Below, piece after piece: positions 1 to 64,000 of a stretch of 64,000 nt of DNA. A program made the position numbers and the translations under genes. The first letter of the stretch is position 1. The number at the start of each line of letters is the position of its first letter. The stretch comes from Paludibacter sp. (GTDB lineage Bacteria; Bacteroidota; Bacteroidia; Bacteroidales; Paludibacteraceae): positions 1 to 64,000 of the forward strand of contig JAQTUE010000028.1 of the NCBI GenBank assembly GCA_028710415.1, read 5' to 3'. The notes beneath the pieces are model-generated. The model had not been told where the DNA came from, ran no database searches, and was given only the letters and a program-made list of their open reading frames with translations.

Positions 1-2
1 AC

Positions 3-786
3 CCAGAAGACTACTTTGATAAAGATTCTCTCTTTTATGCTACCAATAGATGCTTAGCCAATCTTGGCACGAATTTGATTATTAACTATAGCAAATTTAA
101 TATAAACTAATTCTTGTGACATACTTATCGAAAATAACGACATAAACTCGGAGGCAATAACTGTTGATCAATTAAAAGATGGAGGTGAAATTCAAAGTAG
201 TATTCCAATAAAATCAGCTAATGCTGATTGGGTATTTATACCTTACAATTTTAAACTAAAAAAACAAAAAATTGAGTTAAAAAGACTCTTTAAAGAAAAA
301 GAACTTGATATTGAGAAGTTTCAAAACGATCTGTACTATGCAATTGAAAATAAAAGGAAAATAAAAGAAATATATGATGATTTAGAAGGTGGAATAAATA
401 CTAATTCAATGGTTTTATATTCCGGTCCGATAGAAGAAAGTTATCATCTTGAAGATTTTGATTGTTGTTATTGTATTTCTCAACTTGAGGCTGGATGTGT
501 TTATACCGGCGATGTAAATCTCAACGAAGTAGATATTGATATTATTTATAAAAAATACTGGAAATATGTTGGTACTATACAAATTCCACATCATGGTTCA
601 AAACACTCATTTATTATAAAACCATTTAAAAGTAGAGATTATATTTGTCCAGTTTCTTATAGTAACAAAAATTCCTTTGATCATCCATCAATAAATGTAT
701 TATCCCAATTAAATGCTGAATATTGTTGTGTGAAACATATTACTGAGAATATAGATACAACATATATTCAAAATATACATCATTGA
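3..786 (+). pseudogene. Frameshifted metallo-beta-lactamase-fold protein, C-terminal part
   Basis: The open frame that ends at 786 can be read upstream to 106 without an ATG. The preceding stretch 3-107 is open in another frame and stops at 108-110. Joined, they look like one protein whose start lies outside the window. The C-terminal part has a TGDVNLNE segment followed by IPHHGSKHS, which resembles the last metal-binding region of ComEC-type MBL hydrolases (HHG motif). The frame change near 103-110 could be a real +1 frameshift, a decayed gene or a sequencing error. An ATG at 409 gives a 125-residue fragment that lacks the N-terminal HxHxDH site, so it is unlikely to be a stand-alone enzyme. 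The stretch is AT-rich compared with the genes that follow. Family assignment rests on the short C-terminal motif only. Confidence 0.5.
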
Positions 787-884
787 ATTTATGAACTTAC
801 ATGTAGCTATACTACAATTGTTAATGTAGCATATTTGTCCGAATCAAGTTCGGTATTGGATAACAATCAACTAATACTAAAAAA

Positions 885-1526
885 ATGAAAACAAAAAAAT
901 CAATGCTCTCCATTCTTTTTTGTTGTATCATCGGGATGGCAACAAGTTGCGGATCAAAGGATGAACCGTCAGCCCAGAAACTCCCGGATGCAGTACAGAA
1001 AGAAATCATCGCCCAAATCTTCGGAGCTGGTGCAAGTGCTTCGGGAGTATCAATGGTGAGCCCTTCAAAAACAATTGCAAACCAACCCGTTTTTAAATCC
1101 CCCGCTGCAGGTGACATTAGTATTCCAATTCCAACATCAACAACAGATGGACCAAACGGAGGCACGCTAAAGCTTTCAGGGAATATGGATATGTCCTCTA
1201 ACACGGCAGAAGCAGGTACTCTATCGATGACCCTGAGTGAGGTCTTTGCAGGTTACGGGATCATTGCTGATACAAAAACCTACACGATGAGCGGGACCAT
1301 TCTTTACACCGGAGATTTTGTGATCTCAACGACTAAAATGACAGGCAAATTCACTGTCAAAGGTTCATTAACGGTTGTCGGGGCGGGCTACAACAAACCC
1401 ATGGCTATCGATCTGACTGAAACCATGAGTGTAAACGTAAATAGCACCACAAACACTTCAAGCACTTCCGTAACTGTTACCGGAACCATAGCCGGGGAAT
1501 CGATAAATTATACGGTGACTCAATAA
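885..1526 (+). CDS. Putative exported lipoprotein, function unknown
   Basis: A 213-residue protein with a short basic N-terminus, a hydrophobic stretch and a lipobox-like ATSC, so Cys22 is the likely lipidated residue. The following GSKDEP is acidic, as is common at Bacteroidota lipoprotein N-termini. The rest is rich in Ser, Thr and Gly with alternating polar and hydrophobic residues, suggesting a beta-rich secreted domain. I do not recognise a family. It stands alone, with about 100 bp upstream and 330 bp downstream. The start is the only ATG ahead of the signal peptide. Codon use looks like the core genes rather than the AT-rich gene before it. Confidence 0.75.
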   Translation: MKTKKSMLSILFCCIIGMATSCGSKDEPSAQKLPDAVQKEIIAQIFGAGASASGVSMVSPSKTIANQPVFKSPAAGDISIPIPTSTTDGPNGGTLKLSGNMDMSSNTAEAGTLSMTLSEVFAGYGIIADTKTYTMSGTILYTGDFVISTTKMTGKFTVKGSLTVVGAGYNKPMAIDLTETMSVNVNSTTNTSSTSVTVTGTIAGESINYTVTQ

Positions 1527-1857
1527 AAGGTGATTGTACGCCAAAAAGATAGTGCCATATTTAGACACTGTTGTCCTTTCGGATATGTCGTTCATGAATT
1601 GAGGTAATGGATTGGCTTGTGGATGAGATTTTCAATTCCACTATCTTGTAGAAGGATTTGCAATTCAATACCAATAAATATTTAGAATGATTATTTTTAT
1701 TTGCAACGTAAATATTCATGTTCAATCGGATATCAGGAATCTTAACCAGGAAGTTCAGAAATGAGCTTCTTTTTTTTTGTTGAAAGTAAAAGGAATTCTT
1801 TCAACTTATTTTTGGCAAAAGTTGTTATAGTAGTTGTAAATTAAAAAGCTAAGAGTT
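1527..1857. other. Intergenic region upstream of nth
   Basis: No ORF or RNA gene is visible here. The only recognisable element is a Bacteroidota-type -7 box TATTTTTG at 1807-1814, which would start transcription about 40 bases before the endonuclease III ATG at 1858. No convincing -33 box is spaced correctly. Confidence 0.45.
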
Positions 1858-2505
1858 ATGGAACAACATTGGATGGAATCACTCGAACCTCTTTTGATAC
1901 AATATGGAAAACGCAAGCATCCGCTTGAGTATAAGAACCGTTATCAGTTGCTGGTAATGATTATACTTTCGGCACAGGTTTCGGACAGGAATATAAACAA
2001 ACTGGCACCACAATTTTTCGAAGCGTATCCATCCATAAACTCCCTGGCAAAAGCAGCACCTGAAGATTTGTATCCCATCATTCATACCGTCATGAATTTC
2101 GGCAAAAAGTCGGAAGCACTTGTAAAGATGGCCCAATTGATTGGTGAAGATGACAGGATACCAACTACCATGGATGAATTGACCAAACTTCCCGCGATAG
2201 GACGTAAATCGGCTAATATTATTATCCGTGAATCCGGGAATGAAGCAGAAGGTATCGTTGTTGACTTGCACGTTGTACGGGTGGCACCGAGAATTGGAAT
2301 AGCAGAAGGAGACAACCCGGAGAAAATAGAAAAACAACTTATGAAACTGGTACCGCGGGATCGTTGGAATGAAATGGGTATGGCCTTGTCGTTCCTGGGT
2401 CGTGAAATATGCCGGCCTACTGATCCCGATTGCAAGATATGTGTGATGAATAAGGTATGCAACTATTATAACGAAACCCTGAAATCATTTTCAATCCGTC
2501 AATAG
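1858..2505 (+). CDS. nth: Endonuclease III (DNA glycosylase/AP lyase)
   Basis: A base-excision-repair enzyme that removes oxidised pyrimidines and cleaves the abasic site. The 215-residue length is typical. The helix-hairpin-helix segment LPAIGRKSAN (111-120) contains the catalytic lysine equivalent K117. The VDLHVVRV segment supplies the catalytic aspartate D136. The C-terminus has the [4Fe-4S] ligand pattern C185-x6-C192-x2-C195-x5-C201, exactly the spacing of the family. A VOC protein follows after 116 bp and a translesion synthesis unit follows that, so this end of the window is a DNA-repair neighbourhood, although no operon is evident. Confidence 0.95.
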   Translation: MEQHWMESLEPLLIQYGKRKHPLEYKNRYQLLVMIILSAQVSDRNINKLAPQFFEAYPSINSLAKAAPEDLYPIIHTVMNFGKKSEALVKMAQLIGEDDRIPTTMDELTKLPAIGRKSANIIIRESGNEAEGIVVDLHVVRVAPRIGIAEGDNPEKIEKQLMKLVPRDRWNEMGMALSFLGREICRPTDPDCKICVMNKVCNYYNETLKSFSIRQ

Positions 2506-2621
2506 CCGGACAAGTTTTAATCATCTGCAGGTATCCGGACAGGTTTTACCGGAGGCAAGGAATATGAACAAAAGTAAATTTGTTTTGTTATTTTTAAAAA
2601 CGAAATAAAGGAGGACGTACA

Positions 2622-2999
2622 ATGGAATTAGGAGCATTTTCAGTCAGTCTAAGTGTCAGTGACCTTAACGCATCAAAGGTATTCTATGAAAAACTAGGAT
2701 TTGAATCCGTTTCGGGAGGTGTCAATGTAGACTATCTTTATATGAAAAAGGGAAACAGTATAATCGGATTATTTCAGGATGATATACTGACAGGTAATTG
2801 TATGACCTTAAATCCGGTTTGGGATGAAAATCTACATAACATCAATAAATTTAAAGATTACAGCAAAATCAGGAAATCTCTAAGTGATAAAGGCATTAAA
2901 ATTGAGAAAGAAAATTCGTTACAAGAACCTGAGGCAGATAGTTTTGTAATCACAGACCCAGATGGCAATAGAATATTGATTGCACAACAAGGGTTATAA
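2622..2999 (+). CDS. VOC (glyoxalase/bleomycin-resistance) family protein
   Basis: A 125-residue single-copy member of the vicinal oxygen chelate superfamily. The N-terminal pattern SVSLSVSDLNASKVFYEKLGFE and the C-terminal FVITDPDGNRILI are the typical paired beta-alpha-beta motifs. Metal ligands cannot be assigned confidently, so the substrate is unknown. The start is preceded by AAAGGAGG about 8 bases upstream, an unusually strong Shine-Dalgarno sequence for this phylum. A clear terminator hairpin follows at 3033-3071. Confidence 0.85.
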   Translation: MELGAFSVSLSVSDLNASKVFYEKLGFESVSGGVNVDYLYMKKGNSIIGLFQDDILTGNCMTLNPVWDENLHNINKFKDYSKIRKSLSDKGIKIEKENSLQEPEADSFVITDPDGNRILIAQQGL

Positions 3000-3032
3000 A
3001 ATAGAATGAAACCATAACGAATCATTTGAACG

Positions 3033-3076
3033 AAACAGGAAAGTGAGTCTATAAGACGCACTTTCCTGTTTTTAGT
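3033..3076 (+). terminator. Rho-independent terminator after the VOC gene
   Basis: A 13-bp perfect stem (AAACAGGAAAGTG / CACTTTCCTGTTT) with an inner GTCT/AGAC helper stem, followed by a T run at about 3069-3073. It separates the VOC gene from umuD. Confidence 0.85.
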
Positions 3077-3207
3077 TTATAATAAATCATACCCATAGGT
3101 GGAAAATAGTTAAGATGATATTTATTAATTAAAAGTAGGTTCTGTTTTTGCTTTATGAAAGATACAAAATAAAATTTGTCACATGAATAATATTAGCGTG
3201 AATGCCC

Positions 3208-3215
3208 TATATTTG
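3208..3215 (+). promoter_or_regulatory. -7 promoter box for umuD
   Basis: TATATTTG matches the Bacteroidota consensus TAnnTTTG and lies 16 bases before the umuD ATG. No correctly spaced -33 TTTG is obvious, and no recognisable LexA-type box was seen. Confidence 0.55.
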
Positions 3216-3231
3216 TAGAAAATAAACGGTC

Positions 3232-3672
3232 ATGTCTAAAAAAATGCAACCCACTAAGACTCTTGAGATTTATCCTGTTGAGAATGCATCTACGATAAGA
3301 AATGAATATATCGGCGATTTAAAAGCAGGTTTTCCTTCACCAGCCAGTGATTTCCTGAATGAAAGCATTGACCTCAATAAATATGTCACCACTCACCCTA
3401 CCGCCACGTATTACGCGCGGGCAAACGGGATATCCATGGAAGGGGATTTTAATGATGGCGATTTGCTTGTGATAGACAGAAGTCTTGATTTTACGGAAGG
3501 GAAGATCGTAGTGTGCTTTATTGATGGGGAGTTTACTGTAAAAAGAATCAAAAAGGATGCGGAAGGGGTATGGCTTATGCCATCCAGTGAACGATTTAAA
3601 CCCATACTTGTTACAGCAGAAAATGATCTCCGCATTTGGGGAGTGGTAACGCATGTTATTAAGAAAGTTTAA
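3232..3672 (+). CDS. umuD: UmuD-like S24 peptidase, DNA polymerase V subunit
   Basis: A 146-residue self-cleaving LexA-fold protein that activates the translesion polymerase. The predicted cleavage site is A32-G33 in LKAGFPSPASDF. The catalytic Ser68 lies in NGISMEGDF and the catalytic Lys104 in EFTVKRIKK, spaced as in E. coli UmuD. The gene is directly upstream of umuC, separated by a 131-bp stretch made almost entirely of a short tandem repeat. It is expected to be damage-induced, but no SOS operator is identified here. Confidence 0.93.
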   Translation: MSKKMQPTKTLEIYPVENASTIRNEYIGDLKAGFPSPASDFLNESIDLNKYVTTHPTATYYARANGISMEGDFNDGDLLVIDRSLDFTEGKIVVCFIDGEFTVKRIKKDAEGVWLMPSSERFKPILVTAENDLRIWGVVTHVIKKV

Positions 3673-3678
3673 AGGATG

Positions 3679-3792
3679 TAGGATGTAGGTAGAAGGTAGT
3701 GGGTAGTAGGTAGTGGGTAGTGGGTAGTAGGTAGTGGGTAGTAGGTAGTAGGTAGTAGGTAGTAGGTAGTAGGTAGTGGGTAGTGGTAGTTT
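3679..3792 (+). repeat. Degenerate heptamer tandem repeat (GGTAGTA/GGTAGTG)
   Basis: About 15 head-to-tail copies of a 7-bp unit, GGTAGT followed by A or G, fill the gap between umuD and umuC. Interruptions with doubled units occur at the left end (AGGATGTAGG). A short cousin of this repeat recurs at about 59524-59545. The array is transcribed if umuD and umuC share an mRNA. Confidence 0.9.
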
Positions 3793-3803
3793 AAACAAAT
3801 TTT

Positions 3804-5054
3804 ATGTTTGCCTTAATAGATTGCAATAATTTTTATGCTTCGTGCGAACGGGCTTTTAATCCGTCACTCGTGGGCAAGCCGATCGTGGTACTATCTAACA
3901 ACGATGGATGTGTTATTGCACGCAGTAATGAAGCAAAATCACTCGGCATACCAATGGGTGCACCTGCATTTGAATATAAGTATCTGTTTGAACGTCATAA
4001 TATAGCTGTTTTTTCGGCAAACTTTGCACTGTATGGTGATATGAGTAGCCGGGTAATGACCATACTGAGCGGCTACTCACCAAACCAGGAAATATACAGC
4101 ATTGATGAATGCTTTCTGGATCTGTCGGGCATGCTGGTAGATTTGCAGGAACATGGCCTGGCTATGCGAAAACATGTGCTGAAATGGACTGGCATACCTG
4201 TCTCTGTGGGCATTGCACCCACAAAAGCACTGGCCAAAGCTGCCAACAGGATAGCCAAGAAGTTTACCGACAGAACCGGTGGAAGTTATGTGATTGATAC
4301 CGAAGAAAAAAGGATAAAAGCTTTGAAATGGCTGCTTGTGGAAGATGTATGGGGGATAGGCCGACGGAATGCCAGGAAATTAAATGCCATCGGTGTGAAA
4401 ACAGCCTATGATTTCTGCCTGCTCAGCAAAACATGGGTATTGAATAATATGACCATTGTGGGTGTCAGGCTTCAGGATGATTTAAACGGAATTCCTACCC
4501 TGGATATGGAGCCGGTGGAACTAAAACAAAGCATTGCTACTACACGTACGTTTGAAAATGATTACAGGACGTATGACGAGGTTAAGGAGCGTGTCTGTAC
4601 ATTTGCTGTAACCTGCGCCGAGAAACTGCGTCAGCAACACTCCCTTTGCAACAGGATAGAGGTATTTATCCAGTCTAACAGGTTCAGGGAAGATGACGAG
4701 CAATATTCGAACAGTGTGGTTGTAAAACTGCCATTCCCGACTTCATCGAGTATTGAAATAGTTGAATTTGCAGTTCAGGGCCTGAAATCCATATACAGGC
4801 AAGGAATAGGGTATAAACGTGCAGGAGTGGTGCTGATGAATTTCGTTCAGGATACTGAATACCAACAGTCGTTATTTTATAAAAGCAATCCAAAACATGC
4901 CCCTTTAATGGAGGCAATGGATAAACTGAACGATAAATTCGGAACTAAAGTGAGGCTTGCCGCCCAGGATAAAAAAACGCACAAAATGAGGCAGGAAAAA
5001 TTATCGCCCAAGTATACCACCAGTTTGAAAGGGATTATAAATGTAAACTTATAA
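3804..5054 (+). CDS. umuC: UmuC, Y-family translesion DNA polymerase
   Basis: Catalytic subunit of a polymerase V-type enzyme that copies past DNA damage. At 416 residues it is a normal length. The N-terminal palm has D6 in [15 protein letters not shown] and the catalytic pair D101-E102 in [22 protein letters not shown] (35-49) is the conserved finger segment, and the WGIG hairpin near residue 181 contacts DNA. A C-terminal little-finger domain follows. It sits after umuD and 12 bp before the SRAP gene, so the three probably form one damage-tolerance unit. Confidence 0.95.
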
Positions 5055-5066
5055 AAAAGGAACGAT

Positions 5067-5819
5067 ATGTGTTTTACAGTATCCATCATGAGGGAAGGAA
5101 AATTAATATCCGCCGAAGAGTACTATGCTAGTTTGCCCCCTGTAAAGAAGAAAAAAACCATTCTTCCTCAACTGCCTTTTCATAATTTGGTGAGTGGTTT
5201 CAGTCATCCCGCTTTACCAATTATCACACAAGATGGACTTTATCTTTCAAACTGGGGGCTGATACCTTCCTGGGTCAAGGATCAGGAGTCAGCCAATGAT
5301 CTTCGTTCTAAAACGTTGAATGCGGTGGGTGAAACGGTCTTTGAAAAACCTTCGTTCCGTAAAAGCATTGCATCACAGCGGTGCTTATTCCCAGTCAGCG
5401 GATTTTATGAATGGCGGGAAGTGAATGGTGTGAAATACCCCTATTATATACAATTGGCTGAGAAGGATTACTTTTCTCTGGGTTCAATCTATGATAACTG
5501 GATAAACAGGCAAACAGGGGAAATGCTTAATACCTTTAGCATTATTACTACCCCGGCAAATCCTTTAATGGAAAAAATTCATAACCTGAAAAAACGAATG
5601 CCATTGATACTTACACAGGAAGATGAAATGAAATGGCTGGATCCTGATTTGAAAACCGAACAAATTAAAGACCTGATAAAACCCTTTCCTGAATCAAAGA
5701 TGACAGCGTATACAATATCTCGTAATGCCAATAATGCCCGTAATAACCGTGATGTACCAGGGATACAGGATAGGGTGGATTATCCCGAATTGATAGAAGC
5801 GGATAATTCTCTGTTTTAA
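5067..5819 (+). CDS. SRAP-domain protein (HMCES/YedK-type abasic-site shield)
   Basis: A 250-residue protein of the SOS-response-associated peptidase family. These proteins form a thiazolidine cross-link with abasic sites in single-stranded DNA. The required Cys2 directly follows Met1 (MCFTVS). Other active-site elements are present: N85 in NAVGET, E115 in GFYEWRE and H172 in IHNLKKRMP. It starts 12 bp after umuC, which fits cotranscription with the translesion polymerase and a shared role in tolerating damaged templates. The start is fixed by the need for Cys at position 2. Confidence 0.93.
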   Translation: MCFTVSIMREGKLISAEEYYASLPPVKKKKTILPQLPFHNLVSGFSHPALPIITQDGLYLSNWGLIPSWVKDQESANDLRSKTLNAVGETVFEKPSFRKSIASQRCLFPVSGFYEWREVNGVKYPYYIQLAEKDYFSLGSIYDNWINRQTGEMLNTFSIITTPANPLMEKIHNLKKRMPLILTQEDEMKWLDPDLKTEQIKDLIKPFPESKMTAYTISRNANNARNNRDVPGIQDRVDYPELIEADNSLF

Positions 5820-5860
5820 AATGTTCATTTTTGAATTATCGTTTGCAAGGATATAATTTT

Positions 5861-5898
5861 AATTGAGGGCTTCATTTCGATGAGGCCCTCAATTTTAG
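5861..5898 (+). terminator. Terminator with UUCG tetraloop after the umuDC-SRAP unit
   Basis: A 15-bp stem from 5861 to 5894 (AATTGAGGGC... pairing with ...GCCCTCAATT, including one U-G pair) closed by a TTCG tetraloop and followed by TTTT. Confidence 0.85.
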
Positions 5899-6010
5899 TA
5901 TCCTTACCTACCTAACCAAGAGATTATTTCTAAGATTTCCCGCCTTACTTAATTGTTTAACGTTAAAAGTCACTAAATACATTATTAACGTTAGTTATAT
6001 TTTACATGCA

Positions 6011-6045
6011 CTGAGATGTCAGGAGATGTCAGGGGATGTCAGGAG
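6011..6045. repeat. Decamer tandem repeat (GGAGATGTCA)
   Basis: Three and a half near-identical 10-bp units of the type AGGAGATGTC occur in tandem about 80 bp upstream of the promoter of the DUF6266 gene. The 10-bp period would place every copy on the same DNA face, so it could be a protein-binding array; this is inference. The rest of 5899-6086 shows nothing else. Confidence 0.7.
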
Positions 6046-6088
6046 CTGCAAAAAGCACACATACTGAAAGTTAGCTAAGTTTTAGGTG

Positions 6089-6119
6089 TTGTTTTGCATG
6101 AAAACCCGCTTTATCTTTG
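6089..6119 (+). promoter_or_regulatory. Promoter of the DUF6266 gene
   Basis: The -7 box TATCTTTG lies at 6112-6119, with TTG at 6089-6091 about 20 bp upstream, close to the Bacteroidota spacing. The predicted 5' UTR is about 70 bases. Confidence 0.6.
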
Positions 6120-6199
6120 CATCGTCAACAGTAGGAAAAGTCGACGTTCGCCTGAAGACAGAAATAATTATTATTTATTAATATCAAAAACATTTTATC

Positions 6200-6829
6200 A
6201 TGTCTTTATCACAAAACCCATGGTTGGGTCACATGAGTGGATCGATGGCGAATGTTAATACGTATACCTGTCACGGGCAAAACGTCATCAGTTCCAAGCC
6301 ATTCAACAAAAAGGATGCAAATACCGTTTCTCAAATCGCCCAACGGGCAAGTTTCAAACTAATGCTAAAAGCGTACCGGTCGTTTGGTGGTTGTTTACGT
6401 ACCAACTTTCCGGACAAGCTGGTAACGGAATCGGCTTACAATTTTTTCATGCGTATCAATTTACCCGAAGCAATTGACAAAACGGGTACTGTGCCGGTAA
6501 TCGACTACAGCAAGCTGGTGGTGTCGCAAGGTGGATTACCCCCGGTGAAGGTGTTAACCGCAGTAGCGGGCGCCGCAGGGATCACATTGAGCTATAAAAC
6601 CAACTTGCAAATAGCCGATGTCTCCGAGACCGATCAGGTAGTGGCATTCGGCAAAACCAATGAAGGTGAGTTGATCATTGCCCGTCAGGTACGGGGAATC
6701 CAGGAAGTCTCCTCCATTCTGATTCCATATGCAGGAATTTCAGCAGACGATATGGTTTGTTGTTACCTGATGGTTACGAGTGAAGATGGGAAGCAAGTTT
6801 CGGATTCCACGTATGTGGTGGTTTCTTAG
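6200..6829 (+). CDS. DUF6266 family protein
   Basis: A 209-residue protein resembling the Bacteroidota family DUF6266. The N-terminus GHMSGSMANVNTYTCHGQNVISSKP matches the family's opening pattern of a Gly-rich stretch, an aromatic, then a GxxxIxSKP segment. The C-terminal half looks like an immunoglobulin-type beta domain (alternating strands, DSTYVVVS end). No signal peptide is visible. Function is unknown. It is monocistronic with its own promoter and is followed by a TTAATTGGTTGA-type repeat rather than a clear terminator. Confidence 0.7.
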   Translation: MSLSQNPWLGHMSGSMANVNTYTCHGQNVISSKPFNKKDANTVSQIAQRASFKLMLKAYRSFGGCLRTNFPDKLVTESAYNFFMRINLPEAIDKTGTVPVIDYSKLVVSQGGLPPVKVLTAVAGAAGITLSYKTNLQIADVSETDQVVAFGKTNEGELIIARQVRGIQEVSSILIPYAGISADDMVCCYLMVTSEDGKQVSDSTYVVVS

Positions 6830-6901
6830 TTAATTGGTTGATTAAGTTGATTAAGTTCATTAGTTGATTAGTTGATTGATTAAGTTAATTGGTTAATTAG
6901 G
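6830..6901. repeat. Degenerate repeat of TTAATTGGTTGATTAAG type
   Basis: A run of GTTGATTAA/GTTAATTGG units directly after the DUF6266 stop codon. The same repeat family forms the much larger array at 44421-44834. Confidence 0.8.
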
Positions 6902-7205
6902 TAAGAAAGAGAGAGTTTGACATGTATTCAGGCTATCCCTGACGAGAAAGAAAAGAGCCATGAATGATTGAAAGATTGTTTGTGGCTCTGTCTATATCCT
7001 TAACGAAGTAGATAAATACTTATTAATAGGATTGGTATGGACCGTTTACTGAAATTGAACAAAAACATGAATTACATGCTCGTTGTAACATCTTTTGGAA
7101 CTTAATAGATTGCCGGTTAACGATCCTGAATTTTATAGTTAAAATCCCTGTTTTGTTCTTTTCTTTTATTGAATATAGATCAAAGCTACCATATTAATGA
7201 TAAAA
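6902..7205. other. Intergenic region without a recognised gene
   Basis: AT-rich, with no convincing ORF. A weak 7-bp inverted repeat (AGAGCCA at 6954-6960, TGGCTCT at 6983-6989) encloses a 22-base loop and could be an inefficient terminator. Nothing else stands out until operator A at 7206. Confidence 0.4.
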
Positions 7206-7274
7206 TACCTAAAAAGAGGTATGCAAATGACCTTCAATTGGTATTTCGTTAGTTGTGGTATTCATCTACTTTTG
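7206..7274 (+). promoter_or_regulatory. Operator/promoter A: tandem 7-2-7 dyads plus TAnnTTTG
   Basis: Dyad 1 is TACCTAAAAAGAGGTA (7206-7221). After a 6-base spacer, dyad 2 is TGACCTTCAATTGGTA (7228-7243). The -7 box TACTTTTG is at 7267-7274, 23 bases after dyad 2. The same dyad-6-dyad-23-box layout occurs at three other promoters in this region. The 16-bp dyads have the geometry of two inverted heptamers separated by 2 bp, as bound by NarL-type regulators. It controls the leader ORF, binding protein, SusCD, peptidase-like and sulfatase operon. Confidence 0.85.
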
Positions 7275-7316
7275 CAAAGTAAATGAGAAACTTCATATTC
7301 AAAAAAAAGCAATAGT

Positions 7317-7493
7317 ATGAACAAAGGAATTTATTACACAACTCAACGATTGTTGTTCATTTCCGGACAACCGGTTGAGCAACTTCCGGAAAGTAACCGG
7401 ATTGTATCATTCGCTCAACTTATTATCTCTCAGGGATCAATTCCCAACCCACCATTATCTACCCGAATGTGCTGCTGTTGCATGCCGTGCTGA
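7317..7493 (+). CDS. Cysteine-cluster leader ORF (putative attenuator peptide)
   Basis: A 58-codon ORF that starts about 35 bases after the predicted transcription start of promoter A. Its C-terminus reads RMCCCCMPC before the TGA at 7491-7493: five Cys codons among the last seven. It has no other gene-like features. By analogy with known polycysteine upstream ORFs that sense cysteine through ribosome stalling (established in mycobacteria), it could couple cysteine supply to expression of the sulfur operon starting at 7629. The 135 bases between it and the next gene contain a hairpin at 7569-7594. That it is translated is inference. Confidence 0.5.
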   Translation: MNKGIYYTTQRLLFISGQPVEQLPESNRIVSFAQLIISQGSIPNPPLSTRMCCCCMPC

Positions 7494-7568
7494 TCCTCAT
7501 TGCCCCAACATCACAAATTCCGGATTCACGGGATAAAAAATATTAATTGCAACCATTTTTTTTACAAT

Positions 7569-7594
7569 GAATTCAGATTAAACCAATCTGATTC
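7569..7594 (+). promoter_or_regulatory. 5'-UTR hairpin before the binding-protein gene
   Basis: GAATTCAGATT pairs with AATCTGATTC with one bulged base and a 5-base loop (AAACC). It lies between the Cys-rich leader ORF and the next CDS and is a candidate for the regulated structure. No U run follows, so it is not a simple terminator. Confidence 0.45.
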
Positions 7595-7628
7595 AGCCAC
7601 AAGTATATTCATTTAATAATTTCAAGAT

Positions 7629-8558
7629 ATGAAAAAGAATTATTTTTATCAAATGCTAGTTGCATTAATTATTTCTTCCACAGCTTTTGCTGCAGAAAAT
7701 GCATCTAATGAACCTGTAATAATTAGTGGTACTAAATTCACCTATCCATTAATCGAAAAATGGATTTCAGAATACGAAAAAGTAAATCCGAATGCAAATA
7801 TAAAACTGACTTCCAAAGCTAATACCGATCAGGTAGCCGACTTAAATATTATTGCGCACCATCCTTTACAAAGTGAGTTACAACACAATCAGGAAATTAT
7901 CTATGCCGGACGTTATGCATTGTTGCCGGTTACAAATAACAACAATCCTATTTTGGCTGCTACTTCTAAGAAAGGATTAAATAGAAAGGATTTAGATAGA
8001 CTTTTCTTTGAAGTGATTGATTATGATAGCGATGAACCAGTACAGAAATCAAAATATAAAGCCAATATTTATTCTCGCGATAATCAAGCTTGTGCTTCCA
8101 CAACCCTGGCCGGATATTTTGGTCATCAGTCTTCTGAAATCAGAGGTAAAAAGGTGTTTGGCGATGATATTTATTTGCTTTCGGCCATCAAGAAAGATTC
8201 AATCGGATTGACATACAATAATTTGGGTTATTTATACGATGTCAACTCACGAAACCTGAAAGAGGGAATTGCTCTTTTACCAATCGAGTTGAAAAAAGAA
8301 GCCAAACTTATTTTATCCGGTAATCTGGACGAAGTGTTGGGTGTGTTGGAGGCTACAAAAGTAGAGACAATTCCAGTGGAGAAAATTGGATTTATCTATT
8401 CCCAACAAAAAGACAGGAAGGAAGTCTCAGCTTTTCTGAAATGGGTTTTGACAGATGGACAGAAGTTTAATCACGAAAAAGGATTTTTAAATCTGGACAA
8501 GCAAGTTCTGGCTGAACAAGTGAACCGATTATCGGATAAGTTCCTATCCCTGAAATAA
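7629..8558 (+). CDS. Periplasmic PstS-like binding protein, divergent paralogue
   Basis: A 309-residue exported protein (signal peptide about 1-21, cleavage after AFA) of the type-2 periplasmic binding fold. It aligns with the binding protein at 23826: RDNQACASTTLAGYFG and SIGLTYNNLGYLYDV correspond to RSDACGAGETWAKYLG and ALGFGYNNIAYAYDL. The N-terminal ligand loop (SGAFALYP in the paralogue) is altered to SGTKFTYP. The Gly-rich GGGAGKG ligand segment of the paralogue is replaced by SKANTDQ. It heads an operon with SusC, SusD and a sulfatase and has no adjacent permease. It may therefore bind a different sulfur oxyanion or organosulfate, or act as a sensor. Confidence 0.75.
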   Translation: MKKNYFYQMLVALIISSTAFAAENASNEPVIISGTKFTYPLIEKWISEYEKVNPNANIKLTSKANTDQVADLNIIAHHPLQSELQHNQEIIYAGRYALLPVTNNNNPILAATSKKGLNRKDLDRLFFEVIDYDSDEPVQKSKYKANIYSRDNQACASTTLAGYFGHQSSEIRGKKVFGDDIYLLSAIKKDSIGLTYNNLGYLYDVNSRNLKEGIALLPIELKKEAKLILSGNLDEVLGVLEATKVETIPVEKIGFIYSQQKDRKEVSAFLKWVLTDGQKFNHEKGFLNLDKQVLAEQVNRLSDKFLSLK

Positions 8559-8581
8559 AAAAACAACTTAATTATAAAAAA

Positions 8582-8628
8582 GCGAGCGTCCCTTTTTCCG
8601 TCGGCAAACTGATACAGGGAACGCCCGC
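8582..8628 (+). promoter_or_regulatory. Intercistronic hairpin between binding protein and SusC
   Basis: GCGAGCGTCCCT (8582-8593) pairs with AGGGAACGCCCGC (8616-8628) with one bulge and one G-U pair, loop about 22 bases. A second small stem, ACAATT/AATTGT, overlaps the SusC start region. The hairpin has no U run, so it more likely tunes mRNA stability between the two genes than ends transcription. Confidence 0.6.
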
Positions 8629-8646
8629 TACAATTCGAAAAATTGT

Positions 8647-11600
8647 ATGGCAAAATTACCATTATTTTTTGGAAACGGCAAAACGTTTCCAGAGTTTCGT
8701 GTACGCAAATCCGGAATCCTATTCCTGTTTGCATTTCTTACTTCACTTTCTACATTTTCCCAGCAGGTTGAAATTAAAGGGACTGTTCTTGAAGAAAACT
8801 CTAAAGCCTCAGTTATTGGAGCAGTTATCAAAATCAAAGGTCAAAAAATAGTTGCAACATCTGATGCAAGTGGAAACTTTGCAGTCAACGTAAAATCACT
8901 CCCGGCAACATTACTCGTATCTTCAGTTGGTTTTAAAAATCAGGAAATTGACGTCTATGAAGCCGAATCTACCTTCATCTACCTTGCTGAAGATCAAAAC
9001 AGACTGAGCACTGTCGTAGTTGTGGGTTATGGAACCCAGAAACGAAGCGATTTTACAGGTTCACTTTCTTCTATTCCAACAGAATTTAAAGGGTTACCGG
9101 TAACTTCTCCCGATCGACTTATTCAAGGGGCGGTTTCAGGTGCCCAGGTTACACAATCGAGTGGTCAACCCGGAGGGGGCGTTTCTATCCGGGTTAGGGG
9201 GGGGACATCCATTAATGCAGGTAACGAACCACTTTATGTTATTGATGGTTTTCCTGTTTATAATGGAGATGCTTCGGTTGATGCAGGTGTAACAAGTGGT
9301 TCAAGCATCAATCCACTTTCAGGCATCAACCCTGATGACATAGAATCAATTGATGTGCTTAAAGATGCTTCTTCTACTGCTATTTATGGTTCACGTGGTG
9401 CAAATGGTGTAATATTGGTTACTACCAAAGCAGGAAAAAAAGGCAACTCATCTGTAACCTATGATGCTTATTATGGTATTCAACGAGTTGCAAAGAAAAT
9501 CGCCCTGTTAAATGCCTCACAATGGGGAGAATTAAAAAATGATGCCCTGAAAGATTCAGGTAAAAGCCCACTTTACTCACAGTCCCAAATCGATTCATTA
9601 GGTGTAGGGACCGATTGGCAAACAGCAGCATTCAGAGATGCACCTGTACAAAGTCACACCATTTCAATCTCATCAGGTACTGATAAAACAAGAATATTAC
9701 TTTCCGGAAATTATTTCAAACAGGAAGGTGTAATTATCAATACCGGTTTCGATCGTTATTCAGGGAAATTAAATCTCGATCATGATATAAATAAGAAGTT
9801 CAAGTTAGGTGTCTATCTGAATGGAAGTGTAACACATGCTGATGTTGCTCCTACAAGTACAGTACCCAATATCTTATCCATGGTTCCTGTTGTTTCAGTG
9901 AAAGATGCAAATGGTAAATATACAGCCAACAGCAGCTATGGTTCAACAGTAGCAAATCCAATTGCCACCTTAGTCGAAGCCATAAATGAAACAAATACAA
10001 CAAGATTTTTATTGAACGGTTTTGGAGAATATAAAATTATTGAAGGTTTAACTGCAAAGGTTTCATTGGGTACAGATATTATAAATAACAAACAAAATAA
10101 GTACACGCCATCTACACTATACGAAAGCTCACCGGGTGGTAATGCGTCTATTGGCTCATTATCTACCCTCAACTGGTTAAACGAAAACACTTTAAATTAC
10201 AAAAAGATAGTTGGTGAAAAACATTCAGTAGATATTCTTATCGGTAATACCCAACAACATTCAATTTCGGAAGCCTATATCGCCGGAGGATCAAATTTCG
10301 CCAGTGATGCGTTTACCTATAACAATATAGGTTCTGGAACCGTATTGGTTGCTCCATCATCATTAAGCAGTGAATGGACACTTCAATCGTACCTCGCCAG
10401 AGTTAATTATGGATATAATGAACTTTATTTATTCACACTTACAGCTCGTGCTGATGGTTCTTCACGCTTTGGAAAAAACAACAAATGGGGAACATTCCCA
10501 TCGGCTGCATTTGCTTGGAATGCATCAAATGAAAAATTTTTGAAAAATATCAAGCAAATAAGCTCATTGAAAGTTCGTTTAAGTGCCGGTTTGACAGGGA
10601 ATCAAGAAATTGATCCATATAAATCGCTTGCGAGACTTTCAAATTACCAATACTCATTTGCTAATACGTTGGTAAATGGTTTTGCAACAAGCAGTTTTGC
10701 CAATGATAACTTAACCTGGGAAAAAACAGCTCAATATGATCTAGGTCTCGATTTGGCACTATTCTCCGATAGAATCCAGTTAACTACTGATATTTATTAT
10801 AAGAAAACATCTGATTTATTATTGGAAGTTCCTGTACCCTTTTCATCAAGTTTATCCAGTGCTTTTCAAAACTGTGGAGTTGTCGAAAATAAAGGGATAG
10901 AAGTAGGATTAAAGACGTTGAACCTGACCGGTAAGTTTGAATGGACTACTAATTTTATATTTTCAGCGAATAAAAATAAAATCTTAAGCCTAGGAGGTGC
11001 GGATTATTTTTTTGTAACAGATCCTGCAAGTACAACTACACTTCCCACCCAAATTATTAAAGTAGGCGAATCAGTTGGAGCATTTTATATGTATAAAACT
11101 GATGGTGTAGATGCTGCTACAGGAAATCAAAAATACAAAAATTTAAATAGTGGAGATGGTGCAATTACTCAAGATGGTGATAGAACTATTGTGGGCAGTT
11201 CTCAACCTAAATTTTTGGCAAGTATTACGAATACTTTCAGGTATAAAAATTTTGATTTATCAGTTTTTCTGAATTCCTCTTACGGGAACAAAATCTTTAA
11301 CTGGACACGTGCTAACCTTGAATTAGGAACAGGTTTTACAGGAGCGGTTGCATCATTATTAAACCGTTGGACTTCAACTAATACAAATACGGATATGCAT
11401 AAAGCTATCGAAAACCCTGCGGTGACAATATCCGATCGATTTGTTGAGGATGGTTCTTATCTTCGACTTAAGAATATTTCTTTTGGTTATACTTTCCCCA
11501 AAAAACTTATCTCTAAGGTCCGGATTAAAAATGCCCGTGTATATGTTTCAGGATCAAACCTACTGACATGGACTAATTATACAGGTTACGATCCTGAAGT

Positions 11601-11697
11601 AAGTACAAATGGTCAAAACTCGATCAGTTCCGGTATGGACAGAGGCGCATATCCTACTGCTAAAACAGTTTTAGGTGGTGTTAGCATTACGTTTTAA
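8647..11697 (+). CDS. SusC/RagA-type TonB-dependent outer-membrane transporter
   Basis: A 1016-residue outer-membrane receptor that imports a large ligand using TonB energy. Order of parts: an N-terminal extension and signal peptide (about 1-39, ending STFSQQ); a carboxypeptidase-regulatory-like domain (about 42-115); the SusC signature VVVGYGTQKRSDFTGS; a plug domain containing SIRVRGGTSINAGNEPLYVIDG and DVLKDASSTAIYGSRGANGVILVTTK; then the beta-barrel ending in VLGGVSITF. The terminal Phe is usual for barrel assembly. It pairs with the SusD at 11732. With the sulfatase downstream and promoter A upstream, the ligand is probably a sulfated compound. Confidence 0.95.
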   Translation: MAKLPLFFGNGKTFPEFRVRKSGILFLFAFLTSLSTFSQQVEIKGTVLEENSKASVIGAVIKIKGQKIVATSDASGNFAVNVKSLPATLLVSSVGFKNQEIDVYEAESTFIYLAEDQNRLSTVVVVGYGTQKRSDFTGSLSSIPTEFKGLPVTSPDRLIQGAVSGAQVTQSSGQPGGGVSIRVRGGTSINAGNEPLYVIDGFPVYNGDASVDAGVTSGSSINPLSGINPDDIESIDVLKDASSTAIYGSRGANGVILVTTKAGKKGNSSVTYDAYYGIQRVAKKIALLNASQWGELKNDALKDSGKSPLYSQSQIDSLGVGTDWQTAAFRDAPVQSHTISISSGTDKTRILLSGNYFKQEGVIINTGFDRYSGKLNLDHDINKKFKLGVYLNGSVTHADVAPTSTVPNILSMVPVVSVKDANGKYTANSSYGSTVANPIATLVEAINETNTTRFLLNGFGEYKIIEGLTAKVSLGTDIINNKQNKYTPSTLYESSPGGNASIGSLSTLNWLNENTLNYKKIVGEKHSVDILIGNTQQHSISEAYIAGGSNFASDAFTYNNIGSGTVLVAPSSLSSEWTLQSYLARVNYGYNELYLFTLTARADGSSRFGKNNKWGTFPSAAFAWNASNEKFLKNIKQISSLKVRLSAGLTGNQEIDPYKSLARLSNYQYSFANTLVNGFATSSFANDNLTWEKTAQYDLGLDLALFSDRIQLTTDIYYKKTSDLLLEVPVPFSSSLSSAFQNCGVVENKGIEVGLKTLNLTGKFEWTTNFIFSANKNKILSLGGADYFFVTDPASTTTLPTQIIKVGESVGAFYMYKTDGVDAATGNQKYKNLNSGDGAITQDGDRTIVGSSQPKFLASITNTFRYKNFDLSVFLNSSYGNKIFNWTRANLELGTGFTGAVASLLNRWTSTNTNTDMHKAIENPAVTISDRFVEDGSYLRLKNISFGYTFPKKLISKVRIKNARVYVSGSNLLTWTNYTGYDPEVSTNGQNSISSGMDRGAYPTAKTVLGGVSITF

Positions 11698-11731
11698 TTC
11701 AAACTCATATCAAAATTTAAAAGTTATCATT

Positions 11732-13255
11732 ATGAAAAAAATATATTTTCTACCTGCCTTCATCTTAAGTGTTTTGTCGGCTTGTACAACTCTTGAGGAA
11801 AGTCCACAATCATTTATTTCACCCGATCAGTTTTATAAAACATCAGGAGATGCTATCTCGGCAGTAAATGCAATTTATTATCCTCTGGTTGATAATAAAG
11901 TAGGAGCGCAACCATTGTACAACAGATTGTTTGATACTGGCCTTGATTTTATGACAGATGATTTGGATGCCGGACCAGGGTCGCCAAACGCTGAAGTTCG
12001 TGCGTTGGCAAAACTAACTCAGGCATCAACCAATCTCCGTATTCAACAAATCTGGACTGAGCACTATGAGGGAATTAATAAAGCAAATATTGCTTTAGAA
12101 AAAATCCCCGGTATAACAATGGATGATAAACTAAAAAACAGATTATTGGGTGAATCCCGCTTCTTAAGAGCATTTTATTATTTTAATCTGGTTCGGCTTT
12201 ATGGCGATGTGCCTTTGTTGTTAACGGACCAAACTAAACTCTCAATAGCAGAATTACAAGTGCCAAGAACTCCAAAAGAGCAGGTTTACACACAAATAAT
12301 AGCAGATTTAATTGAATCGGCCAATTTGTTTAAAAACGGTTCCTCAGGTGAAGCAGGACGTGCTACCGAAGGTGCTGCAAAATCATTATTGTCAAAAGTC
12401 TATTTAACACAACGTGATTGGAGTAATTCTGTAAAGTTGGCCGAAGAAGTAATTAATGGAACTTATGGTTATGCCCTTTTAGATAATTATTCACAAGTGT
12501 TTCTTCCAGCTTACAAAAATGGAAAAGAGCATATCTTTTCAGCTCAGATAAAAGGGAGTACCATCAGTACAGGGCATCTGGTGACTTCAAGTGATATAGA
12601 ATCTGGAGTTCCCGGATTGAAAGGCTCATATGGCAATCAATTAGCTTTTTACACAGTAGGTAACGATAAATTCTTCAGTCTTTATAAACTTTATAATTCC
12701 AAAGATAAACGTAAAAGAGTATCATTTGTAACTTACTATATCAGTCCAACCAATGGTAAAAAGTATGCCACAATAAATGCTCCCGGAGACTCAGTACCTT
12801 TTATAAATAAAAACTGGGATCCAAATTATGCTGCAACCGGACAATCGGATGCCAATGCTAATATATTGCGATTTGCGGAAGTATTACTAATACACGCCGA
12901 AGCTGAAAATGAATTGAATGGTCCAACAGAAAAAGCATATACTTCTATAAATAAAATCAGAAAAAGAGCCGGGATTAACGATCTTACTGCCGGTTTGACA
13001 CAAGATCAGTTTCGTGATTCTGTTTACCTGGAAAGGAGATTAGAACTTGTGGCCGAATATCACAGGTATTTTGATCTTATCCGTGAAACCGGAACTGAAG
13101 TTACAGGAGTTGGACCGGAAGGAAAGGGAATTCTTATCAAAGCATTACAAAAAGTCGGGAAAAACAATGTTTCGGCTAAACATTACTTATATGCCATACC
13201 GCAAGGTGAAAAAGATAGAAATCCGAAACTTACACAAAATCCGGGCTGGGAATGA
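11732..13255 (+). CDS. SusD/RagB-type surface lipoprotein
   Basis: A 507-residue partner of the SusC transporter that caps the barrel and captures the ligand. The start is set at 11732 because this ATG begins a proper lipoprotein signal (MKKIYFLPAFILSVLSAC, lipid Cys18). An upstream in-frame ATG at 11675 would overlap the SusC gene. The SusD N-terminal TPR-like domain includes FLRAFYYFNLVRLYGDVPL. The C-terminus contains LLIHAEAENELNG, ERRLELVAEYHRYFDLIRE and the family ending NPKLTQNPGW. It is 34 bp after SusC and overlaps the next gene by 4 bp (ATGA), so the genes are translationally coupled. Confidence 0.95.
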   Translation: MKKIYFLPAFILSVLSACTTLEESPQSFISPDQFYKTSGDAISAVNAIYYPLVDNKVGAQPLYNRLFDTGLDFMTDDLDAGPGSPNAEVRALAKLTQASTNLRIQQIWTEHYEGINKANIALEKIPGITMDDKLKNRLLGESRFLRAFYYFNLVRLYGDVPLLLTDQTKLSIAELQVPRTPKEQVYTQIIADLIESANLFKNGSSGEAGRATEGAAKSLLSKVYLTQRDWSNSVKLAEEVINGTYGYALLDNYSQVFLPAYKNGKEHIFSAQIKGSTISTGHLVTSSDIESGVPGLKGSYGNQLAFYTVGNDKFFSLYKLYNSKDKRKRVSFVTYYISPTNGKKYATINAPGDSVPFINKNWDPNYAATGQSDANANILRFAEVLLIHAEAENELNGPTEKAYTSINKIRKRAGINDLTAGLTQDQFRDSVYLERRLELVAEYHRYFDLIRETGTEVTGVGPEGKGILIKALQKVGKNNVSAKHYLYAIPQGEKDRNPKLTQNPGWE

Positions 13256-14514
13256 AACTAAAATATTTGTTTTTTGCCATACTGCTTACATTGAACTTTA
13301 ATGCAATTGCACAAGTCAAAACTGAAGCAAATTACTTTGATGGAAATAAGTTATTTTCCATTGTAAAAAAGTATGTTTCACTCGGTGAGCATCGTACCGG
13401 TACTCCAACAGATTTAGCCACATCCGATTGGATAGGATCAGAATTGAAATCAGTTGGCTATGCAGTGAAATATCTTGAATTCCCAATCAAACAATTCTTT
13501 CCTGAAAAAGTTTTTTTAGCACAAGAAAAGGATACGATTCAGGCATTTCCACTTTGGTGGGTTAATGAAAAAATCAAACGTGTTGTAAGTGGAACTTTGG
13601 TGGATGTTGATAAAGTGAAATCATTAAGTGTAAATGATATTGCTTTAATTCATTTCCCATTAAAACAGGTCAACGTAAATCCAAAGATTTATATTGATTC
13701 GTTAATCAAAGCAGGTGTGGTTGGAATTGTTATCATTACAGACAATCAGTCGGGAGAGATTGAAGCATATAACACCAACAAAGATCAACAACCCTGGAAA
13801 GTGCCGATTATTCTTATTGCACCAAATGATAGTGCCAGGGCACTTGCTTTTGTAAAGAGAAATAAACGAATCACGTTGGCAATTAACGGAACTTTCAAAG
13901 ATGTAATTGGTCGAAATGTGTATGGTACTATTGGACATGGTGAAAAGTATATAGTAGTTTCAACACCTATCAGCGGTTGGTTTACTTGTGGCGGCGAACG
14001 TGGTTCAGGTATAGCAATCTGGTTGGCTCTTGCTAAATGGGCCGCTGTTCAAAAAACTGATTACACATTTGTGTTTACAGCTAATTCAGGTCACGAACAT
14101 GCATTTAAAGGTGCACATGAATACCTGGAACGTGATGCACCGCCTGTTTTAAAGACCAAACTTTGGATTCATTTTGGTGCCGGTGCAGCTACACTGGAAT
14201 GGAAAAAAACCTCTCAAGGCTTAGTAAAACAATCCAATGTAGATCCAAATCGCAGGTTCTTTTTTAGCGATTCAGTTAGCACATCATTTAATAATGCTTT
14301 TAAAGATATCGAAGCTCAAAAGATTTTAGCTAACCAAAATCCCGGAGGTGAACTGGTATATGTGGCACGTAAAGGATATACCCGTTTTGCAGGCGTATCA
14401 TATGGACATCCGTTCTTTCATGTTAAAACAGACGACGAAAATACTACTTCGCCAGAAATCCTGGAAGCAACTGCCAAAGCATTTAAAAATTTAATTCTGG
14501 AACAAACAAAATAA
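13252..14514 (+). CDS. Exported M28-peptidase-like protein with PA-like insert
   Basis: A 420-residue protein with a signal peptide (cleavage after AIA, about residue 20). The layout resembles M28 aminopeptidases with a protease-associated insert (about 100-215, DIALIHFPLKQ... VGIVIITDN). The normal metal-binding pattern is altered. Where family members have a His-x-Asp this protein has STPISGWFTCGGERGSG. The Glu-Glu pair is replaced by SGHEHAFKG. GHPFFHVKTDDEN keeps only the last His. It may be a non-peptidase relative, such as a binding or amide-hydrolysing protein. It starts within the SusD stop codon and precedes the sulfatase, so it probably helps process the imported sulfated ligand. 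Confidence 0.7.
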   Translation: MKLKYLFFAILLTLNFNAIAQVKTEANYFDGNKLFSIVKKYVSLGEHRTGTPTDLATSDWIGSELKSVGYAVKYLEFPIKQFFPEKVFLAQEKDTIQAFPLWWVNEKIKRVVSGTLVDVDKVKSLSVNDIALIHFPLKQVNVNPKIYIDSLIKAGVVGIVIITDNQSGEIEAYNTNKDQQPWKVPIILIAPNDSARALAFVKRNKRITLAINGTFKDVIGRNVYGTIGHGEKYIVVSTPISGWFTCGGERGSGIAIWLALAKWAAVQKTDYTFVFTANSGHEHAFKGAHEYLERDAPPVLKTKLWIHFGAGAATLEWKKTSQGLVKQSNVDPNRRFFFSDSVSTSFNNAFKDIEAQKILANQNPGGELVYVARKGYTRFAGVSYGHPFFHVKTDDENTTSPEILEATAKAFKNLILEQTK

Positions 14515-14530
14515 TTTTAAAAGATATTTT

Positions 14531-16849
14531 ATGAACAAATTGTATTTAAAAACAGGAAGTTTCGGACTATTGGCAACGTCATTACTGACGAGTGCATTTG
14601 GTCAAAATCCACAGGCAGTGACATCTGCCAACGGATTTAAGGGGAAAATTGGTAAAACGTTGGCCGATTCACAAGAATCATGGCCGGAAAAGAAAACATC
14701 GCCTAAAGGAGCTCCTAATGTGGTAGTCTGGTTGATTGATGATGCCGGTTATGGTACTTCCAGTGCATTTGGAGGTTTAATGGAAACTCCGATACTGGAT
14801 AGTTTGGCAAATAATGGGTTGCGTTACACCAACTTTCATTCAACCGGCGTAAGTTCTCCAACCCGTGCAGCATTGTTGACTGGTCGAAATCACCATTCAG
14901 TTCACATGGGAACCCTGAATTACAGTTCCCAGGGTTTTCCCGGTTACGATGCCATTATGCCGGGGGATAAAGCAACCATTGCAGAAGTGTTGCATGAAAA
15001 TAATTATAACACATTTGCTGTTGGTAAATATCACGTTGCACCTTTGGATGAAATTACAGCCAATGGACCTTTTGATCGTTGGGCTGTAGGTCGTGGCTTC
15101 GACCATTTTTATGGTTTCCAACTAGGTCATACCGATCAATTTCATCCTAATTTATATGAAGATACCAAAGTGATTGACATTGAGCCAAACACCAAGCATT
15201 TAACTACTTTGCTTGCTGATAAAGCCATTAGTTACATTTCAAATCAAAAATCAATTTCACCTGATAAACCGTTTTTCCTCTATTTTGCTTCTGGTGCAAT
15301 TCACTCGCCACATCAGGTCGAAAAGAAATGGAGCGATTTGTACAAAGGCAAATTTGATAAAGGTTGGGACTGGTATCGGGAAGAAGTATTTGCCCGTCAG
15401 AAAAGGCTGGGAGTTATTCCTGCAGATGCCATTTTACCCGACCGTGATCCGACAGTAAAAGCATGGAATAGTCTTACGCCCGAACAGAAAAAAGTATATG
15501 CCCGCTTTATGGAAGTATATGCAGGTTTCTTAACACATGCGGATTATGAATTTGGTCGCATTGTCAATCATTTGAAAGAAATAGGGCAAGCCGATAATAC
15601 CATTATTCTTGTAAGCATTGGCGATAATGGTTCAAGCCATAGTCCGAGAAACGGTACATTAAATGGATATATCAGTAGTCTGGACGAAGACAAACAAGTG
15701 GCCGAACTATATAAAAATATAGATAAGATTGGAACAGAACATTCGTTTGAAGATGCTCCTTCTGGCTGGACACAAGCTACCAATACACCTTTCCGCCTGT
15801 GGAAAGCCGATCCCAACAGCGAAGGGGGAACTCACCAACCATTGATAGTATATTATCCCAACGGGAAATTGGAAAAAGGTGGAATCCGTGAACAATATGG
15901 TCATGTGATTGACATAGCACCAACTATTTATGAACTTACCGGAGCAAAAGTACCTGAAATGATTAAAGGCTATAAACAACAACCTCTCGAAGGAACTAGT
16001 CTTGCATATTCTATTTACGATGCTAAAGCAACAAACCGTCATACAGTACAATATTATGAGCTTTTTGGAAAAAGGGCAATCGTAAAAGATGGTTGGAAGG
16101 CATCTGTGTTTCACCAATCCGGAGCTGATTTTGCAAAAGATATCTGGGAGCTTTACGATCTGAAAAAAGACTTTAACGAGCGTATTGATCTTGCTTCTAA
16201 ATTTCCAGTAAAGGTCAAGGAACTTCAAGCTGTGTTCGATGAAGAAGCAAAAAAGTACAATGTATATCCTTTAATCGACAATGCATTGGGTCATAGTGCC
16301 GGAGGAAGAGCACGTAGTCCCTATGGTTTGAATAAAAAAGTCGTTTTGTACACCGGAATTGATCAATTGCTTACCTATAGTGGACCACAATTTCAGGGCG
16401 ATCCGTTTACTATTACGGCTGATATAGATCTAAAATCAACAGCCGATCAAGGCGTTTTATTTGCGACCGGTTCTGAATTTGATGGCTTAAGTTTATACAT
16501 AAAAGATGGAAAATTTCAGGTGGCTCATAACACAGGAACTATTGTGAAATATTTGGAATCAAATACAACAGTTCCCGTTGGGAAATCCAAGTTGAGATTT
16601 GAATTCAATTACATTGCGCCTGCAGTGAAAGGACGACGAAACTTTACTACACCTGCAGGAACAGAAGCCTTATACATTAACGACCAAAAAGTGGCAGAAA
16701 GAGATATTGTTGCCTCCGAAGGCTTTATTGCTGTATACAAGGATGGTATTGATGTTGGCTCTGACAGAAACTCGCCGGTTACCGATCATTACAAAGTACC
16801 TTTTGCTTTTACCGGAAAATTGAATAATGTAACGATTGAATATAAATAA
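14531..16849 (+). CDS. Serine-type formylglycine sulfatase (arylsulfatase family)
   Basis: A 772-residue exported sulfatase (signal peptide about 1-24, cleavage before QNP). The alkaline-phosphatase-fold core starts with NVVVWLIDDAGYG, which supplies metal ligands D70 and D71. The modification motif is S108-S-P-T-R112, i.e. the [C/S]-x-P-x-R signature with Ser as the residue to be oxidised to formylglycine. GKYH and IGDNGSS are further active-site segments. A C-terminal domain from about 600 looks like a lectin or jelly-roll domain. Ser-type sulfatases need the radical-SAM maturase, and one is encoded at 22357. It is the last gene of the promoter A operon and is followed by a terminator. Confidence 0.92.
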   Translation: MNKLYLKTGSFGLLATSLLTSAFGQNPQAVTSANGFKGKIGKTLADSQESWPEKKTSPKGAPNVVVWLIDDAGYGTSSAFGGLMETPILDSLANNGLRYTNFHSTGVSSPTRAALLTGRNHHSVHMGTLNYSSQGFPGYDAIMPGDKATIAEVLHENNYNTFAVGKYHVAPLDEITANGPFDRWAVGRGFDHFYGFQLGHTDQFHPNLYEDTKVIDIEPNTKHLTTLLADKAISYISNQKSISPDKPFFLYFASGAIHSPHQVEKKWSDLYKGKFDKGWDWYREEVFARQKRLGVIPADAILPDRDPTVKAWNSLTPEQKKVYARFMEVYAGFLTHADYEFGRIVNHLKEIGQADNTIILVSIGDNGSSHSPRNGTLNGYISSLDEDKQVAELYKNIDKIGTEHSFEDAPSGWTQATNTPFRLWKADPNSEGGTHQPLIVYYPNGKLEKGGIREQYGHVIDIAPTIYELTGAKVPEMIKGYKQQPLEGTSLAYSIYDAKATNRHTVQYYELFGKRAIVKDGWKASVFHQSGADFAKDIWELYDLKKDFNERIDLASKFPVKVKELQAVFDEEAKKYNVYPLIDNALGHSAGGRARSPYGLNKKVVLYTGIDQLLTYSGPQFQGDPFTITADIDLKSTADQGVLFATGSEFDGLSLYIKDGKFQVAHNTGTIVKYLESNTTVPVGKSKLRFEFNYIAPAVKGRRNFTTPAGTEALYINDQKVAERDIVASEGFIAVYKDGIDVGSDRNSPVTDHYKVPFAFTGKLNNVTIEYK

Positions 16850-16882
16850 AACAATCATCAGTTTTTTTGATTATTAACATCT

Positions 16883-16920
16883 AACCGTCCAATACCGAAA
16901 GTTTTGGACGGTTGTTTTTA
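16883..16920 (+). terminator. Terminator of the SusCD-sulfatase operon
   Basis: A 10-bp stem (AACCGTCCAA / TTGGACGGTT) with an 11-base loop, followed by GTTTTT, located 33 bases after the sulfatase stop codon. Confidence 0.85.
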
Positions 16921-16986
16921 CTTGGCATTCCAAAATAATATAAACTGTAAACTGTCACTCTTATCAGTATTTTAAACGACGGAATA

Positions 16987-17055
16987 TACCTAAAAAAAGG
17001 TATTTAAATGACTCAGAATAGGTATTTTATATACTAAATAGATCCTGTATTTTTG
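16987..17055 (+). promoter_or_regulatory. Operator/promoter B of cysK
   Basis: Dyad 1 TACCTAAAAAAAGGTA (16987-17002), 6-base spacer, dyad 2 TGACTCAGAATAGGTA (17009-17024), then 23 bases to the -7 box TATTTTTG (17048-17055). Dyad 1 differs from that of operator A at a single position. This makes cysK part of the same predicted regulon. Confidence 0.85.
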
Positions 17056-17092
17056 TATAAAGTAACAATATATCCACTCAACTATATATGAT

Positions 17093-18079
17093 ATGGCAAA
17101 AATAGCAAAACAACTAACCGAATTGGTTGGGAACACTCCCCTTTTAGAATTGAGTAATTATGAAACGGTAAAAAAGCTTGAAGCAACAGTAGTTGCAAAA
17201 CTTGAATACTTTAATCCAACAGGAAGTGTTAAAGATCGTATCGCTTTGGCAATATTGGAAGATGCAGAGCAAAAAGGGTTATTGAATAAAGATTCAGTCA
17301 TTGTTGAACCTACAAGTGGAAATACTGGAGTTGGTTTGGCATTTGTTGCGGCTGTCAAAGGCTATCGGTTGATAATTACTATGCCCGAAACGTTCAGTGT
17401 CGAACGCCGTAACTTGTTGAATGCACTTGGAGCTGAAGTGGTACTAACCCCCGGATCGCTTGGCATGAATGGGGCAGTGGCTAAGGCGCAGGAAATTGCA
17501 GACAGTATTCCAAACTCGTTTTTACCTCAGCAATTTGAAAATCCTGCAAATCCTGAGGTACATAAACGTACTACTGCCGAAGAAATTTGGCGTGATACGG
17601 ACGGAAAGGTTGATCTGTTCGTTGCAGGTGTTGGTACCGGTGGAACGATAAGCGGAGTAGGAGAGGTGTTGAAGAAATATAACCCGAACATACAGATTGT
17701 AGCTGTTGAGCCTGCCGAATCACCATTACTTTCAGGAGGAACAGCCGGCCCGCATAAAATTCAGGGCATAGGGCCAAACTTTATACCCGGTACTTTTAAC
17801 CGCGCCGTGGTAGACGAAATTCTTAGAGTAAAGAGTGATGATGCGATATTAACTGCCCGTGAACTGGCCCGATTGGAAGGATTGCTGGTAGGTATATCGT
17901 CCGGTGCTGCAGTTTATGGTGCTGCAGTTTTAGCAAAACGTCCTGAAAATAAGGGTAAGACAATAGTTGCAATTCTACCCGATACCGGTGAACGCTATCT
18001 TTCGACAGTGTTGTATGCTTTTAAAGAATATCCATTGAAAAAGGAGTTGTTCGATTTATTGAAGGTGAGTTTTTTCTGA
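17093..18079 (+). CDS. cysK: Cysteine synthase (O-acetylserine sulfhydrylase)
   Basis: A 328-residue PLP enzyme that makes cysteine from O-acetylserine and sulfide. The PLP-binding lysine is K47 in NPTGSVKDR. The substrate loop is PTSGNTG (73-79), the phosphate loop is GTGGTISG, and GISSGAA lies near the C-terminus. It is monocistronic and driven by operator/promoter B, whose layout is shared with the sulfate-ester operon, the TonB-maturase unit and the sulfate transport unit. This is the last step of the sulfur pathway encoded around it. Confidence 0.95.
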
Positions 18080-18550
18080 ATACAACCATAGAAAAGTGGA
18101 GTAATTGATAGACAGAAATAATGTTGTATTTTATATCATTAATTGCTTGCTTCCTATTGTCCAACTTTTCAAACTTGAAACCTCAAACCTCAAACTTGGA
18201 ACCTCAACCCTTTTAACCCATACAAGTCATTCAGAACTGAACAAAGAGCACGCAACAGGAAGATGAACCCATCAGGGTAGTAGGCATTAGGAACAATTAA
18301 ATTTCACATTTTTAATTTAATAAAATAGATCGCTGACGAAACATTACGACTTGTCAGAATGGTTCAACAGCGTTTTAGTTTTAAATTATTTGTTCGCTTT
18401 TTTCGCTCAAAAAACAGCTCATTCCTGACGGCAAGTCTTAGCGATAGGAATCTTGATTGAATTTTCAGTATTGAAGGAAAATACCATCAAGTTGCTGCAC
18501 TTTTTAAAAGCACATCTCCAGAATTCAGCCTGAAACTGTTCTTCGTTCAG
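18080..18550. other. Intergenic region with CAAACCT-type repeat
   Basis: No gene is supported. Positions about 18166-18212 hold a short degenerate array of CAAACCT/CAAACTT units, the complement of the GTTTGAG array at 45749-45795. The remainder is unremarkable AT-rich sequence. Confidence 0.5.
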
Positions 18551-18640
18551 AGGGGGTTCATTGAGGGTTCATTGAGGGTTGGTTGAGGGTTCATTGAGGT
18601 AAACCTCATTGAACCCTCAACCAACCCTCTCTATACCCCC
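18551..18640. repeat. GAGGGTTCATT repeat forming a 27-bp hairpin, copy 1
   Basis: Tandem GAGGGTTCATT / GAGGGTTGGTT units on the left are mirrored by their complement on the right. Positions 18574-18600 and 18603-18629 pair over 27 bp with one mismatch and a 2-base loop. A related element occurs at 31797-31891. It lies in the gap upstream of the LuxR-type regulator gene. Confidence 0.9.
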
Positions 18641-18843
18641 TTTGAAAGGTTACTGTACAGAAAATGAATGATATTGAAATTCAGAACGAATTCCAGTGGA
18701 ATTTGCGAATAGAATCATTTTTTAAAACTCATCTTGTTATCCCCCACTTATGGTATGTAAATACTGTGTTTCGGGTATTTCAGAAACTTAAAAATAGTAT
18801 GAACTTTGTAAAAGAATTAATGGAATTTGAAAACATAAAAACT

Positions 18844-19506
18844 ATGGCTGATGTTACTTTTATTATTGCTGAAAATAACGACTTGTGTCGTTTGGGCTTG
18901 AAGTGCATCATACTTGACCAGTTTAATTTGGCTGCCATTCACATTACCAGTACCAAACTTGAGCTGCACAGCACGTTGCTGTCGAATAGTGAAGCAATAG
19001 TAATTATCGATTTTGATAGCCTGGCTATTGATCATATTGATGAAGTGGCTGTACTTTCGGCATGTTTCCCAAAATCCAACTGGCTCTTTATAGGGGATTT
19101 GCCCGATGAAAACTTTCTGATGCCACTGACAGCTTCTTTTGAAAAGGCAAATTTTGTATTAAAAACAAATGATTATGATGTTATTGCAACTGCTATTATT
19201 GCAACCGTTTCGGGAAGGAAATACTATTGCAGCGAGGCACTTCAAATAATCATGGATGGGCATAACCATAAAAAAGAAAATTCAGCAAAACGCAACCTGC
19301 TTACCATTACCGAAATGGAACTTGTCCAGCTTTTTACCCAGGGCAAAACTGCCAAAGAAATAGCTGAATTACGATGCCTGAGCCATCATACTATCAATAC
19401 CCACCGAAAGAATATCTTCCGAAAACTGGAACTGAACAACATACAGGAACTGATTAAATTTGCCCTGAAAAATGGATTGGTGGATTTGACGGAGTATTAT
19501 ATATAG
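18844..19506 (+). CDS. NarL/LuxR-type response regulator
   Basis: A 220-residue two-domain regulator. The N-terminal receiver starts ADVTFIIAENNDLCRLGLK. Possible acidic residues are E10 and D13, the putative phospho-acceptor is D56 in VIIDFD, and the conserved Lys is K107. The C-terminal LuxR-type HTH spans about 153-211 (LTITEMELVQLFTQGKTAKEIAE... HHTINTHRKNIFRKL). An upstream in-frame ATG at 18664 would add 60 residues with no domain character, so 18844 is preferred because the receiver begins there. No histidine kinase is adjacent. Its place between cysK and the TonB-maturase unit makes it the best candidate to bind operators A-D; this is inference. Confidence 0.8.
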   Translation: MADVTFIIAENNDLCRLGLKCIILDQFNLAAIHITSTKLELHSTLLSNSEAIVIIDFDSLAIDHIDEVAVLSACFPKSNWLFIGDLPDENFLMPLTASFEKANFVLKTNDYDVIATAIIATVSGRKYYCSEALQIIMDGHNHKKENSAKRNLLTITEMELVQLFTQGKTAKEIAELRCLSHHTINTHRKNIFRKLELNNIQELIKFALKNGLVDLTEYYI

Positions 19507-19534
19507 CCTATTATCAGTGTTTTATTTCTAAATC

Positions 19535-19603
19535 TACCGCAATCGGGGTATTAATATACTCAAATTGCGGTATTTTATTGGATGTTGGTTCAGCGTAATT
19601 TTG
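19535..19603 (+). promoter_or_regulatory. Operator/promoter D of the TonB receptor-maturase unit
   Basis: Dyad 1 TACCGCAATCGGGGTA (19535-19550), 6-base spacer, dyad 2 TACTCAAATTGCGGTA (19557-19572), 23 bases, then TAATTTTG (19596-19603). The inner bases differ from sites A and B while the TACC/GGTA ends and all spacings are kept, as expected for a conserved binding site. Confidence 0.85.
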
Positions 19604-19652
19604 CACTCATAAAATTTGATAAGATATTAAAACAATATAAAACTATTCAATT

Positions 19653-22238
19653 ATGAGCATCAAGATTTACGCATTATTCCTTTTTCTGGCAATTGGCCTT
19701 ACAGCATTTGCCCAAAACAAACAAACCCAACTGACAGGTAAAGTAAAAGATGGAGCTACCGGTGAAACTTTAATTGGTGTTTCGATACAGATTGAAGGTT
19801 CAACTGATATCGTGAAAACTGATAACAATGGCAATTTCAATCTGAATACGAATAAGAAACTTCCTTTTACGGTTGTTGTGAATTATGTAGGCTACCAAAA
19901 ACAAGAAAATATAATTGAAAGTGTGGATGGTGAATTTGTATTTGAAATACGCCAGAGCACGAATCTGTTAAGTAAAGTTGTCGTAACATCCCGTCGTCGG
20001 GCTGAAACGGCTCAGGATATTCCGATTCCGATTTCAGTTATAAGTGGTGGGTTGGTAGCCGAATCCGGTGCATTCAACGTAAACCGTGTGAAGGAACTTA
20101 TTCCTTCTGTGCAGCTTTATTCGTCAAATCCACGTAACACGGGGATTAATATCCGTGGTTTAGGTTCGTCTTTCGGACTGACAAACGATGGTATCGACCC
20201 GGGAGTAGGTTTTTATGTGGATGGAGTTTATTATGCCCGTCCGGCAGCTACGACGCTCGACTTTATCGATGTGGAACAAATTGAGGTACTGCGTGGGCCA
20301 CAGGGTACCCTGTTTGGTAAGAACACTACTGCCGGTGCATTCAACGTTACAACCAAAAAACCAAGCTTTACACCAGGTGCAAACTTTGAACTGAGCTATG
20401 GTAACTATGGATATATTCAGGCAAAAACATCCATCACGGGCCCTCTGACAAAAAATCTGGCTGCCAGAGTCTCTTTTTCAGGGACTCAACGTGATGGAAC
20501 TATTTATAACGTGGCAAAGCAGGAATATGTGAATAGTCTGAATAACCTGGGGGTAAGAGGACAACTTCTATATAAACCAAACGAAAATACGAATATCACC
20601 CTGATTGCCGATGCGACCCGTCAACGTCCAAACGGATATGCACAAGTGTACGCAGGAACAGTAACTACTTTGCGTTCCAACTACCGGCAATTCAGCACCA
20701 TCACTTCTGCGTTGGGATATACGCTTCCAAGCACAAATCCATTCGACAGGATTATTGACCAGGATACACCGGCCAAGTCAAATCAGGATTTAGGAGGCGT
20801 TTCGTTGAATGCTGACTTTAAACTTGGTTCAGGAACACTGACTTCGACTACCGCGTGGCGTTATTGGAAATGGGATCCATCTACCGACCGTGACTTTACA
20901 GAACTACAGGCATTGAACCTGTCACAGGCACCTTCGAAACACAATCAATGGTCGCAGGAAATTCGTTGGGCAGGTAGTTTATCTTCAAATCTGACGGCTG
21001 TTTTTGGAGTTTTTGTTTTTGCCCAAGACTTGAAATCGGACACAGTGCAAACAGAAGAGGCAGGGAAAGACCAATGGCGGTTTTCAAGTACTGACGCGAC
21101 TGCCGAAGCATCCTGGAAAACTCCTGGATTGTTGGATGGCTATGGAATTAAAACCAAATCGGAACTGAACACCTTTAGTGGTGCTGCTTTTGGGCAGGTT
21201 GACTGGGCAATTACCAAACGCTTACACGTTTTACCTGGGCTTCGTGCCAACTACGATAGAAAAAAGGTGGACTACAAAAGAACAACCTATGGCGGGTTAC
21301 AAACATCCGATGCAGCACTTCTGGCATTGAAAAAATCAGTTTACAGTAATCAGTCGTTTAATGCAGACAAGGATAATACCAATTTCTCGGGTCAGTTGAC
21401 TATAGCATACAAAGTCAGCAAGAGTATCAATGCATTTGCCACTTATGCCAGTAGTTACAAACCGGTAGGATTAAATCTGGGTAGTTTACCTACTCCGGCT
21501 GCAGGTTCTACTTTATCCGATTTGGCAGTAGTGAAACCGGAAAAAGTGAATCACATTGAAATTGGGGTAAAAACTACGCCAACTGCAAATTCTACCTTGA
21601 ATTTAACTGTTTATAATACAGATATAAAAGATTACCAAACACTGGTTCAATCACCGGAATTGGGTGTAAACCGCGGTTATCTGGCAAATGCTGAAAAAGT
21701 GAATGTACGTGGAGCTGAATTGGATGGTGATATCAAGGTTACTAAAAACCTTTCATTCTATGGCTCACTATCCTATACCGATGGCAAATATGTTACCTTT
21801 ACCAATGCGCCGCTTCCACTCGAAGAAACCGGTTTGAAAGATGCAAATGGGAAATCCGTTTATTTTAAAGATATTTCAGGCAGCGTATTGCCGGGTATCT
21901 CTAAATGGGCCGGATCAATTGGCGGCGAATACTCTATAAAGGGAAATTTATTAGGCAACTCAGGTAATTTTTTCATTGCTTCTGACGTTTACGCTCGTTC
22001 TTCATTCTCTTCAAGTCCTTCACCTTCAAAGTATCTGAATATAGCTGGTTATTCCTTATTGAATGCCAGAATTGGTTTTCGTGCCACTGATGGCGTGTCC
22101 GTTACCCTTTGGGGCCGCAACATACTTGATAAAGATTATTTTGAGCAACTATTACCCGGTGCCGGTAATTCAGGTCAATATGCCGGTGTCCTTGGTGACC
22201 CAAGAACAGTTGGTGTAACCATTAAATATGCTTTCTAA
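19653..22238 (+). CDS. TonB-dependent receptor with carboxypeptidase-like N-domain
   Basis: An 861-residue outer-membrane receptor with a signal peptide (about 1-20, AFAQ). Next come a carboxypeptidase-regulatory-like domain (about 25-100), a TonB-box-like KVVVTSRRRAE, a plug domain (about 115-230, with INIRGLGSSFG and EVLRGPQGTLFGKNTTAGAFNVTTK) and a beta-barrel ending in IKYAF. It is not of the SusC type and has no SusD partner. Shared control with sulfur genes suggests it imports a small organosulfur or sulfate-ester compound. A hairpin separates it from the downstream maturase gene, with which it probably shares promoter D. Confidence 0.92.
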   Translation: MSIKIYALFLFLAIGLTAFAQNKQTQLTGKVKDGATGETLIGVSIQIEGSTDIVKTDNNGNFNLNTNKKLPFTVVVNYVGYQKQENIIESVDGEFVFEIRQSTNLLSKVVVTSRRRAETAQDIPIPISVISGGLVAESGAFNVNRVKELIPSVQLYSSNPRNTGINIRGLGSSFGLTNDGIDPGVGFYVDGVYYARPAATTLDFIDVEQIEVLRGPQGTLFGKNTTAGAFNVTTKKPSFTPGANFELSYGNYGYIQAKTSITGPLTKNLAARVSFSGTQRDGTIYNVAKQEYVNSLNNLGVRGQLLYKPNENTNITLIADATRQRPNGYAQVYAGTVTTLRSNYRQFSTITSALGYTLPSTNPFDRIIDQDTPAKSNQDLGGVSLNADFKLGSGTLTSTTAWRYWKWDPSTDRDFTELQALNLSQAPSKHNQWSQEIRWAGSLSSNLTAVFGVFVFAQDLKSDTVQTEEAGKDQWRFSSTDATAEASWKTPGLLDGYGIKTKSELNTFSGAAFGQVDWAITKRLHVLPGLRANYDRKKVDYKRTTYGGLQTSDAALLALKKSVYSNQSFNADKDNTNFSGQLTIAYKVSKSINAFATYASSYKPVGLNLGSLPTPAAGSTLSDLAVVKPEKVNHIEIGVKTTPTANSTLNLTVYNTDIKDYQTLVQSPELGVNRGYLANAEKVNVRGAELDGDIKVTKNLSFYGSLSYTDGKYVTFTNAPLPLEETGLKDANGKSVYFKDISGSVLPGISKWAGSIGGEYSIKGNLLGNSGNFFIASDVYARSSFSSSPSPSKYLNIAGYSLLNARIGFRATDGVSVTLWGRNILDKDYFEQLLPGAGNSGQYAGVLGDPRTVGVTIKYAF

Positions 22239-22269
22239 ATTCATCGATATATACATATAAATTTGTAAA

Positions 22270-22298
22270 TGAGGGTTTCATGTTTAGTGAAACCCTCA
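22270..22298 (+). terminator. Intercistronic hairpin after the TonB receptor
   Basis: An 11-bp perfect stem (TGAGGGTTTCA / TGAAACCCTCA) with a 7-base loop but no U run. It probably lowers read-through into the maturase gene, or protects the upstream mRNA, rather than stopping transcription fully. Confidence 0.6.
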
Positions 22299-22356
22299 GT
22301 ATATATGATTAATGATAGTCTATTGAATTCAGACATATAATAACAAACTTATAAAA

Positions 22357-23574
22357 ATGTCCAAAACAATACAATTTAATCCGCTAAAATATCCGGTTTA
22401 TGTAATGGCAAAACCGATAGGTCCGGCGTGTAACCTGCGTTGCAGTTATTGTTATTATCTGGACAAGGAGGGTTTAAGTCCAAAGACCAGCACGAACCGA
22501 ATGAGCGATGCCACCCTGGAATTGTTTACCGAACAATATATCAATGCCCAGCCCGGTGTTGAGATATTGTTTACCTGGCATGGTGGCGAGCCGCTTTTGT
22601 TGGGTTTGGATTATTACCGGAAAGCACTTTGCTTACAAAAAGCTTATGGACGAAACAGGCAAATTGATAACACCCTGCAAACAAATGGCGTATTGCTAAC
22701 CGAGGAATGGTGCACGTTCTTCAAAGAAAATAACTTCCTGATAGGCATTTCCATTGATGGTCCCGAACATTGTCATAATAAATACCGCCGGACAATTCAG
22801 GATAATGGTTCATTTCAACAGGTATTGAATGGCATTAAATTACTGCAAAAACATCAGGTGGAATTCAATGTATTATCGGTAATAAATGATTATAATGTGC
22901 AATTTCCCATGGAAGTATATCATTTTTTCAAATTGATGGGAGCTAAATACATTCAATTTTCTCCGGTAGTGGAACGTTTGAATGCTGCATCCGATTTCCT
23001 TTCAGCACCCGATAATACGGAAGGTAAACTAACTTCCTGGTCGGTTGGTTCCATGGAATACGGGCAGTTCCTTACTACCATTTTTGATGAATGGGTGCGG
23101 CATGATGTGGGTGAAACATTTGTGACTACTTTCGATGCCACTCTTGCAAGTTTTGTGGGTGCACCAGCCGGAACATGCGTATATTCCGAAACCTGTGGCC
23201 ATGCTGCTGCCCTGGAAGCTAATGGTGATTTATATAGTTGCGATCATTTTGTTTTTCCGGAATACAACCAAGGAAATATTCACAAGAAAACCATTACCGA
23301 AATGATGCTTTCTCCGGTGCAATTCAAATTTGGTGATGATAAGCGGGATAAACTATCATCAGCTTGCAGGCAATGTAAATACCTGAAACTTTGCCATGGC
23401 GAATGTCCCAAGAATCGTATCCTGAGATTGGCAGATGGTTCAACACATAATTACCTTTGCACAGGATTGAAACATTATTTTAACCATGTAGAACCATATA
23501 TGAAGTTTATGGCAAACGAGTTGAAACATAAACGTGCACCTTCGAATGTTAAGTTCTGGACTAAAACGGAATGA
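22357..23574 (+). CDS. Anaerobic sulfatase-maturating enzyme (radical SAM)
   Basis: A 405-residue radical-SAM enzyme that oxidises the Ser or Cys of a sulfatase to formylglycine without oxygen. The SAM-binding cluster is C25-x3-C29-x2-C32 (CNLRCSYC). The C-terminal SPASM-type region has the expected Cys set: TCVYSETCGHAAALEANGDLYSCDHF, then CRQCKYLKLCHGECP and YLC. It follows the TonB receptor by 118 bp and ends at a strong terminator. The matching substrate is the Ser-type sulfatase at 14531. Co-regulation by operators A and D would express enzyme and maturase together. Confidence 0.94.
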   Translation: MSKTIQFNPLKYPVYVMAKPIGPACNLRCSYCYYLDKEGLSPKTSTNRMSDATLELFTEQYINAQPGVEILFTWHGGEPLLLGLDYYRKALCLQKAYGRNRQIDNTLQTNGVLLTEEWCTFFKENNFLIGISIDGPEHCHNKYRRTIQDNGSFQQVLNGIKLLQKHQVEFNVLSVINDYNVQFPMEVYHFFKLMGAKYIQFSPVVERLNAASDFLSAPDNTEGKLTSWSVGSMEYGQFLTTIFDEWVRHDVGETFVTTFDATLASFVGAPAGTCVYSETCGHAAALEANGDLYSCDHFVFPEYNQGNIHKKTITEMMLSPVQFKFGDDKRDKLSSACRQCKYLKLCHGECPKNRILRLADGSTHNYLCTGLKHYFNHVEPYMKFMANELKHKRAPSNVKFWTKTE

Positions 23575-23622
23575 TATTTAATGTGTTGATAAATTTTACA
23601 TTTTCAATTCCATACTTTCAAG

Positions 23623-23660
23623 AGTTAGAATATCATATGAACTGATATTCTAACTTTTTT
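23623..23660 (+). terminator. Terminator after the maturase
   Basis: A 13-bp perfect stem (AGTTAGAATATCA / TGATATTCTAACT) with a 7-base loop, followed by six T residues. Confidence 0.92.
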
Positions 23661-23710
23661 CGTATATAAATGTAAATTTCAGACAAATAGCTGCTTCCGA
23701 GTAGCTCATA

Positions 23711-23779
23711 TACCTCAATAAAGGTACAAATATACCACCACAATGGTATGGTGGACCTATATTGTTTCCCGTAATTTTG
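23711..23779 (+). promoter_or_regulatory. Operator/promoter C of the sulfate transport-sulfite reductase unit
   Basis: Dyad 1 TACCTCAATAAAGGTA (23711-23726), 6-base spacer, dyad 2 TACCACCACAATGGTA (23733-23748), 23 bases, then TAATTTTG (23772-23779). Both dyads here keep intact TACC and GGTA ends, so this is the closest to an ideal site of the four. Confidence 0.85.
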
Positions 23780-23825
23780 CATCATCAGAAATTGAATCGA
23801 ATAAATATATATATATAAATAAGGT

Positions 23826-24776
23826 ATGAAAAAGATTGTAACATTATCGTTGGTACTGGCTATGTTATTGGGAATGTCGAATCAGGCGCAAGCTCAGGAA
23901 AAAGATTTAAAAGGTCAGATTTCGTTATCGGGTGCATTTGCACTTTATCCCCTGGCTGTAAAATGGGCTGAAGAGTTTAAGAAACTGCACCCAAATGTCA
24001 GGATTGATGTATCGGGTGGAGGTGCAGGTAAAGGTATCACCGATGCATTGGCAAAAGTAGTTGATTTGGGAATGGTTTCGCGAGAGATACACCCCGAAGA
24101 ATTTAAAAAAGGGGCTTGGGCAATCGCAGTTGCTAAAGACGCAGTAGTTCCAACTATTAATGCAAAAAACCCAAAAATAAAAGAATTATTAGCTAAAGGA
24201 ATCACTCAAGCTGCTGCCACAAAGGTATACGTTACCGGTGAATACAAAACATGGGGAAATGTATTGGGAATCAACTCCAATATTCCTATACATCTCTACA
24301 ACCGTTCGGATGCTTGTGGTGCCGGTGAAACCTGGGCAAAATACCTGGGTGGAAAAAAACAGGAAGAATTATTGGGCACCGGAGTTTTTGGCGATCCGGG
24401 AGTTGCTTCGGCAATTCAGAAAGATGCATTGGGATTTGGATATAACAATATAGCGTATGCCTACGATTTGAAAACAAAAAGACCGAATCCTGGAATATTG
24501 GTCTTGCCAATCGATGTAAATAACAATGGAAAGATCGATGTTGCCGAAAATTTCTATGGAACTTCTACACAACTAATTTCAGCCATTGCACAAGGTAAAT
24601 ATCCATCGCCTCCTGCCCGTGATTTGTATCTGGTTTCAAACGGAAAACCAACTAATCCGGTAGTTGTAGCATTTTTGAAATTTATTTTGACTCAGGGGCA
24701 GAAATATAATGTTCCAAACGGATACATCAATTTGCCAAAAGAAAAACTAAATAAAGGAATTGCTAAATTGAAATAA
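23826..24776 (+). CDS. PstS-like oxyanion-binding protein (probably sulfate)
   Basis: A 316-residue periplasmic binding protein (signal peptide about 1-23, QAQA). It has the phosphate/sulfate-binding fold: LSGAFALYPLAVKWAEEF, VSGGGAGKGITDALAK and RSDACGAGETWAKYL are likely oxyanion-contact loops. Sequence alone would name it a phosphate-binding protein. The context points to sulfate: promoter C is shared with cysK and the sulfatase operon, and sulfite reductase is downstream. The permeases and ATPase follow directly. A small hairpin (24836-24848) after the gene may favour its higher expression. Confidence 0.85.
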   Translation: MKKIVTLSLVLAMLLGMSNQAQAQEKDLKGQISLSGAFALYPLAVKWAEEFKKLHPNVRIDVSGGGAGKGITDALAKVVDLGMVSREIHPEEFKKGAWAIAVAKDAVVPTINAKNPKIKELLAKGITQAAATKVYVTGEYKTWGNVLGINSNIPIHLYNRSDACGAGETWAKYLGGKKQEELLGTGVFGDPGVASAIQKDALGFGYNNIAYAYDLKTKRPNPGILVLPIDVNNNGKIDVAENFYGTSTQLISAIAQGKYPSPPARDLYLVSNGKPTNPVVVAFLKFILTQGQKYNVPNGYINLPKEKLNKGIAKLK

Positions 24777-24835
24777 TAACCCTTAACCCAAAAAGGAGAA
24801 TAACAAATTCTATATTTTAATCAACTTATTTAAAG

Positions 24836-24848
24836 TCCCTTTGAGGGA
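24836..24848 (+). promoter_or_regulatory. Small hairpin between binding protein and permease
   Basis: TCCCT-TTG-AGGGA, a 5-bp GC-rich stem 60 bases after the binding-protein stop. It is the usual location for an mRNA-stabilising element that raises binding-protein output over the permeases. Confidence 0.45.
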
Positions 24849-24868
24849 TTTGGATTATTATTATCAAT

Positions 24869-25771
24869 ATGCCAGCAAGTTCATCCTATAGAATCCTGAA
24901 AAATAAAGTAGCCGGGGGATTAATGTTCACTATAACCGTTGCATCAATCTTGTTGGTTGTTTTGATTGGACTGGGTTTATACCTAAAATCAGTTCCAATT
25001 TTTGAGCACAGCAGTTTTTGGCAATTGATTAGTTCATCCGAATGGAAGCCTGGAAATGGAAAATTTGGTTTCTTGCCGTTTATAGCCGGAACCCTTTGGA
25101 TTACAGCTATAGCGGTGATTCTTTCTTTACCAATTGCATTGTTAACGTCTTTGTTTCTGACTGAATTTTCAAAAACATATGTAAAGAAATGGGTTTTTAC
25201 AGCCCTTGATATATTAGCCGGAATTCCATCGGTGGTGTATGGTGTTTGGGGAGTTTTATTTGTTGTGCCCTGGATCTCAGAAAAACTGGCACCACATTTT
25301 GTAGAATATTCCACCGGATATACTGTTTTGGCAGGAGGTATTGTTTTGGGCATAATGATATTGCCGTTATTGATAAGCCTGTTTGTAGAGATATTCTCTG
25401 CAGTGCCTCGTGAATACAGGGATGCAGCACTTTCATTAGGAGCTACCAAATGGCAAACCAGCAAGTTTGTTATTTTACGCAAAACTTTTCCGGGGATTTT
25501 GGCAGCTGTTATTTTAGCTGTTTCACGTGCTTTTGGCGAAACCATTGCAGTATTAATGGTTTGTGGAAACCTGCCGATGGTACCACACTCATTGTTCGAT
25601 TCATGTTATCCTTTACCTGCACTCATTGCCAATAATTACGGCGAAATGTTGTCCGTACCTTTGTATGAATCGGCATTAATGTTAGCTGCTTTTTTGCTTT
25701 TTATCGTGGTGTTTATATTTAATGCGATGTCGAGAGCTGTGATTTATCGAATAGAAAGGAAGTTTAAATGA
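24869..25771 (+). CDS. PstC-like ABC permease
   Basis: A 300-residue integral membrane protein with about six hydrophobic segments. The EAA loop that contacts the ATPase is EYRDAALSLGATKWQTSKFVIL. It ends by overlapping the next permease gene by 4 bp (ATGA). Together with the next gene it forms the heterodimeric channel of the PstSCAB-like importer. The family name implies phosphate, while the regulon and neighbours imply sulfate. Confidence 0.9.
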   Translation: MPASSSYRILKNKVAGGLMFTITVASILLVVLIGLGLYLKSVPIFEHSSFWQLISSSEWKPGNGKFGFLPFIAGTLWITAIAVILSLPIALLTSLFLTEFSKTYVKKWVFTALDILAGIPSVVYGVWGVLFVVPWISEKLAPHFVEYSTGYTVLAGGIVLGIMILPLLISLFVEIFSAVPREYRDAALSLGATKWQTSKFVILRKTFPGILAAVILAVSRAFGETIAVLMVCGNLPMVPHSLFDSCYPLPALIANNYGEMLSVPLYESALMLAAFLLFIVVFIFNAMSRAVIYRIERKFK

Positions 25772-26613
25772 AATTCAAATTTATAGAAGAAAAGATAGCA
25801 AAAGGGCTGATGATTGGTGCTTCTGTTGCGGTATTCGCTTTTGTGGTGAATATTATCTACACCATATTCCGTCGCGGTTTCCCTGCTTTGAACTGGGAAA
25901 TGATTAGCAAGATTCCTGCCGGAGGATATTACAACGGTGGTGGAGGAGGAATACTGAATGCCATTGTCGGTTCTTTGTACATCGTGCTTGGATCTACGAT
26001 ATTGGGATTACTAATCAGCATACCGGTAGTGTTTTACCTCAATGTATATCTGAAAAAAGATTCCAAGCTGTCTTACGTTGCCCGTCTTGCTTTCGATATA
26101 CTTTTTGGAATACCCTCTATTGTTTATGGTGCATTTGCATTTACCATTATGATTTACCTGGGAATGCACACTTCGTTGGGTGGCGGTATTCTGGTAATCA
26201 CTTTGCTGGTAATTCCCATTTTTATTCGCTCCATGGACGAAGTGGCACAACAAATACCAAAGGATTTGCTGGATTCTACGTATGCATTGGGGGCTACAAA
26301 ACTGGAAACAATAAAAGTCGTTCTCCGGCAGATTGCACCGGGCATTGCAACTGCAACTTTATTATCAGTAGGTCGTGCAATCGGTGATGCGGCAGGGGTA
26401 ATGTTTACAGCCGGTTTTACCGACAGTATTTCAACTTCACTGAGCCAACCGGCAGCAACGTTGCCACTTTCAGTTTTTTTTCAACTAAGCAGTCCAAATG
26501 CTGATGTACAGGAAAGAGCTTATTCGGCAGCTTTGATTTTAATATTTATTGTGCTTGTAATAAGCATTCTAGGACGATTAATTACGAACCATTTTTCAAA
26601 ACATAAAATATAA
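25768..26613 (+). CDS. PstA-like ABC permease
   Basis: A 281-residue membrane permease with about six transmembrane segments. The EAA-type motif is IPKDLLDSTYALGATKLETIKVVL. It overlaps the upstream permease by 4 bp and the ATPase gene by one base (TAATG), so translation of all three is coupled. The Gly-rich periplasmic loop GGYYNGGGGGILNAIVGS is typical of PstA proteins. Confidence 0.9.
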   Translation: MKFKFIEEKIAKGLMIGASVAVFAFVVNIIYTIFRRGFPALNWEMISKIPAGGYYNGGGGGILNAIVGSLYIVLGSTILGLLISIPVVFYLNVYLKKDSKLSYVARLAFDILFGIPSIVYGAFAFTIMIYLGMHTSLGGGILVITLLVIPIFIRSMDEVAQQIPKDLLDSTYALGATKLETIKVVLRQIAPGIATATLLSVGRAIGDAAGVMFTAGFTDSISTSLSQPAATLPLSVFFQLSSPNADVQERAYSAALILIFIVLVISILGRLITNHFSKHKI

Positions 26614-27503
26614 TGAAATCACTCCGGTATCGAAACTCCACGCGAGCCAGTTGGGCTGAAGATTTTTCCTTTCTGAATAATGGTTTAGATAAAAGTGCAA
26701 AGGATAAATTCGATAATGATATTAACAATAAAGCAGATCTAAAAGTAAAAAAATCAAATCTAAAAGTAAGTGAGTTAAATCTTTATATTCACAAAACCCA
26801 TATTCTCAAAAATGTGAATTTGGAAATCCCGGATAAAAAAATCACCTGTATTATCGGACCTTCTGGTTGTGGTAAATCCACCTTGCTCAAAACATTCAAT
26901 CGTTTGATTGATGATACTGAAGGCGTAAAATACAAAGGTAGTATTTTGGTGGATGGAATGGATATTTTTGATTCAAAGACTGAGATTACAGAAATTCGTA
27001 AAAAAATGGGATTGTTATCGCAACGTCCTTGTCCACTTCCGATGTCTATTTATGATAATATCGCTTTTGGATGTAAAATGCACGGTGAACACCATCGAAA
27101 AAAGCTGAATCAGATTGTAGAAGAACAACTCAAAGCTGTTGGGCTTTGGGAAGAAGTGAAAAACCGTTTACATTCACCTGCCTCTAAACTATCAATTGGT
27201 CAGCAACAACGTTTATGCTTAGCCCGGGGTTTAGCCGTAGAGCCTGAATTTATTTTAGCTGATGAAGCAACTTCAGCCCTCGATCCGATTTCAAGTAAAC
27301 ATATTGAAGAACTATTTGTAGAACTCAAAGAAAATTATGCCATCATCATGGTGACGCATACCTTGCGTCAGGCTTTACGAATTGCCGATCATGTCATCTT
27401 TATGTATTTGGGTGAAGTCATTGAAGCTGGTCCTGCCGATGAAGTTTTTAATAATCCAAAACAAGAATTGACCAGAAAGTATTTAGAAGGAGCTTTTAGC
27501 TAA
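26613..27503 (+). CDS. PstB-like ABC ATPase
   Basis: A 296-residue ATP-binding subunit of the importer. Walker A is GPSGCGKST (82-90), the signature is LSIGQQQRLCLARGLA, and Walker B ends FILADEATSALD. There is a 50-residue N-terminal extension of low complexity, rich in Asp, Lys and Asn, that family members usually lack. The nucleotide-binding domain proper begins at about residue 50. It is the last transporter gene; the sulfite reductase gene starts 58 bp later and probably shares the mRNA. Confidence 0.9.
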   Translation: MKSLRYRNSTRASWAEDFSFLNNGLDKSAKDKFDNDINNKADLKVKKSNLKVSELNLYIHKTHILKNVNLEIPDKKITCIIGPSGCGKSTLLKTFNRLIDDTEGVKYKGSILVDGMDIFDSKTEITEIRKKMGLLSQRPCPLPMSIYDNIAFGCKMHGEHHRKKLNQIVEEQLKAVGLWEEVKNRLHSPASKLSIGQQQRLCLARGLAVEPEFILADEATSALDPISSKHIEELFVELKENYAIIMVTHTLRQALRIADHVIFMYLGEVIEAGPADEVFNNPKQELTRKYLEGAFS

Positions 27504-27561
27504 ATCATTACTCACATCTCATAATTCTTTTGACTCCTAACTATAGCCCAAATAATTAATT

Positions 27562-29910
27562 ATGTACAAATTACCAAATACCCTATCCGAAGATATTGCT
27601 TATTTTGGAACGCTCATTGACGATTTCAAACAAGGGAAAACAGAACCCGTCAAATTCAAAGGAAACCGCGTGCCTATGGGCATTTACGAACAACGCAAAG
27701 ACGGAACATACATGGTTCGTGTTCGTTGTACCGGAGGTTTTATCAGTCCTGAACAACTAAAACAAGTGGCACTGACTGCTCAATATCATAATTCGACACT
27801 TTTGCATATCACCACGCGTCAGGAAATTCAGATTCATCATATAAGTATTGAGCAGGTAAAAACTATTTTGCCAGATTTACAAGCCGTTGAACTTTCTTCC
27901 AAAGGTGGTGGAGGTAATACCGTTCGTAATTTTTTGGTAGATGTGAATAGTGGCATCAGTACTACCGAAGTGTTCGATGTGTTGCCTTACGCGGTTGATT
28001 TAACTACCCGATTAATCGCCGAACCTGATTCGTTTACGTTGCCCCGCAAGCTTAAAATAGCTTTCTCAACCAGCGAAACAAATGCTGATTTTGCTTTAAT
28101 CAATGACCTGGGATTTATCGCCACTATCAAAGATGGTAAACGTGGCTTTAAAGTATACCTGGGTGGTTCGGTGGCTTCCAATCCGACACTTGGTTGGGAA
28201 CTGTTCGCCTTCGCTCCCGAGGAAGATTTGGTAAATATTGCTGTTGCAGCCAAACGGTTTTTCAACAATCACGGTAACCGTAAAAACAAGCACAAAGCCC
28301 GAATCCGCTACATTTTCTATAAAGAAGGAGAAGAAAAAACAAAAGAATTATTCTTCAATTATTACAACGAGATTAAAGAAAACGAAGATTTTGTCTTTAA
28401 GCCCGGAAAGTTGGCTTTCGAATACAAAATTCCTACTTTTGATGCGGTTAAATTGTATTCCGAAGAGTTTGTAAATTGGAGAAAAAGGAATGTTTCAACC
28501 CAAAGGCAAAACGGATTGTACTCCACCATTGTTCCGTTTGTAAATGGGAATACCGACAGCGAATCGCTCTTGAAAATAGCTGAATTTGCTACTGAATTTG
28601 GGAATGATGTGTTGCGATTCACAGCGCGCCAGCAATTGCAGTTACGAAATATCCCTGAAAAATACCTTGGTAATTTGTATCTGTTGCTTAAAGAACTGCA
28701 CGTATCTACAGAACTTCCTGCTATAATAAACAATATTGTTTCGTGTACCGGTGCTGACACTTGCCGCCTTGGAATTTGTTATTCGAAAGGTGCCTCATTG
28801 GCATTACGGAAAAAACTAGCCAAAAGTAAACTCAATTTGGACGAAGTCTCCAATCTTCAAATCAATATCTCCGGCTGTCCGAATTCATGTGCACAGCAAA
28901 TATGGTCAGACATAGGTTTTCAGGGGCGTGTGGGCAGAAACGAACGCATGTATGCAGCTTATAACGTGTATGCCGGAGCTGCGAAAGGTGTTGATCCAAA
29001 ATTAGGTGCTATTTTAGGTTCAGTGAGCGCTCGCGACTTGCCACAATTCACAGAGGATATTTTGGCTGATTATATCCCGGTTAAATCGTCATACTCGTCA
29101 TTCAGAGCCTATCTGGATGCCGTAGGCACTGAAAATATCAAGGCATTGATTGAAAAATACAAAGAAGTTCCGAGCTTTGAAGAAGATAAAAACTATTATT
29201 ATGACTGGGGAAGTGAGGAACTGTTTTCAGTAGCAAACAAAGGTCCGGCAGAATGTTCAGCGGGTTTGTTTGACATGATTGATTTGGATTTAAAGTTTAT
29301 CAAACAAGGGTTTGCATTGCTGCAAACTGAAAATGACATACATAAAATAAATCTGATCTTATACGACATCGTATTTTCTTCATCGCGCATGTTACTGGTT
29401 ACTAAAGGAGCAGAACCAAAAACAACATCAGAAGCTTTTGAACTTTTTATTGAGAAATTTATCAATGAAGGTTTAGTAAGCGATTCATTCAAAGAGTTGG
29501 TGAAAACAGCTCAATCAAACCCGAATGCTGATTTTGTAATCAGAAAAGATGAGGTAATTGAATTGGCCGAAATTGTTATCAAACTTTACGAAGGAATGGA
29601 CGATTCCTTACAATTTAAAAATCAACCGGTAAAAGTGATAGAAATAAAACCTGAGAGTGCAGTTGGACAAACGGAAGATGTACTCTTAAAAACCCGTGTA
29701 AAAAACTTTAGGGGTGTAGCATGTCCGATGAATTTTGTAAAAACAAAGATTGAGCTTGCCACCTTAAAATCAGGTGACCTTTTAGAAGTTTGGCTTGACG
29801 ATGGTCAACCGATTCAAAATGTACCCGGATCAGTCCGAAATGAAGGACATAAAGTTATTTCAACAACACAAGTTGAAGATTACTGGAAAGTGCTAATCAA
29901 AAAGAATTGA
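27562..29910 (+). CDS. Sulfite reductase fused to a C-terminal TusA-like domain
   Basis: A 782-residue siroheme reductase. It contains two nitrite/sulfite reductase ferredoxin-like half domains, and the siroheme-[4Fe-4S] ligands are C395-x5-C401 and C439-x3-C443 (CTGADTC, CPNSC). A helical stretch of about 110 residues (about 565-690) follows. The last 70 residues form a TusA/SirA-type sulfur-carrier domain with Cys721 in GVACPMNFVKTK. The usual CPxP motif is CPMN here. The fusion suggests that the sulfide product is passed on as a persulfide. It lies after the PstSCAB-like importer, so the substrate is probably sulfite rather than nitrite. Confidence 0.88.
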   Translation: MYKLPNTLSEDIAYFGTLIDDFKQGKTEPVKFKGNRVPMGIYEQRKDGTYMVRVRCTGGFISPEQLKQVALTAQYHNSTLLHITTRQEIQIHHISIEQVKTILPDLQAVELSSKGGGGNTVRNFLVDVNSGISTTEVFDVLPYAVDLTTRLIAEPDSFTLPRKLKIAFSTSETNADFALINDLGFIATIKDGKRGFKVYLGGSVASNPTLGWELFAFAPEEDLVNIAVAAKRFFNNHGNRKNKHKARIRYIFYKEGEEKTKELFFNYYNEIKENEDFVFKPGKLAFEYKIPTFDAVKLYSEEFVNWRKRNVSTQRQNGLYSTIVPFVNGNTDSESLLKIAEFATEFGNDVLRFTARQQLQLRNIPEKYLGNLYLLLKELHVSTELPAIINNIVSCTGADTCRLGICYSKGASLALRKKLAKSKLNLDEVSNLQINISGCPNSCAQQIWSDIGFQGRVGRNERMYAAYNVYAGAAKGVDPKLGAILGSVSARDLPQFTEDILADYIPVKSSYSSFRAYLDAVGTENIKALIEKYKEVPSFEEDKNYYYDWGSEELFSVANKGPAECSAGLFDMIDLDLKFIKQGFALLQTENDIHKINLILYDIVFSSSRMLLVTKGAEPKTTSEAFELFIEKFINEGLVSDSFKELVKTAQSNPNADFVIRKDEVIELAEIVIKLYEGMDDSLQFKNQPVKVIEIKPESAVGQTEDVLLKTRVKNFRGVACPMNFVKTKIELATLKSGDLLEVWLDDGQPIQNVPGSVRNEGHKVISTTQVEDYWKVLIKKN

Positions 29911-30251
29911 TTTGTGTTAGCTTATTTTTCTCAATTATTATTCAAATGGTTTCCGACAATGAACGTTATGAAAAATAGAATGAAAATATTTAATGCATGA
30001 GCTGATATTTTGATTATTCTAAAACTCAGGATTTGTCCTGACAAACAGTAAATAACCAATAATTATTTACATGTCATGAATAATCAGTTATCTGAGAATC
30101 CAAAAATAATATCAGAATCAAGCGAAGTCAAAGACATTCAAAAGCGATGTTTGAAAATTTTGATTTGATAAATAAAATTAATTTTACAATAAGATCATCG
30201 AATGGAAATGCGGTCCTATTAACTGCATGTTCTTACCCCGAAACTTCAGCT
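29911..30251. other. Intergenic region downstream of sulfite reductase
   Basis: No ORF is supported. Two small hairpins are visible: CAGGA-TTTG-TCCTG (30028-30041) and GTAAATAA/TTATTTAC (30048-30070). Neither has a U run. Confidence 0.4.
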
Positions 30252-30290
30252 AAAACATCGAAATTCAATGGGTTTCGATGTTTTTTCTTG
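30252..30290 (+). terminator. Strong terminator upstream of the DEAD-box gene
   Basis: A 12-bp stem (AAAACATCGAAA / TTTCGATGTTTT) with a 9-base loop and continuing Ts. It may end the long sulfite-reductase transcript or a small RNA from the 340-base gap. Confidence 0.85.
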
Positions 30291-30331
30291 TCTGATAGTG
30301 ACTGAATTGAATATACTTACTTAAAATTGCG

Positions 30332-30339
30332 TATCTTTG
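30332..30339 (+). promoter_or_regulatory. -7 box of the DEAD-box helicase gene
   Basis: TATCTTTG followed by GCA, 21 bases before the ATG at 30361. An in-frame TTG at 30337 lies inside this box and so cannot be the translation start from this promoter. Confidence 0.75.
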
Positions 30340-30360
30340 CAGTCAAATAATATATTATCA

Positions 30361-31587
30361 ATGAGATTTGACGAACTTCCCCTTTGTGATGCCGTGTTGG
30401 ACGGATTGCAAGCTATGAATTTTAAAGAAGCCACTCCGGTTCAGGAACAAACCATACCAGTAATACTTCAAAAACGTGACGTAATAGCCTGTGCCCAAAC
30501 CGGTACCGGTAAAACTGCCGCCTTTATTTTACCCCTGTTGCATAACCTGCAATCCGAAAAACACAATGAAAATTTTGTAAATGCCATTATCATGGCGCCG
30601 ACACGTGAGTTGGCTCAACAAATCGACCAGCAAATGGAAGGTTTCTCGTATTTTACTTCTTTTTCGTCGGTAGCTGTCTATGGTGGGAATGATTCGAATG
30701 CCTGGGATGTACAGCGTCGTGGGCTACAAAAAGGTGCCGATGTAGTCATTGCCACTCCGGGAAGGTTGCTTTCGCACATTAATCTCTACGACATTGATTT
30801 TTCACATGTAAAATACTTTATCCTTGATGAAGCAGACCGCATGCTCGATATGGGATTCTTCGACGACATTATGCAGGTGGTAAACCGCTTGCCAAAGGAC
30901 CGTCAGACCATCATGTTCTCGGCTACCATGCCTCCAAAAATCCGCCTGCTTGCCAAGACGATCATGCATGATCCGTTTGAAGTGAAAATCGCGGTTTCCA
31001 AGCCCCCTGAAAACATTATGCAAACGGCTTATATCTGTTATGAAGCCCAGAAACAGGGAATCATTCGCCATTTGTTTGTGGAACAGGAATCCAATAAAGT
31101 GATTATTTTCTCGGGCTCAAAGCTTAAGGTGAAGGAACTTTTCAAAACATTCCGTCAAATGGGCCTTTCGGTAGGTGAGATGCATTCCGACCTGGATCAG
31201 GTACAACGTGACCACATTATGCATGAATTCAGGAACAACCGGGTGAACATTCTGGTAGCTACCGATATTGTATCCCGTGGTATAGATATCGATGATATTT
31301 CATTAATCATTAACTACGATGTGCCTCACGATGCCGAGGATTATGTACACCGTATCGGACGTACCGCACGAGCCAGTGCTAAGGGAATGTCCATTACCTT
31401 TGTTTCGGTGGAGGAACAATATAAGTTTAAACAAATTGAAGAATTCCTTGAAAAGGATATTTACAAAATACCAATGCCCATAGAATTGGGTGAATCCCCG
31501 GAATATAACCCTGAAAAAAACAAACATTTTAAAAAGACCTTTACAAAAGGAAAAGGATCTTTTCAACGTAACAAGATCAGAAAGTAA
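30361..31587 (+). CDS. DEAD-box ATP-dependent RNA helicase (RhlE-like)
   Basis: A 408-residue RNA helicase for RNA unwinding or ribosome assembly. Motifs in order: Q motif with Q28, motif I AQTGTGKT (45-52), PTRELAQQ, TPGRLL, DEAD in ILDEADRMLDMGF, SAT in MFSATMPP, and HRIGRTARA. A basic C-terminal tail (KKTFTKGKGSFQRNKIRK) probably binds RNA. The start at 30361 is chosen because the promoter -7 box overlaps the upstream TTG. It is monocistronic with its own terminator. Confidence 0.94.
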   Translation: MRFDELPLCDAVLDGLQAMNFKEATPVQEQTIPVILQKRDVIACAQTGTGKTAAFILPLLHNLQSEKHNENFVNAIIMAPTRELAQQIDQQMEGFSYFTSFSSVAVYGGNDSNAWDVQRRGLQKGADVVIATPGRLLSHINLYDIDFSHVKYFILDEADRMLDMGFFDDIMQVVNRLPKDRQTIMFSATMPPKIRLLAKTIMHDPFEVKIAVSKPPENIMQTAYICYEAQKQGIIRHLFVEQESNKVIIFSGSKLKVKELFKTFRQMGLSVGEMHSDLDQVQRDHIMHEFRNNRVNILVATDIVSRGIDIDDISLIINYDVPHDAEDYVHRIGRTARASAKGMSITFVSVEEQYKFKQIEEFLEKDIYKIPMPIELGESPEYNPEKNKHFKKTFTKGKGSFQRNKIRK

Positions 31588-31615
31588 TTCAAATTCAGGA
31601 TACTTTTCAAACAAC

Positions 31616-31655
31616 AAATAAGGGCTGTGATTTTTCAAGGCCCTTATTTGTTTTC
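31616..31655 (+). terminator. Terminator after the DEAD-box helicase
   Basis: A 10-bp perfect stem (AAATAAGGGC / GCCCTTATTT) with a 14-base loop, followed by GTTTTC. Confidence 0.85.
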
Positions 31656-31796
31656 TGTATTACCACAACTATATTTTTACTCTCCGGTGTTACTAAAAAA
31701 ACAGGACAAGTATTGATAGCTGTATTTTAATTTCTTTTGTACTTTCTGTTATTTCTTTTCCCTTTTTGGCAATTCCGCCATTCAGATACTCTATAG

Positions 31797-31891
31797 AGAG
31801 GGTTGCGAGAAGGTTGAGAGAGGGTTCATTGAGGGTTATCCCTCCGAACCCTCAATGAACCCTCAATGAACCCTCATTCAACCCCCTCTAA
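31797..31891. repeat. GAGGGTTCATT hairpin repeat, copy 2
   Basis: GAGGGTTCATTGAGGGTT (31820-31837) is followed after 9 bases by its exact complement (31847-31864), giving an 18-bp perfect stem flanked by further degenerate units. It shares its unit with the element at 18551-18640, so this is a dispersed intergenic repeat family. Confidence 0.9.
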
Positions 31892-31993
31892 GCCAAAACA
31901 AAATAAAACCATTTAAAAAGTATCTCATGAACGAAAATAATACAACGTTTTCTAACCATTATTGTTTTTTCGGGAGGGTCCTAAAACTTTATG

Positions 31994-32001
31994 TAACTTT
32001 G
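31994..32001 (+). promoter_or_regulatory. -7 box of pabB
   Basis: TAACTTTG followed by GCA, 21 bases upstream of the pabB ATG. Confidence 0.6.
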
Positions 32002-32022
32002 CAGGCAATATAATTTATTTCA

Positions 32023-33024
32023 ATGACTGAGAGCTTTCCATATCCGTGTCTTTCTAAACAGCAACTTATAGGGCAGATGAACCTTCTGGCCTCTACGCAT
32101 ACACCCTTTTTCTTCCTGATCGATTACAAAGCCGAAAATGGGTATGCGATACAGCTAAACGAAATGGACGCGAACTACATCCAATTCCAATTTGAGGACG
32201 CACCCCCAATGCCGGCTGAAGAAAAGCCGGAGCCACCCATCAGGCAATGGGATCTTCAACCCCTGAGTCTGAAAGACTATCAGCCTAAGTTCGACTATGT
32301 TCAGAAACAAATTCATGCCGGCAATTCGTTTCTGGTTAACCTGACCCAGCCAACGAAAGTACAAACCAATCTGTCGCTGTACGAACTTTATTCCAAAAGT
32401 CGTGCCAGGTATAAAGTATGGGTAAAAGATTCAATGCTGGTGCTTTCGCCTGAGACTTTTGTACGCATCGAGGGACAGTCTATTTCCTCGTTTCCAATGA
32501 AGGGTACCATTGATGCGGCAATTCCGGATGCAGAAGAGGTAATTCTGAATGATCCAAAAGAAATGGCTGAGCATGCCACTATTGTTGACTTAATACGCAA
32601 TGACCTGAGTCTGGTGGCCGATCATGTTGAGGTTAAGCGTTTCAGGTATGTTGAAAAGATCAAAACCAATAAACAGGATTTATTACAGGTCAGTTCGGAA
32701 ATAACCGGGTTGTTACCTGCGGATTATCTGCAACGACTGGGAACTATTTTGTTTGAGTTGCTACCTGCCGGGTCAATCAGTGGCGCCCCGAAAGCAAAGA
32801 CCCTTGAAATAATACAGCAGGCAGAAGGCTATGACCGGGGATATTATACCGGAATATGCGGTCATTTTGATGGTGAAAATCTTAATTCGGGTGTTATGAT
32901 CCGTTTTTTGGAACAGGTTAATGGACAATTGGTTTTTAAAAGCGGTGGTGGGATAACCGCCCAGAGTGAATTGATAAAAGAATATGAAGAATTAATACAG
33001 AAAGTCTATGTGCCGGTTTATTGA
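32023..33024 (+). CDS. pabB: Aminodeoxychorismate synthase component I
   Basis: A 333-residue chorismate-utilising enzyme that makes 4-amino-4-deoxychorismate for folate. The C-terminal chorismate-binding domain has FPMKGTIDA, DLIRNDLS, LLPAGSISGAPK and YYTGICGHF, typical of PabB. It is shorter than E. coli PabB (about 450) because the N-terminal domain is reduced, as in other compact Bacteroidota forms. It overlaps the following aminotransferase gene by 17 bp, which completes the route to 4-aminobenzoate. No glutamine amidotransferase subunit is nearby. Confidence 0.9.
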   Translation: MTESFPYPCLSKQQLIGQMNLLASTHTPFFFLIDYKAENGYAIQLNEMDANYIQFQFEDAPPMPAEEKPEPPIRQWDLQPLSLKDYQPKFDYVQKQIHAGNSFLVNLTQPTKVQTNLSLYELYSKSRARYKVWVKDSMLVLSPETFVRIEGQSISSFPMKGTIDAAIPDAEEVILNDPKEMAEHATIVDLIRNDLSLVADHVEVKRFRYVEKIKTNKQDLLQVSSEITGLLPADYLQRLGTILFELLPAGSISGAPKAKTLEIIQQAEGYDRGYYTGICGHFDGENLNSGVMIRFLEQVNGQLVFKSGGGITAQSELIKEYEELIQKVYVPVY

Positions 33025-33604
33025 ATCCATACAATTGAATAATGGAGTGTTTAAACGCCTCGAACTTCATCAGGAGCGTGTCAGGTTAGCTTTGAAGGAT
33101 TACTATCCGGGTGTAAAAGCCTTTGACCTGGTTGAATCCTTACATACAACTACCTTTCCGGTGACGAAGATTTATAAATGCCGGGTGCTGTACGATTCTG
33201 TTATTCGGAAAATAGAATACATACCGTATACGCAACGTAAGATCAATTCTTTAAAATTGGTGGAAACTGATATGGAGAGCACGCACTATAAATTGGAAGA
33301 CAGAAGTTTATATAATGCTGCTTTTGCATTGCGCGGTGAATGTGATGAGATAATCCTGGTAAAGAACGGGTTGTTGACCGATACTTCCTTCACAAATATT
33401 GCCCTGTATGACGGAATTCAATGGTATACGCCACGCTCTCCCCTGATTTACGGGGTGAACAGGGCGGAGTTGATTCAACAGGGTGTTTTAACAGAGAAAG
33501 ATATAAATGCTTCCGATTTGGTGAACTTTACACGGGTTTCACTGTTTAATGCTATGAATGAGTTTGGTAGTATTGAATTGGATATTTCCGCAATTCGGCA
33601 ATAA
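33008..33604 (+). CDS. Class IV aminotransferase, probable aminodeoxychorismate lyase
   Basis: A 198-residue PLP fold-IV enzyme. The likely PLP lysine is in STHYKLEDR, the acidic residue segment is LLTDTSFTNIAL (Asp where Glu is usual), and TPRSPLIYGVNRAEL is the substrate/phosphate segment. Because it overlaps pabB by 17 bp it is most likely the lyase (PabC role) that forms 4-aminobenzoate. At below 200 residues it is short for the family (about 270), mainly at the N-terminus, so another activity cannot be excluded. Confidence 0.78.
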   Translation: MCRFIESIQLNNGVFKRLELHQERVRLALKDYYPGVKAFDLVESLHTTTFPVTKIYKCRVLYDSVIRKIEYIPYTQRKINSLKLVETDMESTHYKLEDRSLYNAAFALRGECDEIILVKNGLLTDTSFTNIALYDGIQWYTPRSPLIYGVNRAELIQQGVLTEKDINASDLVNFTRVSLFNAMNEFGSIELDISAIRQ

Positions 33605-33681
33605 ATATATTAATATAGCGAATTTAATGTTCATTTAATTTTGATTTGTAAGATAAATAATCAAATTATTTTCACTTTGTA

Positions 33682-33712
33682 TTTGCTGGTTAAATAAAAT
33701 ACTGTATCTTTG
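33682..33712 (+). promoter_or_regulatory. Promoter of the leucine operon
   Basis: TTTG at 33682-33685 and TATCTTTG at 33705-33712 are separated by exactly 19 bp, a full match to the Bacteroidota -33/-7 consensus. Confidence 0.85.
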
Positions 33713-33733
33713 CAACGTTTTTAAGATGAAACA

Positions 33734-33796
33734 ATGAACAAAAGTTATTTACATATCCTCCTACTCGGTATTATTATTCTCTTGCAGCACAAGTAG
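33734..33796 (+). CDS. Leucine operon leader peptide
   Basis: A 20-residue peptide containing HILLLGIIILLQHK, with six Leu and four Ile codons, many of them adjacent. It lies 22 bases after the promoter and 40 bases before a strong terminator hairpin. This is the classic arrangement of transcription attenuation: scarce charged Leu or Ile tRNA stalls the ribosome and prevents the terminator from forming. It is far below the size of a normal gene and has no other role evident. Confidence 0.88.
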   Translation: MNKSYLHILLLGIIILLQHK

Positions 33797-33835
33797 AAGT
33801 GAGTTTGGTATGTAGTAAAATACAATATAATAGAT

Positions 33836-33868
33836 AGCCTTTCTCACATGTGTGAGAAAGGCTTTTTT
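33836..33868 (+). terminator. Attenuator terminator of the leucine operon
   Basis: A 13-bp perfect stem (AGCCTTTCTCACA / TGTGTGAGAAAGGCT) followed by six Ts, located between the leader peptide and leuA. Confidence 0.93.
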
Positions 33869-33898
33869 AATTTAGAAATTTTCAAAACAGACAATAAT

Positions 33899-35392
33899 AT
33901 GGATAGATTATTTATCTTTGATACCACATTACGCGATGGCGAACAGGTTCCGGGTTGCCAGTTAAACACTATTGAAAAGATTCAGGTGGCCCGTGCGTTG
34001 GAAACATTAGGCGTGGATGTGATTGAAGCAGGTTTCCCGATATCAAGCCCGGGTGATTTTAATTCAGTGGTTGAAATCTCGAAAGCAGTGACCTGGCCTA
34101 CGATATGCGCCTTAACGCGCGGAGTTCAAAAAGATATTGATGTGGCTGCCGAAGCACTCAAGTATGCAAAAAACAAACGGATACATACCGGAATCGGGAC
34201 CTCCGATTTTCATATAAAACATAAATTCAATTCCAACCAGGAAGATATCCTGGAACGTGCTATTGCAGCAGTGAAATATGCCAAGAAGTATGTGGAAGAT
34301 GTTGAATTCTATTGTGAGGATGCCGGGCGGACTGATAATGTTTACCTTGCCCGGGTGGTTGAAGCCGTGATTAAAGCCGGAGCTACCGTAGTAAATATCC
34401 CGGATACTACCGGATATTGCCTGCCCTGGGAGTTTGGTGATAAGATCAGGTTCCTGATGGAAAATGTCAAGGGAGTACACAATGCGATTATATCCACACA
34501 TTGCCATAATGATTTAGGGATGGCAACTGCCAATACTATTTCAGGAGTTTTGAATGGTGCCCGTCAGGTAGAAGTAACCATGAACGGTATCGGCGAACGT
34601 GCAGGAAATACAGCACTGGAAGAAATAGCCATGATCCTGAAATGCCACAAAGGGTTGAATATCGAAACACAAATCAATACACAGAAAATATCTTCAACCA
34701 GCCGGTTGGTTTCGAGCCTTATGAATATGCCGATACAACCTAATAAAGCGGTGGTCGGTCGTAACGCATTTGCACATTCCTCGGGGATTCACCAGGATGG
34801 CGTATTGAAGAACCGTGAAAGCTACGAAATCATGGATCCGAAAGATGTAGGCATCGATGAAAATTCAATTGTCTTGACAGCCAGAAGTGGTCGTGCAGCA
34901 TTGAAACATCGCTTGCACTTGTTAGGGATGGAAACAGAAGGTGATAAGCTGGATGCCATATACGAAGAGTTTTTAAAGCTGGCTGACAGGAAAAAGGATA
35001 TCAATGATGACGATATATTATTGATAGCCGGAATGGAACGCAACGAAAAGCAACGGATTAAACTTGATTACCTGCAGGTTACCTCAGGTGTTGGTGTGAA
35101 AGCTGTTGCCAGTATCGGATTGATGATTGCCAATGAGAAATTTGAAGCTGCTGCTTCGGGCAATGGACCGGTTGATGCGGCTATCAAAGCACTGAAGCAA
35201 ATCATCAACCGTGAAATGAATTTGCAGGAATTTACCATTCAGGCAATAAATAAAGGCAGTGATGATGTGGGTAAGGTGCATATGCAGGTTGAACACCAGG
35301 GTGCCATTTATTATGGTTTTGGTGCAAATACCGATATTGTGGCAGCATCTGTGGAGGCCTATATCAATGCAATCAATAAATTTGTAAAATAA
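33899..35392 (+). CDS. leuA: 2-isopropylmalate synthase
   Basis: A 497-residue enzyme that commits 2-oxoisovalerate to leucine by condensing it with acetyl-CoA. The start at 33899 ([16 protein letters not shown]) is preferred because an upstream in-frame ATG at 33848 lies inside the attenuator hairpin. The catalytic HMGL-like domain carries [13 protein letters not shown] and the metal motif [11 protein letters not shown]-terminal regulatory LeuA domain (about 375-497) probably binds leucine. It is the first gene after the leader peptide and attenuator. Confidence 0.94.
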
Positions 35393-35515
35393 AGAACTTG
35401 CTACTCCAAAATTTAGTAAGGAACGGAATAAACAGAGTGAGAAAATAAAAAGATAAACTACAATATGCAAGCTTAGACTCCGGTAATAGGAATTGAGGAT
35501 GCTAAATAATTATTT

Positions 35516-36904
35516 ATGAAAACATTATTTGATAAAATCTGGGATGCACACGTGGTATCGACGGTTGAAGAGGGACCAACCCAATTATACATCGACCGTA
35601 TGTACTGCCACGAAGTGACAAGTCCCCAAGCTTTTGATGGAATGAGAAAACGTGGGTTGAAAGTATTTCGCCCTGAACAAATAACCTGCATGCCGGATCA
35701 CAATATCCCGACTATCAACCAGGAAAGTCCTATTGCCGATCCAATTTCAAAGATTCAGGTCGATACACTGACCAAAAATGCACTTGATTTTGGGCTGACC
35801 CATTATCAAATGGGAAATGAAAAGAACGGAATTATCCACGTGGTAGGACCTGAAATAGGATTATCATTACCGGGCATGACCCTGGTTTGCGGTGATTCGC
35901 ATACTTCAACACATGGTGCTTTAGGAGCAGTGGCGTTTGGTATTGGAACCAGCGAAGTGGAAATGGTATTGGCAACTCAATGCGTATTCCAGTCACGTCC
36001 CAAAACAATGCGTATAAACATTCACGGAAAACTTAATCCGGGTGTTACTTCAAAAGATTTAGCACTTTATGTAATTGCAAAAGTAACTACAGGGGGAGCC
36101 ACCGGTTATTTTGTGGAATACGCAGGGGAAGCAATCGAAGCATTGAGCATGGAACAACGCTTGACGGTTTGTAACCTGTCCATTGAAATGGGAGCCCGTG
36201 GTGGGTTAGTAGCACCTGATGAAACTACCATAGCCTATTTAAAAGGCAAGGAATTCTCACCCAAAGGGGAAGCATGGGATCAGGCAGTTGCTAAATGGAA
36301 AGCATTAAAAACGGACGAAGGTGCTGCCTTTGATAAAGAAGTAACTTTTGACGCTGCAGATATTCAACCAATGGTAACTTACGGAACCAATCCCGGCATG
36401 GGAATGGGCATTACCGATTCAATTCCTACCCTGGATAGCATTGATGAAGCCAGCCAGATTTCATTTGTGAAGTCATTGGATTATATGGGGTACAAACCGG
36501 GTGAAAAATTAATGGGTAAAGCCATTGATTATGTTTTCCTTGGAAGTTGTACGAACGGCAGGATTGAAGATTTCAGGATCTTTGCCGATTATGTAAAAGG
36601 AAAAAAGAAAGCCGATAACATCGTTGTATGGCTTGTGCCGGGCTCATGGGCTGTTGATAAACAAATTAAAGCAGAAGGAATTGATAAAGTGTTGATCGAA
36701 GCAGGATTCCAGTTACGTCAACCGGGTTGTTCGGCATGTCTTGCCATGAACGACGATAAGGTTCCGGCAGGTAAATATGCTGTGTCCACTTCGAATCGTA
36801 ACTTTGAAGGACGTCAGGGTCCTGGTGCCCGTACTATACTGGCAGGCCCGTTGGTAGCAGCTGCTGCCGCTGTTACTGGCAGAATAACAGATCCAAGAGT
36901 TTAA
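35516..36904 (+). CDS. leuC: 3-isopropylmalate dehydratase, large subunit
   Basis: A 462-residue aconitase-family subunit. The [4Fe-4S] cluster ligands are the Cys in FLGSCTNGR and the two in [25 protein letters not shown] is the substrate region. It works with LeuD to isomerise isopropylmalate. It lies 123 bp after leuA and 19 bp before leuD. Confidence 0.95.
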
Positions 36905-36923
36905 ATTGTAGTCAAAAGAAAAA

Positions 36924-37508
36924 ATGGAAAAATTTATAACACTTACTTCAACTGTAGTTCCACTTCCAATAGAGAATGTGGACACCGACCAAATCATCCC
37001 GGCACGTTTCCTGAAAGCTACTTCGAAAGAAGGCTTTGGTGACAATTTGTTTCGTGACTGGCGGTATGATAAAAATAATACCCCGATTGCATCCTTCGTG
37101 CTGAATAACCCAACCTATCAGGGTGAAATCCTGGTTGCCGGAAAGAACTTCGGTTCAGGCTCCAGTCGTGAGCATGCAGCCTGGGCTATTGCAGGTTACG
37201 GATTCAGGGTGGTGGTATCGAGCTTCTTTGCCGATATCTTCAAGAATAACGCCATGAATAATTTTGTGTTGCCTGTAGTGGTTTCAGAACCTTTTTTAGC
37301 CGGGATATTCGAATCGGTAAATGCTGATGCTAAGATTACGCTTACAATAAACCTGGCTGAGCAAACCATCACCAATAATGCAACCGGAAAATATGAATCA
37401 TTCTTTATCAATCCTTACAAAAAAGATTGTTTTGTAAATGGCCTGGATGACATTGATTACTTATTGAGTAAAAAAGAACAAATCGAGCAATACGAAAAAG
37501 CAAGATAA
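36924..37508 (+). CDS. leuD: 3-isopropylmalate dehydratase, small subunit
   Basis: A 194-residue swivelling subunit of the isomerase. NVDTDQIIPARFLK, GKNFGSGSSREHAAWA and FADIFKNNAMNNF are the family motifs. It follows leuC closely and is followed directly by a strong terminator, so the downstream genes need read-through or their own promoter. Confidence 0.95.
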   Translation: MEKFITLTSTVVPLPIENVDTDQIIPARFLKATSKEGFGDNLFRDWRYDKNNTPIASFVLNNPTYQGEILVAGKNFGSGSSREHAAWAIAGYGFRVVVSSFFADIFKNNAMNNFVLPVVVSEPFLAGIFESVNADAKITLTINLAEQTITNNATGKYESFFINPYKKDCFVNGLDDIDYLLSKKEQIEQYEKAR

Positions 37509-37513
37509 ACCTT

Positions 37514-37540
37514 AAAAAGTCCCTTTTGAGGGACTTTTTG
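37514..37540 (+). terminator. Terminator after leuD
   Basis: An 11-bp perfect stem (AAAAAGTCCCT / AGGGACTTTTT) closed by a TTTG tetraloop, with the T run inside the right arm. Confidence 0.9.
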
Positions 37541-37594
37541 GGTATGTTTCTGATGACAACAAAATTAATCAATGCAATTTATTAATAATCAATA

Positions 37595-37623
37595 TATTTT
37601 TGAAACTCACTTTCGGTGAGTTT
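37595..37623 (+). promoter_or_regulatory. Internal promoter with start-site dyad before the second LeuA-like gene
   Basis: A -7 box TATTTTTG (37595-37602) is followed directly by a perfect 8-bp inverted repeat AAACTCAC-TTTCG-GTGAGTTT (37603-37623), which would overlap the transcription start. It is either an operator or a short 5' hairpin. Confidence 0.6.
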
Positions 37624-37635
37624 AGGGGGGCATAT

Positions 37636-39144
37636 ATGTTAGAAATAATGGATACTACTCTTCGCGATGGAGAACAAACATCGGGAGTGTCATTTGCAGC
37701 GCAGGAAAAGTTAAGTATAGCCCGACTGCTGTTGGAAGAGTTGCGTGTAGATAGAATTGAGATAGCCTCAGCCCGTGTTTCAGATGGTGAATTTGCGTCC
37801 GTTAAAAGAGTTACTAAATGGGCTCGTGCTAACGGACATATTGACCAGATTGAAGTACTTGGGTTTGTTGATGGGCGTTTATCACTTGACTGGATCCAGA
37901 ATGCAGGCGGAAAAGTGATTAATTTGCTTTGTAAAGGTTCGATGAAGCATTGCATGCATCAGCTTAAGAAAACAAAGGAAGAGCATATAGCCGATATTAA
38001 GCAGGTTCTGGCAAACGCTGAAGAAATGGGAATATCAGTCAATATATACCTGGAGGACTGGTCGAATGGAATGCGCGAATCGGAAGATTATGTGTATTTT
38101 ATGGTTGATTCATTGAAAGATGAAGCCGTAGTAAAACGATTTATGTTGCCTGATACCCTTGGGATATTGAATCCTGATGAAACACGTGACTTTTGTACTA
38201 AGATGATTGTTCATTACCCGGATATTCATTTTGATTTTCATGCCCACAATGATTATGATTTAGCGGTTGCTAATGTTTTTGAGGCAGTAAAAGCAGGTAT
38301 TAAGGGTGTTCATGTAACAGTTAACGGGCTTGGGGAGCGCGCTGGAAATGCACCTTTATCAAGTGTCCTGGCCGTATTGCATGATCATTTGAATCTGAAA
38401 ACCGAACTTCAGGAGGATAAAATTAATTCTGTCAGTAAAGTGGTAGAAACCTATTCCGGGATTCGGATTCCACATAACAAGCCTGTTGTCGGTGAGAATG
38501 TGTTTACACAGGTTGCCGGTATTCATGCCGATGGAGACAATAAGAAAAACCTGTATTACAACGATCTGTTGCCTGAGCGTTTCGGCCGTCAACGACAGTA
38601 TGCACTTGGCAAGACTTCCGGGAAGGCCAATATATTGAAAAACCTGCAACAACTGGGGATTGAGCTTGATGATGACATGATGAAACGGGTTACTGAACGG
38701 GTCATAGAGCTTGGTGACAAGAAGGAAATGGTGTCGCTGGACGAACTCCCGTATATCATTTCTGATGTGCTGAAAAACGAGCAGGAAGAGCAGGTGGTAA
38801 AGATTCTCAATTATTCCTTATCCCTTACCAATGGGTTGAAGCCAATGGCAACTGTCAAGATGGAAGTGAACGGAGGGGTTTATGAACAATCTGCATCGGG
38901 GCATGGCCAGTACAATGCCGTATCAAAAGCAATGTGGAAGATTTACAAAAGCCTGAATAAGCCTACTCCTGAGTTGTTGGATTATGTGGTGGTCATTCCT
39001 CCGGGAGGGCAAACCAATGCTTTCGTTCAAACTATAATAACCTGGAGATTTAATGATAAGGTATTTAAAACAAGGGGATTGGATGGTGATCAAACTGTTG
39101 CAGCAATAAAAGCAACGATCAAAATGTTGAATATTATTGATTAA
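37636..39144 (+). CDS. LeuA-family synthase paralogue, probable citramalate synthase
   Basis: A 502-residue enzyme of the isopropylmalate/citramalate/homocitrate synthase family. It has [30 protein letters not shown] and a C-terminal LeuA-type regulatory domain (ASGHGQYNAVSKAM). It differs clearly from the LeuA upstream (DFHAHND instead of STHCHND). In a leucine operon that already has LeuA, a citramalate synthase that makes 2-oxobutyrate for isoleucine is the likely role, consistent with Ile codons in the leader peptide. A second isopropylmalate synthase is the alternative. Start 37636 follows a GGGGGG stretch; the upstream in-frame start at 37600 lies in the promoter. Confidence 0.82.
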   Translation: MLEIMDTTLRDGEQTSGVSFAAQEKLSIARLLLEELRVDRIEIASARVSDGEFASVKRVTKWARANGHIDQIEVLGFVDGRLSLDWIQNAGGKVINLLCKGSMKHCMHQLKKTKEEHIADIKQVLANAEEMGISVNIYLEDWSNGMRESEDYVYFMVDSLKDEAVVKRFMLPDTLGILNPDETRDFCTKMIVHYPDIHFDFHAHNDYDLAVANVFEAVKAGIKGVHVTVNGLGERAGNAPLSSVLAVLHDHLNLKTELQEDKINSVSKVVETYSGIRIPHNKPVVGENVFTQVAGIHADGDNKKNLYYNDLLPERFGRQRQYALGKTSGKANILKNLQQLGIELDDDMMKRVTERVIELGDKKEMVSLDELPYIISDVLKNEQEEQVVKILNYSLSLTNGLKPMATVKMEVNGGVYEQSASGHGQYNAVSKAMWKIYKSLNKPTPELLDYVVVIPPGGQTNAFVQTIITWRFNDKVFKTRGLDGDQTVAAIKATIKMLNIID

Positions 39145-39153
39145 TCAATGATA

Positions 39154-39333
39154 TTATTCAAAGGTTTTTTGATTGAGAATGAAAATGCAACAAACGACAT
39201 AGATTGCTAATGATATAATTACGACTAAAGCCCTGTAGAAATTTTGATACTTCGTTTTTTTAGTTATAGACTTAAAAATAGCCGTAGTTATAATAGAAAA
39301 GAATGCTCCAATTGTAATTAATAAGTAAATCAT
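39154..39333 (-). CDS. Putative small membrane protein between leu genes
   Basis: A 59-residue ORF on the minus strand, convergent with the upstream synthase gene and divergent from leuB. It has two hydrophobic segments (about 3-19 and 36-54) separated by a Lys-rich loop (FKSITKKTKYQ), the profile of a two-helix membrane protein. A good -7 box TATCTTTG lies on the minus strand at 39384-39377, about 45 bases before its ATG. I do not recognise a family. The promoter match makes it more than chance, but translation is unproven. Confidence 0.5.
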   Translation of the reverse strand: MIYLLITIGAFFSIITTAIFKSITKKTKYQNFYRALVVIISLAIYVVCCIFILNQKTFE

Positions 39334-39455
39334 AACTATAATGTTTAAGAAAATAACTCTAAAGTAGTTTAGGTTGCAAAGATAATAATATTTGCGACAA
39401 AAATAATGGCTAACTGCGATTAATAGATAAAAATAATTAAAATAAATTCATATAT

Positions 39456-40577
39456 ATGTCAGAAAATATATTAAAGGACGAACAAATGAGTATTTCAAAC
39501 AGTGAATCAAGAAAATTAAACCTGGCGATACTGCCCGGTGATGGTATTGGACCGGAAATAGTGGAGCAAGCATTGAATGTAACAAAAGCTGTTTGCCAGA
39601 AATTTGGACATACCCTTAGCTATGAATACGGTATTGTAGGTGCATGTGCCATTGATGCAACCGGTGAACCGTATCCAAAAGCAACGCATGAATTGTGCAT
39701 GAAGTCTGATGCCGTGCTTTTTGGTGCTATCGGAGATCCTAAGTATGATAACGATCCCACTGCCAAAGTCCGTCCTGAACAAGGATTGCTAAAGATGCGT
39801 AAGGATCTTGGCTTATATGCCAATATACGTCCTGTTACCACGTTCCCGTCTTTAATTCATAAATCACCTTTGCGTGCTGACTTAGTCGAAGGGGCTGACT
39901 TTATGTGTATCCGCGAACTTACCGGAGGAATGTATTTTGGTCGTCCACAGGGTAGGAGCGAGGATGGAAATACGGCATATGATACTTGTGTGTATACTCG
40001 TGAGGAAGTAGAAAGAATCCTGCACCTGGCATATAAATACGCCCTGCAACGCAATAAGAAGGTGACTATGGTTGATAAAGCGAATGTTTTGGCTACTTCG
40101 CGCCTGTGGCGTCAGATTACCCAGGAAATCGCTCCTCAGTACCCGGATGTTGAAACTGAATATATGTTCGTTGATAATGCTGCCATGCGAATTATTCAAT
40201 GGCCTAAGAGTTTTGACGTCATGGTCACCGAGAACCTCTTTGGCGATATTCTTACTGATGAAGCATCTGTTATCACCGGTTCGCTGGGAATGCTGCCATC
40301 GGCTTCTATTGGAATCCATACTTCGGTATTTGAACCCATTCATGGATCTTACCCCCAGGCTACCGGTAAAAATATTGCAAACCCAATTGCCACCATATTA
40401 TCGGCTGCCTTGATGTTCGAATATGCCTTTGGGATGATGAAGGAAGGTGCCCTGATTCGTGAAGCCGTAGCGGCAAGCATGGATACCGGCATTGTTACTG
40501 AAGATATCGCAAATGACAGTAAATCGTATAAAACAACTGATGTGGGTGAATGGATTGTAAATTACATTTCAAAATAA
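39456..40577 (+). CDS. leuB: 3-isopropylmalate dehydrogenase
   Basis: A 373-residue NAD-dependent decarboxylating dehydrogenase, the next step after Leu[16 protein letters not shown] opens the fold. Substrate-binding segments include [26 protein letters not shown] and the metal-site segment [23 protein letters not shown]. The start at 39456 adds about 20 residues before the domain; the ATG at 39486 is an equally possible start. It stands 311 bp after the synthase paralogue and is followed by a strong terminator that ends the operon. Confidence 0.94.
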
Positions 40578-40593
40578 TTCTCTGTAAGACATT

Positions 40594-40637
40594 AAACAAG
40601 ACGTCCATCCGATTATTCGGATGGACGTCTTGTTTTT
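40594..40637 (+). terminator. Terminator of the leucine operon
   Basis: An 18-bp perfect stem (AAACAAGACGTCCATCCG and its complement) with a 6-base loop ATTATT and trailing Ts. Confidence 0.95.
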
Positions 40638-41579
40638 AATAGAATGGAATATTTCGGTTAGTTAAGTCTGACGGCTTTTGAAATATCACAGACTAAAATC
40701 AAATTTTTATATTACAATTAATAATTAGAAATGATTGAATAGCTAATCAGAAAGAAAATCAAATTCTTGTTTTTTTTTATTACTACCTAAGTATAATTAA
40801 CATTGTTATTAAAATCAACAGATAACTGGAAAAAAGTAGTATGGCTGTTTGAAAATAAGATTTGAGAACGGCTGATTTCATAGTGTTGAAAATTAAATTG
40901 GAATAATAGACTTAATGGTTGTTTTAAATTAATACGGTACAAATATAGATATAATTATTTTACATATTATCATCATCCCAATTATGGTATTTTAGTTCAA
41001 TGCGGAGCATTTATTTTATTGGGAAATTAGTTTCTTTGCTCAGGCGTGTGTTCTGAAAAAGCAGTATTATTGTTAAATAATTAAAATAAATTAATATAAA
41101 GCAATGATACAGAACTGCGTTAAGTGAATTGTACATTGATATTTGTATTTTTTGTCATTGTTCCGTATGTGCTTTTAAATTAGAGAGAAATACTTTCACG
41201 ATGTAAAAATGTTAATTTGGTATTTTAATGTAAATTCATCTTTTTACCCTGTTACTTATATTAAAAAAGAAGAATATAATTAATATATATTATATATAAA
41301 TTAATTTGTATTGTAATATATTAACTTAAAATGTTTATGTAAGAACTGATTATTTAGCTTGTATACATTTAATATTACGTATTTGATATTGATAAAACAG
41401 CTTTATTTTAAACTACAAGTTTGGAAAAGAGCATTCTACATTATTTTGTGCCTTTTTGAAAATTGTTACTGAAAAGTTCATAGTCTATTTGCGTAAAACT
41501 GAATGTTTATTCCAAAATAAAATAATTTTAAGTATTAGGGACTAAAATATTAGGAAAGCCTTTCAACTGGGTTGACACA
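40638..41579. other. Long AT-rich intergenic region
   Basis: Nearly 1 kb with no full-size gene on either strand. A possible 32-residue minus-strand peptide lies at 40783-40881 with its own -7 box at 40947-40940. The stretch 41255-41345 is very AT-rich (TATATATTATATATAAATT) and could be easily melted or bent. I see no RNA family or repeat that explains the rest. Confidence 0.45.
40783..40881 (-). CDS. Possible single-helix micropeptide
   Basis: A 32-residue minus-strand ORF with a basic N-terminus (MKSAVLKSYF) and one hydrophobic segment ending LLILITMLIILR, the shape of a small inner-membrane peptide. A TATATTTG box at 40947-40940 on the same strand would give a 50-base 5' UTR. No family is recognised, and the ORF is short enough to occur by chance. 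Confidence 0.3.
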   Translation of the reverse strand: MKSAVLKSYFQTAILLFSSYLLILITMLIILR

Positions 41580-41621
41580 AAACAAAGCGGACTTCAGGTT
41601 TAACTGAAGTCCGCTTTGTTT
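41580..41621 (-). terminator. Terminator of the minus-strand peroxidase gene
   Basis: An 18-bp perfect stem (AAACAAAGCGGACTTCAG and its complement) with loop GTTTAA; the minus-strand transcript ends in a T-rich tract. Confidence 0.92.
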
Positions 41622-41637
41622 CGTGATTATGTCCGAT

Positions 41638-42198
41638 TTATTTTTCAGCCAATAGTTTTTCAATGTCCTTTGATATTTCCTCCGGTTTCACTACCGAACC
41701 ATACCGTTTAACAGGTTTTCCTTCCCTGTCCAGCAGAAACTTTGTAAAGTTCCATTTAATGTCATTTCCCAAAGTGCCCGGTAATGCCTCCTTTAGGTAT
41801 TTGTAGAGCGGGTCAGCTTTATCGCCGTTTACATCAATCTTCATAAAAAGAGGGAAATTGACCCCGTAATTCAAAGTGCAAAACTTGGATATTTCTTCAG
41901 CGCTTCCCGGTTCCTGACTTCCAAACTGATTGCAAGGGAAACCAAGTACAACCAATCCTTTGTCCTTATAATCCTTGTAAAGTTTTTCAAGGCCTTCGTA
42001 TTGAGGGGTGAATCCACATTTGCTGGCTGTGTTCACTACTAATACTACTTTCCCCGCATATGCTTTCATGCTGATTTCTTTGCCTTGCAATGATTTAGCT
42101 TTGAATTGATAGAAGTTCATGGCAGTTTTACTTTCTTGTGCTGTTGAGGATAGGATGGAAAAAACAGAGATAAATAATATTACAATTGTTAGTTTCAT
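41638..42198 (-). CDS. Exported glutathione-peroxidase-family thiol peroxidase
   Basis: A 186-residue protein with a signal peptide (about 1-20, STAQ). The peroxidase core has catalytic Cys61 in NTASKCGFTPQYEGL, Gln91 in GFPCNQFG and the Trp149-Asn150 pair in KWNFTKFL. Cys replaces selenocysteine, and such enzymes usually use thioredoxin rather than glutathione. Cys89 and Cys107 are candidates for a resolving role. It probably detoxifies peroxides in the periplasm. It lies 81 bp after the TPR gene on the same strand and has a strong terminator. Confidence 0.92.
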   Translation of the reverse strand: MKLTIVILFISVFSILSSTAQESKTAMNFYQFKAKSLQGKEISMKAYAGKVVLVVNTASKCGFTPQYEGLEKLYKDYKDKGLVVLGFPCNQFGSQEPGSAEEISKFCTLNYGVNFPLFMKIDVNGDKADPLYKYLKEALPGTLGNDIKWNFTKFLLDREGKPVKRYGSVVKPEEISKDIEKLLAEK

Positions 42199-42279
42199 AT
42201 AGTTTTCAGTTTTATTAATTTTCTATCAAAACAATCCTTTTGGGCTTATTGTTCGAATCGTTTTTGATTATCCGTCGAT

Positions 42280-43032
42280 TTATCGGGCATTCACTTGCAA
42301 TCTGGGATAAAGCACATCTTTTACCCAACGGTAATTAGGTTCTTTCCGGAGTATTTTTTCGCAGATAAGCATTGCTTCTTTATGCCTTTCTGTTTTGTCG
42401 AATGCCAAAGCTATGGTGGTAAGTAAATTCAGGTACACCCAGTTTTGATCGGTATTGTTATTTTTCTCCAATAACCTCGATCCTTTTAAATAATACTTCA
42501 ACGCTTCTTCTTTGTTGCCACCAAATATCCCGGGGGAGTAGTACAGGATGTTCCCTTTGTCAATAAGAGCCTGTATATTTTCAGGATCTAAAGCATATGC
42601 CTTGTTGATGTCGTACAGGCTTTCGCGACCCAGGGTGAATGTTTTAAATTTGCTGATGCCCATCCTGAAGCCAAGAAAAGATCCTTTGTACGCATAGGCT
42701 GTAGCATTGTTGGGGGAGGCCTTCAGAACCTGAACGATCAATTTCTCACCTCTTGCTATCATGATTTCAGCCGAATCAAATTGTTTTTTACCAATTAAGT
42801 GCCCAATGTAGCCATAATATACATTGATCAGTTCCAGCTTTTGGTCCACGGTAGATGCCGTTTTTCCTTTCTCGATGGTGTTTATGATAGAACCCCATTT
42901 GTACATTTCACGGTTAATAAATGAATTGTAAATGGTCCTTTTGTAGGGTGACTCTGAAAAAACTTCAGGCGTTAAGGTAACTAAGAAAAGGGTGATGAAT
43001 AATCTGTAAACTGTAAATTTAGAACATTCCAT
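42280..43032 (-). CDS. Exported TPR-like protein
   Basis: A 250-residue protein with a signal peptide (about 1-27) and an all-helical, TPR-like body. Recognisable units include SLYDINKAYALDPENIQALIDKGNILYY and EEALKYYLKGSRLL, with a last unit near EAMLICEKILRKEPNYRWVKDVLYPRL. It probably acts as a periplasmic scaffold. No partner is identified. It precedes the thiol peroxidase gene on the minus strand and may be cotranscribed with it. Confidence 0.75.
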   Translation of the reverse strand: MECSKFTVYRLFITLFLVTLTPEVFSESPYKRTIYNSFINREMYKWGSIINTIEKGKTASTVDQKLELINVYYGYIGHLIGKKQFDSAEIMIARGEKLIVQVLKASPNNATAYAYKGSFLGFRMGISKFKTFTLGRESLYDINKAYALDPENIQALIDKGNILYYSPGIFGGNKEEALKYYLKGSRLLEKNNNTDQNWVYLNLLTTIALAFDKTERHKEAMLICEKILRKEPNYRWVKDVLYPRLQVNAR

Positions 43033-43229
43033 GGTTAGGTTGGTTAGTTATTTAAGCAAAGGCGATAGGATATAGTTGGTGATTGAATTTTAACTTCTTA
43101 AGACATAACATATTTAAAAACGGATTGTTCTGTAATTAGCCGGATATTAATTTATTGATTAATTTCAGTCATTTGGTAGTTAACAAATACGGATAAATAT
43201 AAAATATTTTTCTCATTTAGGTGCAAAGC

Positions 43230-43270
43230 AAAAGCGCCAAATCATTGTTTTAAAATGATTTAGCGCTTTT
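43230..43270 (-). terminator. Hairpin downstream of tRNA-Asn
   Basis: AAAAGCGC-c-AAATCATT pairs with AATGATTT-a-GCGCTTTT around a short loop (17 bp with one mismatch), just beyond the tRNA 3' end on its strand. T runs flank both sides, so it may act in both directions. Confidence 0.75.
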
Positions 43271-43275
43271 TTGTG

Positions 43276-43349
43276 CTCTCCCTCTTGGACTTGAACCAAG
43301 GACCCTCTGATTAACAGTCAGATGCTCTAACCAACTGAGCTAAGGAAGA
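43276..43349 (-). tRNA. tRNA-Asn (GUU anticodon)
   Basis: A 74-base cloverleaf on the minus strand. The acceptor stem is TCTTCCT / AGGGAGA with one G-U pair and discriminator G. The D-arm starts GCTCAGTTGGTTAGAGC. The anticodon loop is CTGTTAA, giving GUU for Asn. The T-arm is CTTGG-TTCAAGT-CCAAG. CCA is not encoded. Confidence 0.95.
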
Positions 43350-43413
43350 ATTTAGTTGTACATTTTTTTCTCAAATGCTGTGCAAAAGTAATAGGTTTTA
43401 TTGAAATATGCAA

Positions 43414-43421
43414 TATCTTTG
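43414..43421 (+). promoter_or_regulatory. -7 box of the PfkB kinase gene
   Basis: TATCTTTG followed by GCA, 23 bases before the ATG. Confidence 0.65.
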
Positions 43422-43444
43422 CACAAAAAAATACGTATAATTTT

Positions 43445-44425
43445 ATGAAAAAAATATTGGGAATGGGTAATGCCCTGACAGACATTTTATTGCAAGTTGA
43501 TAATGATGAAGTTTTATTTTCATTAAATCTCCTAAAAGGCGGAATGCAGTTGATAAATACCGAAAGATCGCATGAAATCAACGATGCTGTCAGCAATTAT
43601 TCTAAGATTATGGCCACCGGAGGCTCCGCTTCCAACACGATTAATGGGATCACCCGCCTTGGAATGAAAGGTGGTTTTGTAGGAAAAATAGGAAAAGATG
43701 ATATTGGGTTGTTTTTTACCAACGATTCTATCAACAATGGGGTAGTGCCTCACCTGTTAACCAGTGAAACTCCTTCCGGTCGTTGTACTGTGTTGGTCAC
43801 CCCGGACAGCGAACGTACGCTTTGCACTTACCTGGGTGCTGCCTGTGAACTGGAAGCTTCCGATCTAAAGGCTGAAATGTTTCAGGGATACGATATTTTC
43901 CATATCGAAGGGTACCTGGTACAAAACCATGATTTGATACGGACAGCGGTCAGGTTGGCCAAGCAGGAAGGCCTGAAGGTATCCGTGGACCTTGCCAGTT
44001 ACAATGTGGTGGAAGAAAACCTTGATTTCTTACTTGAAATCATCCACCAATATGTTGATATTGTTTTTGCCAATGAAGAAGAAGCACGTGCTTTTACCGG
44101 TAAAGAACCTGAGGATGCATTGAATGTTATTTCTGAACATTGTGAAATAGCCATTGTGAAAGTAGGCAAAGATGGATCTTTCATTAAATCGGGAGATAAA
44201 ATAGTGCAAATAGCACCACGAAAAGCAAACTGCATCGATACCACCGGGGCCGGTGATTTATATGCATCGGGTTTCCTGTTCGGATTAGCAAATAATTATT
44301 CACTTGAGGTCTGTGGTAAAATTGGTTCCCTGATCTCCGGGAATGTCGTGGAAGTATTAGGTGCCAAGATGCCTGATGAAGTGTGGGAAACTATTCAAGG
44401 TGAAATTGGGAGGATAGTTAATTAA
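43445..44425 (+). CDS. PfkB/ribokinase-family sugar or nucleoside kinase
   Basis: A 326-residue kinase. N-terminal KKILGMGNALTDILLQVD and GGSASNTINGITRLGMKGGFVGKIGKD are substrate-side motifs. The C-terminal DTTGAGDLYASGFLFG contains the catalytic Asp of the GAGD anion hole. The pattern is closest to adenosine-kinase-like members of the family, but the substrate cannot be read from sequence. It is monocistronic, with the TTAATTGGTTGA repeat array directly downstream in place of a clear terminator. Confidence 0.9.
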   Translation: MKKILGMGNALTDILLQVDNDEVLFSLNLLKGGMQLINTERSHEINDAVSNYSKIMATGGSASNTINGITRLGMKGGFVGKIGKDDIGLFFTNDSINNGVVPHLLTSETPSGRCTVLVTPDSERTLCTYLGAACELEASDLKAEMFQGYDIFHIEGYLVQNHDLIRTAVRLAKQEGLKVSVDLASYNVVEENLDFLLEIIHQYVDIVFANEEEARAFTGKEPEDALNVISEHCEIAIVKVGKDGSFIKSGDKIVQIAPRKANCIDTTGAGDLYASGFLFGLANNYSLEVCGKIGSLISGNVVEVLGAKMPDEVWETIQGEIGRIVN

Positions 44426-44834
44426 GTTGATTAAGTTGAATAAGTTGATTGGTTAATTGGTTAATTGGTTGATTGAGTTAATTGGTTGATTAAGTTGGAA
44501 AAGTTAATTGGTTGATTAAGTTGAATAAGTTAATTGGTTGATTGAGTTGAATGGTAAGAAAGTAAAGTTAAAGATGCCTGCTTAAATAACCAATCAACCA
44601 ATCAACCAATCAACCAATCAACCAATCAACCAATCAACCAAATAACCAATAAACCAATAAACCAATTAACCAGTCAACCAAATAACCAATTAACTAATCA
44701 ACCAATTAACCAATCAACCAATTAACCAGTCAACCAATTAACCAATTAACCAATTAACCAATTAACCAATTAACCAATTAACCAATCCACCAATCAACCA
44801 ATCAACCAATTAACCAATTAACCAATCAACTAAA
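44421..44834. repeat. Large inverted array of TTAATTGGTTGA / TCAACCAATTAA units
   Basis: Positions 44421-44555 carry about 15 units such as GTTGATTAA and GTTAATTGG. After about 30 unrelated bases, 44586-44834 carry about 30 units of the complementary form (AACCAATCAACC, AACCAATTAACC). The two arms can pair with each other over most of the shorter arm. The unit is 8 bp with many variants. The same unit occurs at 6830-6901. The right arm reaches to within 5 bases of the next gene. Confidence 0.92.
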
Positions 44835-44838
44835 TCCC

Positions 44839-45747
44839 TTGATCAAGTCTATCAAACTCTATACCGCCATTGTACTTGCAATGGTATTCTGGTCATTCTC
44901 GTTCATATGGACCAGGGTGGCTATTCATTCGTTTCAACCCATGACATTGATCACCCTGCGCCTGGTGATTGCTGCGATCTTATTATTCATCGTTTCCAAA
45001 TCTACAGGCAAGTTTCAAAAGCTACGCAGGAAGGATTTCAAATGGTTCATTCTTTTGGCCTTCTTTGAGCCTTTCCTGTATTATGTGGGGGAAACGTATG
45101 GATTAACGACTGTAGAGTCAACGCTGGCCGCTGTAATCGTTTCTACAATCCCTTTGTTTGCCCCGGTGCTGGCGTTTATTGTCCTGCGGGAGCGGATCGG
45201 GTGGTTTAATATCCTGGGGATACTCGTTTCCCTGGTGGGTGTATTCTTCGTCATCTACGAACCCAAAGGTGGATTTAATGCCAACCCATGGGGCGTGGCA
45301 CTTATGTTCCTGGCGGTTTTTGCAGCCATTTGCTATGCCACGGTGCTGCGTAAAATCCCTGCCTATTATTCGAATATGAATGTCATTTTCTACCAAAGCC
45401 TGCTGGGGCTGATATTTTTTATTCCTACCTTTTTCCTGACCGATTACCCTACCATCCAATCCATCCAGGTAAGCCGGGAATCGCTTGTAGCATTGTTCAT
45501 GCTGTCGGTATTTGCTTCGGTTATTGCTTTTGTTTTGTTTGCCGGGGCAGTACGCCAGGTAGGAGTGACGCGTACCAATGTCTTTGTAAACCTGATTCCT
45601 GTTTTTACTGCTATACTTTCCTGGTTTATTTTGGATGAAATACTTACGGTAAGTAAATGGGTCGGGATCTCCATTGTGGTCATCGGCTTGTTTGTCAGCC
45701 AAATGGGGAAACTTAAATTCAACAAAGGGGTGGAAGAAATCATCTGA
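44839..45747 (+). CDS. DMT-superfamily exporter (EamA family)
   Basis: A 302-residue protein with about ten hydrophobic segments in two EamA repeats (about 5-140 and 150-290), a likely drug/metabolite or amino-acid exporter. The start is uncertain: 44839 is TTG, the first ATG is at 44881 (inside the first helix, so unlikely), and the upstream repeat array is largely stop-free. It may therefore begin within the repeat. The repeats replace the promoter region normally seen for a gene in this genome. Confidence 0.85.
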   Translation: MIKSIKLYTAIVLAMVFWSFSFIWTRVAIHSFQPMTLITLRLVIAAILLFIVSKSTGKFQKLRRKDFKWFILLAFFEPFLYYVGETYGLTTVESTLAAVIVSTIPLFAPVLAFIVLRERIGWFNILGILVSLVGVFFVIYEPKGGFNANPWGVALMFLAVFAAICYATVLRKIPAYYSNMNVIFYQSLLGLIFFIPTFFLTDYPTIQSIQVSRESLVALFMLSVFASVIAFVLFAGAVRQVGVTRTNVFVNLIPVFTAILSWFILDEILTVSKWVGISIVVIGLFVSQMGKLKFNKGVEEII

Positions 45748-45748
45748 A

Positions 45749-45795
45749 AGTTTGAGGTTTGAGGTTTGAAGTTTGAGGTTTGAAGTTTGAAGTTA
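45749..45795. repeat. GTTTGAG/GTTTGAA heptamer array
   Basis: Seven head-to-tail 7-bp units directly after the exporter gene. The complementary unit occurs at 18166-18212 and a relative at 59650-59760. Confidence 0.85.
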
Positions 45796-46525
45796 GGGCT
45801 CAGTAGAGATCAGATTATGAGTATGATTAAAGATTCATTTTCTCTAATGTTATGTGTTGATTGACTTATTCAATGCCTTACTCTGCTTTCCTGATACCTC
45901 CATCCATCCATTTCTATATTTATTTTTACTTCCCGAACCAGTCAAGCCGGATAAACCATTTTCCGCCTTTTACTGTTTGTTTTATGGCTATTTGTCTAAC
46001 AATGAAGTAATCAATGATAAACAGAATCCTTCTTCTTTCCTGTAAGCATTCATTTTATTGCTTTTTGTTTGGGTTTAAATTGGGTAAATATTTCCATCAT
46101 AGCGCCATGATGTTTTAGTTATCCCTTAGATGTATCTTAGATATCCCTTAGATATCCCATAGATATCCCATATCATTATTGGGTTAGTATATCTATATCA
46201 TATCTAAATAACAAATAAGTATTAATTGACATAATAGTAAAACCTGATAGAGAATAGTAACCAAAAAAATGAATTGCCTGTTGGATGCAGAAAATAAGTA
46301 ACATAGCAATTGATTGAAATAATCCGATTTTTGACGGGTATATATCCACTGGTTTTGGAAGGAAGGCAAGTTGTTATGAAGCAAGTTATTTGAACTGTTT
46401 CGGGCAAGCTTTTATGAAAGAATGAGTAAAATATTTAGGGAATGAACCAACTAGTTTTTCAGGGTATTTTTCTGAAAACATGAAGATTAATTTGGACGTG
46501 AAAAAAACGGTAATTGTGGCAAACA
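45796..46525. other. Intergenic region with an ATCCCTTAGAT repeat
   Basis: No gene is supported here. The short open frames have no signal, family motif or promoter. A tandem repeat of about 11-12 bp (ATCCCTTAGAT / ATCCCATAGAT) lies at 46121-46175. The rest is ordinary AT-rich sequence. Confidence 0.5.
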
Positions 46526-46557
46526 AAAAAGACCGATTCTCACGAACCGGTCTTTTT
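46526..46557 (-). terminator. Terminator of the DUF6515 gene
   Basis: AAAAAGACCG pairs with CGGTCTTTTT, with an inner TTC/GAA extension around TCAC. It lies 74 bases after the minus-strand stop. Confidence 0.8.
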
Positions 46558-46630
46558 CAATTAAATTAAACCTAAAATTACGAAAAATAAACCTCATGTC
46601 ACAGACACCAGATTGTGCTTTTGTACATGC

Positions 46631-47410
46631 TTACTGATTCCCCATGTCGTTTTCAGGCTCGGGGTCTTCATTCGCAGAGGTGCCGGTTGGAGTAGCATTG
46701 TTAGCGTTGTTTTTGATCACCCGGTACCAGATTACATTATCACGCATCACTGCTTTATATTGCACGCCATTTAAGGTGAAATAGGTTTGGCCATCAATCA
46801 TTACCTTTTCGTAACCGTCGGGGATACTATCTACTTCCGCACCTATAGGGGGTTGAACTACTTCATACTGACCATCCGCAGGGATGTAGTATGTACCAAA
46901 GTAGTAATAATACTGTTTTCCTTCCAGGGTGAACTGGAGTGATCCTTTTGGAAGTGCCTTCACTTTCACGCCGATTGGTGCCGGTACTACCTTGTATTTG
47001 TCTTTTTCCTTTTTAAAATAAATTCCATCGCTATCGTAGTAATTGTACCCATCGAGGTAAAATCGCAGGGTGTAAGGTGGTATATCCCAATAATAGTCGC
47101 CCCAGAAAGGAAAATACGAATACCTCCATCCGGGAAAACCTCCATAGAAATGTAATCCTCTTCCCCAATGGTACCTTGGGCCTACAAACCCACCGTGGAA
47201 TCGGAAATTATTAACATGACCGAAACCTGAACCCATGTGGTTAAAGCCACCCCGGCTAATCCCCATACGTCCGGAACCACCATGTCGTTGAGCATCTGCA
47301 TTGAGTGGCATCGACAATCCTAAGGCTATTGCAAGGACCAGTGCAAAAGTTAGCTTAGGAAGATGAATAAACGATGCCAATTGCTTCGAAATTAAATTGA
47401 ACCGTTTCAT
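46631..47410 (-). CDS. DUF6515-family exported protein
   Basis: A 259-residue protein with a long signal peptide (about 1-40, NADAQ). A Gly/His/Phe/Arg-rich low-complexity segment follows (about 41-100). Then come repeated modules of the form YYYYFGTYYIPADGQYEVVQPPIGAEVDSIPDGYEKV, the hallmark of DUF6515. Its role is unknown, presumably in the envelope. The gene is transcribed away from the MscS gene and shares a 220-bp divergent region with it. Confidence 0.78.
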   Translation of the reverse strand: MKRFNLISKQLASFIHLPKLTFALVLAIALGLSMPLNADAQRHGGSGRMGISRGGFNHMGSGFGHVNNFRFHGGFVGPRYHWGRGLHFYGGFPGWRYSYFPFWGDYYWDIPPYTLRFYLDGYNYYDSDGIYFKKEKDKYKVVPAPIGVKVKALPKGSLQFTLEGKQYYYYFGTYYIPADGQYEVVQPPIGAEVDSIPDGYEKVMIDGQTYFTLNGVQYKAVMRDNVIWYRVIKNNANNATPTGTSANEDPEPENDMGNQ

Positions 47411-47598
47411 AATCGTTGAATTTTAATACTGTGACTTTGACTGTTGAAATCAGAAATCGTTTACTTCATTTGCAACAAATTAAATGCCAAAACACTCGAT
47501 TTAACTTCATTTATTACAAGCCATTTATATTGTTATGCCCTTGGTAATAATGATTTACAATAATTAATAACTTTTTATTCTGTTCAGTGTTTATTGAT

Positions 47599-47606
47599 TA
47601 TATTTG
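47599..47606 (+). promoter_or_regulatory. -7 box of the MscS gene
   Basis: TATATTTG, 25 bases before the ATG at 47631. An in-frame TTG at 47604 lies in this box and is not a plausible start. Confidence 0.65.
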
Positions 47607-47630
47607 TACATCCTAAAAAACGTATTTTTC

Positions 47631-50051
47631 ATGAAACGAATATTCCTATTTTACATCCTGCTGGTTATGGGGTTAGCACTTATGGCTCAAACAATCCAAT
47701 TGCCTGCAAAAGTTGCCGGTAAGGAACAGGCAGCAAGCCCTGATACTTCGAAAATTAAAGCAGGAGAAACTAAGCGGGTACATAAAAAGATGATCTTGGC
47801 CCTGGATACCCTTACTTTAAGCGATTATACACTGAGCCTGGAAAGGGTGAATGATAACCTGAATACGATCGGCGATAGTGCCAAGTTGGGTATTGAAGTA
47901 ACCAAAATTGCACACCGGATTGATTTTTTGACCAACGATGTAAAGCTTATACGGCAAAATTTCAGGGGCAGAACCTCGGTAATCCATCTGAAAAACCAAT
48001 ATCTCTATCAAAGCTTTACGGCTACCCTGGATGATGAAACCGACCGGATACAGGCAAAACTTGACAAACTGTACCACCGGGTGTACCATGCAAAAAGCCA
48101 TCTGAAAAATGTATTGAACGATTCAATCTTTCGCAAGTTATATGCCAATAAAGAACTCCGGACTACTTTTGATGATAAGTTGATCCGGCTTGAATGGAAA
48201 TGGAATCGCACGGACAGTGTGACCAAGGCGAACCTGGATACTCTGAATGCTCTGAAAGTAAGGCTTTCGGATAATTCATTGGTTTTATCGAATATGCTTA
48301 ATTTCATGGATAAAAGGTTGGATAAAACTGTTCCACGTTTGTTTGGAAAAGAGGTAAGCTTTATCTGGCAAAAGGATTCGGTGGAGGCTCCCACTAAACA
48401 ATCCTCCAAAAATGCAGTAAGTATCTTTAGAAGTGAAGAAAACGCGATTGGATTTTACTTTATTCAGACTTCCGGGGGACGGTTGACGGTATTAATAATG
48501 GCCATCATATTGTTTTTATGGTTATTCCTGAAAAGAAAAATGTTGAAGAAAATCAGGTTAGAAGAAGATTCTTTCAGTTATCTGAATCTAAAATACATGA
48601 ACCATCACCCCATCATATCGGTATTCGTTGTATTGTTATGCCTGATGCCATTCTTTGATGCTTATGCACCTACTTCGTATATTTCTATTGAATTTGTTTT
48701 ATTGATACTGGCATCCAGTGTGATTCTGCTTAAAAAAGGTGAAGGAACTTTCCTGTTTAACTGGATTGGTTTGGGAGTAATGCTGGTAATAAATGTGCTG
48801 ACTTATTTATTGGTTGATCCTACTTTTATTGGAAGGGTGTTTCAACTTGCAATACACGGGGGCCTTTTAATGCTGATTACATTCTTCTACAAATCGTTAC
48901 GCAAAGAGATGCCCAACTATAAATTTATAAAAACAGCTGCCCTGACAGGGATAGTATTAAGCAGTCTGGGTATTCTGTTTAATATTTTCGGACGCTTCTC
49001 ATTATCAGGGATAGTGGGAATTGCCGGAGTGTTTGCCATCATGCAGGCAATAATATTGATGGTATTTGTTGAAATTGTGATTGAAATCATACTCATCCAA
49101 TTACAAAGCAGCAGGCTTAAAAAAGGAGTTACAAAACCTTTTGACAGAACTTTTATAGAGGATAAAATTAAAATGCCATTAATGCTTATAGCCCTGATTA
49201 TCTGGACAATCATGCTGGCCTCAAATTTAAACATTTACCGTAACCTGAGTAAAGAAGTGGTAGATGCACTCACTATTACCCGGACCATAGGCAGCATTTC
49301 TTTCCAGATGCTCAGTGTAATACTTTTTTTTGTAATCATTTGGTTTGCCCATATCCTTCAACGCTTGTTGAGCTTTTTGTTTGGAGAGACAGGTGTGGAC
49401 TTGGAGGATGCAACAGCAGCTACCAAGGGTCAACATTCCAGACTCCTAATCACACGCTTACTGGTTTTGATTGGAGGTTATTTGCTGGCCATTGCTGCTT
49501 CGGGATTACCGATAGACAAACTGACCTTCCTGCTTGGTGCGTTGGGTGTAGGTATTGGTATGGGACTGCAAAATATCGTCAACAACTTTGTATCGGGCAT
49601 TATCCTGATCTTTGATGGTTCATTGCAGATAGGCGACGAGATCGAAGTGAGCGGACAGGCAGGAAAAGTCAAGGAAATAGGGTTGCGGGCCAGTACGTTG
49701 AGTACCCCGGATGGTGCCGAAGTGATTATTCCGAACGGGAATATCCTGTCCCAAAACATTGTGAACTGGACGTTCAGCAATGATGAAAAACGTATTATGA
49801 TCTCATTCTCGCTCACAGGGCAGGAGTTGGACGCCAATGTGATCAATGAGGTAATTAATGACACTATTAAAAACATCGAGCATGTAATGTCCAACAGAAT
49901 GCCAGTGATCTTATATACCAAGGTAACCCAGGATTCCTGCATGATTACGGTTCGCTTCTGGAGCAAGATCAGCCATGCCGACCAGGTGAAGAGCGAAGCC
50001 ATGCAATTGCTCAATGCTGCGTTTCGTACAAAGAAAATAGGATTTGAGTAA
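47631..50051 (+). CDS. Large MscS-family mechanosensitive channel
   Basis: An 806-residue protein with a signal peptide (about 1-22), a helical periplasmic domain to about residue 280, then some ten or eleven membrane segments. The pore helix and MscS beta domain are LTFLLGALGVGIGMGLQNIVNNFVSGIILIFDGSLQIGDEI and GLRASTLSTPDGAEVIIPNGNILSQ. It would relieve turgor on osmotic downshock. It is of the long MscK/YbiO-like class rather than the short MscS. The start is set at 47631 because the upstream TTG overlaps the promoter. It is monocistronic. Confidence 0.9.
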   Translation: MKRIFLFYILLVMGLALMAQTIQLPAKVAGKEQAASPDTSKIKAGETKRVHKKMILALDTLTLSDYTLSLERVNDNLNTIGDSAKLGIEVTKIAHRIDFLTNDVKLIRQNFRGRTSVIHLKNQYLYQSFTATLDDETDRIQAKLDKLYHRVYHAKSHLKNVLNDSIFRKLYANKELRTTFDDKLIRLEWKWNRTDSVTKANLDTLNALKVRLSDNSLVLSNMLNFMDKRLDKTVPRLFGKEVSFIWQKDSVEAPTKQSSKNAVSIFRSEENAIGFYFIQTSGGRLTVLIMAIILFLWLFLKRKMLKKIRLEEDSFSYLNLKYMNHHPIISVFVVLLCLMPFFDAYAPTSYISIEFVLLILASSVILLKKGEGTFLFNWIGLGVMLVINVLTYLLVDPTFIGRVFQLAIHGGLLMLITFFYKSLRKEMPNYKFIKTAALTGIVLSSLGILFNIFGRFSLSGIVGIAGVFAIMQAIILMVFVEIVIEIILIQLQSSRLKKGVTKPFDRTFIEDKIKMPLMLIALIIWTIMLASNLNIYRNLSKEVVDALTITRTIGSISFQMLSVILFFVIIWFAHILQRLLSFLFGETGVDLEDATAATKGQHSRLLITRLLVLIGGYLLAIAASGLPIDKLTFLLGALGVGIGMGLQNIVNNFVSGIILIFDGSLQIGDEIEVSGQAGKVKEIGLRASTLSTPDGAEVIIPNGNILSQNIVNWTFSNDEKRIMISFSLTGQELDANVINEVINDTIKNIEHVMSNRMPVILYTKVTQDSCMITVRFWSKISHADQVKSEAMQLLNAAFRTKKIGFE

Positions 50052-50443
50052 CCTAACCTGCACAAGCCAGAATTAAGAATAGAATTAAGAATGGAACGCT
50101 GATTAACGCTGATTTGGCGGATTAAAAACGGATATGAAAAATACTTTGTATTTTGATTTTAAACCAACCTTGGATAAGTCCGAATGAAAGAGTTAGTAAT
50201 AAATTATGCAATATTGTGCCAAAAAATACACGAATTTGAGAGATAAGTTACTAACCCGGACAAACAAAATTTAGAATGGAATGCTGAAAATTGAATTTGA
50301 ATAACCTAGCAAAAAAACTCAATTAAAATTAGAACGCGGATTCAAAATGATTAGGCGGATGGAACATTCCGATTATGCGGAATGAAAACGGATAAGAAAA
50401 TACTTCGTATTTTGATTTAAAATTTAAGATAAAGAATTTACAA
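50052..50443. repeat. Intergenic direct repeats with AAAATAC-TTy-GTATTTT palindrome
   Basis: Two imperfect copies of a 47-bp sequence lie at 50117-50163 and 50377-50423. Each contains the palindrome AAAATACTTyGTATTTT (50138-50154, 50397-50413), preceded by GCGGA and AAACGGATA. A further hairpin CATTCCG-ATTATG-CGGAATG lies at 50365-50384. No coding sequence is seen. Confidence 0.75.
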
Positions 50444-50474
50444 CAACGGCTTCACCTGAATAATGAAGCCGTTG
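50444..50474 (-). terminator. Terminator of the pRiA4b ORF-3-like gene
   Basis: An 11-bp perfect stem (CAACGGCTTCA / TGAAGCCGTTG) with a 9-base loop, directly after the minus-strand stop codon. Confidence 0.85.
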
Positions 50475-50480
50475 CAATAA

Positions 50481-51044
50481 TCAGATTTCAGAAAGAATTT
50501 CATTTACATAATCCAGATCAAATGCCTCGGGATGGAACCTGTCCTTAACGTCTTCAATGCCTATCCATTCTTTAATTTCGTTATATTCTTTATGTTTCGG
50601 GTCTTTTAATATTCCTTTCATTCGTTCATAACCCGATGGTCCTCCACAGTCTTCGGGAGGGCAAGCTCCTTTACCAGCCAGGCAAAATGCTTTCAATGCT
50701 TTGTCGGGAAGTATGGATTCTAATAGGATGCTATGTACCCAGTCATCACCAAAATCGTAGATATAAGTAAATTTTTGGTTCTCAGCGTTGAAAATAGAAG
50801 ACAATTTAGTTTTCGAAGCATTCAAAGCAGGTTTTTCCCAATCATCGTTGGAAGGAATGGCAATCACCGGTTCAGAACCATATCCCGTGGGTGAAAACTG
50901 AAAGAGGTGATAATTCCCCCACCCAAATGATTCCTGGATGACCCTGTGGAATTGTTCGAAGGTAAAGCTTTCAGGAACAATGACTTTTCTCCAAACCGGT
51001 GGATTCTGAACATTCTTAAGCTGAATTTTAAATTGAAATGCCAT
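50481..51044 (-). CDS. Plasmid pRiA4b ORF-3-like family protein
   Basis: A 187-residue protein. FQFKIQLKNVQNPPVWRKVIVPESFTFEQFHRVIQESFGW is the characteristic N-terminus. YIYDFGDDWVHSILLE and the Cys-containing GKGACPPEDCGGPSGYERM are the other conserved blocks. The start at 51044 is chosen because the family begins here; an in-frame ATG at 51266 would add 74 unrelated residues and cross the promoter. A -7 box TATTTTTG is at 51102-51095. Biochemical function is unknown; relatives occur on plasmids and mobile elements. Confidence 0.88.
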   Translation of the reverse strand: MAFQFKIQLKNVQNPPVWRKVIVPESFTFEQFHRVIQESFGWGNYHLFQFSPTGYGSEPVIAIPSNDDWEKPALNASKTKLSSIFNAENQKFTYIYDFGDDWVHSILLESILPDKALKAFCLAGKGACPPEDCGGPSGYERMKGILKDPKHKEYNEIKEWIGIEDVKDRFHPEAFDLDYVNEILSEI

Positions 51045-51482
51045 ACTGTTACTTTTAAGTTGGTAAAATTCTGGTTTGTTGAATATATCAGTCGCAAAAA
51101 TAATTAAATTATTGGTAAATAAAAGTGTAGGGCTATTTTTATGCACTTTGTTTAACGCCGCACATAAATATCCAAAAGTTATCCGGGACTTAAGTCTCAC
51201 AAAATCTAACCTTAGGCTCCCTGTAGGAAGGAACTGAATATATGATGATTTCACTTTTCGAAGCAAACTTTAAATAGAATTCCAAGAAAGTGGATTTGTA
51301 ATATCCGCAAGACAGAATACGAAATTCGCCAGTATTTAAATATTCTGTTTTAATCATTTTGAATTTTATATTACTTAATAATAGCTCAATTCCCTGGCCT
51401 TTCGGTCAAGTAAATGCTGATGTCCAGAAAAAGACAAACGTTACTTTTTAGCTGTTTGAATGTTAGTGAATTAAAATCAGCT
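51045..51482. other. Divergent intergenic region
   Basis: It holds the minus-strand promoter of the pRiA4b-like gene (-7 box 51102-51095) and otherwise no recognised element. Confidence 0.45.
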
Positions 51483-51611
51483 ATGTCTAAAAAAAATAAA
51501 TTAATTAAAATTTGGTTGTTAAATTTATTATTGTTAATTTTGCCGACTCAATTCTTACAGGCTATAAATATACAGGGTTTAAATGTTTCAGTATGTCTGT
51601 TTTTGATGTAG
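51483..51611 (+). CDS. Possible 42-residue membrane or signal-bearing peptide
   Basis: A short ORF with a Lys-rich start (MSKKNKLIKIW), a Leu-rich hydrophobic core and a QFLQA-like cleavage site, then about 16 further residues. It could be a small exported peptide of the neighbouring secretion island or a chance ORF. No promoter or family is recognised. Confidence 0.3.
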   Translation: MSKKNKLIKIWLLNLLLLILPTQFLQAINIQGLNVSVCLFLM

Positions 51612-51716
51612 TTTGTTTTCAAAATAATTATTGTGCTGTTAATTTGATTTAAGAATCAGTTTTTTTATGTGAAAATACTTATTATCTGTTTTATATACTA
51701 ATCTAAATTACAACTT

Positions 51717-52088
51717 ATGAATTTTCTTCAAAATGTCAATCGTATTGAAAGGCTGCATACACTCATTCTGCAAAAGAAAACCGGCAATCCCAAAGAGTTA
51801 GCCGAACGATTGGGAATCAGCCGGGCCAGCCTGTATATCCTGATTGATGAATTTAACTCCCTGAATCTACCGGTATCCTATTCCCGCAAGTTAGAAACCT
51901 TTTATTATGAACGGGAAGTAAAATTAACCCTTTCATTTAAGGTGGAACTGATAGACAATCCAGATGAATTAATAAAAATTAACGGTGGAAGTTCCAATTA
52001 TATCTTTCCGTCTAAATCCTTAGACGGAGTGAATCTATCTTTGTATCCGTATTTCGCGAATACAAAGAGTCATATCACAGGCTTCTAA
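51717..52088 (+). CDS. HTH-domain regulator of the peptide island
   Basis: A 123-residue protein with an N-terminal winged-helix/HTH_11-type domain (about 8-55: RIERLHTLILQKKTGNPKELAERLGISRASLYILIDEFN). The C-terminal half has no recognised fold. Its last 40 codons lie in the DNA segment duplicated at 53561, and they contain the promoter and palindromic operator of the next peptide gene. It is the natural candidate to bind that palindrome; this is inference. Confidence 0.75.
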   Translation: MNFLQNVNRIERLHTLILQKKTGNPKELAERLGISRASLYILIDEFNSLNLPVSYSRKLETFYYEREVKLTLSFKVELIDNPDELIKINGGSSNYIFPSKSLDGVNLSLYPYFANTKSHITGF

Positions 52089-52206
52089 GATGTGGTAAAA
52101 AAAAAGTATAAAATTTAATTCATTAAACAAAATGAAAAATTTAAATTTAAACAAGTATGGTGTTCAGGAAATAAATGCTGGAGAAATTGCAAAAGTCGAT
52201 GGCGGA
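51970..52206 (+). repeat. Duplicated promoter/leader cassette, copy 1
   Basis: About 235 bp that is over 90% identical by eye to 53561-53794. It spans the 3' end of the HTH gene, an operator-like palindrome, a promoter, a hairpin and the GG-leader coding sequence of peptide 1. Identity ends at the double-glycine codons. Confidence 0.93.
52008..52043 (+). promoter_or_regulatory. Palindromic operator and promoter of peptide 1
   Basis: The perfect palindrome CCGTCTAA-ATCC-TTAGACGG (52008-52027) ends 8 bases before the -7 box TATCTTTG (52036-52043), so it covers the -33 region. A second dyad, CTTTGTAT / ATACAAAG (52039-52067), overlaps the start site and 5' UTR. Confidence 0.75.
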
Positions 52207-52293
52207 AGTCTCTCAATTGTTGTTGCAGAAGGATTTCTTGATGGTGTATCTGGAAATGAACATCTTTGGTTATTTGGGATAAAACTTTTCTAA
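52132..52293 (+). CDS. Double-glycine precursor peptide 1
   Basis: A 53-residue peptide. The leader MKNLNLNKYGVQEINAGEIAK-VDGG has the hydrophobic pattern of GG leaders (L4, V11, I14, I19) and ends in Gly24-Gly25. The predicted mature peptide is 28 residues, starting SLSIVVAEG and ending LFGIKLF, with no Cys. Its leader is nearly identical to that of peptide 2. It would be cleaved and exported by the C39-ABC transporter at 55988. An 11-bp hairpin follows the stop codon. Confidence 0.78.
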   Translation: MKNLNLNKYGVQEINAGEIAKVDGGSLSIVVAEGFLDGVSGNEHLWLFGIKLF

Positions 52294-52301
52294 AAGGAAC
52301 T

Positions 52302-52331
52302 GAGTAGGGAGCACCTAAATGCTTCCTACTC
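52302..52331 (+). terminator. Hairpin after peptide 1
   Basis: GAGTAGGGAGC pairs with GCTTCCTACTC (11 bp with one G-U) around an 8-base loop. No U run follows, so it may be a weak terminator or stabiliser before the next gene. Confidence 0.6.
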
Positions 52332-52348
52332 AAATATAAATATTTATT

Positions 52349-53458
52349 ATGACGGATAACTCAATAAAATTTTATTTTATATTGCTTTTTATACTATCAA
52401 ATCAATTTGTATTCTCACAATTAAAAGTCATTGATAGTACTAACGGAGAGCCTATTGCTTTTGCTCATTTTATTGTTGAAGAAGGTAAACTCGGTACAAG
52501 CTCAGATATTAATGGAATTGTTTCAATGACTGAAATTGAAAAAAAAATTAAAGATCCAACAAGTAAAGTTACGATTCAGCACATTGCATACGATAATTTT
52601 GAAATAAGTTTTCAAGAGTTGAAAATGTTGTCAACCATTTACCTAAAAGAACGAAATATCAAACTTCAGGAACTTATAATAACTCCAAGTAGAAAGTGTG
52701 ATTATATCGTGTTTAAAGGATATTTTAGAAGTTATCAATTAGAAAATGGAGTTCCTAAGTATTTTACAGATGGGATTGTAGAGTATTATGTTCCACAAAA
52801 AGGTAATAATTTTAAATTTAGAATACTTGAATATAGAAGTTTTCGTAATCAAGTTTTAATAGATCAACTTATAAAACGAAAGACAACAATTGTTATGAAG
52901 TTGGCAGGAGTGCCATATATAGAATCAGGTGCTTTAATTGATGACTTAAATAAAAAGTTTACATATAAAGATATAATTGATGGAAGAGAGATACAAAAGA
53001 ACAAATTTAAAGTTGGATATGTAAAACTTAACGCTAAAAAAGGAATTGTACAAATTAGTATTGATAGAATAATGCCTAAAATAGAAGAAATACACTCTAT
53101 TTTTGGATATACATCCAGGATACGGAATATTGAAATTACTGAAAATTATATTTCGAACAATATTCTTGAAATAACAAAAGATAAATTGGAAAGCAGAAAA
53201 GAATATCGAAAAATATTTTTTAAACATAAGAAAGACCTATCCGAAATAGAAATTGATGGTATCCATGAATTTTATGTTATGGAAAAAAGATATATTAATA
53301 AAGAAGATATTAAAGGAATAAAATTGACATCCGACACGAGTTTAAAAGAGTCACATTCATATTCCTATGAATACTGGAATGATTTAGGCAAATTTAAAAT
53401 ACCATTATTAAGTAAACAAATTGAAAACGAATTAGGCAAAATGTTAATTATGTATTGA
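52349..53458 (+). CDS. Exported protein with carboxypeptidase-like beta domain
   Basis: A 369-residue protein with a signal peptide (about 1-23, FVFSQ). An N-terminal carboxypeptidase-regulatory-like domain follows (about 25-105: LKVIDSTNGEPIAFAHFIVEEGKLGTSSDINGIVSM, ending KLQELIITPS). This domain is common at the start of TonB receptors, but no plug or barrel follows. The rest is Lys/Ile-rich and not recognised. It lies between the two duplicated peptide cassettes and may be a surface or immunity component. The AT-rich composition fits the rest of the island. Confidence 0.65.
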   Translation: MTDNSIKFYFILLFILSNQFVFSQLKVIDSTNGEPIAFAHFIVEEGKLGTSSDINGIVSMTEIEKKIKDPTSKVTIQHIAYDNFEISFQELKMLSTIYLKERNIKLQELIITPSRKCDYIVFKGYFRSYQLENGVPKYFTDGIVEYYVPQKGNNFKFRILEYRSFRNQVLIDQLIKRKTTIVMKLAGVPYIESGALIDDLNKKFTYKDIIDGREIQKNKFKVGYVKLNAKKGIVQISIDRIMPKIEEIHSIFGYTSRIRNIEITENYISNNILEITKDKLESRKEYRKIFFKHKKDLSEIEIDGIHEFYVMEKRYINKEDIKGIKLTSDTSLKESHSYSYEYWNDLGKFKIPLLSKQIENELGKMLIMY

Positions 53459-53560
53459 GAGGAAATAATTTTTCCATTCTGGAATGATCATGCAATGTGA
53501 TGTTTGCTTAATTCAAAAATAAAGTTTTTTGTTTAAAAAATACACGACTAAATAAAATTA

Positions 53561-53677
53561 AATAAAATTAACGGATGAAGTTTCAATTATATCCTTCCGT
53601 CTAAATCCTTAGACGGAGCGAATCTATCTTTGTATCCGTATTTCGCGAATACAAAGAGTCATATCACAGGCTTCTAA
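53561..53677 (+). pseudogene. 3' remnant of the HTH regulator gene
   Basis: This is the part of the duplicated cassette that corresponds to the last 40 codons of the HTH gene. A TGA in the former reading frame (at the GGATGA change) and the missing 5' part show that it is a by-product of duplication kept for its promoter, not a gene. Confidence 0.8.
53597..53632 (+). promoter_or_regulatory. Palindromic operator and promoter of peptide 2
   Basis: The same CCGTCTAA-N4-TTAGACGG palindrome (53597-53616) and TATCTTTG box (53625-53632) as copy 1, with identical spacing. Confidence 0.75.
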
Positions 53678-53719
53678 GATGTGGTAAAAAAAAGTATAAA
53701 ATTTAATTCATTAAACAAA

Positions 53720-53917
53720 ATGAAAAATTTAAATTTAAACAAGTATGGTGTTCAGGAAATGAATGCTGGAGAAATGAACAAAACGGATGGTGGTATACTT
53801 GCTGCTCTCGCAATAATTGGAGCAGCAATTCTAGTCGGTTGTGTGGTTGAAGAAATCACAGAGGGACCCTCAAAATGTTGGAATGATTTTATGAAAGGTT
53901 ATAATTCAATGAGATAA
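53720..53917 (+). CDS. Double-glycine precursor peptide 2
   Basis: A 65-residue precursor. The leader ends NKTDGG (Gly24-Gly25) and differs from the peptide 1 leader only in I14M and the residues just before the GG. The predicted mature peptide has about 40 residues. It starts with a hydrophobic ILAALAIIGAAILVGC segment and ends polar with a second Cys (PSKCWNDFMKGYN), a class-II-bacteriocin-like profile. The start is set at 53720 because the duplicated leader begins there; the upstream in-frame ATG-like start at 53681 is in the UTR. It is followed 16 bp later by peptide 3. Confidence 0.82.
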   Translation: MKNLNLNKYGVQEMNAGEMNKTDGGILAALAIIGAAILVGCVVEEITEGPSKCWNDFMKGYNSMR

Positions 53918-53933
53918 ATATAAAATTATGTAT

Positions 53934-54125
53934 ATGGAAAAAAAAATTGCAAATTGTTCAGTTCAAGAATTGACTAAAACTGAAGCTGCTCAAATTAATG
54001 GTGGCGGTACATGTTGTGAATGGTTAGGTAAAGTTGTCGGTGGTATAGTTGGTGTTATACAATCAATTCAAGTTGGAACTGCTGAAGGTGGGTATGCAGC
54101 TTGTAAAGTTGGTCCAATACCTTAA
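53934..54125 (+). CDS. Double-glycine precursor peptide 3
   Basis: A 63-residue precursor of a different leader type: MEKKIANCSVQELTKTEAAQINGG, with the GG-leader pattern ending Gly23-Gly24. The mature part has about 39 residues, begins with GTCCEWLGK, is Gly-rich in the middle (VVGGIVGVIQSIQVG) and has a third Cys near the end (AACKVGPIP). It lies 16 bp after peptide 2, so it could form a two-peptide pair with it. An alternative start two codons upstream (53928) does not change the leader. Confidence 0.8.
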   Translation: MEKKIANCSVQELTKTEAAQINGGGTCCEWLGKVVGGIVGVIQSIQVGTAEGGYAACKVGPIP

Positions 54126-54163
54126 TTATCAAATAGATATATTTAAATATCAAAATTATAATA

Positions 54164-54218
54164 AGTGTTTAAAAGAATGGCGAAAATCAAGATAAAATTA
54201 CGTCTTCTTTTAAACACT
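54164..54218 (+). repeat. 13-bp inverted repeat after the peptide genes
   Basis: AGTGTTTAAAAGA (54164-54176) and its exact complement (54206-54218) flank 29 bases. It may end or process the peptide mRNA before the membrane-protein gene. Confidence 0.75.
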
Positions 54219-54357
54219 ACTATAGAACTCTTTGCAACGTGCTGTTAATCAGATATTATCAAATTGCATTTTTCAGCTAACCCTAGTTATCTTTATTGAT
54301 GTTCGATCATCTGATCGTGGGGACTTAGATATAAACACTTCTTTTATAATAATTAAT

Positions 54358-54711
54358 ATGGCAATAAAAGGTTTAAATTTTAAATTTATCTCATTATTTT
54401 TAATATATGTATTTTTCGGTGTTCTATCACGAGTATTATTTACTCAAACAGATTTTGATAAAGAATATCTATATTTCCTGGCTGGCATTACGGCTACTCC
54501 GATGGTGTTCTATTTATTAGTAGGTTTGAATACAAATTTGCACACAATTAAAAATCTAATGAGTTTAATTCTTTGCAACGTCCTTCTTCAATTTTTCATT
54601 AAAGAAGGTATTGATAAATATTATATCGCTTTAAATATAGGGTTTCTACTTAGCACAATATTGATTGGAATCACTTTTGTAAAAAAAATAAATAAATGGT
54701 TTTTGGAATAA
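54358..54711 (+). CDS. Small four-helix membrane protein, candidate immunity protein
   Basis: A 117-residue protein with four hydrophobic segments (about 9-27, 36-57, 66-80 and 88-108) and short polar loops. The start at 54358 is preferred over an in-frame TTG at 54232 because the upstream residues lack a sensible signal. It sits between the peptide genes and their transporter. Small hydrophobic proteins in that place often protect the producer from its own bacteriocin; no family is recognised, so this is inference from position. Confidence 0.6.
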   Translation: MAIKGLNFKFISLFLIYVFFGVLSRVLFTQTDFDKEYLYFLAGITATPMVFYLLVGLNTNLHTIKNLMSLILCNVLLQFFIKEGIDKYYIALNIGFLLSTILIGITFVKKINKWFLE

Positions 54712-54839
54712 AAATAATTTTTGTATAGAATAAAATATTTTTAATCATATGAATCTAATTTAACGATATCTTTCTTAAAATTATTATTTGATAATCCTAA
54801 TTATTTGTTTGTTATAATATTCGAATTTATTAAACATAG

Positions 54840-55988
54840 ATGCATCAACTCTTCCCACCTGAAATTATTGAAAATACAGTAGAATGCTACCATGCATGGA
54901 TTAGTACACGCAGTAAAGCTATTTATGGTTTGTTATTGGCTATGATATTATTGGTATTTGTTTCGCTTCCGTTAGTTTATGTGGATATTAGTTCACAGAG
55001 CCGGGGTGTAATACGTTCACCTTCTGAGAATACTACCATTCAGTCGGCTTTGTATGGTGAAGTAATTTCGTATTGTATGCAAGAAAACAAAACGGTATCA
55101 GCCGGTGACACCTTGTTGGTACTTAATTCCGATAAATTAACTGAACAGGTAAGATTGGCAGAAAGTAAAATACAAGAAAATAAAACTTTTATAACAGACA
55201 TAGAGAACTTACTGGATAAAAAACAATCACTTGTTAATTCGCCTAAATATCGCAGTGAGTATAATCGTTACAGGTCAAAGACATCGGAGCTTCAAGTTTC
55301 AGTGAATTATCTAAAAAAGGAATTAGAAACAGATAAAACGTTGTCAAATCAAAAAGTAATTTCAAATTACGAGTATTTACAAACGAAAAACAACTATGAT
55401 AAAGCTGTTGAACAATTAAAAACAGCTCAACAGGAATACCTGAATACCTGGCAATCCGAGCAAACCAGTTTAAGAACTCAAAATACGGAACTGGAATCAA
55501 ATATCAAACAAATTGATAAAGAGAAACGCCAGTATCTGATACTTGCTCCCATGTCGGGAACACTTATACAAGTTGCGGGATTTCAATCCGGGAACTTTAT
55601 TACACCAGGTCAAAACCTGGCCTATATTTCTACCAACAATGTATTGTTAGCCGAGTGTTATATTTCACCTTCCGACATTGGCTATGTCCACAAAAATCAA
55701 CAGGTAACATTTCAGTTCGATGCGTTTAATTACCGAGAATGGGGGATGGTTCAAGGGAAAGTATCTCAGGTTTTACATGACGTGGTGCTTATTGACCAGA
55801 AACCGATGTTCAGGGTGCGATGTATACTGGATAAAAAATCTTTGCAGTTGAAAAATGGCTATCAGGGTAATATCCAAAAAGGACTCACTTTTACCGCCAG
55901 GTTTCAGTTGAATCGGCGCAGCCTTTGGCAATTGCTGTTTGATAAAGCGGACAATTGGTTAAATCCTAAACTCTTAGCTCTAAAATAG
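54840..55988 (+). CDS. HlyD-family membrane-fusion adaptor
   Basis: A 382-residue periplasmic adaptor. It has a single N-terminal membrane helix (about 29-52), a biotinyl-lipoyl-like half (SPSENTTIQSALYGEVISYCMQENKTVSAGDTLLVLN), a long coiled coil (about 97-235) and the second half (LILAPMSGTLIQVAGFQSGNFITPGQ), then a beta-barrel region. It links the C39-ABC exporter, whose gene begins in its stop codon, to an outer-membrane channel. No TolC-like gene is in the island, so a channel encoded elsewhere must be used. Confidence 0.9.
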   Translation: MHQLFPPEIIENTVECYHAWISTRSKAIYGLLLAMILLVFVSLPLVYVDISSQSRGVIRSPSENTTIQSALYGEVISYCMQENKTVSAGDTLLVLNSDKLTEQVRLAESKIQENKTFITDIENLLDKKQSLVNSPKYRSEYNRYRSKTSELQVSVNYLKKELETDKTLSNQKVISNYEYLQTKNNYDKAVEQLKTAQQEYLNTWQSEQTSLRTQNTELESNIKQIDKEKRQYLILAPMSGTLIQVAGFQSGNFITPGQNLAYISTNNVLLAECYISPSDIGYVHKNQQVTFQFDAFNYREWGMVQGKVSQVLHDVVLIDQKPMFRVRCILDKKSLQLKNGYQGNIQKGLTFTARFQLNRRSLWQLLFDKADNWLNPKLLALK

Positions 55989-58150
55989 TGAATATAAAAG
56001 TAAAACAAAGGGACATTACCGATTGTGGTGCAGCATGCCTGGCTTCGGTAGCTTCCCACTACAAGTTGGAAATGCCTGTTGCACGCATACGCCAGATTGC
56101 GGGTACCGATACTAAAGGTACAAACGTACTAGGAATGGTAAAAGCTGCCGAACAGTTAGGCTTTTCTGCTAAAGGCGTAAAAGGGAATCAGGATTCATTA
56201 AGCAAAATACCGTTGCCTTCGATAGCTCACCTTATTGTCGAGCGAGATAAAATGCAGTTGCATCATTACGTTGTCATCTATAAGGTTAAGGATGAAAAGG
56301 TAACTTATATGGATCCGGGGGATGGCATTCTGCATACTATTAGCATGGAAGAGTTTATGAAACAATGGACAGGTGTATTGATCCTGTTAATGCCAAATGA
56401 TGATTTTGTTGAGAAAAGCGAAAAAGTATCCAACTTCAAACGCTTTGTATTTTTACTTGCCCCACACAAAAGTATTCTTATCCAAAGTTTAACCGGTGCA
56501 ATTCTTTATACGGTTTTAGGATTGTCTACTTCCATTTATATACAAAAGATAACGGATAATGTGTTGCCAACAGGTAATACCAATCTGCTTAATCTGTTAA
56601 GCGTAGGCATGCTTATTATTGTTGTATTTCAAATTCTGTTAGGGATTAACCAAACCTTGTTTATGATTAAAACAGGGCAAAAAATTGATACCCGTCTAAT
56701 TTTAGGCTATTACAAGCATTTACTAAAACTACCACAACGATTTTTCGACACCATGCGTGTGGGTGAAATTATATCGCGTATAAACGATGCGGTAAAGATT
56801 CGTGCGTTTATCAATGATGTATCTATTTCACTTACCGTTAATGTTTTTATTGTGCTGTTTTCTTTTGCGTTAATGTTCATTTACAGTTGGAAGTTAGCAT
56901 TAATTATGCTCTTAGTCATTCCGCTCTATTCAGTTGTTTATATCATTACAAACAAGTTAAATAAGAAACAGGAACGTAAGTTAATGGAGAAATCTGCCGA
57001 CCTGGAAAGTCAGTTGGTAGAATCGTTAAACTCGATGCGTACTATCAAACAGTTCGGCATTGAGGATTTCAACAATATGAAAACTGAAGTCCGGTTTATA
57101 AGTTTATTGAAAACGGTTTTCAAGTCTGGTAAAAACTCCATGTTTTCTACCTACTCATCTGAAAGTATCAGTAAAGTGTTTACTATTATATTGCTTTGGG
57201 TTGGTTCGTATTTTGTGATCAATAATGAAATTACTCCGGGTGAATTGTTGTCCTTTTATGCTATTATTGGGTATTTTATGGGACCAATTGCCAGTTTAAT
57301 AGGTGCTAATAAATCAATACAAAATGCCTTGATTGCAGCCGACCGTTTGTTTGAAATCATGGATCTGGAACGTGAATCTACCGAGAATAAAGTAGAACTC
57401 AAACGAGAAAGCGTTGGTGATATTAAATTTGAAAATATCACATTTGCTTATGGAACACGCAAAGAAGTTTTCAACGATTTCTCATTTACAATCCCAAAAG
57501 GAAAGTTAACAGCAGTAATAGGTGAAAGTGGTTCAGGGAAAACCACTTTAGCTTCATTGATGCAAAAATTATATCCTTTAAATTCAGGTAAGATAACAAT
57601 AAATGACCTGGATATTAATCATTTCACTTATGAAAGCCTGAGAACTATTGTCAGCACCGTACCACAACAATTGAGTTTATTTTCGGGTAATATTGTTGAT
57701 AATATTGCTGTAAGTGATTTACAGCCAAACATGGAACGAATTATTTCTATTGTACAACAATTGGGACTGGTCTCATTTGTAGAAAAACTTCCAAATGGCT
57801 TTAATACACAAATTGGAGAAAACGGAACTTCTCTTTCAGGAGGTGAAAAACAACGTATTGCCATAGCCCGGGCATTGTATAAAAACCCTGAAATATTGGT
57901 TTTTGATGAAGCTACTTCGTCATTAGATTCAGAATCTGAGCAGCACGTTAAGTCTGTAATCAAAGATTTAAAACGACATGGGAAAACAATTCTGATTATT
58001 GCACATCGTTTAAGTACAGTAATTGATGCAGACAAAATAGCCATTCTGGAAAATGGAGTTTTAATTGAAGAAGGAAGTCATAATACACTATTTAGAGTCG
58101 GTACTCGTTATTATGAAATGTGGCAAAAACAATTGCCAAGCCTTACCTAA
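55988..58150 (+). CDS. Peptidase-containing ABC exporter (C39 peptidase, PCAT)
   Basis: A 720-residue transporter that cleaves GG leaders and exports the peptides. The N-terminal C39 domain has Gln7, Cys13 (QRDITDCGAACL), His93 (LHHYVVIY) and Asp109 (MDPGDG), a complete catalytic set. A six-helix membrane domain follows (about 160-440). The ATPase has Walker A GESGSGKTT, signature LSGGEKQRIAIARAL and Walker B ILVFDEATSSLD. It starts with GTG, overlapping the adaptor stop codon by one base. Its presence explains the three GG-leader peptides upstream. Confidence 0.95.
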   Translation: MNIKVKQRDITDCGAACLASVASHYKLEMPVARIRQIAGTDTKGTNVLGMVKAAEQLGFSAKGVKGNQDSLSKIPLPSIAHLIVERDKMQLHHYVVIYKVKDEKVTYMDPGDGILHTISMEEFMKQWTGVLILLMPNDDFVEKSEKVSNFKRFVFLLAPHKSILIQSLTGAILYTVLGLSTSIYIQKITDNVLPTGNTNLLNLLSVGMLIIVVFQILLGINQTLFMIKTGQKIDTRLILGYYKHLLKLPQRFFDTMRVGEIISRINDAVKIRAFINDVSISLTVNVFIVLFSFALMFIYSWKLALIMLLVIPLYSVVYIITNKLNKKQERKLMEKSADLESQLVESLNSMRTIKQFGIEDFNNMKTEVRFISLLKTVFKSGKNSMFSTYSSESISKVFTIILLWVGSYFVINNEITPGELLSFYAIIGYFMGPIASLIGANKSIQNALIAADRLFEIMDLERESTENKVELKRESVGDIKFENITFAYGTRKEVFNDFSFTIPKGKLTAVIGESGSGKTTLASLMQKLYPLNSGKITINDLDINHFTYESLRTIVSTVPQQLSLFSGNIVDNIAVSDLQPNMERIISIVQQLGLVSFVEKLPNGFNTQIGENGTSLSGGEKQRIAIARALYKNPEILVFDEATSSLDSESEQHVKSVIKDLKRHGKTILIIAHRLSTVIDADKIAILENGVLIEEGSHNTLFRVGTRYYEMWQKQLPSLT

Positions 58151-58201
58151 TTTACTTACTACTTTATGAAAAATGAACTTCTTAAAATCATAAATTAAAA
58201 T

Positions 58202-58360
58202 TTGACAGTTGGATTATTTTGGATATTTCTGGAACTGTTATTGTATTATAACTATCATAATCAGTTCAATAAAGATGAATTGATAATAGCTTCACGACCT
58301 GTTTTAATATTATTTACACTTTCAATTTTAATTGTTTGCCTGAAATACAGAACGAAATAA
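58202..58360 (+). CDS. Possible small two-helix membrane protein
   Basis: A 52-codon ORF that opens with TTG right after an in-frame stop. Two hydrophobic stretches (GLFWIFLELLLYY and PVLILFTLSILIVCLKY) flank a polar loop. It lies directly after the exporter and could be a second immunity protein. There is no ATG start, and a 10-codon ORF at 58163 precedes it in another frame, so it may be a frameshifted relic. Confidence 0.3.
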   Translation: MTVGLFWIFLELLLYYNYHNQFNKDELIIASRPVLILFTLSILIVCLKYRTK

Positions 58361-58386
58361 ATTATTAATAAAGAAAACCAATCCTT

Positions 58387-59262
58387 ATGAACAAAAGAAA
58401 TTTTACTGTGGCGCTATTCGCCTTATTTTTTATCGTAACTATCCAGGCACAATTGTTATGGAAAGTATCAGGAAATGGATTGACCAAACCCAGTTATTTA
58501 TTTGGAACCCATCATTTAATTGAAAAGGAACAGATTCAGGATTTTGATAAAATACTGGCACTGGCAGGACAAGCGGATGCTGTTGTGGGTGAGATGGATA
58601 TGAGTAATATGTTGAGCTTGCAATTAAAAATGCTGAAAGGCGTGATGATGAAAGACACTACCATTAAGGACCTTATGAGCGAGTCCGATTATAAGATGGT
58701 AGAAGCTGAGTTTAAGCTTTCCATGAACATGAATCTGAAAACACTTGGGCATATGAAGCCAATGATGTTGAGCAGCTTGTATACCATTATGATTTATACC
58801 AAAATGAACAAGTTGAAGAAACAACCTGAAGGAGTGGATATTTTGTTCCAGAAAAGAGCCCATAAAGATAAAAAACAGGTGATAGGGCTCGAAACGATTG
58901 AACAACAAATGGATTTGTTGTTTAATTCCATACCACTCAAACGCCAGGCAGATATGCTGGTAAAAGGAGTAAAGGAGAAGGACAAAGGAATGGAGGGACT
59001 AAAAAAGTTGAACGAAGCCTATTTGTCAGGTGATTTAAAAAAGATTGAAACTCTGAATACTGAAGACGATGATATGACTCCGGAAGAAAAGAAAATGATG
59101 ATTGAAAACAGGAATGATAACTGGATTAAGAAATTGACCATATTAATCCCTGCCAAATCATGTTTTGTAGCAGTGGGATGTCTGCACCTCGTAGGAGAAA
59201 AAGGGTTAATTGAACAATTAAAGAAAGCGGGATATACCGTTGAGGGAGTGGATCAATTATAA
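58387..59262 (+). CDS. TraB/GumN-family protein
   Basis: A 291-residue exported protein (signal peptide about 1-22). The family features are the early GTHH motif (G40-H43), VVGEMDMSN, and the C-terminal FVAVGCLHLVGEKGLIEQLKKAGYTVE. It is thought to be metal-dependent, but its substrate is unknown. It starts 236 bp after the exporter and may belong to the peptide island or be an ordinary neighbour. Confidence 0.85.
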   Translation: MNKRNFTVALFALFFIVTIQAQLLWKVSGNGLTKPSYLFGTHHLIEKEQIQDFDKILALAGQADAVVGEMDMSNMLSLQLKMLKGVMMKDTTIKDLMSESDYKMVEAEFKLSMNMNLKTLGHMKPMMLSSLYTIMIYTKMNKLKKQPEGVDILFQKRAHKDKKQVIGLETIEQQMDLLFNSIPLKRQADMLVKGVKEKDKGMEGLKKLNEAYLSGDLKKIETLNTEDDDMTPEEKKMMIENRNDNWIKKLTILIPAKSCFVAVGCLHLVGEKGLIEQLKKAGYTVEGVDQL

Positions 59263-59441
59263 TGTCATTTTAGAAACTTTGATTTGAATTTATAATTTAA
59301 TAAGGTAGCTGTTTATGTTCAAAAGTTGAATATTAAACAGCTATATTATTAAATAAAGTTAAATGTAAATCCATTTAGATTGGTATAATCGTCTAATACT
59401 AAAATAACTAGTAGAACTCAGAACTATAAATATGTATAATA

Positions 59442-59486
59442 TATAGTACTATGTATTGCATGGTACTATAAACATTTATATTTTTG
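59442..59486 (+). promoter_or_regulatory. Palindromic operator over the promoter of the ABC transporter operon
   Basis: The palindrome TATAGTACTATG-TATTG-CATGGTACTATA (59442-59470; 12-bp arms with one T-G mismatch) is followed 8 bases later by the -7 box TATTTTTG (59479-59486). It covers the -33 region, as a repressor site would. The predicted transcript would have a 300-base UTR made largely of repeats before 59796. Confidence 0.7.
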
Positions 59487-59509
59487 CAGTGTTATTTCGA
59501 GAGCCAAGA

Positions 59510-59770
59510 ACCAAAAACCAAAGAGTAGGTAGTAGGTAGTCGGTAGCCAAGAACCAAGAGGCAAGGAATGAGGAATGAGGAATGAGAAATGAGTAGGAGT
59601 CGGGGTATGTAGTAGATAGCAAGGAATAAAGAATAAAATTCTTGAACGCGGAACCTTTCAAACCTTTCAAACCTTTCAAACTCTTCAAACACGGAACACG
59701 AAACGCAGAACGCAGAACGTTGAACACGAAACCTTTCAAACATCAAACTTTTCAAACTCTTAACGAGAAC
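59510..59770. repeat. Mosaic of short tandem repeats
   Basis: In order: GTAGTAGGTAGTCGGTAG (the umuD-umuC type), GAGGAATGAGGAATGAG, then CCTTTCAAACCTTTCAAA and ACGCAGAACGCAGAAC arrays. The segment seems to be made from several of the repeat families found singly elsewhere in the window. It lies in the presumed 5' UTR of the ABC operon. Confidence 0.85.
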
Positions 59771-59795
59771 CGCAGAACATAAAATAAAAGAAAGA

Positions 59796-60470
59796 ATGAT
59801 CACACTTCAAAACATCAACAAAACGTACGACATGGGGCAGGCATCGTTGCATGTTCTTAAAGGAATTGATTTACACATCTCGCAGGGTGAATATGTTTCC
59901 ATCATGGGAGCATCGGGCTCGGGGAAATCAACCTTACTAAATATATTAGGCATTCTGGATAATTACGATACCGGGGATTACTATTTGAATAACACATTGA
60001 TTAAAAATCTATCGGAGAAACAGGCAGCCGTTTACAGGAATGAAATGATTGGATTTGTATTCCAGTCATTCAACCTGATTAACTTTAAGAATGCCCTTGA
60101 AAATGTAGCACTACCCCTGTATTATAAAAATATTAGCCGTAAGAAACGAAATATTATTGCCATGGAATACCTCGACCAGATGGGACTGAAGGACTGGGCA
60201 CACCATTTACCAAATGAAATGTCGGGTGGACAAAAACAACGTGTAGCTATTGCACGTGCTATCATATCAAAACCGCAGATACTTTTGGCTGATGAGCCTA
60301 CGGGAGCTTTGGACAGTATCACTACGATTGAGATGATGAAAGTACTGGGCGAATTGAATGCAAACGGACTTACCACCATCATTGTAACCCATGAGAAGTC
60401 GGTTGCCGACGAAACAAATTCAATTATTCATATCAAAGATGGATTAATTGAAAGTTTTGAACGGAAGTAA
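59796..60470 (+). CDS. MacB/LolD-type ABC ATPase
   Basis: A 224-residue ATPase with Walker A GASGSGKST (38-46), signature MSGGQKQRVAIARAI, Walker B ILLADEPTGALDS and a His in TIIVTHE. It powers the two FtsX-type permeases that follow, in the family of lipoprotein-release, macrolide or antimicrobial-peptide efflux systems. It stands downstream of a palindromic operator, so the set is probably induced by a ligand or stress. Confidence 0.93.
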   Translation: MITLQNINKTYDMGQASLHVLKGIDLHISQGEYVSIMGASGSGKSTLLNILGILDNYDTGDYYLNNTLIKNLSEKQAAVYRNEMIGFVFQSFNLINFKNALENVALPLYYKNISRKKRNIIAMEYLDQMGLKDWAHHLPNEMSGGQKQRVAIARAIISKPQILLADEPTGALDSITTIEMMKVLGELNANGLTTIIVTHEKSVADETNSIIHIKDGLIESFERK

Positions 60471-60542
60471 GCAGGACAAAGTAGAATCAGTATTTTTGGA
60501 TAATCGGATTATACTTTTTTTAAACTATAAAAAACTTATAAA

Positions 60543-60740
60543 ATGGGAATGTTAACTTTGTTGCTTGTTATACCATTCGTATTTATTTTTGTATTACTAC
60601 TTCCAATAATTGCAATTATAGACATTCTAAAGAGTAAATTCGAAGGAAATGATAGTATTTTAATGCTCTTGATAGTGATTTTTATTCCATTTGGTGCAAT
60701 ACTGTATTTTATACTTGGACCATCACGTAAAAAACACTGA
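60543..60740 (+). CDS. Small PLDc_N-type membrane protein
   Basis: A 65-residue protein with two hydrophobic helices and the ending IPFGAILYFILGPSRKKH, which matches the phospholipase D nuclease N-terminal family of short membrane proteins. It is embedded between the ABC ATPase and the first permease, suggesting that it assists or regulates the transporter. There is no catalytic domain. Confidence 0.75.
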   Translation: MGMLTLLLVIPFVFIFVLLLPIIAIIDILKSKFEGNDSILMLLIVIFIPFGAILYFILGPSRKKH

Positions 60741-60803
60741 ATTTAAATTAGAATGTTGTATCCTTATTGAAGAACTACAAAACAACCATCAAAATAAAAC
60801 AAG

Positions 60804-62060
60804 ATGTTCACAATTAATACAATTGAAGAAATAATTGCCAGCCTGAAGCACAATAAGCTACGGACAGCACTTACAGGATTATCCGTGACATGGGGTATAT
60901 TTATTCTGATAGTGCTGCTTGGAGCGGGTAATGGGTTGAAAAACGGCGTTACCTCAAACTTTAAAGACAGGGCTACCAACACGGTACAGATGTGGTCGGG
61001 AACTTCTTCATTGCCTTATAAAGGATTGAAAAGCGGACGGGCACTCAATTTTGGAGAAAAACAAATCGGGGACGTCAGCGATAACTTAAATGAAACTAGC
61101 AGCCAGACCGGAGTTATTGAGAAGCAATTAACTATTACCAATAACAGCGAATACGGATCATACAGTATCAAAGGAGTTGATCCAAGTTATCAGGAGATCT
61201 TTAATTTGAAATTTGAAGCAAATGGGGGGAGGTTTATCAATTTCCTGGATAACAAATCAAGCAACAAAGTCATCGTAATAGATAAGAAAATTGAGGACGT
61301 ACTTTTTAAAGGGAAGTCAGCATTGGGAAAATATGTCAAACTGGGTGCGGTAATGTTTCGGGTTATTGGTATTAATACCAAAAAAGAACGTTGGGGTGAT
61401 GGATCTGCTTATATTCCGTTTACAACGGCTCAATATATTTTCAATCCAAACCTGAAATTCCATAATATAGCCATGAAAGTAAATGGCTTAAGTACCAAGG
61501 AATCGAACGATGCCTTTAATGACAAATTAAAAAAAACCATGTCGAAAAGCTTGAGTTTCGATCCGAACGATACCCAGGCTTTGTGGGTGAGAAATTCACA
61601 ACGTGACTTTATTGAAACTATGCAAATATTCAATGGTATCACTTTATTTGTCTCTATCATTGGAATTTTCACACTGATTGCCGGGATAGTTGGTGTAAGC
61701 AATATTATGCTGGTATCGGTAAAAGAACGTACCAGGGAAATTGGGATTTGCAAAGCCCTGGGAGCACCACCTGCTTCCATATTACAATCCATCATCGTTG
61801 AATCGATATTAATCACCACCTTGTTTGGATATATCGGGATGATGATGGGGATTGGATTGACTGAAGGTGTTAATTTCATTATGGAGAAATCGGCAGCCGG
61901 TGGAGGTGATGGAATGACTGTATTTAAGAATCCAACCGTTGAATTGTCGTACGTGTTGATATCCACTTCTATCCTGATCATTTCAGGGGTTATTGCCGGT
62001 TATATGCCTGCACGCAGGGCGGTAAGAATAAAACCGATAGAAGCTATGCGGGAAGAATAA
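60804..62060 (+). CDS. MacB/FtsX-type ABC permease 1
   Basis: A 418-residue permease. It has a first helix after an N-terminal amphipathic segment (about 20-42), a MacB periplasmic core domain (about 43-270) and an FtsX domain with three C-terminal helices. The conserved block is GIVGVSNIMLVSVKERTREIGICKALGA, and it ends RRAVRIKPIEAMREE. It forms a heterodimer with the next gene product. Confidence 0.9.
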   Translation: MFTINTIEEIIASLKHNKLRTALTGLSVTWGIFILIVLLGAGNGLKNGVTSNFKDRATNTVQMWSGTSSLPYKGLKSGRALNFGEKQIGDVSDNLNETSSQTGVIEKQLTITNNSEYGSYSIKGVDPSYQEIFNLKFEANGGRFINFLDNKSSNKVIVIDKKIEDVLFKGKSALGKYVKLGAVMFRVIGINTKKERWGDGSAYIPFTTAQYIFNPNLKFHNIAMKVNGLSTKESNDAFNDKLKKTMSKSLSFDPNDTQALWVRNSQRDFIETMQIFNGITLFVSIIGIFTLIAGIVGVSNIMLVSVKERTREIGICKALGAPPASILQSIIVESILITTLFGYIGMMMGIGLTEGVNFIMEKSAAGGGDGMTVFKNPTVELSYVLISTSILIISGVIAGYMPARRAVRIKPIEAMREE

Positions 62061-62140
62061 TAACATTTACAATTTATTCATTTACAATTTACCATTTCGG
62101 GTAATCCGAAATTAGTAACAACTATATAATAACTAAGAAT

Positions 62141-63388
62141 ATGTTTGATATAGATCGTTGGCAGGAAATATGGTTTACCATAACACACAATAAATCACGA
62201 AGTGTTTTAACAGCATTCGGGGTCTTTTGGGGAATGTTTATGCTGGTAGTCATGGTGGGAGCAGGGGTCGCCCTGCAACGTGGGATGAGTTCCCAGATAG
62301 AAGGGTTTGCTACCAATTCATGCTTTGTATGGGCGGACCAGACTACAGAGCCTTATAAAGGGTTGAAAAAAGGACGTAACTGGAACATGGAGAATGAAGA
62401 CATTGGATTGCTGATAAAAAAGATACCTGAAATTCAATACCTGGCACCGGTTCTGTTTGGTGGTAATAGTCCGAATAATGTCACGCGGAATGATAAGGCC
62501 GGGAGTTATGGAGTCAAAGGGAACTTTCCATCTTACAATCAGATTGATGAGAGTAAAATGATTTATGGGAGGTATGTCAATGACATTGATATTTCTGAAA
62601 AACGCAAAGTTTGTGTGATTGGTGAACGGGTATATCAGGTTCTATTCCCAAAGGATGAAAACCCGTTGGGGAAAAATATCCAGGTGAATGGCATTTATTT
62701 TCAGGTAGTAGGAGTAGCGCGCCATACCTCGGATATTAATATCGGGGGAAATGCCGAAGAATCGGTTGTACTTCCTTTTAGTACCATGCAACAAGCCTTT
62801 AACCAGGGGAATAAAGTTCATTTTATGGCCGTAACCGCCAAGCCTGGCATTAAGGTCAAAGTGATTGAAGATAGAATTCGCGAAGTATTGAAGGAAAGAC
62901 ATAATATATCCCCGGAAGATAAAAAGGCAGTGGGGGGATTTAATATAGAGGACCAGTTTAATATGTTTTTATACCTGGGCATCGGGATTGCAGCACTGAT
63001 ATGGATTGTAGGATTAGGAACTTTATTTGCAGGAGCGATTGGGGTAAGCAATATTATGCTGGTTACGGTTAAAGAACGGACGAAGGAAATTGGAATCCGT
63101 CGGGCATTAGGTGCTACCCCACGGGATATAATCCGTCAGATATTGAGTGAAAGCATTGTCTTGACATTGATTGCAGGGGTTACCGGTTTAATGTTCGGGG
63201 TTGGATTACTCTCAGCAGTAGGGGTGGCATTAAGTCATGGGGACCAGTTCTTCAAAGACCCTCAAATAAGTTTTACTGTAGCCTTGGCTGCACTATTCAT
63301 TCTATTGGTTATCGGAACACTTGCAGGTTTTATACCAGCTAACCGGGCCATGAATATAAAACCTATCGAAGCAATCAGGGAAGAATAA
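62141..63388 (+). CDS. MacB/FtsX-type ABC permease 2
   Basis: A 415-residue permease with the same architecture as the previous gene (GAIGVSNIMLVTVKERTKEIGIRRALGA; ending NRAMNIKPIEAIREE). The two are diverged paralogues encoded 81 bp apart. Only one ATPase is present, so the complex is probably ATPase2-permease1-permease2. Confidence 0.9.
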   Translation: MFDIDRWQEIWFTITHNKSRSVLTAFGVFWGMFMLVVMVGAGVALQRGMSSQIEGFATNSCFVWADQTTEPYKGLKKGRNWNMENEDIGLLIKKIPEIQYLAPVLFGGNSPNNVTRNDKAGSYGVKGNFPSYNQIDESKMIYGRYVNDIDISEKRKVCVIGERVYQVLFPKDENPLGKNIQVNGIYFQVVGVARHTSDINIGGNAEESVVLPFSTMQQAFNQGNKVHFMAVTAKPGIKVKVIEDRIREVLKERHNISPEDKKAVGGFNIEDQFNMFLYLGIGIAALIWIVGLGTLFAGAIGVSNIMLVTVKERTKEIGIRRALGATPRDIIRQILSESIVLTLIAGVTGLMFGVGLLSAVGVALSHGDQFFKDPQISFTVALAALFILLVIGTLAGFIPANRAMNIKPIEAIREE

Positions 63389-63552
63389 GGTCATTTACTA
63401 TTTTGCCATTTACTATTAAAGCCTTTTTGATATTCAAATATTTTCGTATTAGATTTTCATACAGGCACTACAATCATATCTTAAATGCCAGTAATTAATT
63501 TTCTATTTAAGTAGAACTTACTGGATCCATTTCGTAAAATATTGGAGGGTAA

Positions 63553-64000
63553 ATGATGAGTTTAATTAATTTGAATAGAAGGTCACTTATTAAACTTGGA
63601 TTTTTAATATTGATTTTGGCTGCCATAGTTTTCATTGGAATCAAAACAGGTCCCTGGATATATGAAAATGTTAAGAACCCGGAATCTATTCGGAAGTATT
63701 TAGCAGGATTCGGAAGTTATGGTTTTTTAGTTTATATATTAATTCAGGCGATTCAGGTTGTTATAGTGATCATACCCGGTGATATAGTTGTTTTTTGTGC
63801 CGGCTTTATTTACGGGATTCCACTTGGATTTATACTCTCCTATATCGGCCTCATGTTTGGGTCGGTAATAGTATTCTATATTTCAAGATTCTTTGGATAT
63901 GAAATTGTATCCAGGTTGATCGCTGAAGAAAAAATTAAAAAGATAAGTAAAGTATTGAATTCATCCAAAGGGACAGTGGGCCTGTTTATTATATGTTGCA
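63553..64000 (+). CDS. TVP38/TMEM64-family membrane protein (cut by the window end)
   Basis: The first 149 codons of a gene that continues past the window. An N-terminal helix, then PGDIVVFCAGFIYGIPLGFILSYIGLMFGSVIVFYISRFFGYEIV, matches the VTT/SNARE-associated domain of DedA-like membrane proteins. The ATG pair at 63553/63556 follows GGAGGG, an unusually good Shine-Dalgarno site for this phylum. Its role may be lipid or ion transport. Confidence 0.82.
   Translation, partial: MMSLINLNRRSLIKLGFLILILAAIVFIGIKTGPWIYENVKNPESIRKYLAGFGSYGFLVYILIQAIQVVIVIIPGDIVVFCAGFIYGIPLGFILSYIGLMFGSVIVFYISRFFGYEIVSRLIAEEKIKKISKVLNSSKGTVGLFIICC

Follow-up and report, generated by a model that had tools for sequence, protein, structure and literature searches.

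Tandem operators of the window

The window (the whole 64-kb stretch of DNA analysed) holds genes for a sulfatase, sulfatase maturation, cysteine synthase, a PstSCAB-like importer and sulfite reductase together with a NarL/FixJ-type regulator, and five tandem operators lie among them (Table 1). The original prediction had described four of these (A, B, D and C) as TACC-N8-GGTA followed by 6 bp, a 16-mer ending in GGTA, 23 bp and TAnnTTTG, and all four read letter for letter as claimed, but a fifth, site E, had been overlooked. On both strands of the window the full pattern is found only at A, B, D and C, and it is found in 0 of 200 first-order Markov windows. Site E has two mismatches to the pattern with the N23 register unchanged, scoring 42.8 bits with the genome site model and 36.5 with a matrix built from relatives only. 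That the sites are not simple duplications, as had been proposed, is borne out by a matrix from 17 relatives' sites alone, which ranks C, D, E, A and B above everything else in the window (51.3 to 29.9); the runners-up score 15.4, on the reverse strand of C, and 5.4, and the best of 20 Markov windows reaches 13.3. An origin in chance or duplicated promoter DNA, which has a negligible probability, is refuted by the simulated windows, the relatives-only matrix and conservation in other families.

Table 1. Operators, genes and the regulator tail in the window
Feature	Position	Strand	Remarks
Site A, tandem operator + TAnnTTTG	7206..7274	+	heads PBP-SusC-SusD-hypothetical-sulfatase
PBP-like periplasmic binding protein	7629..8558	+	PF12849, below cut-off; same place in L110
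SusC-type TonB receptor	8647..11697	+	
SusD	11675..13255	+	
Protein without Pfam match at E 0.001	13252..14514	+	retained in L110
Sulfatase	14531..16849	+	
Site B, tandem operator + TAnnTTTG	16987..17055	+	heads cysK
cysK, cysteine synthase A	17093..18079	+	keeps TSGNTG, QQFEN
Site E, tandem operator + GAACTTTG at N23	18740..18808	+	35 bp 5' of regulator start codon
Regulator, NarL/FixJ type	18844..19506	+	receiver-like domain + GerE/LuxR HTH, 220 aa
Regulator C-terminal -E-Y-Y-I tail	19492..19503	+	proposed CysK-docking peptide
Site D, tandem operator + TAnnTTTG	19535..19603	+	heads TonB receptor-sulfatase maturase
TonB-dependent receptor	19653..22238	+	
Anaerobic sulfatase maturase	22357..23574	+	
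Site C, tandem operator + TAnnTTTG	23711..23779	+	heads PstSCAB-like importer-sulfite reductase/TusA
PstS-, PstC-, PstA-, PstB-like importer genes	23826..27503	+	
NirA/SiR-type reductase fused to TusA	27562..29910	+	

The dyads have the 7-2-7 form of NarL-type operators (16-bp inverted heptamers TAC...GTA). The eight 16-bp dyads originally claimed, and the two of site E, are of unequal quality: the distal ones are good at A, B, D and C (5-6 of 8 positions complementary; 4 of 8 at E), but the proximal ones are weak at A, B and E, with 3 of 8 positions complementary as compared with 5 of 8 at D and C and 2.1 in random 16-mers. In excerpts of PMC4549865, an HTH dimer binds NarL/NarP operators that consist of inverted heptamers over 16 bp, TACC-N8-GGTA, and an engineered NarL 7-2-7 site given there, TACCCCTAAAGGGGTA, is like the dyads found here in form. 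The present sites differ from NarL/NarP operators in their fixed tandem at 22-23 bp, in the fixed 23-bp step to TAnnTTTG and in serving sulfur rather than nitrate genes. The 6-bp spacer with centres 22 bp apart holds at A, B, D and C, but elsewhere a 7-bp spacer fits (the three further sites of the genome and several in relatives), so that the centre-to-centre distance is 22 or 23 bp; the distance of 23 bp to the -7 box varies less than the dyad spacer. Among 26 aligned sites the box reads TAnnTTTG in 21, the -7 box of Bacteroidota primary sigma factor promoters, and GAnnTTTG in the other five, and the first three spacer bases are TTT or TTG in 23. The box was mapped at -12 to -5 in Flavobacterium psychrophilum (PMC9723704, in excerpt); if it lies there in these promoters, the proximal dyad stops just short of the -33 region, in keeping with the binding position first suggested.

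A probable sulfur regulon across the genome and its relatives

We found 12 strong matches to the site model in the 6.28-Mb genome, below which the score falls from 35.5 bits to 22. Weak sites may be missed because scoring covered 150 of the 6,818 first-look candidates in this genome and 19 candidates per genome in the others. The strong matches head cysK (twice), cysE, cysJI, a cysDNH-type operon, MoeB-JAB, the PstSCAB-like importer with sulfite reductase, SusCD-sulfatase, TonB-maturase, the regulator, a DUF4395 gene and a serine hydrolase. The genome-wide pattern search that the original prediction called for returned, at zero or one mismatch, A, B, D and C as well as sites that precede cysJI, MoeB-JAB and cysE, so the pattern is not widespread before unrelated genes; most matches precede sulfur genes. 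Three strong model matches held out from the model head the cysD-cysN-cysH-type operon, the second cysK with CGS/metB, and the DUF4395 gene. A three-mismatch match before the serine hydrolase (C55:109005) was accepted as a site because the same hydrolase follows a site in four relatives' loci (L062, L063, L074 and L116). Two other three-mismatch matches (C7:2892 and C48:5342), missing from the model list, and L001 (C26:115478), without a promoter box match, were set aside as chance. The proposal that the genes behind the sites form one sulfur regulon is thus upheld by the genome-wide search, the held-out matches and the relatives, and sequence comparison strongly supports reading the sites as operator-promoters of a single sulfur/cysteine regulon of about 12 transcription units, with the DUF4395 gene and the serine hydrolase as candidate sulfur genes.

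Nine further families of the order show the architecture in front of sulfur genes, and in one genome (G219) the units of A, D and C each keep their own site. Pattern matches occur in 12 of the 24 order genomes with a full-length regulator match, at 21 places as against three for a reversed control, and 16 of these places head a homologue of a regulon gene or a near neighbour. The remaining five (L057, L068, L071, L073 and L076, of which L073 and L076 are one place on two strands) have no match to the reference proteins; L071 lies 5' of an SDF-type symporter gene. SusC matches among the relatives' places (32% identity) carry little weight, as receptors of this type are common. In a family of another class (f136), the tail-bearing regulator adjoins cysK in 25/26 loci and a tandem site precedes cysK in 19/26, the -7 box frequently being weaker.

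The regulator and its co-occurrence with the sites

The regulator contains a receiver-like domain followed by a GerE/LuxR HTH (PF00196 at 2.2e-13), matches NCBIfam response-regulator models to 3e-22, below the cut-offs of those models, and retrieves LiaR, VraR, RcsB and NarL with Foldseek, indicative of the NarL/FixJ type. The three PADLOC matches, none better than 3e-05, all fall in the HTH part, and two are to CARF models. A second copy of the regulator lies near mnmA and cysE on another contig, and among the 10 GerE matches of the genome only these two sulfur regulators bear a -[DE]-Y-x-I ending. This extra C-terminal tail is present in 59 of 85 distinct homologues (64 frames minus five cut-off copies of genes already counted) as EYYI (28), EYHI (25), DYYI (3), EYTI, EYNI and EYCI (one each). 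The acidic pocket of the receiver (two acidic residues, Asp and Lys) is incomplete: the second acidic residue is D or E in 0/59 tail-bearing proteins as compared with D in 22/25 tail-less ones, a small comparison set (26 proteins) that is no random sample of response regulators. The phospho-Asp is retained in 59/59 and the Lys in 62/64 tail-bearing frames (cut-off copies included), and phosphorylation may still occur since the phospho-Asp is kept; a scan of the genes from 7206 to 29910 showed no histidine kinase gene.

Tail-bearing homologues co-occur with the sites. At E<=1e-6, a threshold chosen after the list had been seen, sites are present in 7/13 genomes with a full-length regulator match (absent in the other six) versus 2/173 without (p=4e-8, related genomes not being independent); at E<=1e-4 the counts are 12/13 and 25/173. 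The test takes the 198 regulator-searched genomes as a subset of the 247 site-searched ones, with sites counted among the matches listed (110 of 247), and leaves out the 12 genomes that supplied training sites, since these sites had been drawn from genomes with the regulator (and from L056). A rival reading, in which another NarL/LuxR-type protein owns the sites and the tail-bearing regulators control only cysK, could draw on the 10 GerE matches of this genome, and on 9/11 further checked genomes that have site-like matches and no tail-bearing regulator at E<=1e-8 (three of the nine, G055, G170 and G226, have site matches below 1e-6). We regard it as very unlikely given the co-occurrence and the gene neighbourhood, and many matches in regulator-less genomes are confined to a single dyad plus the promoter (roughly model positions 18-76). 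Comparison thus supports the tail-bearing family encoded at 18844-19506 as the probable binder of A-E, any allotment of particular sites to one copy or the other being presumptive. Site E lacks conservation, since among the tail-bearing regulators only one (1/59), that of this genome, is preceded on the same strand by a site scoring at least 15, and autoregulation was rejected as a general rule.

The C-terminal tail and a possible role of CysK

All 59 tails have a terminal Ile and a Tyr two residues before it, and 59/85 homologues thereby show the makeup of a CysK-type C-terminal peptide (end Ile preceded by aromatic or acidic residues). The tail extends past the end of generic homologues and is modelled with low confidence (pLDDT below 50 at residues 216-220). 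C-terminal Ile peptides of CysE, CdiA-CT and EGL-9 enter the active site of CysK or a homologue, and DFSI is the tail of M. tuberculosis CysE (PMC12895370, PMC5562914 and PMC9547175, all in excerpt). Published work also reports that O-acetylserine displaces Ile-ended tails from CysK, that MNYDI binds Salmonella CysK at 0.22 uM and that Tyr raised the affinity of CysK peptides. The CysK of this genome retains the peptide-binding segments, with residues as named in excerpts of PMC12895370, and its CysE, like that of f136, ends in -DGLGI, so CysK would serve two partners. The regulator tail therefore resembles those of CysE, CdiA-CT and EGL-9 in its predicted fit to the CysK active site, but it sits on a DNA-binding protein and has an invariant Tyr. 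It looks built to dock into CysK, and the pathway may thereby gauge its sulfur supply.

The tail could instead cap the HTH dimer or signal proteolysis within the same regulon, with an unlinked kinase or a small sulfur metabolite as the input, a reading favoured by the retained Asp and Lys and by the lack of the tail on other NarL-type proteins of the genome. We consider it doubtful in view of the position of the tail beyond generic homologues and its low-confidence model, the invariant Ile, the affinity-raising Tyr and the adjacency to cysK in f136. CysK control of the regulator would also recall Bacillus subtilis, where CysK stabilises CymR on DNA (PMC12895370 and PMC4961446, in excerpt); the former paper counts CymR among the proteins whose C-terminal motif contains Ile. 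By analogy, a CysK-regulator complex might bind DNA, repress in sulfur plenty and be released on starvation. This is unlikely, as the sites are located entirely upstream of the -7 box with a constant 23-bp step, where activators usually bind, and no dyad overlaps the box in the aligned sites; activation rather than repression is suggested. CymR is an Rrf2-type repressor. Both systems would place a regulator of cysteine metabolism under CysK, but any likeness would be convergent because the regulator here is of NarL/FixJ type with tandem operators upstream. The CysB regulon of enterobacteria likewise covers sulfate uptake, reduction and cysteine synthesis with an O-acetylserine logic, but CysB is a LysR-type sensor that binds its ligand directly.

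Taken as a whole, the regulon, the tandem operator, the tail-bearing regulator and CysK control via O-acetylserine probably provide the best explanation. Two regulator dimers would occupy two 7-2-7 half-site pairs centred near -43 and -65, 22-23 bp apart, the proximal one abutting the -33 element and recruiting the primary sigma factor that reads TAnnTTTG. With sulfide plentiful, the regulator, whose receiver has lost part of its phosphorylation pocket, would be held by CysK through its tail; with sulfide short, accumulating O-acetylserine would displace the tail and the freed regulator would switch on sulfate/sulfonate capture, sulfatases, sulfate reduction and cysteine synthesis. It is somewhat better than an even prospect that many Bacteroidota sense sulfur in this manner, by a NarL/FixJ-type factor with a CysE-like tail that has abandoned canonical phosphorelay control, with CysK as the sensor and O-acetylserine and sulfide determining the free share of the regulator; in some genomes two GNAT acetyltransferases and an ABC-importer ATPase of the regulon bear the same tail as the regulator, which would make CysK a hub for transcription, acetylation and uptake. 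If so, this would be another case, unrelated to CymR, of CysK controlling a transcription factor.

We found no paper on the regulator or the motif among those listed from open-licence PubMed Central. Gained here are an operator, a regulator family and a list of genes, sulfatase loci and a Pst-like importer among them; beyond the original prediction stand site E, the 7-bp spacers, the genome- and family-wide extent, the second regulator copy and the CysK-type tail. As a conserved trait, a tail on the ABC ATPase found no support (one relative at E<=1e-70 in 99 genomes, matching only to residue 253 of 267).

Operator sites and the regulon in the genome

The tandem dyads A, B, D and C stand letter for letter as written in the original prediction and, with both strands searched, are the only places in the window with the full pattern (TACC-N8-GGTA, a 6-bp spacer, a 16-mer ending in GGTA, N23 and the -7 box TAnnTTTG), which had 0 occurrences in 200 simulated windows. 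The genome-wide pattern search that the prediction had proposed, run over all 104 contigs of the assembly (6.28 Mb), gave 12 matches with up to three mismatches vs 3 with a reversed control. Those with zero or one mismatch were A, B, D and C together with sites at cysJ-cysI, MoeB/ThiF-JAB and cysE, the last gene being named from family matches under their cut-offs; the remaining two-mismatch match besides site E was the reverse strand of site C. GAGGGTT-rich direct and inverted repeats also lie 5' of the regulator gene (Table).

A sequence-only site model (26 sites, 9 from this genome and 17 from relatives, in a gapless alignment over 77 columns) found 12 matches in the genome at 35.5 to 52 bits, 9 of them training sites and 3 held out, and the next at 22 bits (150 of 6,818 candidates scored). 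Because 9 of the 12 had built the model, scoring was repeated with a relatives-only matrix, which ranked the five window sites first, followed by 15.4 and 5.4, and gave the other sites of this genome 29 to 57. The operon behind the held-out site on contig C55 is read as cysD-cysN-cysH. The predicted 6-bp spacing between dyads holds at A, B, D and C, and fails as a general rule, the spacer being 6 or 7 bp across sites.

Two of the 12 headed genes, encoding a DUF4395 protein and a PF06821 serine hydrolase, lack a known role in sulfur metabolism, and the serine hydrolase gene adjoins siroheme-type genes. Operators head the former in two genomes and the latter in five (loci L020, L062, L063, L074 and L116), and both are candidate sulfur genes. 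The PstSCAB-like 'phosphate' importer may carry sulfate or another sulfur anion, since it lies inside the sulfur regulon 5' of the sulfite reductase and its site is kept in relative locus L110. The sulfite/nitrite reductase has a fused C-terminal TusA domain, retained in L111.

Table. Coordinates of operator sites and associated features (score, relatives-only matrix)
Feature	Sequence	Coordinates	Strand	Details
Site A	window	7206-7274		PBP-SusC-SusD-sulfatase; score 35.0
Site B	window	16987-17055		cysK; score 29.9
Repeats	window	18540-18645		GAGGGTT-rich
Site E	window	18740-18808		two mismatches; 35 bp 5' of regulator gene start; score 36.5
Regulator gene	window	18844-19506		start at 18844
Site D	window	19535-19603		TonB receptor-maturase; score 39.8
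Site C	window	23711-23779		importer-sulfite reductase; score 51.3
PstSCAB-like importer	window	23826-27503		
Sulfite/nitrite reductase-TusA	window	27562-29910		
Held-out site	contig C81	361602		second cysK and CGS/metB; 7-bp spacer fits
Held-out site	contig C55	118925		PAPS_reduct-domain protein, EF-Tu-type GTPase, cysH; 7-bp spacer fits
Held-out site	contig C89	76652		DUF4395 gene; 7-bp spacer fits
DUF4395 gene	locus L108	4666-5130	-	
DUF4395 gene	locus L127 (genome G002)	3517-3978	-	
Serine hydrolase gene	locus L020	7890-8417	-	PF06821
GNAT gene	locus L022	4415-4924	+	tail -EYFI
GNAT gene	locus L021	12857-13366	-	tail -EYYI
ABC-importer ATPase gene	locus L122	3825-4628	-	tail -EIEYSI
Same ATPase	locus L088	566-1453	-	

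Regulator and sites in relatives

The regulator carries a GerE/LuxR helix-turn-helix; its nearest NCBIfam models are NarL/FixJ-type response regulators, all under cut-off, and its structure model (mean pLDDT 78.5, four sequences) matches LiaR, VraR, RcsB and NarL. A 36% identical copy lies two genes before cysE in the same genome. Matches at E<=1e-20 occur in 32 of 198 genomes of the order, reaching the last residue in 25 of the 32. With the 12 training-site genomes excluded, a site at E<=1e-6 was present in 7 of 13 genomes with a full-length regulator match vs 2 of 173 without (Fisher p=4e-8), a comparison in which the cut-off was chosen after viewing the list, related genomes are not independent and the 198 genomes are taken to be among the 247 scanned for sites; at E<=1e-4 the counts were 12 of 13 vs 25 of 173 (p=8e-9; counted by hand among the matches listed). 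A repeat search of eleven genomes with site-like matches outside the full-length group found a tail-bearing regulator in G219 and G239, and none at E<=1e-8 in the other nine (G055, G170, G226, G010, G171, G017, G211, G128 and G062). In G055, G170 and G226, which have site-like model matches under 1e-6, a similar operator may serve a different NarL-type protein.

Among the 24 other genomes of the order with a regulator match running to the last residue (drawn from 31 with any match), 12 had pattern matches with up to three mismatches, 21 places in all vs 3 for the control. By blastp to proteins of this genome, 16 of the 21 places lie before a gene homologous to a regulon member or to one of its near neighbours (cysK 6, CGS/metB 4, serine hydrolase 3, SusC 2, mnmA 1), and the genes downstream of the other 5 had no such match. 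Sulfur genes preceded by sites occur in nine further families of the order (f3, f20, f24, f30, f59, f60, f62, f78 and f111). The sites of G219 precede pstSCAB, PBP-SusCD-sulfatase (two), a TonB receptor, a maturase and SiR-TusA, and also cysJI, siroheme genes, a cysD/N/H-type operon, CGS, serine hydrolase and cysK, with a further site 1.4 kb 5' of a DsrE-like gene and JAB. Loci L055 and L056 belong to an uncultured Bacteroidales and a Bacteroidetes bacterium, respectively. Searched with the paralogue, the phylum gave matches in 69 of 395 genomes, 63 of them in family f136, which the tool assigned to another class. In the 26 best f136 loci by E-value the regulator adjoins cysK in 25, and 19 have a tandem site between the two genes (7-bp spacer, matrix score >=15), often with a weaker -7 box.

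Promoter geometry

With TAnnTTTG placed at -12 to -5 (PMC9723704), the proximal 16-mer lies at -51 to -36 and, given a 6-bp spacer, the distal one at -73 to -58. In 23 of 26 aligned sites the 23-bp stretch between the proximal 16-mer and the -7 box begins with TTT or TTG, approximately where the -33 TTTG described in PMC7366714 is expected to start. Judged from sequence, such a layout is predicted for an activator that contacts sigma and has another dimer bound two turns farther upstream.

The C-terminal tail and CysK

The regulator ends in -DLTEYYI. A [DE]-Y-x-I ending was present in 31 of 37 homologous frames of a first set (absent in 6), and in all 30 loci picked by E-value from the phylum search. 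Fetched loci held 90 homologous frames at E<=1e-9, 26 tail-less and 64 tail-bearing, 5 of the latter being cut-off copies of genes already counted, which leaves 59 (EYYI 28, EYHI 25, DYYI 3, and EYTI, EYNI and EYCI 1 each). There is a small overlap in E-value between the two groups (5e-19 for the weakest tail-bearing frame, 1e-21 for the best tail-less one). The phospho-Asp is retained in 59/59 tail-bearing proteins; at the second acidic position of the receiver pocket 0/59 have Asp/Glu, and 22/25 tail-less proteins have Asp. The tail runs about 5 residues beyond the end of generic homologues, and residues 216-220 of the regulator model are under pLDDT 50. Only the two sulfur regulators among the 10 GerE matches of this genome carry it.

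Ile-ended tails that bind CysK are described, and CdiA-CT, EGL-9 and CymR are named among the partners with Ile motifs; the last Ile reportedly provides ~80% of the binding energy, and the bound tail is displaced by O-acetylserine and stabilised by sulfide (PMC12895370, PMC5562914, PMC4961446). A Tyr two residues before the Ile accompanies high affinity (MNYDI 0.22 uM vs MNLNI 120 uM, Salmonella CysK). M. tuberculosis CysE ends in DFSI, and the tetrapeptides EWSI (from docking) and EFSI have been considered as inhibitors of Leishmania CysK (PMC9547175). The best PDB matches of the Paludibacter CysK are cysteine synthases, including the sequence of entries 2q3b and 2q3c, and 2Q3C is published as an M. 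tuberculosis CysK1-DFSI structure. The Paludibacter CysK retains the TSGNTG, QQFEN and GIGPNF segments. CysE ends in -DGLGI in this genome and in the seven f136 proteins obtained from eight fetched regions, so these organisms probably already have a CysK that binds tails; one CysE (L077) lacks a tail of this type. Past the conserved tail, we infer every step: sulfide shortage would raise O-acetylserine, which would displace the regulator tail from CysK, and the freed regulator would fill both dyads and turn transcription on.

Frames of at least 150 aa in fetched loci, counting spurious ones, have 576 distinct C-termini, and 45 of these end in [DE][FWY]xI: 42 regulators, two GNAT proteins from sulfur loci of this genome and an ABC ATPase of G133. 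One of the GNAT acetyltransferase genes lies behind cysE and the other behind MoeB-JAB genes; the homologues in L196 and L111 have no such tail. The alignment of the ATPase to the one relative found ends short of its tail, and its gene lies behind a site, followed by one for an NMT1-type binding protein.
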